Part shown: piece after piece, positions 1 through 64,000 of the stretch
Layout of the letters: each line of letters opens with the position of its first letter
Position numbering within the stretch: the stretch's first letter is position 1
From: Toxonevra muliebris
Lineage: Eukaryota; Arthropoda; Insecta; Diptera; Pallopteridae
Assembly: GCA_963691655.1 (NCBI GenBank)
Contig: OY829329.1
Location: 59,657,408-59,721,407, forward strand
Direction of reading: 5' to 3'
Length of the DNA: 64,000 bases
The notes under the pieces: model-generated
Told to the model about the DNA's origin: nothing
The model's database searches: none
The model's input: the letters and a program-made list of their open reading frames with translations, nothing else
Position numbers and translations under genes: made by a program

Positions 1-2064
1 AATAGAAGGAGCTACACACATCCGAGCACACACACATTTGCATACATGCGCTGCTTGCTTGAATGACTTCCACTCCCAACATCTCTCTCTCTCTACCTCT
101 CACTTTGTTGGCCCTGGCTCTTCACTTCTTCCTGGCCTGACTGACGACTCTGTCTTTGACGCATGTATGTATCATTGATGAATTTACCGATAACAAATCT
201 CAATCAAATGTCAAAAAGGTAACAGACATGTTGTAATGTTACAATTTTCACAGCATCCAGAGATCCAGCTAGCAAAACAGAAATACATGCAGCAATAAGT
301 GTAAAGGTAAGGTAGGCTGCTGCGGTGTGGGGTAAGGTAAGGGCTGGCTCAAAAAAAAAAAAAAACAAGCTAACTCGCATGCTGCGAAATTGTTTTTCTA
401 TCTGCGCATAGCTCTACTTTCAATACCTTTTGTGCATGTTTAGCATGCGTTACTTATGTGTGTGTGCGTTGTGTGGGTTTGGATATGACAGTTAAAATTG
501 TCATTTTAAATTTAGACTGTCAAAGATGTCATGCTGTTGCGAGCAATTCTTTTTAAACTTTTTTTTTATATAATTTTAAATATATTTTTAGAAAATAAAA
601 AAAAAAAAATTACAAAACAGATTGTTAACTTTTAAATCTGCAGAAGGAAAAACAAAAATTATACATAATAAAAATTTTTTTCAGGACTATTTTTTAATTA
701 TTTTATAATGCAAGTATAAATCTTTTACGTTTTTAATTTCGAAATGTACTCGAATTCCTCGTTTTGTTGTATTTTAATGGTATGGGCGTGGTTAGTGCCC
801 AATGTTAATAGTTTTCACTTCTTTAAGGAAGCGTCATTATTGATTCGTTTCACCGAAATTCATTAAATGAAACGATTTTCATACTACCTAGACCAATAAA
901 ACAAAACAATTCAACTAATTTGTATTAATCTTATCATTAATGACCTTGTAGTGCTGTGCAGGTGATAAGTATTATGCAACTGGATTTCCCCAAAAATATT
1001 AAATAAACAAAATAAATTGTTTGTTATCAATATCTAATGCAATTTTCGCATTTTCAAGTGCACAATCAAGTTTAAAAAAATTTAATTGATGTATCGGAAG
1101 GAAAAGCGAGAATGGGAAAGACAAGATTTGATTGAATGAAAAAATATTTATGCAGCAAGTCAAAACATGAAATGAATATTTGAATTGGGGGACACAAACT
1201 TCGAAGATAAAGAAGCAAAGGAAGAAGGCATAGAACAATCAGGAATGTCCTGCTGCTGCCGAGCCTATTGCCACAACAAAACAACAGTCCAACATCAATG
1301 TATTGCTCCATTCAATATTTTGAAACCAATTTAAATGAAAGAGTAAAAACAGAGTATAGAAAAATATGCTATTCCACATGTCCTATGATGTATGTGTAAG
1401 CGTATATATGCGTAGCTACATAAAGTTATCCATCAGCCTGGTCTGGCACAATGAGTGTGGAACGCTGTCAAAATTCGTCGAAGCGAACATCATTGGATTT
1501 GCAATTGAACAAAAATTTCCATACATTGACTTTTTTCTCTTGTTGTATTCATTGTTTGGTTTGTTGGAGTTATAAGAAGTGAAGAGAGCGGGAGAGAGTG
1601 TGAGAGAGAAGACCTAAAATTGAGTTGAATAAAAAATGTATTTATTGGAATGATGTAATATTGAATGAAGTAAAGGGATAATATTTTAAGAAAGTATGCA
1701 GTAGAGGGGGGAGAGGAAGAATATATAACTTTCCTAAAAAGAACTATGACCTTTTCATTACAGAACTCTCTCATTCTTAGGCGCAGATCATCAGCGAGCG
1801 AGCGTCATCACAAGAGAAAGTGTGAGTGGAAGGAAATGTTCTATATGTATGAATATGTAAGGAAGTTAGCTCATGTTCCCAGTGGTAACAAATCAAGCGT
1901 TTCTCAGAAGGCATGTTAGTAAGAGTTCTCTCACTTCTAAGCACAGAGTGAGCGCCATTGCAAGAGAGAGTAAAATGCAAATGTACTACAGAGAAGAAAT
2001 TTAATTTTCCTTCACTTCAAAAAAAAAAAAAAAATAAATAAAAAACAATCGGTTTGTAAACGAA
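1..2064. other. AT-rich noncoding stretch, no gene seen
   Basis: No reading frame here resembles a protein. The stretch holds CT/GA-rich tracts (about 85-105 and 1580-1615) and short A or T runs. A diverged direct repeat rich in GAGAG is present: 1763-1825 resembles 1922-1973, sharing an ACTCTCTCA-like core, an AGCG core and an AAGAGA core. Confidence 0.6.
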
Positions 2065-3700
2065 TAGTCCAGTCATTATAAAGATTTTCATCATAAAAAT
2101 TCTTATGTGAGATTTTTCTACAGTATTTGTTAGTGGGGGTATGATAAATTCAAAAATCACAAAAATCTATTGCGGGGTTGCAGAGTAATCCTCTCAAAAC
2201 CCCCCCCCCCCTTTGGTGAAAAAATCCTTCTTTACTAGTTAACTGGTTAACCGTTGGAGATATCAAAAAATTATCTTCCACAAAAATAAAGCTTGAAAGA
2301 TTTCCTAACATAAAGGTATTAAGTAATTTTTTCGTATACGTCATAGTTTTCGAGATATTCAATATTTAAAACGTCGCAAACTTTGTACTTCGGATGTACT
2401 CTGGATGCGCGCGCATTTTTGTTTATTTGAATTTTTGTGCGCGGAGCCTATAGGAAAAATTCAATTACTCGAAAACCAAAAGAAGCTGGGAAGAAAAATC
2501 AAAATTGGTTTTGAAGGGGATATAAAGTACAACATTTTCTGCCATTTTCATTGACTACGAATTATTTTTAGTATATAAACATATTTGCAGGCCTAATAAA
2601 ATAGCTGGTTTCACTATATGTTATAAATGTATTATCTTTTAGCTTAAGACATTACTTCTGAAAATCCTGTAAAAGTTAGAAATAAAAAATTCACATTTTG
2701 CAATTTTATCAGCATAATAAAATTACCCAATTTTTGGCGAATTTTTTATTGTTTATTTGTATTCGATTTTTTATTTTTTTTTTTTTAATGCAATTTTTTA
2801 ACTTCTAAATTATTAGAAAATATTATTAAAAAATATGTGAACTGAAAAAAAAATTTTTGAGTTATATATTCAATTCGTTTGGGTCTTTTTTCTATTTTTA
2901 GGGAACAATAAGAAAAAACGCCAAAAATTTGGCAAAGTTCAATTTGCTGATAAAATCGCTAAATCGTCGCCTGAGGATGGATTTGGCGTATATGTGTACA
3001 AATTCATATCCCTATACGCCAAATCAATCCTCAAGCGACGAAATGTGAATTTTTTTAGTTCTAACGTAACGCATTTTCAGAAGTAATGTCTTAAACTAAA
3101 TGATAATACCTTTATAATATATAGTGAAACCAGTTATTTTTATTAGGCCTGCAAATAGTAAAAGTAGCAAAAACCAACAGGCAACTATACTATATTGTTA
3201 TTTTTTTATACAAAAAATGATCCGTTGTCAATGAAAATGGAAAGTTTATATTCTCTTCAAAACCCTTTTTAATTTTTCTTCCTAGCTTGTTTGGTTTTTG
3301 AGTAATTAAATTTTTCCTATAGGCTCCGCACTCAAAAATTCAAATAAACAAAAATGCGAGCGCATCCACAGTACATCCAAAGTACTAAATTTGCAATTTC
3401 TTAAATATTGAATATCTCGAAAACTATGACATATACAAAAAAATTACTAGAAACCTTTTTTTTTAAGAAATCACTCAAGACTGGTAAGACATTTTTTGAT
3501 ATCTCCAACGGTTAACCAGTTATTAGTAAAAATAGGCTTTTTTCACCAAAGGGGGGATTTTTTGGGAGGGTCGCTCTGCAACCCTAGAACTGATTTTTGT
3601 GGTTGTTGAATCATACCCCCACTAACAATTACTGAAGAAAAATCTCAGATAAGAATTTTTATGAACTTTTTGTGCATTTTTTACTGTATGGACTGGGCTA
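2065..3700. mobile_element. Long inverted-repeat (foldback) element, TA-flanked
   Basis: Two arms of roughly 600 bp read as reverse complements with many mismatches. Blocks at 2096-2160 pair with 3600-3665, 2260-2360 with 3410-3510, and 2430-2680 with 3045-3330. Inside are a second pair (2699-2740 with 2920-2960) and a near-perfect inner palindrome at about 2966-3044, so almost the whole element can fold into one hairpin. The outer ends read TAGTCCAGTC and GACTGGGCTA, consistent with a TA target duplication plus a short terminal repeat. It has no coding potential, so it would be non-autonomous. TA flanks suggest mobilisation by a Tc1/mariner-type transposase, but that is inference. If transcribed, it would give long double-stranded RNA. 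Confidence 0.8.
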
Positions 3701-4782
3701 GAAATGAAAAACAAAAAAACAAAAAAAAAACAGCCAAAAATAAAAACAAAGAACAAAAGAGAGAGATGAAGAAAAAAAAATGGAAATAATATGTGCATCC
3801 TTGAAAGCACTTTTCCAGCGCTAACAACAAGCAAATTAAGTATCCTATAAAAAGGAAGTGAACTTCTTTCCACACTGGGTTTCTGTGCGTTTTCTCGCAA
3901 TTCACATACACCGTTACTGTTTTAAAATTTATATTTACGGATTTGTTAGTTATGCAGTTGAATGATTCGTGCGCATACATACATTACTGAAATAAATGTG
4001 AATGCGAGAAAAATGTGTATATCCCTATGTATTTGCTGTTTCTATTTGTTTTTTTTGTTTTTTTTTATTGTCCTAACTCCATCATTTCGAAGTGGTTTTC
4101 GCTGTAACAACGATTAGAACAGTTAGCTAGCATGACAGAATCATCGATTTCAGCATTGATGTCCATTCTTCCTTCCTGCTGTTGTAATTTATACATAGCT
4201 ATACAATCACACAAAAAGCGATAGAAACGAAAGAAATCTTTGGGTTTGATGTACATACATTCGTCGTATACGTAATTGTGTAAAACGTTTTCAGTTTTAC
4301 ATTTCAATCTTAATTTAGTTTTACAATAACATTTACGTTACTGTTTTTTTTTTTTTTGTTTTGGCTTCATTTGACGAATGAATGCATGCATTTGATATTT
4401 GATTGAAAGTATGAGTATTTAAAGTGTATGTACTCGTATCATGAATCAGTTAATATCCATAGGGTAAAGGATTTTTGTCTATCTATATGTAATTGTATTT
4501 ATTGAACTCTTTACGAAGTTTGATACTAATGTATTTAGCAAAATATGCTCATAATGGTGGAGGTATGAAAGCGACAAGGTTGGAGTTAAAATGTTTCTCA
4601 CATAAGCTATGGGCAAAACTTGTCTAGAGCAGTAGAAACGATTCGTATGTTCGCAAATGCAAAGTTTTAAAGCTTTCTAATAAAATTCCAAGGCTTGAGG
4701 GTGCAAAGCTTTAAAGCTTTCTTTGGCCTCTGTACCCTAAATTCTATAACCATACATTTTTTTTAGCGGAATAAACTTATAT
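3701..4782. other. Noncoding, nothing recognised
   Basis: AT-rich sequence with poly-A and poly-T tracts. A small local duplication around a GCTTTAAAGCTTTCT-like palindromic motif lies at 4660-4725. No gene is recognisable. Confidence 0.5.
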
Positions 4783-4886
4783 GTTTATATATAACTTCAA
4801 ATAACGAAATTGACATGAACTTGAGTCATGACTTTGAAAATTAACCTCTAGATTTAATTTTCATAGTCTCCTAAAAAACTATCATG
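4783..4886 (+). repeat. Dispersed ~105-bp repeat, copy 1
   Basis: This segment, containing TAACCTCTAGATTTAATTTT, reappears almost perfectly in reverse orientation at 63158-63265. By eye the two copies differ by one substitution and a short TA-microsatellite length change. Flanking sequence is unrelated. The family is not recognised; it is probably a fragment of a young mobile repeat. Confidence 0.85.
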
Positions 4887-7800
4887 GAATAAATTTTCGT
4901 TTACATTATTATTCAGGCTTATTCTAAATTTTCTCGAAATGAAATCCGACGGAAAATTTGCTTTTTTGTTCCGTATTTCTAGAGGAAAAGTAGGAAGAAG
5001 AAACAAATTTACTGGGGATTTTATATTTTATTTATGTAGCTAGGTTGCAATTTCCTTTTAGTAACAGTTAACAGTTATATATATGACTTTTATATCTTTG
5101 GTGACCCCTAGTGAAATTTTCTGGAAAATATTTTTATGGAATATTTTAATCCTTAAATGTCTCTTTTGAAAGGACTTTTAAGGTTTTCATCAAAAAAGTG
5201 GTCAAATTGTCCCATAAAAAAAGGAACTAAAGGGTTAAAATGTTCTACAGAAATGACCCTTGTAAAATTCTACTATACAACTTTGCCAATAAGATTTTCC
5301 TCAGACATCAATTTATAACACTTTTTGCATTTAGTATTCAGCTCCTTTCGACCAAAATATGAAAACTTTGACCCACTGTAAAAAAAAAACTGAGAAGTGC
5401 TGGACTATAAGTTTGTTTTACAAAAATGGTCTATACAACATACCCTTTCAGAATTCTAAGGTGCCTATTCTGTTACAGCCAAAAAGTCTTAATTTGTTGG
5501 ACTGTGTAATTAGACCGAGCAAGGGCCAAAGAGAGAACGTAGACTTGAAAAATTCTTGAAAAATATTTCAAAGCAGGTTTTAATTAAAATTCATTTGTTT
5601 TGCCACTCCTACAAGTACAATGCATTCAGTTTAATGGAAAGCGGAAATTTTTTTATGCAACTTTTCTTGACGAACTCTATTCATAAATCAGACCCAGACC
5701 AGTTCTCGCTATTATATACTGAGCTGTATGTTTACCTTATGTAATTATGCATGCATACTTGTGATAAATACATGAAGAGGTATGGATATGTCTAGCTATA
5801 TTAAAAAACACGCATTTTTGTATTAATGCGTATGAAAAGCAAACTTCTTTTATATTTTCAAATACAATAAATGTGTGTAGACTTCTATTGTGTTCGTATT
5901 TAGTATGAATTTAACGCGCCAAAATCAAAAGGAACGCACAAAAAAAAATAAATAAATAAAATAGGGTTGCCAAATCATGCGATATGCATAAATGCTATAC
6001 ACGTTTGTGGGTGTATTGTATGCGAATTTGCACATATCCAGACAAACAAGTATCTATGAGTTGCAGTAGAAGTCTCGCGGTAAATATACTTTTTTACTGC
6101 ATATAAGAAAAAAAAGAAGGTGTTACGAAACGTGGGTGCGTATATATTTTAAATCGCAGTCCCCCAATTTTTTTTAGGAAAATAAAAATTAACAAAAATT
6201 AAAAAAAAATTCATTAGAGCTACGCATAAATATGGGCATTGCGAGTCCGTCCAGCAGCAACACAAAAACGAAACATGAAATGAAAATCAAGTGTAAAAAT
6301 GGGTAGTACTAGTGGGCGTTTATTTCGGTAAAAAAAAAAAAAAAATCTTGGAAAGGTAAGAAGAAAATCTTCTTTTCAATGTATGTATATTTTATGTTAT
6401 TAATTTTTGAAAGGATTTTTGTTTTATGCAAAATAATAATAAAAAAAAAAAAGCTTAACAAAATGTTTGTGAGTAGTAGCTAGTAGCGTGCATGGATGAG
6501 GTTGGGTTCCTTTTGGCAGTCGCCGTCATCAATAGCAAGCCTACAAGGCGAGGGTAATTTTACATTACTAATATCATTTTTGCATGTTGTCAATAAATTG
6601 ATGGCGAAAATTGGTTGAAAAAGAAGCCTACTTAAATTTTTAAATAAGCGAAATTATTTCAAAATAAATGTTCAACCATTTACACTTTAATGCGAAGAAG
6701 TCAAGTACCACTCTACTGCCTACCCATTAGGAAATCCTCTCAAGCAATTCTTAACAATGTAACTAAAAATTATAAGCTGTAGTTTTAACAAAATATTTAA
6801 TATCCAGTATTTAAAAAACCGAATAAAGATGAAAGTATCCAGTATTTTAATTTCTACTTTTCCTCATCCCCAACCAATAAAGATAAAATTTTTTTTAAAT
6901 CCTCCTACTGGATTGAAAGTAGATATCCTTGATGACTTGTCTTTAAAAATGTCACCAAAACAGGTTTAATATATTAGCAACCAACCCTAATGAAATTTTT
7001 GGTAAGGGTTACGAAAATGGAATCCCTAAATCGGAGCCCCTAATTTCAAGTTAGCTTAATTTCCATGGGTAATGGGGTTGCAATGTCCAATATTTGTATC
7101 AGGAAATCTCCTTAACGATGAACCATTGATCTCAATGCATTTACTAACTTTCACTCATCCTGGAAAGCCGAACATTTGAAATTAAAATATAATAGCAATC
7201 CGTTGCTGATTTTTAGATTAGGGCTTAGAAAAGATGAATATTTTCAGAGGTAGCGTTTAAAACAAGCAAAAAAAAAAAAAAAAAATGGGTATAGATCCTA
7301 AATTCTTTGAAGATTGCTATAATATTTTGGTTGAATTCTTTACTTGATCCAGACCAGAAAAAATCGATAAAGACAGCGATAGTCTCACTGAAATAAATAT
7401 TGAGTAGCCAAGCCCCGTGAGACTTTAGGTAAAGGCTAACGAAAAATTAAATTTACTAGGCACAGCTCCTCTTCTCACTTGCACCCTGCACTTCGGGAAG
7501 AGCGGTTTTATCCATTAACCCGTTGATGCCCGAATTTTGATGGGACTGGATAGAAACCTTTTGTTTTGAAATTATGGTTACTTAGGTCTTTCACAATCAT
7601 GACACCAAATTTTATGTTTCTATGTGGATTTGTTTGTCCGTTGGAAAAAAAATAGCTATGGAGCTGTAGACAATGACTGGATAATCCGATTCCTCCAATT
7701 TTCTGATTTTCATATTCTCTTATCTTTTATAAAAATATTTTATAAAGAAAATTTCGACTTAGTAATAACTAAACGCATTTTTTTTTTTTCAAAAAATAGT

Positions 7801-10331
7801 GTAGAAGATTTTACTACAAATTTTTGCTTTTAGGTTTTTCACTGGACTTCAAAGACAAAATATTAAAAAAAAAATGTGAAAAAATGTAAATGTGAAGAAC
7901 ACCTAACAGAATCGAATACTTACAATAAAAGCAATAAAGGTCCATTGAAATTTTCGGTCAAGCTTAATGAAAAATTGAACTTTTTGAGGGAAGGTCCTAA
8001 AGCTCGGTACTACAAAATGACAAATACTTACAGGTTAAAGTAAATTACATTTCTGAGGCCACCTAAGTGTTCTGGAATTTCAGAAAAAGTTGGCATCTTT
8101 TTCCACCGGGGAATACCGATGCCGGTGTATGATTAGCCTTAATTCATATACCCACCTGCAAGCGATTTTGTACTTTAGTTTCATTGGTAATGGAACACTT
8201 TTTTTTTTGGAAATTTTCCTTTTGTGGGATTTGAAACTTAGGCAGCTAGTCCTACAGTCTAACACTCTTTCTCGAGGCTATCTTGGAATATTAGCATTCT
8301 GAACTTACATTTTTTGGGTACCTGGACCATTTTGATTCCATGGTACATTAACATTCTGAACCTTAATGTTATGCTCTTTAATTTGAACGATAGCTGCAAA
8401 TTTGGTTTTTGTGGAATATTATTAAACAATAAAGAAAACCTAATCAAACCGAATGGGATATTAAGTCAGAACTAACAAGATAAGCAGCCGATTAAAGCTG
8501 ATCCGAAATATTCAGATTTAGGACTTAGTGACGTAGGTCATAAACTCAAGCTTCTGAACTTTGTAATAGATTGATCAGAACGTCAAAAAATGCTCTTGAG
8601 TGATGTCAGCTATATTCGGAAAAGAAAGCTGTGGGATACTTTTAAAGGCTTTATTTTTTTACTGATCGAAAATTTGTGGAACCTCCAATTTAGTCATGTT
8701 TAATACAAGTGATTTATGCTAATGATAAATTTAAAGTGTTATAGAATTTTAAAGTTTTTAAGCTAATTTTTTATTCTAAGAAAGCAACACATCTACTTCC
8801 GTAATGGAATAAAATTCAATAAAAAAAATGAAAATTTCATTACAGAAACATTTTAAAATTTTATAAATGAATGTAAAGGTAGATCCGGACATAGATGGGC
8901 AGCAGGATGAATGGAAGGCAACATGCGCTTTTCATGGCTTTTGAATAAATTTATAAACACACACAAACGTAGTGCTGCTATGGCCGGTTAGTGTGAGGAA
9001 AGTTTCTAAGGAAAACAATATATATGGAAGAGATAGACAAAATGTGTAGGTGTATGTATGAGTCGTGTATGTTTTGTTTACAATAATAACGCATAGAAAT
9101 GCACAAGCGCCAATATGACAGACGACGACCAGCAACAAAGACAACGCATGGACAGAGACAAAGAGTCACATACATACACAGAAATGATACTAAATGCCAC
9201 ACGGTTAGGTACAAGCAAGGGAAAAAAGAAGGAGGCCCGTCGAAAATATTTGTTGCGCTGACTGGTTCCTGGTTGCTGGTTATTGCTATAAACTGAGAGA
9301 TAGGCCAACAGTCTCGTTGACTGTTGAATGGCTGGCTGACGGAGTAAAACATACATATGAACATTGATACTATTGATTCTACTGCATAGCTCTCGAATGA
9401 TCAGGACCTCTTTAAAGTAAGGATTGAGTTAAGTATGAGTATTGGTGGCTGGTATTGGCTGTTGATTGACGTGCTTTTTATTGATGCTCTTGATTGGTTT
9501 TGTGTACCTGGTAGTCGTAGTAGTAGCAAACGCAAGCATCAATGAACGCATGGTCAATGCATGAAGGATGGTGGAGGGTGGTGGTGGGTGAGTGAATTGC
9601 AGGTGAACATGTAGAGAGCAATTGTATACGAGTACAGCAGCAATAGAAGTAGCAAGCAGTAACAACAAAAATAACGTTGACAACAATAGTTTGAGGGCAG
9701 TTGAATGTACTAAAACAAAATACAAGAAAACAGAGAGGAATGAGACTAGCAGTGGAGTTTGAAGAGGCGGCGAACGGGCAAGTCTCGTTAGTTTAATCAA
9801 TATGTGCGTGAATTTGCAGCTATGTATATCCCTTTTTTTTTGTTTATTTCATTATTGTTTGCAAGCAAGCAAGCAAGATATGAGTACCTAAAAACAATCC
9901 GGGATTTTACCGGCATTTCAAGCTAGATAAAAAAATATGCAGAACAAAAAAAAAAACGAGAGTTATGATTTTATTACAGTGCCAAAAAAAAAAAAAAAAC
10001 TCATGCCCTTCTACCTAGGACTCAAAATGGTTAAGGTACAGTTTTGTGTATGTGTGTGTGTTTGGCAACATTGCCAGGCTGATGAATTGTGTATATTTGC
10101 GTTTCTCGTTATTTTTAATTTTTTTATTTCATTATTTGTTTTTTCTTTGTTTTTGTTGGGTGTTAAAGTGTGAGGATTTTGATGTTTGCGTTTTTAATCA
10201 AGAACCAAAAAATAAAACAACGACGAAAAAACAACAAAAAATATTTAACTTGAAACAACATTGTAAGGCCGACAGTTAACGTGCATACGTCACTGTGCGT
10301 CACCAACAACATCGCCCATCAATGCAATATA
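4887..10331. other. Noncoding, no gene seen
   Basis: About 5.4 kb without a convincing gene. Open frames are short and low in complexity. Between about 6985 and 8005 there are three loosely similar blocks (6985-7045, 7410-7470, 7940-8002) that may be old diverged repeats. Fly-type simple repeats occur, for example GCAAGCAAGCAAG near 9860. Confidence 0.5.
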
Positions 10332-10779
10332 CAGTAGTGGCCACATCATATGCAACTGAAACTCGATGTCTTGAAAACATGAAATATAACAATAAAACTA
10401 AAAACGTTTTTGAAATCATTTTAAAATAATTATAAGTTCAATAAGGATAACAATTAATCAGAAATTCATATTAAAACTAAATATATCGATATTTAACAGA
10501 AACCCGAATATGACTTGGCCAAACAAAAAATGTAACTCAAAATAAATAGAAATATAAATAGCATAGAAATAGTCCATAGAAATCAACCCAACTTTATCTG
10601 GGCCAATTCTTCGGAAGCCTTTTCACAAATACATAATTTATTTTTAATATGAATTGTTGAATTAATTTTTGAATTTATTTTTATTCATCCATTACTTAAT
10701 GCAAGAATAATTTCAAAACATTCAAAACTTTTCAAAAAAAAAAACCAATTTCAGTTGCTTATGATATTGGCCACCACTG
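10332..10779. mobile_element. Tc1-type MITE with ~30-bp terminal inverted repeats
   Basis: The left end reads CAGTAGTGGCCACATCATAT. The right end in reverse complement reads CAGTGGTGGCCAATATCATA, and similarity continues through a shared GCAACTGAAA. Both ends are bounded by TA (10330-10331 and 10780-10781), the target duplication of IS630/Tc1/mariner elements. The element is 448 bp with no open frame, so it depends on a transposase supplied elsewhere. Confidence 0.9.
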
Positions 10780-11999
10780 TATTTAGAAGTCTCCCTCTCT
10801 CTGTCTCTGTATGTGTGTGTGTACATGTGTGTATGCGAGTGTGAGTTTAACTTTATATCGTAATTGCATATCATACAAACAAACTAATCAAAAGTCTGCA
10901 ATCGTAGCGTTATTTTTGTACACGTATGTAGGCAGAGCAGCAGCAGTTGCAGCCATCTTTTCGCTATTTCCATTTCCGTTTCCTGTATTCTTTACTTTTT
11001 TTTTCTTGTTTTTTGCATTCATTTATTTGAGAAGCACAAGTTTGATGAATTGATAGCCAAAGCCAGCGCCATCACCAGAGCAAGCAAGCAAGCAGTTTAA
11101 AGTATCATTGTTATAAAAACAAATATAGGCAGACAACAACATTCGTAAAGGCTTAAGCTCATCCAGAAAACGTCGTCCACCGCACGCGTTAATGCTTTAA
11201 TCCGCTGCCCTCACTCATGCACTCACACTCTAACAAGGAGTTACAGCTAAACCCTTGCAAGTAAATGAAAAATAAAACAAGGAGGAAGCTAGCAGCTATG
11301 CTAAAGCTAAGCAAAAATGTAAAGCGAATTAAATCGATGAAGTATTAACGACGTAATTGCATGTTTGTTAGGCATTTTGCAATGTTTTCTTTTTTTTTCT
11401 CTCCAGTTTGTTATTGTTGTTATTTTGCATTTGGTTGAATATTTTTTGGAAGTTTATTAATAGTCCGCGCAGTGTAGAGTATGAGAGCCAGTTCATTTGT
11501 TGAGTAAATGAAAAACAAATGCCCAATTGGTAGAAACCCAATTGGAAATGTAAAATGTTACGAGGTTGAAGAAAAATATAGTAATGTTCATTACTTCATT
11601 TAGTTAACATGGCGATTCTCCTGCTGTTACCTAATTGCTTACGATTATGCCATTGTAATACCATGAGCGCGAGGAACTAGAGTGTTATAGTTGAATGACC
11701 CTCTAGAAGGTTCTTTTAAAGTCAAATCCACAAAGGAGGTTGAAGGAATGTTTATTTATAACTCTTATACCATTTGTTGTTGTTTTTATTACAAAATTAT
11801 TATTGAAAAATTGAGAACACAAGCAAGAGAGTAAAACTTGATCAACATAGTTACATTACTCCACTCTCTCAATCTTTCCTTTCTATTCCATTGGTGAGAA
11901 AGTGTTTCGATAGTTTCCAGTTGCACTTTCTTGAGTGCCTGATCACTATGCCATCGAACGAAGGAAGCGTAGAAGGCTGCCAATGAATGGATTAATTGA
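10780..11999. other. Noncoding, no gene seen
   Basis: Mixed CT/GT microsatellite (10790-10845), GCAAGCAAGCAAG and AT-rich sequence. No supported gene. AATTGA at 11994-11999 is the left candidate target duplication of the neighbouring element. Confidence 0.5.
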
Positions 12000-12309
12000 G
12001 AGGCTGAGAGGAAAAGTGGTATAACTTCTACGTTCAGAAAAAAGTGGAATAATTTTACTTAAGAGCAAAAGCAAAACGAAATATGTTCAGAGCAAAAGTG
12101 AAACGAAATATGTTCAGAGCGAAAACGGAATAAAAAAAACTATGCTGTTCTTGTTCTGAAAGAATTTTTATACCATTTTTGCTCTTACTTTTAAGGCGTT
12201 TCATTTTCACTCTAAACCGTATTACTTATGCCATTCTTCCACTGACACTCTAAATTATTTCACTTTTGCTCTTACATAAATTTTAGCTCGCTTTTCCTCT
12301 CAGCCTGTC
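12000..12309. mobile_element. Small inverted-repeat element with tandem core
   Basis: The left end is GAGGCTGAGAGGAAAAG and the right end, reversed, is GACAGGCTGAGAGGAAAAG. A possible 6-bp duplication AATTGA lies at 11994-11999 and 12310-12315. Inside, a 27-bp unit beginning AGAGCAAAAG is repeated about 2.4 times from 12062, and similar units occur inverted on the right half. There is no coding sequence. The family was not recognised. Confidence 0.7.
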
Positions 12310-13063
12310 AATTGACCATCTTCCAAATTGATTAATGAGGACTGGCATAGTTCAACAAAATTATAAATCTTAGACAAACTAAAGAGTTTGTCGCTCTCCT
12401 CGCCCTTAATCGATTCATTGCTTTTAGCAAAGCGGACTTTAGTTTGCCATATATCTGGGTATTATTAGCTCAAATGTCTAATTAGACAGAATACTAATCA
12501 TGACTCGTCATAGAAGGGGAATATACAATGTCGCAAAAAAATAATAGAAACGAGCCTGTATTTGAAGATTTCTTAAAATTCTTAACTCTAAGATAATAAA
12601 GATAACAACTCTAAGTCTTAGAAATATGGTATATCGGGTAATTCTTTAAATTCAGCCTGGAAAAAATAATAGGAACAAATGTATTACTATTAATATATTG
12701 CCACGTTCTTAAGATACACCCAGAAAAATACCCATCTCTAAAACAAAGAAAAAGTTTCCTCAATTTGAATCCACGAAAATTTCTCTCGTTTAAGTGAAAT
12801 TTTCCCCAAAATGAAGAAAAATGTGCTCCTTGCATGCAACCATGGTGTTCAATTTGAAGTTGTTACAAATTTAGTTGCATAGAAAATGTAAGAAAGAGAC
12901 GAATATACCAAAAATGTTCTACATGCAAAATTTTGGTATACACAAAAAACTAGCTTTACTCTTTTGGCCTTAGCAGACAATCGCGTTCGCTTTGTTTTTC
13001 TTTTGAATTTTTTAGTCGGCGTCTCTATTTCAAGCGAAGCGGTTATGTTTGTGGCTGTTGATA

Positions 13064-13165
13064 TAATTTGTGAAAAAATTTATATATATTGTGAAAAAAA
13101 AAAATATATATATATTGTGAAAAAAAAAATATATATATATATTGTGAAAAAAAAAAAAATATATT
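13064..13165. repeat. Tandem TATATATTGTGAAAAAA array
   Basis: Three to four copies of a ~26-bp unit built from a TATATAT run, ATTGTG and an A run. The copies differ mainly in the length of the A and TA runs, as expected from slippage. It lies in the core of the ACACCC-ended element. Confidence 0.85.
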
Positions 13166-13407
13166 GAAAAGATATAAATTTCAATAAACTTCAATTTATA
13201 ATTTTTTGATGGCTATAAGGATCTTTTGATCATTTCAAGGCGACAACGCCTGTAGTGTATGTTAAAATACGTATGAATGTAAACTTTAATACTTATTAAA
13301 AATAAAATAATAAATGAATACATGTAAAAAAAATATGATTAAAACAACAAAAAATTAATTAAAACCACATTGTAGAAAATATTCCATAAATTGAGGATTT
13401 TTTTTTT

Positions 13408-13570
13408 CCTCAAACTGAGGAAATTTTACCTAAATTATATACAATTTCTCATATTGAAATAAAATATTATTCAATTGACTTCAACTTATGGAAAATTATT
13501 CCTCAAACTGAGGAAAACTTTACCTAAATTATATACAATTTCTCATATTGAAATAAAATATTATTCATTT
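13408..13570. repeat. 93-bp tandem duplication
   Basis: CCTCAAACTGAGGAAA starts at 13408 and again at 13501. The following ~65 bases are nearly identical, including ACCTAAATTATATACAATTT. Divergence is low, so the duplication is recent. It lies within the ACACCC-ended element. Confidence 0.9.
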
Positions 13571-15465
13571 GAAAAACGCAATTTCTACAATTTGAAGACT
13601 AATTTCTTTAATTTATAGAAAACTTCCTTCTTTCAAAGAAAATTTTCTCTAAAATAAAGAAAAAATATTTCCTCAATTCAAAGAAATTTTGCATATCTAA
13701 ATGAGGAAACCGTTTCTATGGCGCCAAATCATTCTCATTTTTCCTCAATTTGATAGCCGTTTTTCTGCAAACGAGGTAAGTATTTCTCTGGGTGTGGGTT
13801 CCACAAGCTTGACACAAGTTTCAGAAGGGATTGAAAACCATGACAGTTGGATTTTTGCCCACAAATCGTTCTTATTTTTTGCTTTATGTTCTCCAATTGA
13901 TTTTTTTTTAAGACCCCCCATAGATGTTCGATGGGGTTTAAGTTCGGGAACTGGGAGGGCCTTTCCTTCACAAAGACTTTGTGTGCTTGGAACCAAGATT
14001 TTACCGATTTGGATGAATGTTTTGAATCATTGTTCTCCATATACTGCCATTTCAGTGACATTTCTTCAACTGCGTAAGGGAGCATTACCGTATTCAATAT
14101 ATTAACGTAGTCCACAGCGCACATTTTGCCTTTAATACAAAAAAAAAATAGGTACAACATCAGCTGCCGAAAAATAGCCCCATAACATAATGAATCCGCC
14201 ACCATGCTTAACCGTTTTTTCGTATACTTGGGATCGAATTCGGCAATCTTGGGTCTTCTTTACACAACACTTGCCATTAAGCCATAAGCACATTTTTCTA
14301 GTTTTTGCTGTTAAGATGTTTCTCCGCAAAAATAACACTCTGTCTTATATTTTTTGGACTTAAGAACGGTACCTTTCTTGGTCTTCTTCCCATCATTCTT
14401 GCTTCTATAAGTCTATTTCTAATTGTGCGACTTGTTACTTGGAGCAATTAAGTCATTTTTTAGTTCGTTTAAAGAACGAAATGGGTTCTTCCTGCAATGC
14501 CGCAATTTTGGCCTTATCAAAACGAGTCGAAGATTCGTGTTTTTTCTCTTGTTTCATCCTTACGCAACGAGTTCACGGCATTGAAAACCATCGTCTTAGA
14601 GCATTCTATAGTACTTGTTATTTAGTTCATAGTTTTTCCAGCTATTCTGAGTTTTAACAGCTAACATACAATGTACTCCGCGGCCCATATTTAATAGTAA
14701 AATCTGTTTTTATCAAACGATATTTTGCGAAATCCCAAATTTAAAAACCTATTATTTTTTCCAAACAAAGTATGTACCGTTATTTTACAGTGACCACTAT
14801 TAAAAAGGATTTTTAATGTTAAAATATTTTTTATGTTTCTTCCTATTATTTTTTCCAATACTGTACAATAACCTGCTCCTATCGACCGATGTAATCAGTT
14901 GCAATTTTAAAGAAGACTTTCTTATTTGCATCAGGATAGCAGACTCTTTTATGGAGCTTGGACAAAGGATCTTTCAGGTCGCAGTTCCTAACAATTCGGT
15001 TTTCCAAATTAATCCCACTCGAAACATGAAATTTATTCATCTAATTTGGGTATAAATTTCTTGTAAAATGTAATATTATATAATATTAATTTAGCACAAC
15101 GTAATTTGGTTGTTTTTGCTATGTAAATTGAGAACACATATCTATTAACTTACTCTCTCAAAATTTTTTTATCTCCTTCATTAAACTTTCAGAAGAAAAA
15201 ATACATATTAATTTCATTTCATAGAGCAATTTTTTTTTTTAATATTTTTAATGTTTGTAACTGTATTGTAATTTGATTTATAAATTACATAGCGCCATAA
15301 AATTTAACTCATTTTTTTCATATTTATAAAAAAGTTCTTCAAATAAAAAATCATCATATTAATAGAGAAATATAAGCCAAGTTATTGCCAAGTTATTCTT
15401 AGAGTACAAATTTAAGTCTAAACTTTAACTAAATTAGTGAATCTAAGTATTTATTTTCAAAAAAT

Positions 15466-15560
15466 ACTCACATTCATAACATTATTTTCTAATAATTTCA
15501 GCATTTCTGCAAATATTTACCTGAAAAGAAACAGCAGATAAGAAAATACAAAATTAATAT
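15466..15560 (-). other. Candidate recursive splice (ratchet) site 3, minus strand
   Basis: On the minus strand, TCTGCTGTTTCTTTTCAG is followed directly by GTAAATATTT, with the junction between 15521 and 15520. A strong 3' splice site is thus fused to a donor-like GTAAAT. A second donor-like GTGAGTATT follows 49 nt downstream (15466-15471). This matches the form of fly ratchet points with a short downstream cryptic exon. No RNA evidence is available here, and the donor GTAAAT is weaker than the GTAAGT consensus. Confidence 0.4.
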
Positions 15561-17369
15561 ATAATATAATTTCAAAATGTTGTTTTTCATACATAATTTG
15601 TTACATATACACAAGTGAATCAAGAAAAGTATTACATACATAAATAATTGAATATAACTAAAACTTACAGCACAAAGTAAAGAAGCTTAAAATACCGAAT
15701 CGAAAAAAAAAAATAAATAGAAAATAAAATTCCAAAAATAAATAAATAAATAGAAGCAAACTTTTTCGCATTAAGCGCATTCTCTCTTCAGGACTTTGCT
15801 GCTGCTGCTGTTGATGTTGCTGCTGCTTCACTTCAATGGCAGAAAATCAATTTTCTTTATGCTTTTCGTGTTCAAAGAAGGAAAATAGAAGAAAAGCAAA
15901 GAAAAATGTATGCCAAGCAGAGAGTATAAGGGTGACTTTCTTTTCTTTTTTTTTTGGGGAGAGGGGGTTTTTCGGGCATTGAAGTTGAGTGTTTTTGGTG
16001 TATGTGTTTGTGTGATGATGATGTAGCATTTTCACATTGTCACCTTCTTTTTTATTTTCTTTTTTCTTTTTTTTTGTAATATTTTCTTTACTATGTAGCG
16101 AATTTAGTTTTCTAGGTTTCTTTCTTCTTCTTCTTTTATTGTTTTTTTTTTTTTTTTTTGCGCTGTACCATTTTTATGGCAAAATGATAAATTACACCAC
16201 ATAAAATAAATATACTGTATGTCGAAAGCATAGAAAAAGGCAAAGATATGAAAGAAAATGCAATCTTAAAGATAAGTTGTGGGTGTTAGATGAGGATTCT
16301 TAAAGTTGATATGTAACTAAAATTAATTGTAGTAATAGTTAAGTATTTATTAAGAAGATTTAATACCAAATATTCATATTAAGGGTACCCCCTCCCCACC
16401 CCCCATTCTCGTGGTCAAAAAACCGATTTTTTTTTATTGTATCTTCGAAACCAAGGGATTTTGTATGGACCTGGACCAGGCATAGCTGATTGAAGGTGAG
16501 TTGGTTTTATACACGAAACATTGTTGCATAAAACTTTAAACGCATTTTTCTCGAAACAGTGTTTTTACAATTGGCGGACTTTGTAACTCAAAAACTATTC
16601 AACCAATCGCTTTGAAATTTTGCAATGTTGTTTAATACATAAATAGCTATAACTTAGACTATTATCAAGAAGATTGATATATATTTTCTATAATTTTCAC
16701 CTCAGTTTTTAACCAAAAATCATTGAATTTTCGAAAAAATACATTCAAAGGTCCGCCATTTTGTGAATTTTTGTCCGAAATGAATAATAATAGTCTATGT
16801 TATAGAAAAATATGTACTTTATCTAATTCTGGTTGATTTTTTGATTTCAGACATTCCAGTGATTTGTAATCGTTCCCGCCACCAAAAAATAGGCTTTTTT
16901 TATTGACGACGAAAATGTTGCTAAAATGTTTGTAAAACAATAATGTAAGAATTTTTTTTTTTGTTTTTAAAGTTTCGAAATACATATGCGCAGATATCCA
17001 AACCTCAAAAATTGATTTTTGTTTATTTACCAGCCCATTGAATATCGCGGAAATTCTAAATCGAAAGAAAATAACAGGGAACACGAAATGAGCTTAGCCT
17101 AAATCATCCTAAAAGAAGGAATGGGTTTTAAGTACACCTGAAACCATATTTATCTATAAATCTCCCTTTGGAACCGTTTATGCTTCCAACTTTAAACTAC
17201 AGAATTCACATCCAAATTATTGCTTCACAAACCGATGCCTCAGTTCCAAAGTGTAACAAATCCGAAATTTGATGAATTTAAGATAAGTATGAGAAACTAT
17301 TCTCGGCACGATTACGCATCATTTCCAAAGAATAACAGGTCGATAACTCAATGTAAAGCGCGGTTCACG
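15561..17369. other. Noncoding, no gene seen
   Basis: AT-rich, with T-rich tracts (16030-16160) and a CTG/TTG-type tract near 15800. Around 16378 a TTAA followed by GGGTACCCCC and text such as CTCGTGGTCAAAA looks like a transposon end, but no partner end was found. Confidence 0.45.
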
Positions 17370-18617
17370 CAAAATTGGCACGCAGGAAAGTTGCTCTATC
17401 TTTTTAACCAGAACACTCAAAATAACAAATAATGCATTAAATGATAAGTTTAAAATTGTGTTTTAATACTATAATATTAAAAGATTTAAATTTCTTTGTT
17501 GTGCAAAAAGTTCCGGGTATTCCTTTTAATGGACCCCATCAACCGTTGAACATTCGCTCTGGATACTTTTGCGGCTATTTGGTTCCATTTTAGTAACATT
17601 GAATTCACATTTTTGACAATACCTGCATTTTTCTTCTACTTATATTTTGTAATAGCCCAGTATTTTTCGATCGGTCGAAGCTGGAGGTAATTGAGTGGAT
17701 TCATATATTTGGGCACTACATCTACTTTATTTGTCTGATACCAATCCATGGTTTTCTTAGAGTAGTGGCAACTGGCTAAATCAGGCCAAAACTTCACTGG
17801 CGAATGGTGGTGACGAACAAATGGCAATAGTCGTTTCGAAAGGCACTTTTTGATGTAAATATCAGACGTCATAGAAGAGGATGTCACAATTGCCCTGGAT
17901 TTGAGACCACAGCTGCAAATAGCCTGCCACACCATTGCTTTCTTTGCAAATTTATCCATTTTTATGTACTTGAATTTTGAGGATACATTGACACGATTCG
18001 TTGCCATATACAATTTTTAACCTGGAAGCTGTTTAAGATCAAATTTTACGTATGATTCGTCATCCACAATAATGCATCCATTGAATTTGGTCAAAACATT
18101 ATTATAAAGAAGACGAGCACGTTTTTTGGCCAGCAAATTATGTTTGTCTGTTCTATTTGGATATTTTATAGCACGATAGCACTTTAGCGCAGCTTTTATG
18201 CGTATTCGTCTAGCAGTACTTTAGCTGGTATTGAATTTTTTGGCACGATCGGTATCCGATAGTCCGGGATTGCTTTTGATGGGCATCAAGATCTTTGCCT
18301 TTAACTTTAGGATGGTGGTTCCCGTTTTGTTCACAAGTTTTTTAGCTCTTTCATCACTAAGAGTTTCTATATATCGTTTTATAACTCTACATACCGTTCT
18401 TTTGGAGATATTTAACACTTTCGCAATCTTTGAACCAGATCACGACGGATTTTCAATAAATTTGTTCACAATCAATTTTCTATTTGCAGCTTCCATTGTG
18501 CACACAAATTTTTAAAAATTTATCAACTACCGTTATTGTAAACAAATCCCAGTAAAAAATTTGTTGTTCTTATGACTAGGGGCGACGTGGTGACCACAAC
18601 AAAGCGTGCCAATTTTG
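17370..18617 (-). mobile_element. IS630/Tc1/mariner element of ITmD37E type
   Basis: A 14-bp perfect inverted repeat, CAAAATTGGCACGC at 17370-17383 and its reverse complement at 18604-18617, brackets a minus-strand transposase relic. The 1.25 kb span is normal for this superfamily. The flanking dinucleotides are not an obvious TA pair, so these could be subterminal rather than terminal repeats. Assignment to the DD37E group rests on residue spacing in the transposase, described in its own entry. Confidence 0.65.
17497..18496 (-). pseudogene. Decayed DD37E-type transposase
   Basis: Reading from an ATG at 18496 there is one continuous frame of about 330 codons broken only by four stop codons, with no frameshift seen. 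An N-terminal helix-turn-helix is visible (SKIAKVLNISKRTVCRVIKR), then a likely first catalytic Asp in VDDESYVKFD, a second in KFWPDLASCHYS, and a Glu in LRPIEKYWAITK. Counting residues gives 37 between the second Asp and the Glu, the DD37E spacing known from the mosquito ITmD37E group rather than the usual Tc1 DD34E. All three catalytic positions survive. Decay by nonsense changes alone suggests a moderately recent death. Confidence 0.75.
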
Positions 18618-20702
18618 TTTTAGTTGCTTGTTTGCTTTAGTTCAGTTGTTACACCCTATTTTTTATCATAAGTCTAGATTATTTTCTTTTCATGCAGTAA
18701 CAACTCCAGTGGTTTCCTTGTGGAACTGAAAATATTTGCACTTGACTTGGTTACACTTTGAAACTGAGGTATCGAAATGGTTTTAATTTTAAAGAAACGC
18801 TTTCCGCACTCTCGCATTCCCATAAAATTATGCGTAATGCGCTCTCTGGCACTTGCTCAGTTTTGGATTGGATGCTCGAAAACATTTTATTCGCATGTAA
18901 TTAATCTCAGCATTTCACCGACTTTTTGTAGTGAAGCATGAAGACAACAATCATTGAAATTTTTGAAGAAAAATCCAAACAATCCCAATTAAAAAAAAGA
19001 AATTTTAATTTTAACAACTCTTTATTAGTAATTTGATAAAATGTCTAATATTTTTTAAATACAACAAATATGAGGAAATTTTTCACAATATCGAACTGCG
19101 ATGTAATTTGTTAAAGCCATAATTTCAATAAAAAACTAAATTGTGTATTAACGAACACAAGGCAGAAGTGAAACTTCTTGTGAACTAAACAAAACACAAG
19201 CAAATAACAAGCAAATGAAATTTTTCAATCGCTACATTTTTTACTTCATTGGCTTGTGTTTCTTAATTTCATTTGCTTTTGTTTCGTTTAGTTCACAAGA
19301 AGTTTCATTTTTGCCTTGTGTTCGTTAATACACAACCAATTTTTTTTTTGGGATTAATGCTAGAACAAAAATTGCAACTCTGTACCGGTAATGTCGATGA
19401 CAATTGTAGCGAACTCTTTTTGTGTGCGACATCTTCACGTAATTCCTTGGACATTTGCGCCATCTGTATGTGAAATGTATAACTGTCATAAACTTTAAGA
19501 TGGCGACGCTACACATTGTTCTTTCTGCCATAGGCGTGTGTGTGTGTGTGTAATTAATATGTTATATTGAATTAAAACTATTTATGAATCGTTTATTATA
19601 TAGTTTGCTCGTGAATTCAGTTACGGAATATTGATATTTAGCCACTCATGCACATTGCTCAACCAAATTATGTCGCATTGCAAACTTACGCGCGACGTCA
19701 CATTCGGTTGGTTTTACTCTAGGACAAGAAAAAAGAAGTTTCACTTCAAAAAAAAAAAAAAAAACTCTTTAGAAAAAAACTGCATCCACCAACTGAAGCT
19801 TGTTCTTGAAATCGAATTCTTTTGTGTTTTGTGTTATTCATGTTTTTCTTGTCATAATCTATAAAAGTTTTATGAAACGGACGGGCAGACAGCCTTCGAA
19901 AATTTCCAATAACATTTTACACACAAATTAATTGATATAAAAATTGCAAATCATATCTAATTAAAACCATTTATTTCAAAACATTCCTTGTGCAATTAAT
20001 TTACCATATGAACAGAAATTACGCTAGCTTTAAGTAAAGTACGGTCAACATTTTGTAGGAGGTACTATAAGCCCTCATTTTCTCTCACTCTCTCTTTCCC
20101 TCTCTCTATCTTTCAGGTGTACACTCTCTCACACAGAAAAGAATACAGAGAAATTATGTTTCTTTGAAGTATAACACACATTTTTAGACTAATTCAATTA
20201 GGCAATTATTTTCTTTAACATAATCTTCAAATAGAAAAAAACAAAATAGCAACAAGGAACAACATTATTATTAGTTAGTCTAATAAATATGTATAGTAGA
20301 AGTGGTTGCAGCAACGGCAGCAGCAGCATAATTACCCACACTTAACAATGTCGCCCATCGTCGTCATCATCATCATCATCGTCATTACAACAATTACTCA
20401 TATCGCAAAATGTCCTCTGATGCGTATACACAATTCTTCTTCGTTTTAATAAGCGTGCATTGAATAACATTTTCTAGTTACTGTTGTTGTTGTTCTCCCT
20501 AGAACTCCCCACATAAATATTTCAATAACTCGTTGCGCCATTGCCGCTAGAGTCATTCAATATGTTGATAATGGTGATGATGTTGGGCATATACGCCATC
20601 GCGTATATTGCTGACCCATATTTACCCAGTTGGAAAGTGTGTGTAATAAAACTGCATTAATTTTATTATTGCAATAGGAGATATAATTATTGATTCTTTC
20701 TG
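18618..20702. other. Noncoding, hairpin inside, no gene seen
   Basis: AT-rich, with a CT-rich tract at 20080-20116 that ends in TCTATCTTTCAG, CAG/CAT repeats near 20310-20390, and the 19141-19335 foldback. No gene is supported. Confidence 0.5.
19141..19335. repeat. Compact foldback, ~80-bp arms
   Basis: The left arm starts TTGTGTATTAACGAACACAA and the right arm ends with its exact reverse complement at 19335. Pairing continues through AAACTTCTTGTGAACTAAAC and GCAAATGAAA, leaving a loop of ~35 nt. It could be a MITE or a transcribed hairpin. It is longer than a typical fly pre-miRNA. Confidence 0.85.
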
Positions 20703-20800
20703 CACTCTCTTTTCGATTTTTTTTTTTTTTGTATGAAGTTTTTCGCTCTCTTAAGATTAAGAGCGTAAAAACTTCATACAAAAAAAACGAAAAGAGAGTG
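20703..20800. repeat. Palindrome with TTAA-GA-TTAA centre
   Basis: CACTCTCTTTTCGA, a T run and GTATGAAGTTTTTCGCTCT are followed by TTAAGATTAA and then the inverted copy GAGCGTAAAAACTTCATAC, an A run and CGAAAAGAGAGTG. Arms are about 43 bp. The T and A runs differ in length. The centre carries two TTAA tetramers separated by GA. Confidence 0.85.
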
Positions 20801-21013
20801 TGGCACAAAGAGCGAGAGAGCACACATACCTCTAAGACAGGGTTTCTCAAACTGTGGTACACGTACCACCAGTGGTACGCAAGGCCTCCAAAGGTGGTAC
20901 GCTAGCAGATGATAGACGGCAAAAGAAGTAAGTGATAGCTTAATTTTATGAAAAATCTATTCCTTGTTTATCGGTATTTATTATTACACTGCAGTTTTGG
21001 TGAGCATAAAGTA

Positions 21014-22622
21014 GGGTAAAGTGGGGTGCCTTTGACACCGGAGCACATTTGGCTATGCAATTTTCGATGTGACCACGCCCAAAAAGGCAAAAATTTTAAA
21101 TGCAGAAAAAAGCTTAATTAGATTTAAAGAAACGTTAAGAACTTTGAAGGTTCTACTTTAACTCTTCTTGGATTAATACGTGTTGTTGTAAATTTGCTAG
21201 CACTGATGTAATTTTCGGCAACTCGTATGTAAGCGTTTTGTGAATTAATTGTAACTGTTTTTTAAAAAACAGTAACAAAATTTGTTAGCACTGGAATTTA
21301 ATGTTAAGAAAATAAAAGTGAGTTTTGTGAAAATAAAACAAGATAAATTGGAAAAGAAGAAAAAAAAATTATCAAAAGACCATTTGGGGCATTTTTGACT
21401 TTTACGAAAAGGGCACATTTAACATAGCCTAGTGGATAGTGCACTAGACTTTCATCTGGGAGGTTCGGATTCGATTCCCGTCTTCGTCTGGTGGTTAATT
21501 TTCATAACTTTCTTATATTCACTATCAATATGAAGTGAATGAGAATTATAAGACCTTGGTTGGTAATGGCAAAACCACCAAGCCGATAAAAAAAATTGCC
21601 ACACCGCCGTTCGGAATCGGCGTTAAACTGTAGGTCCAACTACGTGGTATCACAATGAGCCGTTCAGGCCTAAGTGTGTCTCTCGAAAGCCACTCCAACC
21701 TAACCTAACATGTATCAAATGTTCCCTATATTGCAGATTCACGTATTTACAATACAATTCTAATAGTTTCTGTCTATACATTTTTTAAGATATTGTACGT
21801 AGCAACATAAAGAAAACAAATCGAAGCGAAATTGATGAAACGAAAGTGAAGAGAGCTATTTCAGATATTAAAACATGAAACGGCGACATCAGCTTCCGAA
21901 AAATATGGGGTAAAGAAGATAACATTTAAGGTCCTTCATAATAAATCTTGGAGTTGTCCCCCTTTTCCAACCCAACCCACGTTTCCTGTAATATGATATT
22001 GTCAAACGACATCCTTGCGCGAAATTTCTGTACTGTACCGTAAATGGTTCTAGATATATACCCAAAAAAGCATGTAGTTTGTATGGGAGGTGCCACAACC
22101 ACTTGTAATTTTGAATTCAGACTATGCCTATCTTATGACCAGAGACATAATGCATCATTATGAAATTTTCAATGAAAATTTTGCTAAATAAAGAGCAAAT
22201 CATAATAATAATAATAATAATCAGAACAGAAAAATAAAATAATAGTAATAAAATAATAATGCATCATTGTACAAATTTGTGTCAGTCTCTGCTAAGGTTT
22301 CAGCATTATTTCGAGTTATATACAAATATTTTAATTTTTATACATTTATATAGACGAATGACAAATTTATTAGGCTTTGTCAAATGTGCCACTTTTAAAG
22401 TCAATTGTACTCCGTGCTTGGGACACTTTTGACAAAATGAGTATTTTGGAAAAAGTCCAAAAAAAATAGTAATGCAGTTTTTTTAAAAATATGTTTTTTT
22501 TTTTGAGGTTTGATCTAGAAAAATCAATGTTTTAAAAACAGTAAAATCTTTTGAAATCTATCAATAATTTTCGGATTTACAGGCTTTTGAAAATTAAGTG
22601 TCAAAGGTACCCCACTTTACCC
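21014..22622. mobile_element. TA-flanked element with ~25-bp inverted repeats, inserted in the hAT MITE
   Basis: The left end is GGGTAAAGTGGGGTGCCTTT and the right end, reversed, is GGGTAAAGTGGGGTACCTTT; the match continues through GACAC. TA at 21012-21013 and 22623-22624 is the likely target duplication. No transposase can be read inside its 1.6 kb. It contains a SINE (21426-21705) and an ATA-repeat tract near 22205. Superfamily uncertain; the TA target favours Tc1/mariner or a relative. Confidence 0.8.
21426..21705 (+). mobile_element. tRNA-derived SINE, full length (copy A)
   Basis: The head resembles a tRNA: an A-box-like TAGCCTAGTGG spanning the 5' end and a B-box-like GGATTCGATTCCC about 45 nt on, i.e. 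an internal RNA polymerase III promoter. The body holds GTTCGGAATCGGCGTTA and CTGTAGGTCCAAC, which recur in other copies in this window. The 3' end is CCAACCTAACC. A short target duplication TAACAT lies at 21420-21425 and 21706-21711. It would be transcribed by Pol III and mobilised by a partner LINE. Confidence 0.8.
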
Positions 22623-22724
22623 TACACAAAAACAGTTTTTTTTTTTTTAGTTTTGTGGTACGCGTTAAATCCATATTTTACATTGATGGTACGCGAAAAA
22701 AGCTTGAGAACCGCTGCTGTAAAA

Positions 22725-24449
22725 AAATACCCCAGTACATGCTTAAAAGTTGTCAAATTAAATTGCATGCATATATCTAGAGAAAAAAATCTTTTTCCAT
22801 AAAAAGAGAGAGAGAGCAAAATCCGCATTTTGGAGTTTTTTGATTTCTATTCAGAAAACAAAATCCATTCGGAAAAACTCTTCAGACTGAGAGATAAAAT
22901 ATTCTCATAATTTTGATGTTTTCGAGTAATACACAGAGAAAAAGATAAGAGAATTTCTAAAGAATTTCATTCAAAATATCCGGTAAAATTTTCAAAGTTT
23001 TTTTTCTTCTTCTTCTCCTTAGATTTTATTCAATTTCTAACAAAAGCAGCGAAAGAAAACTAAAAAAGCAATTTACTATAGGATTCAAGGGTAGGGTTTT
23101 GGGGGGGAGGGGGTACAGTTAGTCTATCACCTAACCTACAACCTGGGTCAATACTAAAATTGGGTAGAATTGGAATACTAGATTTAATTGGAGTTGCTAC
23201 TCTGAACCTTTATCAATTCTATGAAGGTGAGACGATTCAACCATAATTACAACGGTGCCTACTTAAGTAAGATCAACAACCCTACCATGGTGGGCAAGGC
23301 TATCCGTGCCCTTCTTCATTCCATTTCATTCCACATATTTGCTATTAAGAAATATATCTTTGTATATATAATGCAATGTTAAAATGAATATTTGTTAATT
23401 GATTAAGTCAACTAAAACAGAACCGATTCAACTATAATATAAATATACTACCATTACCTAGATTACTCATAGATTACTTTTTCCTACTGGGAATTCGCAC
23501 ACATACTAGAAGTGAGAACATGAAATGGAAAACACTACTGCAATAACAGCAGCAGCTCCCAAAGGCTATTTTTCTTAGTACACGCTACGCACTCGGTTTT
23601 TACATTATATACCCAAAATATTAGTAAATATATACAAGAACAACAAGAGCCAGAATAAAGCAGGAGTAATAGCAACAGCAGCTACTAACAACAACACTTC
23701 ATGACACGCACAGTTTGCTATGTGTTGGGAGTTGCTGTTATTTCCACTTTTGTGTTGCTAGAATTTGAAAAACGCAACGCACTTGCAAAAAAAAAAAAAA
23801 AAAAAAAAAAAAACGCACACAACAAAAATATTTACACACAGGCACGCATACAAGCATACAAAAGAAAATTCAATTCGAATGACGTAAGCAGAATTTTTAG
23901 GGTTCCTCAAAAATTCTTAACACGAGAATGAAGCAAAAAGTAAACGAATTTTGTATGTATATATACAAGTATGTATGTTTGCAACATGACAGCAACCGAA
24001 GTGAAACATGAACATAGCAGCAGCAGCAGCAGTGGCAATAGCAACAACAGCAACATTAACGCATTGGTATCAGCAACACCATCCTAATACATACTTACAA
24101 ATGACAGAGTCATCTGTGCACAGAGAAATATCAAACAGCAACAACAGCAGCAGCAGCTACTCGAGTGACACGAAAAACTGTAACGTTTTCCCTTCTTCAA
24201 TCTCTTCTTCCAACACGCAGCCTCTCCCAATAACTTTCATACCCAAAACTTTTATAAAGGCATATATACTAGGCATGTGTTGTGTTCTTGATGTTTTTGG
24301 GTTTTGTATGTATGTAGGAAGTTTTGACATCCAGGATACGTCGTACGCATTTTGAAACGCAACGAATGATTTTTAGAATGCAAGAGTCCACCACCACCCA
24401 ACTTCTCGCATCACAACACTCGCTACTCTCATGTTCAGCAATGAGCTCT
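22725..24449. other. Noncoding, no gene seen
   Basis: G-run near 23100, long A-run (23787-23812), and CAG/CAA microsatellites (23990-24060, 24135-24160). The open frame at 24008-24355 is rich in Ala, Asn and Ser from those repeats and shows no domain. Confidence 0.5.
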
Positions 24450-24813
24450 ACACTCAAAGAAATCGTGCGGTAAATTGGACAATAAATTGATCAAAATTTT
24501 TCTGTTGTGCTCAACAGTATTTCCGTTTAATTTAATAGTATTTCTTTTTAGTTTAATAGTATTTCCGTTTAATTTAATACTATTTCTTTTTAATTTAATA
24601 GTATTTTTTTTTTAATTTTATAGTATTTCTTTTTAATTTAATAGTATTTCCGTTTAATTTAATAGTATTTCATTTTAATTTAATAGTATTTCTTTTTATT
24701 TTTATAGTATTTCTTTTTAATTTTATAGTATTTCTTTTTAATTTTTCCCAATAATTGATTTTTATTGCAAACACTATTAAATTGAACTGGCAATTCTATT
24801 TTATTTTGAGTGT
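24450..24813. mobile_element. Minisatellite-cored element with ACACTCAAA termini
   Basis: ACACTCAAAGAAAT at the left and TTTTGAGTGT at the right are inverted, enclosing an array of 21-22 bp tandem units. The plan (ACACYCARA ends, tandem-repeat core, no coding) is the same as for the element at 12716-13795, suggesting one family of non-autonomous elements. Target duplication not evident. Confidence 0.6.
24509..24745. repeat. 21-22 bp tandem repeat, about ten units
   Basis: The unit approximates TTTAATAGTATTTCTTTTTA, with a recurring TTTCCGTTTAA variant that alternates irregularly with TTTCTTTTTAA. Starts of AGTATTTC fall at 24516, 24537 and 24558, giving the period. Confidence 0.9.
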
Positions 24814-25596
24814 AAACAAGTAGTTTAGTTAAATGCTTTGTGTTGGTGTTTTTTTTTCTGCATAGCTTGGCATCGATCCATCGAATAAGGTAAAAACGTA
24901 AAACCGAAGTTTTTGTGCGAAAACGAGCTCAAAGAAAATGTGTATGCACTAAATGAAATGTGTTTTTGTTTTTGTATATATATTTTTGGTTGGTAGGTAC
25001 TTAGTAATAAACCTAAAAATTATATAGGTATATTGTTTAAGGGATGCGTAGTAAGAAAAGCTGCTACTGCAACAGGATACATACAAAATTCTTACACCCA
25101 CAAAGAAGAGTAGCTATGTGAATATAACAAGTGGTCAAATGATTTTTTTTTTTTAGTAAAAAAAAAGTATAAGTAAATATTCCCATACAAATATAGTATC
25201 TATAAAGGCGATTGTGGTATATAAAAAGATTTTGCAAATATTATATGCATACCTACATACATTGAAACACCAAAGGATCTAAAGGGAGAGAGGCTTGGCT
25301 TCCCGATAGATACCCTACCAGTCATCGTTTTTTTTTTTACCTTTTTTTTTTGAATTAAGAATTTGTGAAAGAACGAAAAACCTAAGCCATCTCCCTTAAA
25401 AACTTCTCTTGATTTGCATTGCAATAAATTCTAATAAATATAATCAGATTTACTTGAAAATATTTATAAGCATTAAGTGCAACCGGAATAGATTTAGTAT
25501 TTTTATAAAGACTTTCGATTTTACCTCTCCTTCAAGTCTCCTTACCTGACCTAAACCTGAATATTATTTGAGTATATACTGTTTCTTTTCCATGAA
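24814..25596. other. Noncoding, no gene seen
   Basis: AT-rich with poly-T runs near 25145 and 25330. Nothing recognisable. Confidence 0.5.
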
Positions 25597-25886
25597 TAAC
25601 CTTTAACTGTGAAGGTGGTGATAAATTTTCCGCTCTCTTTACATTTCTTTGAATTATTGTTGTATTCAAAAAAATGCTTGTCAAATAAAGTGCCCATTTT
25701 GTTTAATTTAAAAAAAAATTTCCAATTTTATATTTATTTTAATTAAAAATGTAGTAGCTTGTTTTCAAAAAGCAAATAATTATCAAAAAAAAAAAACAAC
25801 ACTTTTTTTAAGTAAAATTAAAAGGCAAAATTTGCCACCACGTCACAGTCTATTTTCAAAAAATTCACCTCCATAGTTAAAGGTTA
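25597..25886. mobile_element. Small TA-flanked MITE
   Basis: TAACCTTTAACTGTGAAGGTG at the left and, reversed, TAACCTTTAACTATGGAGGT at the right. Further inward, GGTGG and AAATTTT blocks also pair. TA lies at 25597-25598 and 25885-25886. About 290 bp, no coding. Confidence 0.75.
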
Positions 25887-26025
25887 AAAGCGCTTAGGAC
25901 GGTAGTTTAGAGGATAGTGGATAGTGCACTTGATTTTCACTCGGAAAGTTCGATTCCTGTCTTAGCCTGGTAATTAATTCTCATAACCTTCTTTATATTG
26001 GGAGTATGAATGTATAAACTCGTAA

Positions 26026-27046
26026 TTGTGACTAACTTCATATCTATCATACGCGCCAAAAATACTATAAGAATTAATCTGTCAAATAATTTTCATAATT
26101 TTACAAAAGTGTTTTACTATAGCTGAAAATGTCGAATTTCGTGCCAACAAAACAACATTTACGGGAAGTTTTAATTTGCTCTTCCATTTAAAGAAAAACG
26201 CAACTGAAGCACATTGTTTACTCACTGAAGCTTATCCTGACTGTGCTATAGACGTTAGAATGTGTCAGGTGTGGTATGCCCGTTTCAAAAGTGGTGATTT
26301 TGATGTTGAAGACAGGGAACGTTCAGGCGGCCCGAAAAAGTTCGAAGATGAAGAATTGAAGGCATTACTCGAAGAAGATTCATGTCAAACGCAACAAGAA
26401 CTTGCAGAATCTTTAGGAGTTGATCAATCAACCATTTCTAAACGATTAAAAGCATTGGGAATGATTTAAAAGCAAGGAAATTGGGTGCCGTACGAATTGA
26501 AGCCGAGAGACGTCGAACGACGATTTTTCACATGTGAACTGCTGATTAAACGACAGAAAAGAAAGGGTTTTCAGCATCGTATTGTGACTGGCGATGAAAA
26601 GTGGATACGTTACGATAACCCAAAGCGTAAAAAATCATGGGGACCGCCCGGACATGCATCAACATCAACGGCAAAGCCGAACATCCATGGATCCAAGCTC
26701 ATGCTGTGTATTTGGTGGGATATGAAAGGTGTCATGTATTTTGAGCTGTTGAAACCGAATGAAACGATCACTGGCGACCGCTACCGACTACAATTGATGC
26801 GTTTGAGCCGAGCATTAAAGGATAAGAGGCCAGAATATGAGAATAGACACGACGAAGTTATTCTTCAGCACGAAATGGGAAGTGCTACCCCACCCGCCTT
26901 AAGACACACACTCTTAACACACGCTTTACCTAATAATTTTTTTTGGGTGTAAAATTTAAAAATTTCTTTGATCTAGTTATCTTTGAAAAATATGTCAGTT
27001 GTTATTTTTAATGACAAACATGTTGCTTTATTGTGAGTTTGACTAA
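26026..27046 (+). mobile_element. Internally deleted mariner element (mauritiana-like)
   Basis: About 1 kb of mariner sequence sits inside SINE copy B; full elements are about 1.3 kb. The boundary is inferred from where SINE copy A stops matching. Clean terminal inverted repeats could not be read. The transposase is described separately. Confidence 0.75.
26129..26952 (+). pseudogene. Mariner transposase, broken
   Basis: This would encode a DD34D mariner transposase for cut-and-paste at TA. An ATG at 26129 starts SNFVPTKQHLREVLI, then a one-base frameshift near 26180 leads into FHLKKNATEAHCLLTEAY. The helix-turn-helix region QELAESLGVDQSTISKRLKA is intact, followed by a stop at 26467-26469 where a Gln codon is expected. 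The frame continues with KQGNWVPYELKPRDVERR and the first catalytic Asp in IVTGDEKWIRYDN. The second Asp motif is corrupted (ILQHEMGSATP), and the remaining ~100 residues, including the third Asp, are deleted. By recall it is closer to the mauritiana than to the cecropia subfamily. Confidence 0.9.
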
Positions 27047-27167
27047 AATGAGAATTAGAAGAAAGTGTACAAGTACAAATATTGGTAGGCAATGGCGAAA
27101 TTACCAAGTGATAACAATTTGCCACACTGCTGTTCGGAATCGGCGTTATACTGTAGGTCCAACCATC

Positions 27168-27330
27168 GCCTCTGTGGTCTAGTGGCAGTGTGCTAGACTC
27201 TTGCTTCCAAAGACCCGGTTTTGATTCTCTGCTATTCTCTTTCTTTCATAACATGGGACTTTGGTACAATAGATGGTATAGGTCGCAGTGCCTGACTTTC
27301 GGATCATCCTATCCATCCTTCAAATAATAA
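27168..27330 (+). mobile_element. Second type of tRNA-like SINE head
   Basis: GCCTCTGTGGTCTAGTGGC is an A-box-like start and CCGGTTTTGATTCTC a degenerate B box, spaced as in a tRNA. The sequence after it differs from SINE copy A, so it is either another family or a recombinant joined to the truncated tail of copy B. The 3' end was not located. A functional tRNA is unlikely because no closing acceptor stem is visible. Confidence 0.5.
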
Positions 27331-29569
27331 TAGCGCTTGACGTTTACAAATTTTTCTGATAACATTACTCTCGGTATGAATACAAATTAAGCTTGAGATT
27401 CCTCCAGAGTAGAACTCATCTTGTGCTATTTCATTTCAGTATCTGTTTCGATGTTCGAATTACAATATTACAGTAACACAGTGCTGTCGGGATAGGTCTG
27501 TGTAAGGCTCTCCCTACACTGTTCTCCTAGCTTAGAGATTGTGATGTCGGAATAAAGTGCCATGATTTCATTCTGGCTTTTCGATGGAATAGCGATATTT
27601 GTTCCTTCTGGAATACATTCGTTGAATAAGGGACGATCGGTCGATCGATTAAAGCTTAGTCTTTTCTAGAAAATGATGCCTGATCCAACGTCACAGTTAA
27701 TGTTGTATCCATCCGTAAATATTATAGTGTCAAAATTATTTATTCTTATTGAAACTCACGGTTGGAATGATGCAGTACATTTTTTGGCTATTTGTTGTTA
27801 CCATGACAGAGATTCTTTCTTTACAGATACGGAGAGAACCAGGCAAATCTCTATAGCCTATTACAGTTCATGATTGCTGTAGTTCTAACTACTTATTAGT
27901 GACAAAAAAAAAAAAAAACTTGAACATAATGAAAGGTTCTTGAAGCCGAACTACCGTACCCAAAGGTTGTGGAAATAGGGGGAAGGGTGTGTGTGTTCTT
28001 CTTGTCGTTCCTTTAAAAAGTTCTTATCTGAGACATAATTATCATTGTTACAAATAAATCAACCCCCAAACACACCCCGCTACTCACCCCTTGGAACTAT
28101 CAGCTTCATACTAAAGAATCTGATTGCTTTAAAATTTAAATTGAAGTTGTGTATTTAAAGATATTAACTTGAAAAAATAATCACATTTAATTCATATGCT
28201 TAACTTTTTTCTTGAATGTAGGGTATAAATTAATGTATGCATGCATACAGTGTGAAAGTAACTACATTAGACAAAAGTAACGACAAACCCAATACAAATG
28301 GCATACAATTTCTACTTTACAAAAAAAAAAAAAATAAAATTTTTGCATTAACATGATTACAACTTTGGAAAAAATGGCAGAGACTAAGACAGCGTTGATT
28401 TTGGCATTTTTTCATTCACACGTGCATACGTAGAAAAGAATACAAAAGAAGTAACAAAAACCAAAAAACGCCTGTCACATTGATGCATGTGCAGCATGCT
28501 GCATTTAAAGTTGAAAAAGAAACAGCATGCAGCAGAAACAACAACAACAGCAGCAGCAGTAAACTTGCGCTTGCATAAAAACAGGATTAAATGCGATGCG
28601 AGGCTGTACGCAAAATCATAACAACAGCACAGAGAAATCAACCCTTAGTAAAATGCCTAACTAATGCCCTGTGGGGGCAAAAACTTTACTTGCATGAACA
28701 TTATGATGAAAGAAGGTAAAATTATGTACTACATGGATGCAGCAACAACAGCAGCAATAGTAAAATCGCATTAAGTACAGCATTTTCAGCACGTGCGTCA
28801 AATCCATTGCGTTTGTTTGCATTTGTGTGTGTGTTCATATAGAAAAGAAAACACAATTACTCGCCCCCTTGACAATTTTTTAAAAACAGATTTAATAAAA
28901 CAAATTGCATTATTATTTATTTTTTTTTTTTTTTTTTTGGATGAGGTTTAAATATTCTACTATTATAGCTGCATCTAACCACCACTGCATGCTGCAGTCG
29001 ATGTCAAAAGGAAAGGGGTGTTTCTTTTTTCTGCATTATGAACTTCGTATGAATGAATTAATACGTTGCAAGTGTTGTTGTTGTTGTTGTTGTTCTGATG
29101 TCATGTGAAAATGTTGCCAATTTCAATTGTAATTGTGAATGTGAAATTCAATTCGCCACCGCTGCTGTATATATCAAAATTGTTTTTAATAAAACACAAA
29201 CGGCAAGAAATTGTTATGTGAAATGTTTTCTAAAGTGAATAACACTCAGCATGTGAAGTTGTTACAATAATTTCAATTAGCTTAGGTAGCAACAAAATTA
29301 TTGCATTAATGCATTGTACTGTTAATCATAGGTACCTACTTCTTAGACAAGTAGCTATACTCGAGTTAAGTGATAAATTTCATAATAAAGTTGGCCTTAT
29401 TATTTACTTCAAGCATACAAATTCGAATCAAAAGAAAATTGCAAAGACAATCAAAGGGTAAAAAGTCTAAAAGTATATAAAAAAAAAAAAAAAAAAAAAA
29501 ACCAAAAGAGAATGCGGCACTCGTTCAGTGAATCCGCCTTTATAGATCAGAGTACTTAAACAATGAAAG
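27331..29569. other. Noncoding, no gene seen
   Basis: AT-rich, with CAG/CAA tracts (28535-28560, 28740-28760), T-runs (28918-28938) and a long A-run at 29479-29500. No protein-like frame. Confidence 0.5.
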
Positions 29570-30222
29570 GGCGATGTTACACGATCAATGTTTTGCTGTC
29601 AAACAATGAAATTGTTGTTGCTTTGAAAAATGAACACTGAGCAAAAGAGAGAATGCACACATTTCACTTCAAATTTTTTTACTGATGAAAAAAAACCTGC
29701 ATCACTTCAAATAAAATGTGGTTGCTGAAGATACACTGTTGCATTTTATTGGAAATACTAATATTTTATGAAAAATACTAGACTTTTTACTAACTTTTAA
29801 ATAATTTTTTTTTTCTTTGCCACCCTTTGCGTTGTTTGGCTTTTGTTTGTTTGTGAAAATGAGTGCTGTTAAAAAAATTACTGAATAATTGTTTTAAAAA
29901 CATGGTAATTCAATGGCCAAGTAACAAAGTGGCGGAGTTTATTTTAATAGTTCGCAAATTTTAAAGATTAGTTTTCTTCAAATTCAATCTTTTTTTTTGT
30001 ATAATTTGTTGCTATATCCACCAACATTATCTTTTGTCATTTTGTCATTATAATTATTTTCCATCCAATTCCAATCCAATTGTTGAATTTTCATAAATAA
30101 AAGTATTAAAAAATAGCATTCAGCAAAAAACTGATAGTGTAACTGAGCATCAAACAGAACGATGAAAAGGGAGTAAAATCAGAAAACACTGACAGCAAAA
30201 CATTGACCGTGTAACATCAGCC
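29570..30222. mobile_element. MITE with ~35-bp terminal inverted repeats
   Basis: The left end reads GGCGATGTTACACGATCAAT and the right end, reversed, GGCTGATGTTACACGGTCAA. The match continues through GTTTTGCTGTCA. About 650 bp with no coding. No clear target duplication, so the superfamily is not assigned. Confidence 0.8.
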
Positions 30223-30261
30223 AAACGGATATATCTGTGGTCAAAAGCAATAAACGCTTAA

Positions 30262-30455
30262 ATCGATTTAAGAGATAATGGAGTTATAAATGCTATCGTG
30301 TTCTTCTTATTCCAATGCACATGCACGTGAAATCTTCGAAATTCTATGTTTTTTAAAACAAAAGTTATAAAAAAAAGAAAAGTATTCGCTTACATAGAGT
30401 GGCAATCAATCACTTTAACTTCAAACCGGGTTTACTCGAAATGAGATTTTCAGTC
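30262..30455. other. 194-bp TTAA-bounded segment of unknown type
   Basis: It is bounded by TTAA at 30258-30261 and 30456-30459. It lacks obvious terminal inverted repeats. It is either an extra TTAA insertion, or the inner part of the MITE whose repeats are the flanking palindrome arms. Confidence 0.4.
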
Positions 30456-30459
30456 TTAA

Positions 30460-31755
30460 GGGGGTATTCTACTCGAGATGGTGCGAAATATCGATGTTTT
30501 CAAATCGTTGTAAATGAAAAGCTTTTCAATATTTTTATTCGCGGTTTTTTGCAAGTTTTTCTACAGGTTTTGAACAATAATTTTCGCTTTTAATGTTAAA
30601 AATATCTTTGTTAATAATGTTTCATTCGACGCCTCGAACTTGAGCCTGCCAAAAATAGTTAGTGATGATTCGAAACAAGTAAAAACTCGATACTTTTCAT
30701 TCGCTTCAAGTACTTTTTTTACTCGATGCTATAACATAAGTATTTTACTTGGTATCGGAAAAAAGGGTCAGTATCGGATACGCGATACTTTTGTAAAATT
30801 TTTATTTTAAAAACTGAAATATTACTATATAATATTTAAAATTGTGGATCATTTGACAATATTTTATAGCAATCAATAATATATTACAAAATGCTACTGC
30901 AAAATTATTCAAAATATTTCAGTCTATATTGCAATATTTCAATGTATGAAAATATTGCAGTACAGTATTGAAGTTCTAGAAAATATTTCCTTCCATGCAT
31001 GTAGAACATAATGTTTAATGAAGCCTTTTCATTAATATAAAATATTTTTAACAAGCTTTAATCTTTTGATTAGTTTTCCTTTTATTATAAGTTTTCTAGC
31101 GATTTGCTAAATTAAATTAACATCATTTCTATATGATTCACGTGTTTCCAGTGGAAATATCTCGAAACCATGATTAGTTGGCGAAAAACTCGTGTTGAGT
31201 AGTGTAAACTGTAGGCTCAACCACACAATGGGCCGTCCTGGCCTGAATGTTTACCTTGACAACCACTTAAAAAAAGAGTAATTTGTCTTTTTAAACGAGT
31301 ATTCGATACAAGTAAATATTCGATACTTTTTTCCGATATTTTCCTTCCTGCTATCGCCTCATCAATTTAAATCAGACGTTTGAAAAAAATGACGCTTTTT
31401 GCCCTGTTTTTGCATTAAAAACATTAGTTAAACAAATTCTTTCGCCATAATCCTAGATAAGGCCATACCTATACATTTGCTTAGTAGCCTTGTAAAATTT
31501 CAAGTCAATTGGGACAAGTGGTTTTTTGTGAATCGTGTTCAACGTCCCGAAAAAAATGGTTTCAAGAAAAACGAGTTTAAAGATTTACAAACATGGTACT
31601 TACAAATGATGTAACTTACGGTTAATCAGCGATTCCAGGACCATACATTGCCCCCCCCCCCCCCCCCCTTCTTTCTCATAAAACTCGTTGTCTACATCAA
31701 AAATATTAAATAAAAAAAAATCGATTGTTCGGACCATCTCGGGTAGAATACCCAC
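30460..31755. mobile_element. TTAA-flanked (piggyBac-type) non-autonomous element
   Basis: The left end GGGGGTATTCTACTCGAGAT and the right end, reversed, GTGGGTATTCTACCCGAGAT match; similarity continues through GGT and an ATCGAT about 35 bp in. TTAA flanks both ends (30456-30459, 31756-31759), the hallmark target of piggyBac-type transposases. No transposase frame is present in 1296 bp. It contains a SINE fragment and a C-run near 31651-31669. Confidence 0.8.
31190..31275 (+). mobile_element. SINE tail fragment (copy D)
   Basis: GTAAACTGTAGGCTCAACC and ACAATGGGCCGTCCTGGCCT parallel the 3' body of SINE copy A. No tRNA-like head is seen. It lies within the TTAA-flanked element. Confidence 0.6.
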
Positions 31756-31906
31756 TTAAGCGGTTACTGCTTTTGACCACAGATATGGTGAGAAGAAATA
31801 AATAAAATGCATTGAGTGTTGTTCATTTCAAAAGAGTTGATATGCGAAGAAAGAAAACACTTTGCGCTAATCTTTTAGTTGATCAATCACAGTCATTGCT
31901 TTCGAT

Positions 31907-33783
31907 TTTTTTTTTTTTTTTTTTTTTTTTGTATTCCTTAAAGTTTATTTACATGTCAATGAAATTAAATGTTAACATGTAAACTATAGTCGCTCCTAAT
32001 CGGAGCATAGGGCGAAAATTAACTCCTTTCATCGTCGTCTGTCCTGCGCCAGCCTTTTTATTTCTCGCCACGTTCCTGTGGTTTTGGCAATCAGCGAGTG
32101 TGGATCGAATCCACGTATTACTAGGGCGTCCTCGTCGTCGTGAGCCTTGTGGGTTCCATTCGGAGGCCATTTTTGAAATGTCGTTGTCGTCTTTCCGTAG
32201 GGTGTGGCCGATCCAGCGCCACTTTCGTCTTGATTTCTATATTTAGTTGGTCGCCAGCTGTTAGTGTCATTAGTTCGTCATTAGAAATAGTGGTTGGCCG
32301 AAAAATTCGGCATATCTTACGCAGACATTTATTAATGAACACTTGCAACTTTCTTGATATATTGTCCGTGACCTTTCACGTCTCGCATCCATACAGCAAT
32401 ACCGGTTTGATACTGTCAGCAAATATTTTAAGTTTCGTGTGCCTTGTTATATTTGGCGAGTATCATACCTTGTTTATCGAGCTTTATTCAGTCGCGACAC
32501 AACATCCGCTTCAGCGCCTCCGTCACAGGTCAGCATGCTACCAAGATAGCAGAATTTTTCAACGTTTTCTATAATGTGCGCGGTGCCTTCTACATTCGCC
32601 GTTAACGGAGTCGTGCACTGGGTTTCCATGAGCATCAGTTTGGTTTTGGACAAATTCACTTTTAGTCCAACCACTTCTGCATTAAGTATCAGCCTGTTTA
32701 TTTTTGATTCGCCGTCAGCTTGTGTATGCGTCATAAAACATATGTCGTCAGCATAGTCCAAGTTGTTCAGTTTTTGGACGGGGACGCCATTGTATACCAT
32801 TCGGGGTTTCTCTATTCGTTTTGGAGAGTAGTACACTATCCAGAACTATAACGAAGAGCAACGGGGAGAGCACGCATCCCTGTCGTACTCCCTTTGAAAT
32901 GCTAAATTTGTCGCCGTTTTTGCCCTTAAATCGGACACTACACTCAGCACTTCCGTAGAGCTCTTGCATAACATTCGCAATTTTGTTTGGTATACCATGA
33001 CTCAACAGAGCACTCCATATTGCGTTCCTTTTAATGTTGCCGAACGCTCTTTCGAAATCTACAAAAAGCAAATAGAGTGGTGATCTCCATTCTACTGACT
33101 ATTCGATTACTATCCTCATGGGGTTTATGTGGTCTACGCACGATCGTTGTGGTCTGTAGCCGTTCTGTTCCCGGCGTAATTGGGTGTTGAGGAAAGGTGC
33201 GATGCGGTCAAGAAGTAAAAAGGCTAAAATTTTCTCGATCGTACTTAATAAGGTTATACCTGTCCAGTTTTTACTTTTGGGAATAGTTATTATCGTTCCT
33301 CCCCTCCTTCCAATCATTCGGAATTTGTCCTACCACCCATGCATTTCGCACAATTGGTTGTAGAGCTGGGGCTAGCACCGCCGATCCATACTTAAGTAGC
33401 TCCGTAGGAATGTTGTCAGATCCAGCAGCCTTGTAATTTTTCAGTTTCGAAATAGCCTTTTGAATTTCGTCTACGGTGGGTGGGTCTGTCGATATGCTCC
33501 TATTTGGGATTCGTCGTCTCTCACTGAATGGGTAGCAGATGCTTCTTCGAAGAATTCCTTCCACCGTCGAAGCTGCTGCTCGTCTGAAGTAATTGTGACC
33601 CCATCACAGTCTTTCAGATTGGGGGTATGTTTGGTTTTGCTTTCACGAGATTATTTATGGCGGTATACACGCCTCTCAAATCATTGCATCGGGCTGCTGT
33701 TTCTGCCTCTGCAGCGATGTTGTTAAAGAAATTCTCTTTAACCTTCTTCGCATTCTTCTTAACTTCCCTCTCTGCGTTGTTGT
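31907..33783 (-). mobile_element. 5'-truncated RTE-like non-LTR retrotransposon insertion
   Basis: The 3' end on the minus strand finishes in an A tail (T run ending at 31930). A 12-bp target duplication ATTGCTTTCGAT flanks it exactly: 31895-31906 and 33784-33795. The 5' part (endonuclease domain) is missing, the usual outcome of incomplete target-primed reverse transcription. Length is 1.88 kb. Confidence 0.93.
31949..33783 (-). pseudogene. RTE-like reverse transcriptase, 5' truncated and frameshifted
   Basis: This would encode the reverse transcriptase half of a LINE polyprotein. In order on the minus strand: the linker before RT (VKENFFNNIAAEAETAARCN), GSDNIPTELLKYG, GITLLSTIEKILAFLLLDRI, LFVDFERAFGNIKR (first catalytic Asp region), GVRQGCVLSPLLFVIVLDSV, and DYADDICFMTH, the YxDD active site, intact. 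Then come the thumb region GLKVNLSKTKLMLM, the C-terminal LQVFINKCLRKICRIF and WNPQGSRRRGRPSNTWIRST, typical of RTE-type proteins such as those annotated in Lepidoptera. It is split over several frames by small indels and has no endonuclease domain, so it is inactive. Confidence 0.9.
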
Positions 33784-33795
33784 ATTGCTTTCGAT

Positions 33796-36700
33796 TGAGA
33801 GAGTAAAACTCTCTTTTTCTAAATGGTCAAGAGATCTCAAATTACATACAAAAGATGGATTGACCATCTCATCAAATACAGGTAGGCTAATCCTACTTCT
33901 TAATATTGATGACACAGAAAAAAAAACTATACCCAAATCAAATTTCAAAATTAAACAAAATTTTTTCCTCCTTCATCTTCAGTATTTCAATAAAAAAAAA
34001 TGTGCTAAAAATTCCATTGCTAAATTGAAAGAAAAAAAAATAAAACTTACATAAGGTTAAACGAAAATATGTGGTGGAACGTGTTTCACTTATATCGACA
34101 AAATACTACAAGTATATACACTAAACTAAACTAAATATAAGTACAACAACAAAAACAACAACAAATATTAATTCAAGCTTAAATAAATATGCATTTTAAA
34201 AACATTAAAAAACCCGCACTTAATTTGCAATTAATTGATTTTGAATGTCATCATCAAAGTCGTCGTTTTGTCGTTTTGTCGTCTCAGTGTTTATTGTTGT
34301 TGTTCTGTTTGTATATATGTAGTTGCGATCGAATGCAAACATTGTGTATGTGTGTGTGTGTGTAAATGTGTTTGCAATGTTTAGAAGTCAAAATTGAAAT
34401 TCACACACAAAACTTCACATTGTAATGACAGAATGCACAAATGTTGAACAAAAAAAAAAAAAAAAAAAAAAACACAAAAATGAGATAATCGCTAAATAAA
34501 AATTATTTAGTTAAAAACACATACAAACGAGTTAAATAATATCCGCAAAGTAAAGTAATTATTGTATTAGAAATAAATACTTATGAAACAAAAAAAAACT
34601 AAAACTTGCACTATACCTACACAACGTTAATACAATAGAAAAAATAGCAAAATGTTTTAAGTATGTAGTTGGCAGCAAAATATCACTAGAAAAATAGCAA
34701 CAGTAGCAACAACAGCAAGCATTGCAATCATTTGTACGTTTTAGGCAACGCCTCCTCTTTGCCTTTTTGAATGGCGACTGCTGTTGACTGCTTAGTTGCT
34801 TAGAATAAACAAAAATATTATTAATACAAAAAAATAAAAAATTAATAATATTGCAATATTTCAGCGCCGAGCAAGCGTAAACGCATAAATGTCAAAGATA
34901 AAATTTCATTACACTTGATGAAAAAAGTTTGTAAAAGGAGCAACAAACAAAAAAAAAAAACCGATTCCACAAGTATGCTATAAATATGCTATACTACAGA
35001 TGTAGATTTCAGTCTCTATGGGCTAAGTATGAGAGAAGTCTTGTTGTAGTGAGAGGCAAGAGAAGCTAAAGTGAGAGAGTACAGAGCGAACGTTCGCCTA
35101 AACTCACGGTTGCCACTTTGGTACAATTCTACCAAAACTGGTAAATGTTTTTCCATTTTTCTGCGCTTGGTACATTGGTACATGTTTTTAAAATTTGGTA
35201 CATTCTGTGGGCAAAGTTAGCTTTCATAGTAATCAAGAATTGTAAACATATTTTCAAAATTCTTTAAAAATTAGAAAACTGTTCAGACTTAGTAATTTTT
35301 TGGCAAAAAGTAAATTGTATTAAAAATGGAATAAACGAAATGGGTTTGAAGAATTAACTAAATTTATATTCATGTTAATGAGCTCATAGCTCAGCTAATG
35401 GTGAAAGAAAATTTTTTGACTTTAGTCTTTATACATTCATATTCCCAATATGTATAGATGTAGATGTGCAATTGAAGATGCCAAATTCAATTGCGATTGT
35501 TCAGCGCACTCAGTTTTTTATTTAGTTTTTTTTTTCGAGTGTACAAGCAGCGAACGAAAAATATAGATACATTTCATAGTTTCTTTCTTTTTCTTTAAAA
35601 AATGAAAGTGTTATTTAAAAAAAAAAATTTTAGTTTATTTATTTTTTTTATTATTATTAACTGAAATGTACAAGTTTTTATTAAAAATATATACATATGT
35701 GCATAGACATAAGCGTATTTAATAAATATACCCCACCCACCCAAAAGCACATGATAAGAACAACAATAACAATAGTAAACCTCAAACAGCACACAAATTT
35801 ATTATTTTGTCGCAATAATAAAATTTTAAATTTAAGATACACTTCAAAATCTCTTCCGTAAATACAAAGCAGAAAATGAGAAGAAGAAGAAGCAGAAAAA
35901 ATAACAACAAATATTAATAACAATATACAAATATATATACATATGCGAAATCACAACAACAGTAAAACAACCACAAAAAAAAAAAAAATTAAATAAGCAA
36001 AAAATTTTTTATTATTATTATTATTAACTATTTGGTTATTTTATTTTATTTTTTGTTTATAAAATAATTTATATTAATTGCCGCAAAATATAATAATAAT
36101 AATAATAATTTATAAATACAAAAACAACAATGAAAATCAAGAATACTGCACGATTGGTTTGCTGCAACCCCTTGATCAAGTTACTGTCCTGCTGCCCTGT
36201 CCCCCCCGCACAAACACTAGTGCAAAAATATTTGAAAAAAAAAAAACGATGAAAATATAAATCAAAAAATAAAGCAAGAAAGCAACAACAACAAAATTTA
36301 TATACGAATAACTGAACTGAGTACGATTACGAAAGATACAAAAATACAACAGCAGCAGCAACAATAATGGAAAAAAGTAAATTCGTTATTGTTTTTGCTG
36401 CTACTGCTGTTGTTGTTGTTGTTGTTAGAAACAACGGAGAATGAAAGAGTCATGGAAGTGGGACACTTGTGTGCAGCAAATTTTACTTAGTTCGTTTTTT
36501 GTTTTTATTGTTGTTTGCTGCTCTTTTATGCTCTTTTTATTTTTTGTTTTTGTATTTGTATTCCTTTATACTTTATTGTTGTTATATGTAGCTGTTTCGT
36601 ATATAAGTGTATTTTATTTTTGTATCTTGATATCTGATTGGGTGGAGAAGGTGGTTTATGTGACTGAATGAGAGAAGTTTATTTGAGAGCAAAGGGGTTT

Positions 36701-37659
36701 GGGAGTGAAGTACAGGTATGGGAGAGAAGCACAGGTTTAGTAAAAGTAAAGGTGATTTGTTGGAACAGAGGTGATTAGCAAGGGGAAAGTGCAGGTTTTT
36801 TAGATAGCTACTACGGAAGTTTGAGAGTTTGAAAAGTGATAAGTATAAGTATATAGTATTAAGGTTTGTGTATGTGGTCAATATATTTATAAATGCATTA
36901 GTAGGTCCAAAAAGGAGATAAAATTCTCTCTCTCTCTCCTCCCTTTTCCGGTAATAATCTCAGACCGTATGATTGCTGCTCTTGAATCGAAAGCAATCTC
37001 TTGAGTCTTTTTCCTTGTATCTGCATCTTACTTCATTAAACTAGTGCAGATACTTAATATTTCAGATGCAGATACTTAATATTTCAGATAATATTAATAG
37101 ATAATTGTATTATTTTTTCATTAAAAAAAAAAGGTAAAACAGACCATAGACATATGTATAAGTAATCGTAACACAAAGTCAAAGATTGCAAATACGTGCA
37201 TATGCTGCTACCGCAACTATGAATTTCAAACTTTGTGTAGCTTGCTTAAATCGTCTTGATCGGCAAAATTGTCAGCAATAACAATAATAACAACAACAAA
37301 CAATAGCAATTGCCAAAAAAAAAAAAACCAACAACAAAAATAAACAACAGCAGTAACAACTGAAATGAAATGACATTTTTACTTGATTTCAATGTCAGCC
37401 TCAGCATTAGCCGAGCGCGTTTTCGTTTAATTATTTTGTTTTTGTGTTGCAAAAAATTTTGCAACAAATGCCGGCATATCTTAATAATAGATACAATATA
37501 CTTGTACATCCATATAACGAATATGTACATATTGAATGTCTGTGTATATATTTCTGTCTGTCTGTCTGTTTGCATGTCTCTATATGTGTATATGTCATGC
37601 ATTGTTGGCAATTGTTTGTATGTAGATATTATTTTGCAATACATTTTTCGTACAGGTAA
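33796..37659. other. Noncoding, no gene seen
   Basis: AT-rich with many A runs, a GT tract (34346-34365), ATT and CAA arrays (36000-36040, 36410-36425) and GA-rich text (34990-35090). At 35103-35210 a cluster of TTGGTACA motifs beginning GGTTGCCACTTTGGTAC looks like one end of a transposon, but no partner end was found. A 23-24 bp tandem duplication (GCAGATACTTAATATTTCAG) lies near 37046-37090. Confidence 0.5.
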
Positions 37660-38157
37660 AGGGTAGCCAGATGTACTGATTTTTTTTAAAATACTGATTT
37701 TTTGAAATCTCGAAATCAGTACGAAAATTTACTGATTTTTTCAAATTATTATCTTAAGAATTTTTGTGCTTAACCTTAATGGTCTTAAAATCGTTTTTGC
37801 AGACAGTCACATCCTGTTTGTTTGTTTCTTTTTCTGTACGTAGAAAAGCAATATTTGCTTGAAGAAAACGGTTAACGTAAGTTTTTATATGAGTGAAAGG
37901 AATTTGTTATTATTTGAATTTGACTACTGTCCTCAGCTCTTACAATCCTCTAAATATGGAAACTGATACGTAATCAACATTGTCTGCTGAAAACAAATGC
38001 AAAATGAACACACAAAATCGGAGAAAAAGTTTAAGGACGTTTATATCACTATATCACATTGAAATTATTAGGTAACAAAAGCAAAAAACTGTACTGATTT
38101 TCACTGCTTTTCAACGTCTAATGTACTGATTTCGCAGTTAAAAAATCTGGCTACCCT
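37660..38157. mobile_element. MITE with AGGGTAGCCAGAT ends and subterminal repeats
   Basis: The left end is AGGGTAGCCAGATGTACTGA and the right end, reversed, begins AGGGTAGCCAGATTTTTT. Near both ends the motif TACTGATTT recurs several times, on both strands. Such clusters are typical of transposase-binding subterminal repeats in hAT and P-like elements. No clear target duplication. About 500 bp, noncoding. Confidence 0.7.
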
Positions 38158-38638
38158 ATATAGGTAGTAGTAGTAAAATTAATGAATATACGGGCATTTT
38201 TTTTTTCTGAAGGGAGGAAAGAGGGGTTAATGGGTGGAGAAGCAGCAGTTGATATTAAATAAAAAGAGTATCTAATAGAATTTTATAAAAAAAAAAGCTA
38301 GTGTATTTTTTTTTTTGTTAGAAATTAAGTAATTTAAAATTAACAGCGACTTAATTTTGAGCAACATTCTAGATTTTGGGAAGAAACACCATACAATTCC
38401 CGATATATATCTTCTGCTTCTTAATTACAAGGCTTTTAAGTATAGAAAAAGCATAATGGCCTCCTACCCTTTTCGCACCCTCTGACTTGACTTAGCGCTA
38501 GTGATTAAATGTAATGATTTCCATATTGCTTGAATGGTCCTTGAATCAGAACCGCAAAGCTGTTAAATGAGATATCTTGCAATATAAAAATATATGTTTT
38601 TATATTATTTTAAAAGAGAGAGAGAGAGAGAAGACAGA

Positions 38639-40239
38639 GATCGTGATGGTCACAAAAACCGCACCACTTGCAATACTGCTGTAATTTCGGTAATATTTCC
38701 TAACTTTACCCAACTTTCCCTTCCTTTGTTAAGGACATTCCCTTGTTTATGTTTTAAGAATGTACTTAAGCGGATTGTACCATTTTTTTTTTTGCGCTTG
38801 TTTGGTGAAAAAAAGAATTTTTGAAAAAGTGCCAAAAACAACTGCAAAGTATAAACAATTGTCGCACCACCAAAACGTCGAAATGTTTGTTCTTAGGTAT
38901 CAAGGAGTGTCATAAAGTTAAGTATCTGAAGAAATCTGATGCCTACATTCGACTGCTGTTGCGCTGATACAGAAAAAAAGCAATTTGTACCCGCTTGAAA
39001 GGACAAAAGGATCAAGAAGACTATGGAAGACAAATACCAGAGAAAATGGCATAACCTGAAAGAGAACCATAAATTATCGATTCAAAAGTGCAGTCACAAT
39101 AAAGACTGAGCTAAAGAGCTATTACAACGTGAATATAAATGTCGAAAACTTACGCAGAAAAAAACAAAAGTTCGGTCTGTATGGGAGACGATCAGCCAAA
39201 AAGTCGTTGTTGATGAAATGGATGGAAACAAATCGCCTGGCATGGACTAAAAACTACAGCAATTGAACTCTGGCAGACTCGAGAAAAGTTATATGATCGG
39301 GCAAATTAAACTCAATTTTTTATGCGCATTTAATCTCCGGTACTTGCGTTGCTCAGATGTAAAGCAATAGAAGGTTAACTGTGTAGTGAAAAAAGTCAAA
39401 TTCCCACAAAGTCAGATAGTTTGGATGGGTCCCCTATGCTATATTGAAGGGACTGTGAACGCCAAAAAATATGGCTAAAATTTTATGGAGCAATTGCTTT
39501 AAGCTAATTGTGGTACGCGTTCGCTCATTAATGACGTTATTTTTTTGGACGACTTCTGCGGCATATTATCACGCCAAAATGGCAAGGTTTAGTTAGTAAT
39601 TAATGGCTGATGTTTGATAACTTTAGAAATAGTAAAAAAGTTCGATTATTGATCCTTATTTGTTTGCAGATTCAAAATGTTTTCGATGATATTAGAATTT
39701 ACTGACGGGAATGATCAGGTAGCTCGTGTGGTTTAAGTCCGATAGAGCACCTCTGGCATATAATGACAGGGAATGTTGCTCAAAACATGCCAAAGAATAA
39801 AAAATTCCTTGTTGGAGTTCTGAAAAAAGTTTAGTATTAAGAAAATAACGAATGATATCCTTAAAGTCCTTGTCGACTTTATGCCATTTAAGATAACTGC
39901 CATAAAAAAGACTAAAAGACAGGCACCATCGAACGAAAACAATTTTGCTTATGACTCTATTATGAAACAAATTAATGTTAGTTGACACCTTCAAAAAATA
40001 ATAAATATTTTTATTTTTACATACTTTTAATCAATACCCTCAAAAACGTGAAATTTCTTCCATATTTTTGTTTTAATTAAAAAGTAATAAACTTTGTATG
40101 TATGTATAATGTTTCTATTGCAATTTTGTTCATTTTGTTCCCAAAAAAAAAAAAAAAAAATTACATTCACTAAAACAAAATCAGGTTTAAACGATTTTCT
40201 TGAAATTGGTGGGTGGTGCGGTTTTTGTGACCGCCAGTG
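38639..40239 (+). mobile_element. Decayed Tc1-like element
   Basis: GGTCACAAAAACCGCACCAC at 38648 pairs with the inverted copy at 40210-40230. The right end, reversed, is TA|CACTGGCGGTCAC. The left extreme is degenerate, next to a GA tract. The element is ~1.6 kb and encloses a plus-strand transposase relic. Confidence 0.85.
38850..39965 (+). pseudogene. Tc1-like transposase relic
   Basis: Readable patches on the plus strand: QKFGLYGRRSAKKSLLMKWM, NRLAWTKNYSN, then TLADSRKVI before the first-Asp region, later GLSPIEHLWHIM (the Tc1 NPIEHLW box with the glutamate kept) and finally VLVDFMPFKITAIKKTK, the usual C-terminal segment. Many stops and frameshifts break it. It would have encoded a DD34E transposase of about 340 residues. 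Decay is much heavier than in the maT or mariner copies, so this is one of the older elements here. Confidence 0.8.
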
Positions 40240-41618
40240 TAGATGGTTCTTACTCTGAAATTTGATTGGTTGCTACTATATGCTGTTAGTTTTTTTTTTT
40301 TTTTTTTTGTCATAAGCCGTTACATGTGTTGATTGAATGTGAAAAACTACAAAAACAAAAGACACTTGCAAGAGCGTATGAGAGTAAGAGCAAGGTTGAC
40401 CAGAACATGACAACAGCACATACACATTCAGCATAGCTCCTTCATATACATACATCCACAAGTGCAAGCAAAAAGCATCAGCATGGAAGAGATAACAATA
40501 CTTTCTTCTTCTATCATCGAATTACATACATACTCGCTCATTTCCGCCGTTAACTACTATAGGCTCCATATATCGCTCATTAACTAAAATACTGTCATAA
40601 CTCAAAAAATGCGATTTCGCAGAAAACGCGTTTAAAGTTTTCAATTGACTCCCACTTTGCAGAAAAAAGAAGAAAACTTATAATTCTCACGCGCAGAGTA
40701 TACAAGATATTAATATGAAATTTTTACACAATATGAAGAGTGACATAATGAATAATTCTGCATCATTAACTCAAAAATCGTGTTTTTTTTAACTTATGTC
40801 AGTCTTTAAGTAAATGAGCGATATGTACATATTTCAAATAGTAACTGCATTTACATATTTACCACTACAAACAAAAATTGTTTCTATGCAAAAAATTTTC
40901 TGCTTAAACTAATTTAAAATTTCTTAGAATTCTATTATTTTATTTTAACAAAGAAGCATGTGAAACAAGTATGTGTCGCTAAATGTTTCCTTGTTTTCTA
41001 CTCTTGCTGCTGTTTGAGACTGCATCACAACAACCAACTACCACAAACAAGTCGCACACATTCAAAAAAAAAAAAAAAAAAAATTCAAAATGAAAAAGAA
41101 AAAAAAAACTTTTTAACGAAAAGAAAATAACAATGCAAAAATAACCAAAATAATATATTAAAAAATTCATCAAATGATTGCAACCAAGGTCAGCAATGAC
41201 GAACAACATGAAATGCGCTGCGGCTGCCGCTCGCTATTGCTGTGTTGTTGCTGCCATTACTGCCATTGCTACTTTGTTGTTTTTACTGTGTTTGCATGTA
41301 GTAGAGATGCTGTTGCTGCAAAAATATAATTTAAGAAAATCAAATATTAGCAACGCGAAACTCTAAGTAAATTACTATAAAAACAAAACGAAAAAACTGC
41401 CGAAAATAATATAGAAACTTAAGTAAACAAATTTATTTAAAGCAAATGTGAATATCACGTAGATATTAGATGTACCTACAAATATACATATATTTTTTCT
41501 CTAAGTGTATAATTTAAAAATTCTTTTTATTTTTCTTCCTCGAAAATTTTGTATTTGTATACACAAGTGTATGCAAATATAGAAAAACAAAAACAAAAAA
41601 TAATAGTTTTTTTTTATT

Positions 41619-41639
41619 GATATATATATATATATATAT
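41619..41639. repeat. (TA)n microsatellite
   Basis: About ten uninterrupted TA units. Confidence 0.9.
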
Positions 41640-44600
41640 TTATTTTTTTTCCTTTCAACTGTTGGTTAAATTACATACAAATATTTATTAATAATAATTG
41701 GACAAAATTGAAAAGTGCAGCTGCACTTGCTTTTTTTTTTATTTAGCTAGTTGCGCCAAATTGAAATTAAAAGGTAAATTTATATTTCATTTTAAGAAAT
41801 TAAAATAGAGAGAGAATCTCCCACGGTATGTGGAACATTGTTGTTCCTAGCTTTCATTAACCTTTCATCTCACTAACTGTAAAAATCCTCTCAATGTATG
41901 CAGCCGACATATGTATCAACTCTACTGAAATGAGAGAGCGCGGAGAGAGTCAATCTCTTTAGGCATATACATGTACCCACAAATATTCTCTCTTTTTAGA
42001 AGAACTATGGATGTGGAAACCAGCTTGATTTTTTGTTCAATTAAGCATGGCTTTAAATTTTACCACTCCTTGCTTTCCTCATTCAATAACTTACAGTTTC
42101 ATAGAATATTATAGAAAATCGCGCATTTTGACTGAGAAATTCTTAGTTCTCACCTTTTTTCAAACCCAGATTGATTCCAAGAATTCTTTTTCCCTTCTAA
42201 TGGATCGCTGCTTTGTGAATTTGTTAAAAAAAATATAAAAAAAAAAAAAAATAATTCCAAATAAAAGGATAAAAATAACAACAACAAAAACCAAAGGAAG
42301 CGCAGTGGTGTAGTAGAAGAACAAGAAAAAAAAATAGAAGAAGAAGATGATGATGACGAATAAGTAAAGCCACAAAGATGTAGTTTAGGGAAAAGTATAA
42401 CAAAATCATGCGAATACAATGCCGAAAACAAATGTGATCAACTAACAAAAAATATAACAAAAACAACCTAAAAGATCCTTGAAAAAGAAAGCGACGCATT
42501 TGTTGCGCGCGCGTGCAAAATCAAACGGCACAGCATTGCCAGCATTAAAGAAAAACTAACTGATATTGCCAAAAATTCTTTAGCTTTTTGTATGCATTAA
42601 ACGGAAAAGATAAATCAAAAAAAAAAAAATAAAAATAAAACAAAATAAAAAAACAAAAAATGTTAATACACACAAACAGAACAGAATGAAAAAAAAAACA
42701 AGAATTAAATAACTGCATTTGACCTTGTTATTTTTTGTTGCTGTATTTGTTGCTGCTGCTACTCTGCGCATGTATGTATTAGTTTAGAATCAACAATAAT
42801 AACAATAAACTTGCTGTTGTTGTTGTTGCTGTTGTTTATTGTCCCAGAAGGAATATGAGGAATGCATGACTTTTATCATAAACGAAATCGGTCATGAAAA
42901 AATGATGAGAAAAGATGATGTTAGGGAACATGGAATGCACAGATTTCTTCTCTCATAGCTTTGCTTCAGTTTTTATACAATCGAAAATAGTAAAGAGACA
43001 ACACAGCTTGCAAAGTAATGCAGCTTGAAATGTATGAAAGACAGCAGCGATGAGCAACGAAATAATAGAATTCTTCCTCGAAATTTTGCTTTTTTCTAAC
43101 CGATTTTTTTAGTTTTGGCAACAGGTTTTTGCGCGTGAGTATTTTTTTCTTTATTGCACAGTAATTTAGTCGTTTTATAAATTCACGCGTTGATGCAAAA
43201 GTGCGACTTAAAGCATTAAGATGTGAGCGTTCAATGCAAATATTGGAGATGCGAAATAGTTTAACTGTCAAAATATTACAATTTCATTGAAAAATAATGA
43301 AAATATTTTTGATTCTTCTTACGAATTTAAAGGTAGAAAGGTGTAGAACTTCCGCAATCCGCACTTTCGCAACGTCGTGAATTCCCATAATGAAAAGTAA
43401 GTAATTTCTGTTATATGAAATTTGTTTTTCTTAAATACTTAGCAATGCTTTTGTTTTACAGTTTATTTCTTTTTATTTTCTTTTGGAAAAGGTTCTTAAA
43501 ACCTAGGCTAAAAGCAATATATTGGTGGAAAAATTTCTTTCCCAGTACAAATTTCCTATTAAATTAAATTTTCTACTATTCCTCCACCATTAAGGACATT
43601 GGAATCTAAGATTTTATACATGATATTTTGTATGATTTCAACAACGATTCTTTCATTTACGTTAGTTATTGCATAAAATTGTGATGAAAACTATTTTTTG
43701 CATTCCCGGGTAATGCAAAGTAGGAAGCATTACTTTTCGTAGGACATCGCCGTGTTAAAAATCATGTGTTCTGGAAGTTATAGCCTAATAGGTGCTATAC
43801 ATTTCAACGTGCATTTCTGTATATTCCATTTTCCTTCTGGGGTGTGCTTGATATGTGCGCGCACACCAAAACGCATGCGTCATTTACTTTTATATAGCAG
43901 CAATTCATTTACTGCCTCTACGCGACTGGCTATGTAGGTACCTACTTGATGAAGAAAAGCAACAACTCAACATACAGTAGAGGATTGGCGCTGTAAGCAC
44001 AAGTGGCACATATACACAGATACACGCACACATATACACACTTTTGTGTCGGTGCGCTGCAAATTATTTGCACACAAGCAATGAATGCTTTTTTAGATAG
44101 CAAAACGGGAAATGCGCGTTGATTTGAATTGTTCTTTGCTTGTGTGTTTTTTATTTATTTATTTTTTATTATTATATTATATTTTTTGGCACATTTCTAT
44201 GGAATGTTTTTCGTTGCTGTTTTGTTTTTTTTTTTTTTTTTTTTTTGTTAAATTTCAGATATCTACCAGCGGAAAGCAGAAATGCTTTCGGTAATGCAAA
44301 AATATATAATTTATTTTGTTTCATTCTCGCTCTTTTTTGTGTGCCTGCTCCATTTTTTCGATTATTCAAATTCCTTTTTGTGATTTTCATTCTTGCATTT
44401 TATTTAGCGTGGTCAGTTTTTTTTCGGCTCTCATATCTTTATTGCTTTTATTTTGTTATAGTTAGCAAAACTTGCACCAAAATATAGGTTAGTATTATCA
44501 GCTGCAAAAAAAAATTTATGCACACGAAATTATTTATATACATACAATTGCTGATATCTCAAATAACTGGGTACATATGTATGTATTTCTGCTGTGATGA

Positions 44601-44803
44601 TTATGCAATATGATAAACTCTTGAATGTGTGTAGCTGAATTGAGAGAATAATACAATAAATTTTGCTGTTATTTTAAATGTAAGCATGAAGAAATTAGAA
44701 GCCAAATTTCCAGGAAGTAATTAAGTTTTTCTAAAAAGTTTATTTCATAAGAAATTAGACCAAGTTTTTTCACTAAAAACCTACTTATCATTGCAAATAT
44801 TGA

Positions 44804-44829
44804 AGAGAGAGAGAGAGAGAGAGAGAGAG
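44804..44829. repeat. (GA)n microsatellite
   Basis: About thirteen GA units, inside a wider GAGAG-rich patch (44800-44990). GA tracts of this kind can bind GAGA factor in flies; no function is shown here. Confidence 0.9.
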
Positions 44830-47800
44830 CTGATGTTTAGTTCACAGAGAGATAATATCTTACGGTATGCTCTTAATTAAGAATCGGTGCGGCGGTGGAC
44901 TTTAATTAAGAACGATATCTTAACATGCGCAGCTGAAATGAAAGAGTTCCGGTACATGTTCTCACTGGCACTAGCTGGTCAACAGGTTGCTGAAGGGAGG
45001 GGGGGGGAAGGAATTATTTAGAAGTAATATTTTTAATAAAAATTAGATATAGTATTTCTTTTATTTTAAATTCTTATTCTTAATAAATCTGATCTGATTT
45101 CCATCCTTTATATCATAGCTTCTTTCGGGATATCAAATGGTATTTAAAATTCAGTACATTCCCATTTTCCACTGATTAAAAAATGTCATAATGCCAATGC
45201 TAATATTTCATTTTTCTAGTTACATACACATATATATGAAAATGCAATTGCATGCGTGCTGCAGTTGTCTCTCATTGGTTAAATTTGCATATCGCTGCAA
45301 AAATGCAACAACGAATTAAAATACAACACAAAGTACGAACTCAAATTCACGAAGGCCTAAAATATAAAACTGCACTAAACAAATTCAGTTCGTGCACGAT
45401 CAAACGACTGTGATCGAACGAATCGTGCCGGGTGAACAACGTGATCTGCATTCACCATCTCACTCACTCAATCTCGCTATGAATAATAATTATTTGCGAA
45501 ATGCTAAAACAAAAAACAAACACTGATATGTGCAATATGCATATGCAAAAACAAAACGTAATACATACAAGTAATCATCCATGTGTGTACAAAGAGTGCA
45601 CTAATATATTATAGCTATTTCATTTTAGCATGTAGAGAGAATGACCAACTGTGCAAAATATATTAATACATACATATGCGCACATGCACATATAACCAAC
45701 AAGTGCAATTAGTTTGTTTTTGTTTCTGTGCAAGCTATATGAGAGTGAGGAGCTTAGCAGCTCTTATAAAGTACACAAACAACTGCACTTTTTTGTCGTA
45801 TTTGAGTAGATAACGCAAAAATGGCGATTGGCAAATTGTTTAATTGTACAGACAAAAAAAAAATTTTAGCAATTTTCTTCTAGACATTTTTAATTTAAAT
45901 ATTAATCAATTATGGCGGGAGATACCGACTGAAAGTGTTGCTAGTTGATAATTAGGTTTATGTATCTATGTTCTTTTCAAAAAAAAAAAAAAAAAAACAA
46001 ATTCGTTACAAAAATATTAATTAAATTTCAATATGGTAAATTACGATTCGAAAAACACAGTCTAGGCCCTCCATGGGCTCTTGTACCACAACAGAAGAAG
46101 AAACTGAATATTCTAAATAATTTTTTCTCTACTCAATTAACATATCGTTTTCTCTTTCGCAATAAATTTGATCCCATAAATTTATTGAGAGGCAATGATT
46201 AAGTCCCGTTAGTTTTCTCTGAGAAAACAGGGAAATTGGGTAATGTTTGTGGCAGCACATTGCGCTGAAAAATATTCTAAGCACATGGTATATGCAGACA
46301 CCTTGATGTTGAAAAGAAGAAAAAGGCAAAGTAGAAAAACTAATTCAAGAAAAATCTGACCAAATTTATTTAGTAACAAAATCAATCTATATGTAAACAA
46401 ACCGAATAAGACTTTACGATAACTATCTACAAATTAAAGTATAACTTTAAGATAGTTTGATATATGTAAAATTTTACAGTAATTTAAAATGAATAGAAAC
46501 GAATATCTATACATGCATACATCTGTATGTATGGATATACATAAATATTTAAAGGTAAATATGTATACAAATGATATACATAGGTATGCTGTTCAAGAAA
46601 ATATGTTTAACTTTGAACTTGTAACCAATATTTTAATAAATAACATTACAAACATAAATAAATACATGCATCCAATACAGAAAGAAGGCGAAAGTGGAAC
46701 GTTAAGATAGCAGCAGAGTAACAACTACAATAACAACAACAATATCAGCAGTGAATGGTACGTGATACTTGTAAAAATATAAAACACAGCAGCAACAACG
46801 ACAGAGACGAATAACGCTGCTTTACATAACTAAAAACGTAAATATGTATGTATATATATAAACATATATATGTATAAGAAACACAGATAGACCAAACACA
46901 TATATACATAGATACCTACATACCTACCTACAAACATAAAAGAAGCGCGTCGTAATGTTTACGAATATTTAATATAGTAAGTATATCGCACACACAAAAT
47001 TTATGTATACACGAGAGTTTGTATATCAAAAAAAAAAAAAATAAATAAAAAAAAAAAAAGTATTACGCGTAGTCGACGTCGACATCGTCATTACCATTGA
47101 ACAAGCAGCAACATCATTATCATCATCAACAGCTTTGGTTGAAGTCGTTATTGCCGTTGCCTTCAACGCTGTCAGCAGTTGTTGTTGTTGTCTTCGTCTC
47201 AAGTTCAAGTTCAAGATAAAATTTATTTCATTTCTTTATTTTCCTTTATTTTTTATTATTTTTTTTTTTTTTTTTCATCCATATATAAATAATATTTTTG
47301 TCTTTCTACAGCTGCTGTTGCTGCTAGTGCTGCTGCTGCTCTTTCACTTTTCATTTTGCAGTAAAAATCAGCAAGTGGCAGCAACAGCAGCAGTCGCTAG
47401 CCCGCAGCCAGCAACATCAGTATGTAACAGCAGCAGCAGCAACAACTCTCTCACACACACACACACACATTTCCTTTCAATAATGCAAAAATTACGTTTA
47501 TTTTCTGTTTTTTAATATTTATTTTTCATAGCAAGAAAATAACTCAAAGCTCCTTTTTTTTGGTGGCATGTGTGCATTTTCGTATTTGCGAATATATATG
47601 CATGTAGTTGTCTGTTAGTGCGATATACAAACCAGTAGAAGAGAGATTCAAATACTTCTTCCTATCTTCTCCCCCAGTCTTCTTCTTCTTCTATTTCAAT
47701 AAATGCATTTTGTTTTTTTGTTTTGTATACTCAAATTTGTACATGCAAAACTTTTATACCATAACAAAAACAAAAAAAAAAAAAATTAATATTTGTCTTT

Positions 47801-48019
47801 GTTGTCGTTGTCTTTTTTCTCGACAACTTTTTACCTACTCCACAACACAAAAATGTAACAAAAATGTTACAAATAAAAGTCACTACCCAAAATAAGTAAA
47901 AGTATTTGAATCAGTCAACAATAACTTGTTCGTGCGCTACTCTAAGCGCCATGTCAATGTTTTCACCACCAACAAACTTTACTCTTTTCTTACATCAAAT
48001 AGAAATCTAGAAAACTAGA

Positions 48020-48625
48020 AATCTCGTCCATGAGCAAAAATTGTCTATGGATAAAATTTGAACAAGATTTTTTTATGAAGAACATTGCTTCCTGGATGAA
48101 AATTCGACTTTGGAGAAAATTAATCTATAAATTTTTTAATGGGCACCATTCGTTTAATAAATTAGACAAAATCCTTTCCTGACCAAAAAAAAAGTATGGA
48201 TTTTTTTTTTTTTGGTTTTGATAATTTGTTCATGGACAAAATTCTTCTGTGGAAAAACTTTTTCTATCGAAGAATTTCATTAACGGATAAAATTCATAAA
48301 TGATTCAAAATTCTCTCCTAGGCAAAATTTGTTTCGCGATAAAATTCGTCTATAATCAAAATTTTTCTAGGGACAAAATTCCCTACCGGGCAAATTTCGT
48401 CTATGAACAAAATTCTTCGCTGAATATTATTTGTCCATGGGCGAAATTATTTCGTCGATAAAATTTGTCTATGGACAAAATTCAGATTTACCTGTGAACG
48501 AAATTCTTTCCTGGGGCAAATTAGTCTACGGATAAATTTCGTTTATGGACAAAATTTAACTTTCAATGAAATTTCTCTATGGACAAAATGAATCTACTGC
48601 TAAAATTCGACTATAGAGAATTTTT
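48020..48625. repeat. Degenerate ~22-bp minisatellite
   Basis: About 25 diverged units close to AAAATTCGTCTATGGACAAA run head to tail, e.g. near 48225, 48300, 48345, 48400, 48460, 48560 and 48590. Unit length wobbles between about 19 and 26 bp. Similar degenerate ATGGACAAAATT-style arrays are common in muscoid fly genomes (recollection, not searched). The array ends in a long T run (48632-48652). Confidence 0.85.
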
Positions 48626-48664
48626 TGAACAGAATTTTTTTTTTTTTTTTTTTGAGATCTAAAC

Positions 48665-48830
48665 TTTTTAAAAAAGTAAATTAAAATAAAATACAATTTT
48701 ACTTACATACAAAATTATAGCTAAATGATAAATTCAAATTATCCAAGGTCTTACCTAGAAAAAAGAAAGAAAAAAATTAATTATATTTTAAAAATAATCA
48801 ATCACTTTTTAATAATTTTATTATAAATTA
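48665..48830 (-). other. Candidate recursive splice (ratchet) site 1, minus strand
   Basis: On the minus strand, TTTTTTTCTTTCTTTTTTCTAG is a near-ideal 3' splice tract followed at once by GTAAGACC, with the junction between 48755 and 48754. The donor GTAAGTAAAA lies 48 nt further (48701-48706). Upstream is AAGTGATTGATTATTTTTAA. This flank, both splice motifs and TTGGAT just after the junction are shared with the site at 62245, so the two are duplicates. In flies such AG|GT sites let long introns be removed stepwise, often helped by a short cryptic exon downstream. Confidence 0.55.
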
Positions 48831-50709
48831 CAAAGTTTATACCCATTAAATAAATTGAGTTTCAGCGAATCTGAAGATATCAAATATAGAAAGCTACTAC
48901 AGAGATTATCCCTTCAAGAACATAATATATAAACTCCGGATCTATGTTTTCAAAAACCTGACAGACGACACGACGAAGATCTATTTGAAGAGTTTACTTT
49001 TCTCTATCAAGAATGAATTGAACCGAAATGCTCAGTCCAAATGATTCTTCTCAAACAAACACGAACCAGCGATTTCTTATAAACTAATAGGTCTCCGAAT
49101 AGACAGAGGAACCCCTGCCCCTGCTACCAAGTCAATTTTCTATCGATTGTGTCCATCAACTTAGAACTGAGCAATTACTGAAGACAAATTCGAAATCTTC
49201 TCTGTTGCGAAGTCAATCATCAGCCAAGCTAAAATCCCTTTTCAATTTGAATGCAGGGTGCACAAAAAGCGCAAATGTTACTTGCAATCAGACAAATAAA
49301 TTTTACCAAGTAACTACACACAAAAAAGGAAGACAAGAAAACAAAAAATAAAGCAAAAAAAAACAAAAAAGTAAGAATAATAATAATAATATTTTTGCGG
49401 CAACTTTAGCGCTTATGTGAGAATAAATAACTTGAAATATAATGTGTGCACAAACAAAGAATGTAGCTATGTATGTGTGCATATGGATATTCATTGCAGT
49501 GTAGATTGGAGCAGCAAAAGCAAGCGGCAAGGCAAAGGAAACCAAAAGAAGATGGGGAGAGGAGAGCAAGCAATCAGTAAGTGATATGCATGCAGTATGA
49601 TTTTTGCTTTTTTGCGTGTTTAATTTATATATGAATGTATGTAGTATGTGTTTTTTTTTTTTTTTGCTTTTTTGGTTTTTGGGATTTTTCGGAGTGAGGA
49701 AGTGAAATGCTGTCAAACTTTTCTATTCATATAAACGCCCGCCCACACTCGAAACACTTTCGTCTCTCTGTCTGTCTATCTGTGTCTGCCTGCTGTGTAC
49801 ATTTGCTGCTGTCTTCTTTTCTTTTTTGTATATTTGCTGTCTTCTTTTCTTTTTTGTATATTTTTTTTTTTACTAACTAAATATAAATGCCAAATAATCA
49901 TGACGCATCTACACAAAAAAATAAATAAATAAATGAAATACAAGCGACATGCAATTTATTGCAAATTGTTAGCAGCAGCAAATGAAGAAAAAAGAAAATA
50001 CCAAAACTTTTACTTTATTATTGTTTGACTGCAGCAGAAAGTAAGCAAAAGTTCAACAGCAAGAAAGCGAAAGTTTTTTTCTTTTTAAAGAGACGCTATT
50101 GAAAGTGTAGAAGTACGACATGCAAAAAAAAAAAAAAACAAAAAAAAAATGAAATCAAAGAAAAATCTCCCCTTTGAGATTTCTATCAACTAATTGTGCA
50201 GCAGCGAAGTCTCGATTGTGTCGTCGTAGTAGTGCACAATTTAGCCGTCAAAGCAACCCCTTTTTTTGTCGCATGATTTTGATTTTTTTTTTTTTTTTTT
50301 TTTGGTTTTATTTTGACTCGCGACTCTATCAGTTTAGTGTATGCATAATTTATATTTGTGGCAAACAAATTGTATATGGATTTCTAAAATATTTTTATAG
50401 CTTTTAGGAAATGCAGTTATTTGAAGATATTCAGACGAAAAAAGAAAATCTTATTAAGATTGAAGAGGTTTTTAAAAATGGGATTACGTAAACACCACGA
50501 CGTCTAAGCATATAGGTAAGCTACAACAGGGCCGGGTATAATGGGCAGGGGATAGTAATCTGTGAATCAATGCAGTGAATATGACATGAGGAGTTCAAAG
50601 TTTCAATCTTCGAAGCTGTAAACAACCACTAACACGATTGTCGAAAGAAAAGCTTTCAGAGGAGTTTTGGGGGGGAAAACTGAAATTAAAAACATTTATT
50701 AAACATTCT
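48831..50709. other. Noncoding, no gene seen
   Basis: The 48900-49260 stretch is less AT-rich than its surroundings but has stops in all frames I checked. A 28-bp tandem duplication (GCTGTCTTCTTTTCTTTTTT) lies at 49808-49862. T and A runs follow. Confidence 0.5.
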
Positions 50710-51243
50710 GTTGAAGTTTTTGCAGTCCTCTTCTCTCTATTTTGTTGTTGTTTTTCTTCTGTTGATACTCTCTACTCTTATCTACACAAACAAGACTTAG
50801 TGCACGTATATAACACATGCAAGGAAAGTTCAGTTATATGCAATCAAGCCAAGACTTCTATATCGACTCTCTCACTAAAGCACATGTGATAAAACTGCGA
50901 GAAGTCGTCTCTCTGCTTGATTGTATGCTACCGAATAACAACTGCATAACTTCGTTCCTTACTGGTTTTGTTAGAGTGCAACAAAAACAAATCGTGACCG
51001 TTGTTGTTGAAGCTTTTGCACTCTTCCTCTTTCTACATTTATCTGCACAAACATGAAGTAGCACACGTATATAATACATGAAAGGAAAACTGCTATATGC
51101 AGTCAAGCTCTCTCACTAAAGCACATTGAGATGAAACTGCAAGAAGTCGACTCTCTGCATGATTGTATGCAGCCGATCCCCATATGACAACAGCACAACT
51201 TCGTTTCTTATTAGTTTCGTATGAGTGCAACAACAACATGACT
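50710..51243. repeat. Diverged ~296-bp tandem duplication
   Basis: Copy 1 begins GTTGAAGTTTTTGCAGTCCT at 50710 and copy 2 GTTGAAGCTTTTGCACTCTT at 51006. Shared blocks follow in the same order: CTACACAAACA-like, CACGTATATAA, CTCTCTCACTAAAGCACAT, GAAGTCG(T/A)CTCTCTGC, TGATTGTATGC and AACTTCGTT. Copy 2 is shorter by internal deletions. No reading frame is kept between copies, so this looks like noncoding sequence. Confidence 0.85.
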
Positions 51244-54200
51244 TCCATTTCAAAATTTTCGATTTACCCTCGCTAAAGAAATTTCACTTCAAAAAATTGT
51301 TACAAATAGCCAGATCTAGCGCCAAAAATTTCTAAGTTTATAATAATGAATTCTGTAATAAGAAATCTACTGCTCATAATAAACAAAAACCAATTTGTTA
51401 TGGCTGGCATTTTCTATTTTTAATTCAACCATGGCGGAATAATATGATGAGGCAACTATTACGAAAATTAAATTCACATAGTTGCACATCTTCATGTATT
51501 TCAGCTAGGGGAAGATCATTTCACAGTATGGCAAAATGTAACCGTGGTTCAGTGTTTCATGTGAAAAAGGGTCTAAAAAAACGAGAGTTTCGTTGTGGTC
51601 CTATATTCCACCAGCAGATAGTATAAAAAAAGAGAGAGAGATAGCAATAAAGTTGACATTCAACTATTGCAAATAGTTTACATTTATTCCACCATGGATT
51701 CCACAAAAATGCTCAGAGCAGGTTTATTTTCTTGAGGTAACGGTACAAACGTTTCCTCACTAACGACACTCTCTCTTATTTTACAACGATATGCTATGTA
51801 TGTATACTAAAAAAAAAAGAAGTGTCTGTGCACTTTTTGTCGGCTTATGTGCTAAATATTTAAGAACATTTTAAATAAACTTTATAAATTCAGTTTTTAC
51901 ATTACTTTGCTATGACAGACTTACAAATTTGTCTTCTCCGTTTTGCATGTCACATGTCATTGTGTTTGCATTTTTTTAAGCACTACCAGAACCCAACATT
52001 CTTCCTGGTAACAGAAACTAAAAACTTTTATCTAAAATAAAGAAAACTAACGACAACAGAAAGCAACTTTAAGCAAAACAAAATGCAAAGAAATTACTAA
52101 AAACGACGAATGAGAGTGTATGAATGAGAGAATTCAAAGAGAATGAGAGCAGAGGGCACATGTATGCAGTATATGTGACAACTACAAAGAACAACAACTA
52201 CAACAATAATATAAATGATTTTAATACTATTTGACTGCATGACGAAATAAAAAAACAACAACAATGAAAACAGCATACACTACACATACATAACTAATTC
52301 TGCAGCACACGTTAAAACAGCAACAAAAACACACAACAACAATACAACTGCACTCTCTGCAGCAACTGCATTATCATCCCGCTTTATTACCCCATATTAA
52401 CGTTATTTTCAACAAAAACAACTACATACCATCAGCACTGCCACCACTACTACTTTAACTTTTTTGGCTACTACTATAAATTTACTACACAGAAACGTAG
52501 TAGAAGCGGTAGTAGTAGTGGTACACTTAGTTTTACTACATACAACAACAAAAAAAAACAGCAAGTGAAATGAATTTTCACTCATTTCCTTATCGTCTGC
52601 GATTTCCTTGCCAGACAGACGACGATGACGACAACGACGACGAACGAACGAGACTTTTGTCGTTGCAAAATACAAAAAAAAAAAACAAACCAAACAAGAC
52701 AAACAAACAAACAAAAAATAACAAAACGAGAAAAGATATGAAAATTAAACTGAATTTTCATTTCAATGCAATTGTGTTGTATTTTAGTGTATGTGTATGT
52801 TTTTACTATTTGTTATTGTATGAGTGTATGACTTGAAAATGCGCTTTGCAATCACAACAACAAGCCCTGTAGAAAAAGATAAAACAAAAAAAAAAAAACG
52901 AGTAAAAATCAATGAAAAGCATTTGCTATACCTACATAGTAGTAGACGAACCCAACAACAACAACTATAGCAACTACAACAACAATAACAGAATAGCAAA
53001 AATAAACAGCAAAAATCAAATACAAGCGCATCTAGCCAAACGAGTACACACACACACACACACACACACACATACGCATATATGTATATACTATACCAAT
53101 TCCACACACTTTTATAGAGGATGATGATGTTGTGATGATGACAATGAAGAGTAGTAGAGTAGCAACAACAGCAACAATATGCACAGCTGAAATGAAATGT
53201 TTGGCTGCATGCAGTTAACGTCATAGTCAACCTCCTCTCTAATCATTCCTCTCTTTTTGTTGAATATCAACAACAACAACACCACCATCCATATGGGTGG
53301 TGGTGTTGCATAGTTGAAATGTGATGTGAGCGTGTGATTGTGCAAAGGAGAAAGAGAACAAGAGGGTAAGTACCACAAATATAGTAGCAGCAAGCAGCAG
53401 CGACAGCAGCGAGTGCAGCCCTGAGCTTTGCAATTGCAAGCCGTGTGTGTACGTCCTCGTCTCGTCGTTTTAGTACATAGTTGTTGTAATAGCATACTAG
53501 AAAATGACGATGACGATGAGAGAACGAGAGACGAAAACAACGATGTGGAGAACAGAAACGATGAGGGAAACTACAACCATAAGGACAATGATGATGATAC
53601 AGGAGCGGCAGACTATATGCTCCAACTCAGAGCGACTCAGGAGACGACTCATTTACAAACAAATACGGGCATATGCAAAAGGTATAACAAAAAAACTTTC
53701 ACTTTTTGCATTACACCACCATAAAAGAGAGAGAGAGAGAGAGTGGGGTAAAGGATAGACGAATGTACGTGGACGATGAGTTAGCAGGATGGAGTACGAT
53801 GAGATGGTTCATTCTAGAGAAGGACTGCCTCTTGTCGTTTATACGAAAAGACAACAACAGTAGACAGAGAACTGTGCTGCGCTGCACTCTGTCTTCTTTG
53901 GTTTGCGATGCGATGTGGTGAGGCAATCACCAACATAGTGCACACAATGCGCCAAAAAAAAAGAAACTTTTATTTGGCGACAATGACAAGCGAAAGCGAG
54001 CAACAACTTCAGACGCTTACAGCCTAAAAATATGCAAACAAACACATACACACAAATATGACGGGATAGCAAAAATGCAACCCTTATACACATACACACA
54101 CATAGAATTTTGCATATACATACATATTCAGATATGCACGTACCCAATGGGAAAACAAGTGCTCCATGAGTGCTACACTGAAACGGGTTCACATTAACAG

Positions 54201-55483
54201 GTAACTCCTCATATTTACCATATTACAATTATAAATAGCGAGAATCAATCGCTTCGATTAATGCAGCAAACATTTTTAATTTCAATAAACTTAATGTGAG
54301 CGCTTACAGTTTCACAAAGATAAAACTTTCACGGAGCACAACATTAGCGCTGCCAAAGTGCTGCACATTTCCCCCTTGGGTATGCATGCAGATATTTAAA
54401 GTATTTGGGAAATTTGCTGCTGCAGCCACATGCAGCATGTTGCAGCTTCGCTTCGTCATAATGAAACTAAAGGCGCTATAGTAGCAGCACACGGGCATTA
54501 GAAGAAAATCAAACAAATAACGATGACGACGATGGTCCTTAAGCAGCAATGACAGCGAAATTTTTTGTGAAAAGTGCAGCAGCAACAAAGCAAAAAAAAA
54601 AAAAAACACACCAACAACTTTACTTTTAGGTATATTTTATTATAAAATAATACTTTGTTTTTTGTTGTTGTTGTACTCGTACTTTCTGCTTCACTTCAGC
54701 ATGCACACAAAAGTAAATTGGTATTCTGAAAAACTTTTTTTAAGGGTTGCAAAAATTCGTTAAAGCAGGAAATAAAAAACAAAAAACAGCAGCAGAAAAT
54801 AGAAAAGAAACAAAAAAAAAAAAAAAAAAAAAGCTGCAGGCTTTTTAGGCTGCAGGTTTTTACAGCTACGTGATCGTAAAGCATAAAAACCAGCTGGTGG
54901 AAAGTAAAAAGCAGGAGAAGCAATAGCAAAAAAATAAAATACCACAACCCGGAAAATGTACAAGAAACGGGGGGTTGCTGTTGCTATTGCTGCATATATG
55001 CAGCAGCATTGCAGGCTGTGCATAAAAAAGTAGTAGTTTTTTGTATAAACATAAGTCTGTGAATGTTTGTGTTGGCAGGCAAACAAAGCGCTAGAGCATG
55101 GGTATAGATAAAATATTTTAATTTCTTTTAGTGCATGTATATGTGAGTTGAAGTAGGTATGGATGTAGATATTTGCAAGTGTATAAGTGTGTGAGTGGTT
55201 TGTGTGTATTTCTGCATGGGCGGCAATGGTCTGAGTATGCAACTTTTTCCTTTTCCTGTCTGTCTGCCTGTCATTTGGTAGAATGCAGTTGAGCTCATGT
55301 ATGTATCTTTTATCTTTTCAGATTAATGAAAATGCTTGCAACATAAGTTTCTTTTCTTTTTTTTTTTTTGGTTTTGCATAATAACAATTTTATATTTTAA
55401 TGAAATTGAAACTTTTCAGCATTAATTATAACGTCTTTTTAGTACACAGTCTATGTTTTTTAATTGAGTAAAAAAATAAAAAT
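51244..55483. other. Noncoding, microsatellite-rich, no gene seen
   Basis: CAA/CAG, GATGAC and ATG repeats (52600-52640, 53120-53150, 53500-53600) create many repetitive open frames with no recognisable domain. A GAGAGAGAGAGAG tract lies near 53727. Long A-runs occur near 54815. Confidence 0.5.
53046..53072. repeat. (AC)n microsatellite
   Basis: About thirteen AC units. Confidence 0.9.
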
Positions 55484-56036
55484 GCAGTTCAAATTTTTTT
55501 TCATCAAAACATAAATTTTTACAAACAAAAATGTTTTCGATTTTTTTTATTTTTTAACTTCAAAATTAAAAAAAAAAAATTTTTGTTTTTTAATTAATTT
55601 ATTTTTTCGTAATTCTTTTCATCCTCATTATCATCGTTCACTTTTATCTCGTTGTTAGCTTAACCCAGTAATGCCTAGCGTTTCTGAGCCAGGTTCAAAA
55701 ACAATTTTTTCTTAGTTTCTTTCTTGATCTAGCTACTTTGTGTTCTTGAACAAATAAATCCTAAAAATTTCTTTGTGTATACCTACAAATAAATTTATAT
55801 ATTGTTGTTTCCTTTTTGACACGTTTACGTATTCATTTTTGAGCACATTAGGTAGGCATTACTGGGTTAAGCTAACAACGAGATAAAAGTGAACGATGAT
55901 AACGAACGAGGATGAAAAGAATTACGAAAAAATAAATTAATTAAAAGAAAAAAAAAATTTTTTAGGTAAAGTTAAAAAAAATCGAAAAAATTTTTTTTGT
56001 AAAAATGGATGTTTTAATGAAAAAAAATATGAACTG
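55484..56036. repeat. Long palindrome opened at its TTAA centre
   Basis: The left arm (55484-55659) and right arm (55871-56036) are reverse complements with few differences. Examples: CAGTTC with GAACTG at the outside, TTCGTAATTCTTTTCATCCT with its inverse, and TCGTTGTTAGC with GCTAACAACGA at the inside. They are separated only by a TTAA-flanked 203-bp MITE. Removing that MITE leaves GTTAGCTTAAGCTAAC, a palindrome of about 350 bp centred exactly on TTAA. Confidence 0.85.
55664..55866. mobile_element. 203-bp TTAA-type (piggyBac-like) MITE
   Basis: The left end CCCAGTAATGCCTAGC and the right end, reversed, CCCAGTAATGCCTACC. TTAA lies at 55660-55663 and 55867-55870. CCC-starting repeats next to TTAA are typical of piggyBac relatives. 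No coding. It sits at the dyad centre of the surrounding palindrome. Confidence 0.85.
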
Positions 56037-56414
56037 AATTTTTAATTTTTTTTTTCCAATTTGAAATATTTGAAGTCAATAAAAAAAATTGTACCCCAAG
56101 TGCATTTGTCCCGTCTCTGCTTGTTTTTGACTGTTGAACAGTGTTATCAATTTGGTGTACTCGACATTGCTCTCTAATATTTGGAACACGTTGATTTTTC
56201 CGTTTAAATATTTAAAAATAATTATTATTTTCGTTCCTTGATTAGGACATTTTTTGAGAAAGTCATTTGTCATACTGTTGTCGGCCGGGGTGGTCACTAT
56301 ATATATTGAATTTTATATTTACCGAATAGACTTCAAATTAATAAAAATTTTCACATGAAAAAATTTTAAATTTCTGTGTAAAATTACTGAACCTCTAAAG
56401 GTTAAAATATCGAT

Positions 56415-56714
56415 ACTACAAAGATAAACTCGAAAACTACAAAATCATTCAATTAATTAAAAATATTTTACCAAAGGCTCAAGATACCTAATAAGATCTA
56501 CAAACCTCAAAATTAAGAGACAAATTTTTCCTTTTTTTATTTTTTGTCAAAACTTTTTTGGTAAACTACAAAGATAAATTCGAAAACTACAAAATCATTC
56601 AATTAATTAAAAATATTTTACCAAAGGCTCAAGATACCTAATAAGATATACAAACCTCAAAATTAAGAGACAAATTTTTCCTTTTTTTATTTTTTGTCAA
56701 AACTTTTTTGGTAA
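56415..56714. repeat. Recent 150-bp tandem duplication
   Basis: ACTACAAAGATAAA starts at 56415 and again at 56565. The two 150-bp copies differ by about two or three bases by eye (e.g. AAACTCG against AAATTCG, AGATCT against AGATAT). Noncoding, AT-rich. Confidence 0.93.
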
Positions 56715-59356
56715 ACCCCACTCATACCCTCAACCCTAAAATATTTTCAAATTATGTACTAACATTTGCAATAACATTCAATTATATGTACTCTTCGTGA
56801 TCAATTAAGACTCAGTAGTTGAATTATAGCAATTGTTTTTTATTGAAATTCTTCAATAATTAAAAGTTTACTGTACTGTAAAAAAAAAATATAGAAAAAC
56901 ATTACTATATTGCAATAACAATGCTAACCCACCATCTTCAATTGAAATGCAACTTTGTGCTTCTATTATTGCAGCATTACACATTTATCTCCCTCGCACT
57001 GTCATTGCAAAATTTTCCATACATCTTCTCCACTCTCTTTACAACATCACCCATACATCTTCCTTTACATCAATATCATTCCCAACACATCTTTCAGTAT
57101 ACGAGTATAAAACAATGTCCACCAGCTACATATACATACATACATATGAGTTTGAATAAAGACAACAAAAATTGCATTTAAAATATAACAAACATAGCAA
57201 ATATAAAATACTATATACTCATCCATATATGTATAAAAAAAAACTATGCACTTTTCTACTACTCGTACTAATCATTATTGCTATTTCACTTTAGAGCATG
57301 CAAACATACGAATATAAACACACGTGCATACATATCTACATACGTAAAGTCATTAACGCCCACCAACATTGCAATATGGCAACAAAATTTCTACTTTCTT
57401 TTTTTCTCATTTTTTTTTTTTTGCGGTACTTTGCAACAAAAATATTTTTTCTTCATCTAGTAAATTGTTTTTGTACATAGTTTTTATATTGTTGACTCAA
57501 CTATAAGTAAAAATAACAACAAATACTGTAGAAAAAAAAAAACAACAACCTTAGATGATGAAGTTTAATTTTTCAAACATACCGTTATTGTCGCTCTTTA
57601 CTATTACTACCACCACTTCTCACTCATTCTACTACGCTCAGAGCGCAGTCACACAAACAAGAGTACCATCATATACATATACGCTACCCTCCCTCCCGAT
57701 ATCTCACTCACATCCCATCACAACACAGTCATATGCTCAAAGCATGCATACAGCTTTTGCATCATTTTTTGTTTCTGTTTCTTTTTTTTGCATGAGATGT
57801 TACTATTTCATACTATCCAAGTACGTGCTTGCATCACATACAACATTTTTAGACCGTTTTTACTAACACCACCACCACCACCACCGCCGCTGCTGCTGCT
57901 GCCTTTTTTATGCTAGTACTAAATACAAAAATTTTGTTTTTTTACTGCGAAAAAAAGTGTTTTTTCTGCATTTGCTGTTATTTTCATTTTAGTAGATTTT
58001 TTTTTTATATGAACAAGTTTGTTATTTTTTGTTTCCTGTTTCAAAAGTTAACTTCCGCTTGATGCTTTTTTATGCTATACAACATACAAATATTTCTCTA
58101 CTCTATGTATACGCTATGCTCAGTTCAAGTTTTTTTGCTTTTTTTTTTTTTTAGCTTTTTTCTTAAAGCTAATATAAATTTTATACACAAGTGTATATGT
58201 ATGTATGCATGGCTTTTATGTAGGAAAGTTTTATTCTGTTGTTGTTGTGTTTTGTACCAGTAAAGGGTGTAGCACAAATGCTGCATTCGTTTTCTCTAGT
58301 ATCTACTGCAATATCTTGATTTTATTCTACAACTTCTTCTTTTTTTTATATGTATTAATGTATGTATGTAGGTATGCATACAATTGGCATTTGGCAAAAT
58401 GTTGGGCGTGTTTGCAGCAAAAATGCAGCTTTAGCAAAAATGTAAAAAAATAAAAATATATTTCTACATATTCGTACATATGTGCAAATATATAAATTTA
58501 TATGAAATTGTATGCATTCATTTTGCAGTTGTATATGCTTTTCCATCTGTTTGTTTTTGTAATTTAATATTACGTATTGCATTTAATTATTTAAAAGGAA
58601 TCGAATCGAAAACTTTCTGTTGAATTATAAAAAGGGGAGCACAGTTTGTTTATAGCTACTATGAGGAGAATTCATAGGAATTGCATTGCTGCACAAAAAA
58701 AAAAATTATTTTAAAGGGTATTTTGGGATTTGTTGTAAGTTTAGCCTTCCAATCGAAGGAGTGAGTATGTTGTATACTTACGAAACATACATGTATAATA
58801 CTTACAATCAATACTAAGAAAATTAAAGGAATTTTGATTAGTTCTGCAGCGAAATATCTCGTATACTAATTAAAATATTTAATTTCAAACTTTTTCCGGG
58901 TACTAAAAAAGAAGATTGGATATTCATACGAAAAATTGGCTGCAAAATCATAAATATGTATAAAGTGTAGGCATGGTTCTTACCCAATTACTTTCATATT
59001 TGAGTTTGCTGTTGAACAAAAATATATATGCAAAAATTTCAACTAAATATTAACAGAAGTTATTACGCGAAGAGACAGAATAACGAACTGATAAACAACG
59101 CTAAATCGATTCAGGAGTAGACGCAAAAATTCTTGATGAAAGCTACAAATGAAAGGACAAAATTATATAACCTTGCCTTATTAGTTGTAAGGTATTTGTA
59201 GAGCAGTATTCTAACAAATGAGAAAGAAAGTAACAACTCTTTGGAATATACCCGGTGCACAGAAGACTTCAGGCTATTGAGAGATGTACCATGAAAGTGA
59301 TCACCTCATAAGGCTATCCACCATAAATAAATTCAAAAATCTAAAATTTTCACATA
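56715..59356. other. Noncoding, no gene seen
   Basis: AT-rich with ACATAC-type and CAC/CTG repeats (57870-57905) and T-runs. Open frames are low in complexity. Nothing recognised. Confidence 0.5.
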
Positions 59357-59513
59357 CACTTGTGGTCACATAATTAAGCCACTAGAACATTATTTTATGC
59401 TGAGTTTGAAAAATATTTTGTGTTAGTAGTCCAAGCGGTACCATTAGTAGCCTTAAAAAATATTAAGAGCAATTACAATTGTGAGTGAAGGAGTAAGATT
59501 AGAAGTGGATATA

Positions 59514-60800
59514 CAGGGTGACAATTGTAAAGTGACGCAAGTTTAATACTCTGCAGCAAGCTTTGCCATTTACCGTTACTTTAATTTAAAAAGCAAATTC
59601 ATTCATCATTGGCTTTGCATTTAATTTCATTTGAATTTTTGTTATTACATTTTGAAATTTCCATAAAAAAGGGACAAGGAAAATATTCGTCGTGAAATTA
59701 TGAAATTTCATTTGGCAAATTATAGTAGCCGCCAAATTGCAAAGGCTTTCAATTTGTCAAGTCGTACGGTAGACCGAGCTATTATTCAATATAATGAAAC
59801 TGGGGGTTTTGGAGATAGAGACCGGGGAAAATTTTCAACAGTTGCCACTACTGGTTTAACAGAAAAAATTCGTAAACGAATCAAGCGAAATCCAAGGCGC
59901 TCAATGAGAAAAATCGCTAAGGAAGTGGGAGTAAACCGTGAAACAGTGCGAATCATTGCAAAATCAAAGCTTAATCTTAAGCCGTACAAGCTCCGAAAAG
60001 CTCAAGATCTGACACAAAAAGAAAGATTTGCGACTGCAAAGATGCAAGGCGTTGCTACGTTCCTCCGTGTTAAAAAATGTTGAAAATATCTTGTTTACAG
60101 ATGAAAAAATTTTCACGGTTGAACAACATTTCAATGCGCAAAATGACCGAATGTGGCTAACATTATCATCGCAACAAAATAGGACTGTTGGCCGAGTTCA
60201 AAAGCCAGCTTCCGTTATGGTATGGGCTGGAGTTTCCGCTAATGCCAGAACCCCTCTAATATTCGTTGAAGAGGGTGTTAAAATTTACCAGGTTGTTTAT
60301 CGGAGCATTTTAAATGAACATGTTCTTCCCTGGGCCCAAGATACATTTGGAAATGAAAACTGGACTTTCCAGCAAGATTCTGCACCTTCCCACATGGCAA
60401 AATTAACGCAAACATGGATAAAAGACAATTTTTCTGGATTCATAACATCTTAAGAATGGCCACCATACTACCCAGACTTGAATCCAATGGACTACTCTAT
60501 TTGGAGTGTTTTAGAGAGTAAGGCTTGTGCATCTCAACACCACAGTCTGGAGTCGCTGACAAATTCATTAGAGAAAGCCTGGACTGAAATTGATCAGGAA
60601 GTCCTGCGGCGAACAGTCCTACGATTTCCGGATCGATTGAAGGCATGTATGCAGGCTAAAGGAGGTTATATTGAATGAGGTGGGGTTCAAATGAATGCTT
60701 ATATATTCAGCAATGTTAACACTTAATTGTACTTAATGGAAGTACGTCCTTTTGAAAATAACTGCTGAAATGTGTGCGTCACTTTACGATTGTCACCCTG
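59514..60800 (+). mobile_element. maT element (DD37D), copy 1, nearly full length
   Basis: Ends are CAGGGTGACAATTGTAAAGT and, reversed, CAGGGTGACAATCGTAAAGT, continuing through GACGCA. TA flanks are at 59512-59513 and 60801-60802. At 1287 bp it has the normal length for this group. It was inserted into the Bari/Tc1-like element. It is one of the younger elements here; its transposase needs only a few changes to be explained. Confidence 0.92.
59700..60678 (+). pseudogene. maT (DD37D) transposase with one frameshift and one stop
   Basis: Cut-and-paste transposase of the mariner/Tc1 superfamily. The N-terminal helix-turn-helix SRQIAKAFNLSSRTVDRAI and a second one, SMRKIAKEVGVNRETVRII, are intact. 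A single-base frameshift near 60010-60030 separates them from the catalytic part: ILFTDEKIFTVEQHF (first Asp), SVMVWAGVS, FQQDSAPSHMAKL (second Asp) and YPDLNPMDYSIWSVLES (third Asp). I count 37 residues between second and third Asp, the maT signature. A TAA at 60451-60453 interrupts FITS/EWPPY; the other copy has Gln there. The original start probably lay just upstream of 59700, since frame and charge continue as DKENIRREI to a stop. Confidence 0.92.
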
Positions 60801-60932
60801 TATAATTAAGTCATTTTATATTCTTTCGCAATCAACTTGACTTAGTGCACATAAATTCCATTAAAAACCAATAAAATTGATCATTTACACATTTCTGTAT
60901 ATTTGAGTTGAACAATTGTTGATTTTGGTTGT

Positions 60933-61880
60933 GATGGGCAAAAATTAGAGTTCCACTCCCTCGAAGAGGAAGTTCATTTGGAAAACTTTTCAGAACCTTA
61001 AGATTATTGCAAAAGACGTGGAAGAGCTAGCTTTTTTTACGTGAAAAAGTAGTCGATGACATAAGATACTACAAAAAATTCAAATCATTTCACAATTTGC
61101 AAAGCAAAAAAACACTTAAAACGTCTCCAGCTTGATTAGGCTCAGAAAAGTGAACGATTTCTTAACTTTCATCAAACTAAGATCACAAATGGACTTCGAT
61201 TAAAATTTTAAAATATCAGCCAGAACAATACGCAAGCGATTAAACGAAAAAAAAATATTAGGACGAATTAGCTGATATAAACCCAACAGTCCACAAACAA
61301 AAAAAATATTGCGCAACGTATTCAGTTCGCAAAACGATATCTCCACTAGTACCAGCATTTTTGAAAAACAATTGCTTGGAGCGATGAATCCAAATTAAAT
61401 GTGTTTGGGATCGATGGAAGGCTCTTTATTAGGCATCCATAAAATACTGAGCTGAACTCAAAATTTATTAAAAAAAAAAACTGTAAAACATGGGAACCTT
61501 GGAGTTTCACTTCATCTAAATCGATAGCAAAATTACTGATGAAAAGTACAAAGGCATCCTTAAAAACCATCTTCTCTGAGGATACGGTGAAAATTTACCT
61601 TTGGGTTGGATCTTTCAGCATGATAACGAACCGAAACACACATATCGTAAAATAAAAATTCTCGAGTGGCCAGCCCAAAGTCCATATTTAAACCATATAG
61701 AAAATCTATAGAGTATTTAAAAAAAGGGTCGTGGCAGCGCAAAAATCTGCAAATAAGGCTTCCTTATGGGCTATCATTCAGGAGGTATAGAATCAAATCA
61801 CTGCTGCCCAATGCTCTGGTACTAGTCGAAGAGATGTACAGAAATTATCAGGCAAAAATGGTTTCCACAAAGTACTAACA
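60933..61880 (+). pseudogene. Bari/Tc1-like transposase relic
   Basis: An ATG at 60933 gives MGKN followed by a stop, in the place where Tc1-like proteins start. Readable patches: SARTIRKRLNEK (helix-turn-helix end), AWSDESKLNVFGIDGRLFIR with the first catalytic Asp, [13 protein letters not shown] with the second, and [17 protein letters not shown], where the usual SPDLNPIENLW has become [10 protein letters not shown] but keeps its Glu. About nine residues between the second Asp and the Glu are missing, and stops and frameshifts abound. It would have been a ~340-residue DD34E transposase. Confidence 0.8.
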
Positions 61881-62161
61881 GTACCAAAGATAAAATTTCA
61901 GTTCAAAATTAAAAATCATCAAACTTAATATTTTTAAATATTTTTGTTTAGCATATGACTTAATTATATGACCGCAAATTACATACGATAATTTGGAAAA
62001 ATTTTACATATTTGACATTATAACTGTTTATTTCTTTTATAATTTTAAATATTGAACTGTTATTTATTTATTTTACTATTGGTTTTGTTTTTTTTTTTTT
62101 GAATAGAAACTTTATATTCTTCTGCTCATAAGTATATGACTTAATTGTATGTCTACAAGTG

Positions 62162-62335
62162 TAAGTCGAATTAAAATATTTAAATTTGCCCAATTCACTT
62201 ACATGAGAAATTGAAGTTTAACGAAAAAAATCCAAATATCTTACCTACAAAAAAAAAAAACAAAAAAGAAAACAATTGCATTAAAAATAATCAATCACTT
62301 GTTAATAAATAATTAAATTAAAAATATTTATATAG
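62162..62335 (-). other. Candidate recursive splice (ratchet) site 2, minus strand
   Basis: On the minus strand, TTTTGTTTTTTTTTTTTGTAG is followed directly by GTAAGATATTTGG, with the junction between 62245 and 62244. A donor GTAAGTGAAT lies 42 nt downstream (62197-62202). The upstream block AAGTGATTGATTATTTTTAA is identical to that of the 48755 site. The region starts right after the Bari/Tc1-like element. Confidence 0.5.
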
Positions 62336-63157
62336 GTATAATATTGCATGCGACTAATATTAGGTGCTATTAATGATATTTGTTTTAAAATAAGGTTTTG
62401 AGAAAGAGAAAAAGTAAATAAATTTCATAATACAAATGCACATAAAACAATAAAAACACAAAAACAATTTCTTTAGGAAAAAAAAAACAAACAAACCTCA
62501 ACGACCACGAAAGTGTAATGGTAAAACATAAACAAATTAAGGTGCCCATAGTGTGACAATTTCGTCATAGACGCATGCGTCTTCAATTTTATTGTTTGGA
62601 GATATTGTCATTGCACATAAATTGTTGTTGTTGGTTTCTATTTTGTGTTCATATTTTTCGGGTTTTTTTTTTTGTTTTTGGTTAAGTAAAAAAATTGCTC
62701 GCTTTTTAAAAGCTACATATGTATAAGCAGAGATTAAGTCATACCTGCAGAGAGAAGAGAAACTTCTCCGTCACATTAGTTAGAAAATTCAAGTTGAATA
62801 TTACCGTGTATGTGTGTGCAATCACAGGAAAACAAAGGCAAAAATACCGTTAATAGGAAAAACAAACATTATTCATAGTACGTACATACCTAACTACAAT
62901 ACCAACAAAACAAAATGTTGTTTTAAAGTTTTGAGAAACAACAAACGTGCGTAGTCAACCAAAAAAAAACAAACAAAAAAACCAAGGCGCAAAAAATATA
63001 TTCATACTTGCATACTACCAAATCTAAAGAAATTAAATTAAGTTAGTAGTAAGTAAGCAGTAGAAAAGTATTCCATACAATGACAATCAGTGGCGTTGGC
63101 AACAGGGGGAAACCAACGAAGAATTAAAGCCACAAATATCCAACTAGTTTTATTTTT
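62336..63157. other. Noncoding, no gene seen
   Basis: Apart from the splice-like site at 62745, AT-rich sequence with A and T runs. No gene. Confidence 0.5.
62739..62795 (-). other. Strong 3' splice-like site fused to GTATGA, minus strand
   Basis: On the minus strand, CTAACTAAT (two branch-point-like motifs) is followed 15-20 nt later by TTTCTCTTCTCTCTGCAG and then GTATGACTT; the junction is between 62745 and 62744. This could be a ratchet site or an ordinary exon start. The sequence after it has early stops in all frames, so a coding exon is unlikely. Confidence 0.45.
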
Positions 63158-63265
63158 TCATGATAGTTTTTTAGGAGACTATGAAAATTAAATCTAGAGG
63201 TTAATTTTCAAAGTCATGACTTAAGTTCATGTCAATTTCGTTATTTGAAGTTATATATATAAACA
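63158..63265 (-). repeat. Dispersed ~105-bp repeat, copy 2
   Basis: Reverse-complement partner of 4783-4886, starting CATGATAGTTTTTTAGGAGA. See copy 1 for details. Confidence 0.85.
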
Positions 63266-63307
63266 GGTTAATGAACAAATGTAGTCATCACAACAACAAT
63301 GTATATA

Positions 63308-64000
63308 CAGGGTGACAATCGTAAAGTGACGCACACATTTCAGCAGTTATTTTCAAAAGGACGTACTTCCATTAAGTACAATTAAGTGTTAACATTGCTG
63401 AATATATAAGCATTCATTTGAACCCCACCTCATTCAATATAACCTCCTTTAGCCTGCACACATGCCTTCAATCGATCCGGAAATCGTAGGACTGTTCGCC
63501 GCAGGACTTCCTGATCAATTTCAGTCCAGGCTTTCTCTAATGAATTTGTCAGCGACTCCAGACTGTGGTGTTGAGATGCACAAGCCTTACTCTCTAAAAT
63601 ACTCCGAATAGAGTAGTCCATTGGATTCAAGTCGGGGGAGTATGGTGGCCATTCTTGAGATGTTATGAATCCAGAAAAATTTTCTTTTATCCATGTTTGC
63701 GTTAATTTTGCCATGTGGGAAGGTGCAGAATCTTGCTGGAAAGTCCAGTTTTCATTTCCAAATGTATCTTGGGCCCAGGGAAGAAACTGCTCCGATAAAC
63801 AACCTGGTCAATTTTAACACCCTCTTCAACGAATATTAGAGGGGTTCTGGCATTAGCGGAAACTCCAGCCCATACCATAACGGAAGCTGGCTTTTGAACT
63901 CGGCCAACAGTCCTATTTTCATCTGTAAACAAGATATTTTCAACATTTTTTAACACGGAGGAACGTAGCAACGCCTTGCATCTTTGCAGTCGCAAATCTT
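63308..64000 (-). mobile_element. maT element, copy 2, cut by the window end
   Basis: CAGGGTGACAATCGTAAAGT at 63308 is the 3' end of a maT copy in the opposite orientation to copy 1; TA lies at 63306-63307. It continues past the right edge of the window. It is nearly identical to copy 1 in the shared part apart from two deletions in the transposase. Confidence 0.93.
63430..64000 (-). pseudogene. maT transposase C-terminal part, with two deletions
   Basis: It reads from about 64000 down to 63430. ILFTDE joins directly to NRTVGRVQKPASVMVWAG, missing 24 residues present in copy 1. The 72-bp gap is in frame and bounded by AAAA microhomology. After VVYRSS a 13-base deletion shifts the frame (…FFPGPK). 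The frame resumes at AKLTQTWIKENFSGFITSQE, with Gln where copy 1 has a stop, followed by PDLNPMDYSIRSILES and the third catalytic Asp. The second Asp (FQQDSAPSH) lies across the frameshifted part. Non-functional. Confidence 0.92.

Follow-up and report, generated by a model that had tools for sequence, protein, structure and literature searches.

Zero-nucleotide recursive splicing at ratchet points is well documented in Drosophila (PMC8605326, PMC6110457; Burnette 2005, Duff 2015, and Joseph 2018, as cited there), and for other insects the passages used here offer only a sequence scan, in which mosquito, bee, and beetle were likewise enriched for ratchet-point sites (PMC2773006). The comparisons made here draw on parts of these publications. 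Drosophila ratchet points require a cryptic RS-exon of ~50 nt, whose closing donor tends to be weaker than that of the ratchet point (PMC8605326). Fruit fly introns longer than 50 kb carry 2.196 ratchet-point sites per 100 kb, as opposed to 0.101 on the complement strand (PMC2773006); that scan relied on a human matrix, and its 80% cut-off differs from the one used here. Most fly introns of more than 40 kb hold recursive sites, and typical segments measure 9 to 15 kb (PMC6110457). The Ubx microexons m1 and m2, each 51 nt long, undergo recursive splicing, are expressed, and are ultraconserved (PMC8605326).

We analyzed a window (the whole stretch of DNA under study, 64,000 nucleotides) from the fly Toxonevra muliebris (GenBank assembly GCA_963691655.1, contig OY829329.1, forward-strand positions 59,657,408 to 59,721,407; positions below are counted from its first letter). 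Three minus-strand sites, A (62245), B (48755), and C (15521), are probably intronic ratchet points of a putative minus-strand gene, the exons of which would lie outside the window or are unrecognized within it; A and B look like related modules. This assignment is based on the scores, the strand bias, and the RS-exon donors of the three candidate sites, from which it would follow that the window is part of a giant minus-strand intron.

Every AGGT on both strands was scored with a juxtaposed acceptor-donor matrix made of Drosophila-like frequencies and not trained on this species; the score cut-offs were fixed only after the scores were known. On the minus strand, 5 of 109 AGGT sites reached at least 15, namely A, B, and C (Table 1), 62745 (16.5), and 46928 (15.9), compared to none of 135 on the plus strand, where the top site, with GTGTAC as a poor donor, scored 14.0. 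The first-pass annotation had listed 62745, 62245, 48755, and 15521 as minus-strand AG/GT junctions that suggest recursive splicing across a giant intron. Coordinates and hexamers are correct for all four, and the scoring with a splice-site model that it had proposed as a check places each of them at 15 or higher (with the matrix described above). Its statement that the plus strand has no equally good site also holds (maximum of 14.0 versus 15.7 to 19.6 for the five minus-strand sites). The fifth site, 46928, was absent from that list.

Local Markov shuffles of the window gave on average 0.35 (order 1) or 0.34 (order 2) sites of at least 15, and five such sites were reached in 0 of 300 shuffles of either order. 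At a threshold of at least 16, the three observed sites were matched in 0 of 300 first-order and 0.7% of second-order shuffles. Reversing or complementing the window yielded, in either case, a single site of at least 14 and none of at least 15. A pyrimidine tract with an AG/GT core above chance was hence seen at the four listed sites and at 46928. On a normalized scale of the variable positions, A, B, 46928, and C reach 0.93, 0.88, 0.81, and 0.787, respectively, the value of C being slightly below the 0.8 cut-off of published scans, which use other matrices. Since 46928 ranks above C on this scale, the core by itself cannot tell C from look-alikes, but the RS-exon donor of C can.

A donor closing an RS-exon of about 50 nt is present at three of the five sites, A, B, and C (Table 1), and is lacking at 62745 and 46928. 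The short cryptic exon that, according to the first-pass annotation, often lies just downstream of Drosophila ratchet points was thus recovered at three of its sites, but not at 62745. In all three cases the ratchet donor outscores the RS-exon donor under this matrix, with a margin of just 0.2 bits for C and 0.4 bits for A. The comparison includes the bases that precede the junction in the DNA, and splicing would replace these by the end of the upstream exon. The joint score (core plus RS-exon donor) places A, B, and C at the top (Table 1); the following minus-strand site scores 17.7 and the plus-strand maximum is 19.0. The minus strand has five sites and the plus strand none at core scores of at least 15, and three and none, respectively, at joint scores of at least 24. 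Joint-score maxima were 21.9 in the reversed window (where a donor at +57 follows the tract and core of one site) and 18.4 in the complemented window. In second-order shuffles, 0.047 sites of at least 24.2 are expected, and three were found in 0 of 300; 4.3% of the 300 shuffles carried at least one site matching C, and the top shuffled site (28.4) exceeds A. Random minus-strand positions are followed at +20 to +100 by a donor of at least 6 bits in 11.7% of cases, of at least 7 bits in 6.5%, and of at least 8 bits in 3.6%; the RS-exon donor of B (6.9 bits) is therefore not rare alone.

The site at 62745, which is probably a decoy, was rejected because no donor in the 150 nt that follow it exceeds 1.1 bits and because it lies merely 500 nt from 62245, while nearly all measured fly recursive segments exceed 1 kb (PMC6110457). 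For the first two of these reasons, the four sites of the first-pass annotation are not equivalent; its ratchet-point reading is supported by the sequence for 62245, 48755, and 15521, which combine a tract, a YAG/GT core with a fair donor, and a weaker donor 42 to 49 nt downstream, and is not supported for 62745. The site at 46928 was also rejected as a ratchet point: its context is GTAG-like, and its donors amount to 5.1 bits at +8, at most 1.2 bits beyond +12, and at most 0.4 bits at +20 to +100.

Table 1. Candidate ratchet points, their RS-exons, and associated sequences in the window (slash, splice junction)
Feature	Position	Strand	Sequence	Scores and remarks
Candidate ratchet point A, pyrimidine tract and TAG acceptor	62245..62270	-	TTGTAG/GTAAGA; donor GTAAGA at 62244-62239	RP (core) score 18.4; joint score 27.2, top joint score of the window
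Candidate ratchet point B, pyrimidine tract and TAG acceptor	48755..48780	-	TTCTAG/GTAAGA; donor GTAAGA at 48754-48749	RP score 19.6, top core score; joint score 26.4
Candidate ratchet point C, pyrimidine tract and CAG acceptor	15521..15546	-	TTTCAG/GTAAAT; donor GTAAAT at 15520-15515	RP score 15.7; joint score 24.2
Putative RS-exon A, cryptic, 42 nt	62203..62244	-	closing donor CAT/GTAAGT, GT at 62202	8.8 bits vs 9.2 (ratchet donor)
Putative RS-exon B, cryptic, 48 nt	48707..48754	-	closing donor TAT/GTAAGT, GT at 48706	6.9 bits vs 9.2 (ratchet donor)
Putative RS-exon C, cryptic, 49 nt	15472..15520	-	closing donor AAT/GTGAGT, GT at 15471	8.6 bits vs 8.8 (ratchet donor)
20-nt word upstream of A	62281..62300	-	AAGTGATTGATTATTTTTAA	contains YURAY-like branch candidate TTGAT
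20-nt word upstream of B	48788..48807	-	AAGTGATTGATTATTTTTAA	same letters as the word of A
Look-alike	62745..62770	-	CTGCAG/GTATGA	strong tract, no RS-exon donor; probably no ratchet point

The three candidates resemble Drosophila ratchet points in the juxtaposed acceptor and donor, the tract, the RS-exon of ~50 nt with a weaker donor, the strand bias, and the occurrence of several sites in one long, apparently noncoding stretch. They differ in three respects: A and B carry the same 20-nt word and look duplicated, one segment extends over 33 kb, and use of the junctions in RNA is a prediction. For 64 kb of a single strand, the probability of three sites is 0.11 at the intron rate of PMC2773006 and 1.7e-5 at a rough intergenic rate of 0.074 per 100 kb, which is derived from the ratio of 29.7 in that paper and mixes two of its matrices. 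The distance from A to B (13.5 kb) is as expected, while that from B to C (33.2 kb) is greater than the usual 9 to 15 kb (PMC6110457). No site comparable to A, B, or C was found between B and C; the long segment possibly reflects a transposon insertion or a missed weak site.

By analogy to Drosophila, each site would initially be recognized as the acceptor of a cryptic exon of 42 to 49 nt, aided by the downstream donor. Splicing into the site would regenerate a GT donor exactly at the junction, and the regenerated donor would outcompete the RS-exon donor and be spliced on to the following site. In this manner the predicted transcript would lose its intron in segments, including those from A to B and from B to C, and the mRNA would keep no extra nucleotide.

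A and B resemble each other, a relationship that the first-pass annotation did not report: both have the same 20-nt word ~55 nt upstream, identical cores, and identical RS-exon donors. The word, AAGTGATTGATTATTTTTAA, occurs in two exact copies in the window, both on the minus strand, and there are still two when up to 3 mismatches are allowed; 100 shuffles gave a mean of 0.09 and never two. It starts at -56 relative to the junction in A and at -53 in B, and the A of the TTGAT that it contains is at -47 and -44, respectively. Further branch candidates are present at -58 and -37 in A, at -23 in B, and at -34 in C, and a branch-point role of the word is for this reason just a guess. The word was not found at C in a search of the window.

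In the alignment of A with B (gap columns excluded), matches amount to 24/39 upstream of the word, 20/20 in the word, 21/31 between word and core, 8/8 in the core AGGTAAGA, 19/35 in the RS-exon interior, 7/7 in the RS-exon donor, and 12/16 beyond it. Outside the word, the core, and the RS-exon donor, which match at every column, identity is 54 to 75%, and the lower figures may approach background for such A+T-rich DNA, the alignment having been optimized. BLASTN with the low-complexity filter off aligned the two at 77% across 97 columns. How far the apparent duplication extends beyond the shared elements is uncertain, and segment tests gave mixed results. The segment from +6 to +100, including the donor, was matched in 0 of 500 shuffles (P = 0.005 versus random window segments), and P values against shuffles and random window segments were 0.16 and 0.07 for +6 to +40, 0.32 and 0.06 for +60 to +220, 0.95 and 0.23 for -140 to -56, and 0.85 and 0.73 for -300 to -140. 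A separate test gave P = 0.0065 for -95 to -56 and P = 0.062 for +6 to +110 without the donor. No larger duplication was detected around the two sites (-1700 to +3000 for A, -3000 to +3000 for B, low-complexity words excluded): apart from the seven 14-mers that belong to the 20-nt word, the two regions have a single one in common, which is off the diagonal. RNA folding at A and B is no better than in shuffles (z = 0.51 and -0.16). A DNA-pattern scan for relatives had no matches in viral contigs and 8 in prokaryote genomes (257 billion bases), all in unrelated bacteria and taken as chance.

These data suggest that A and B are related modules, the simplest origin of which would be an old duplication within the intron, after which the core, the RS-exon donor, and the 20-nt word stayed identical under constraint while the remainder diverged. 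A more far-reaching proposal, which we put forward tentatively and regard as possible more than probable, is that ratchet points multiply within a giant intron by duplication, A and B being paralogs 13.5 kb apart. The paralogous module would, on the same tentative footing, consist of the 20-nt upstream element, a pyrimidine tract, an AG/GTAAGA core, and an RS-exon closed by AT/GTAAGT. The exact survival of the word, against 54 to 75% identity elsewhere, would then mark it as a third required element, perhaps a branch-point region or a specific protein site. Such an element is not described in the parts of PMC8605326, PMC6110457, and PMC2773006 on which we draw. Within a partial coverage of the literature we found no account of duplicated ratchet points; neither "duplicat" nor "paralog" appears as a string in the main text of PMC8605326 or of PMC13149111, and PMC8906543 and PMC13105047, as far as consulted, have no bearing on the question. 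The type of element is already known, and the noteworthy part is the apparent duplication of A and B with an exact 20-nt word. Since three of its candidates are clean and two of these seem duplicated, such a locus would permit a direct test of how ratchet points originate and of which sequences they need besides AG/GT.

A and B resemble Ubx m1 and m2, where a single long intron (here putative) likewise has two recursive sites in succession, each with a short exon. This raises the alternative that ordinary or alternative exons begin at the AG/GT sites and are retained in the mRNA as expressed RS-exons, with A and B as a duplicated microexon pair. RS-exons A and B have lengths divisible by three, and both are free of stops in one common phase. 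However, their interiors are unequal in length and diverge in sequence, unlike those of the expressed and ultraconserved 51-nt Ubx microexons, and look cryptic; their 19 matches in 35 aligned columns go together with peptides that are dissimilar by eye. RS-exon C has stops in all three frames, the G+C content is low (24% in A and 20% in C), and the ratchet donors are stronger than the exon donors, which favors skipping. We therefore consider retained exons unlikely.

An origin of A and B from a mobile or repetitive element carrying splice-like sequence, which would be compatible with ratchet-point function, would suit a window with abundant transposons and repeats, and A/B is the sole same-strand pair more than 1 kb apart among the pairs of bins sharing a 20-mer, as far as orientation is shown. 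Yet no third copy of the module was found in the window (the next nhmmer hit has an E value of 0.62), and full identity is confined to the word, the core, and the RS-exon donor. We regard this origin as unlikely, although for the likeness of A and B a repeat family is the chief competitor of an old duplication. A chance resemblance to splice sites in T-rich DNA, be it intergenic or intronic, as 46928 and 62745 with their good cores, the A- and T-richness of the region, and the occasional shuffled equal of C might suggest, is the least probable explanation, in view of the absence of a comparable set in the shuffle, reversed, complemented, and plus-strand controls and of the exact 20-nt word at a near-equal distance upstream of two sites.

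Ratchet points in a minus-strand intron remain the preferred interpretation of A, B, and C, and the surrounding sequence was inspected for exons of the host gene. Among 10 open reading frames scanned against Pfam no convincing host coding exon was found, nor was there one among 59 filtered open reading frames of at least 45 amino acids outside transposon stretches, which were judged by eye and provide weak evidence. Exon-like acceptor-donor pairs favor neither strand (13 minus, 17 plus). The window contains no Rfam match at the gathering score and no tRNA. Of the 10 Pfam-scanned frames, 6 matched transposase, helix-turn-helix, or reverse-transcriptase families, the RVT_1 match at 32477-32845 being below the curated cut-off; such transposon-type content fits an intron and also fits intergenic DNA. 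A homology search with one reverse-transcriptase open reading frame had no hit at an E value of 0.001. The window as a whole is A- and T-rich, with abundant transposons and repeats.

Candidate ratchet point A, a putative recursive splice site (juxtaposed AG|GT acceptor and donor in a long intron), is flanked on both sides by inverted copies of one transposon, which share 97 to 100% identity and are spaced about 2.5 kb apart. We take this transposon to be Tc1-like; helix-turn-helix matches are seen. If transcribed within one pre-mRNA, the two copies could pair as a long hairpin, with ratchet point A looped out. A 107-nt inverted repeat has copies that are 97% complementary and separated by 58 kb; its second copy lies 45 nt from the transposon arm at 63304.

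Shortly downstream of candidate ratchet point B lies a degenerate tandem array of a 17-nt unit (like CAAAATTTGTCTATGGA). A 150-nt unit is present elsewhere as two tandem copies, 99% alike. A foldback element comprises several nested inverted-repeat arms with complementarity of 83 to 95%. A mariner-type transposase with HTH_48 and Transposase_1 domains is split by a stop codon into two adjacent ORFs. A LINE-like element has left minus-strand reverse-transcriptase pieces, spread over two ORFs that overlap and are read in different frames.

Positions of repeats, transposable elements, and candidate splice sites
Feature	Position	Strand
Foldback element	2091-3664	
107-nt inverted repeat	4786-4892, 63153-63259	
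Mariner-type transposase	26071-26952	
Reverse-transcriptase pieces	32477-33098	-
17-nt array	48224-48631	
Ratchet point B	48755	-
150-nt tandem repeat	56415-56716	
Inverted transposon copies	60023-60804, 63304-64000	
Ratchet point A	62245	-
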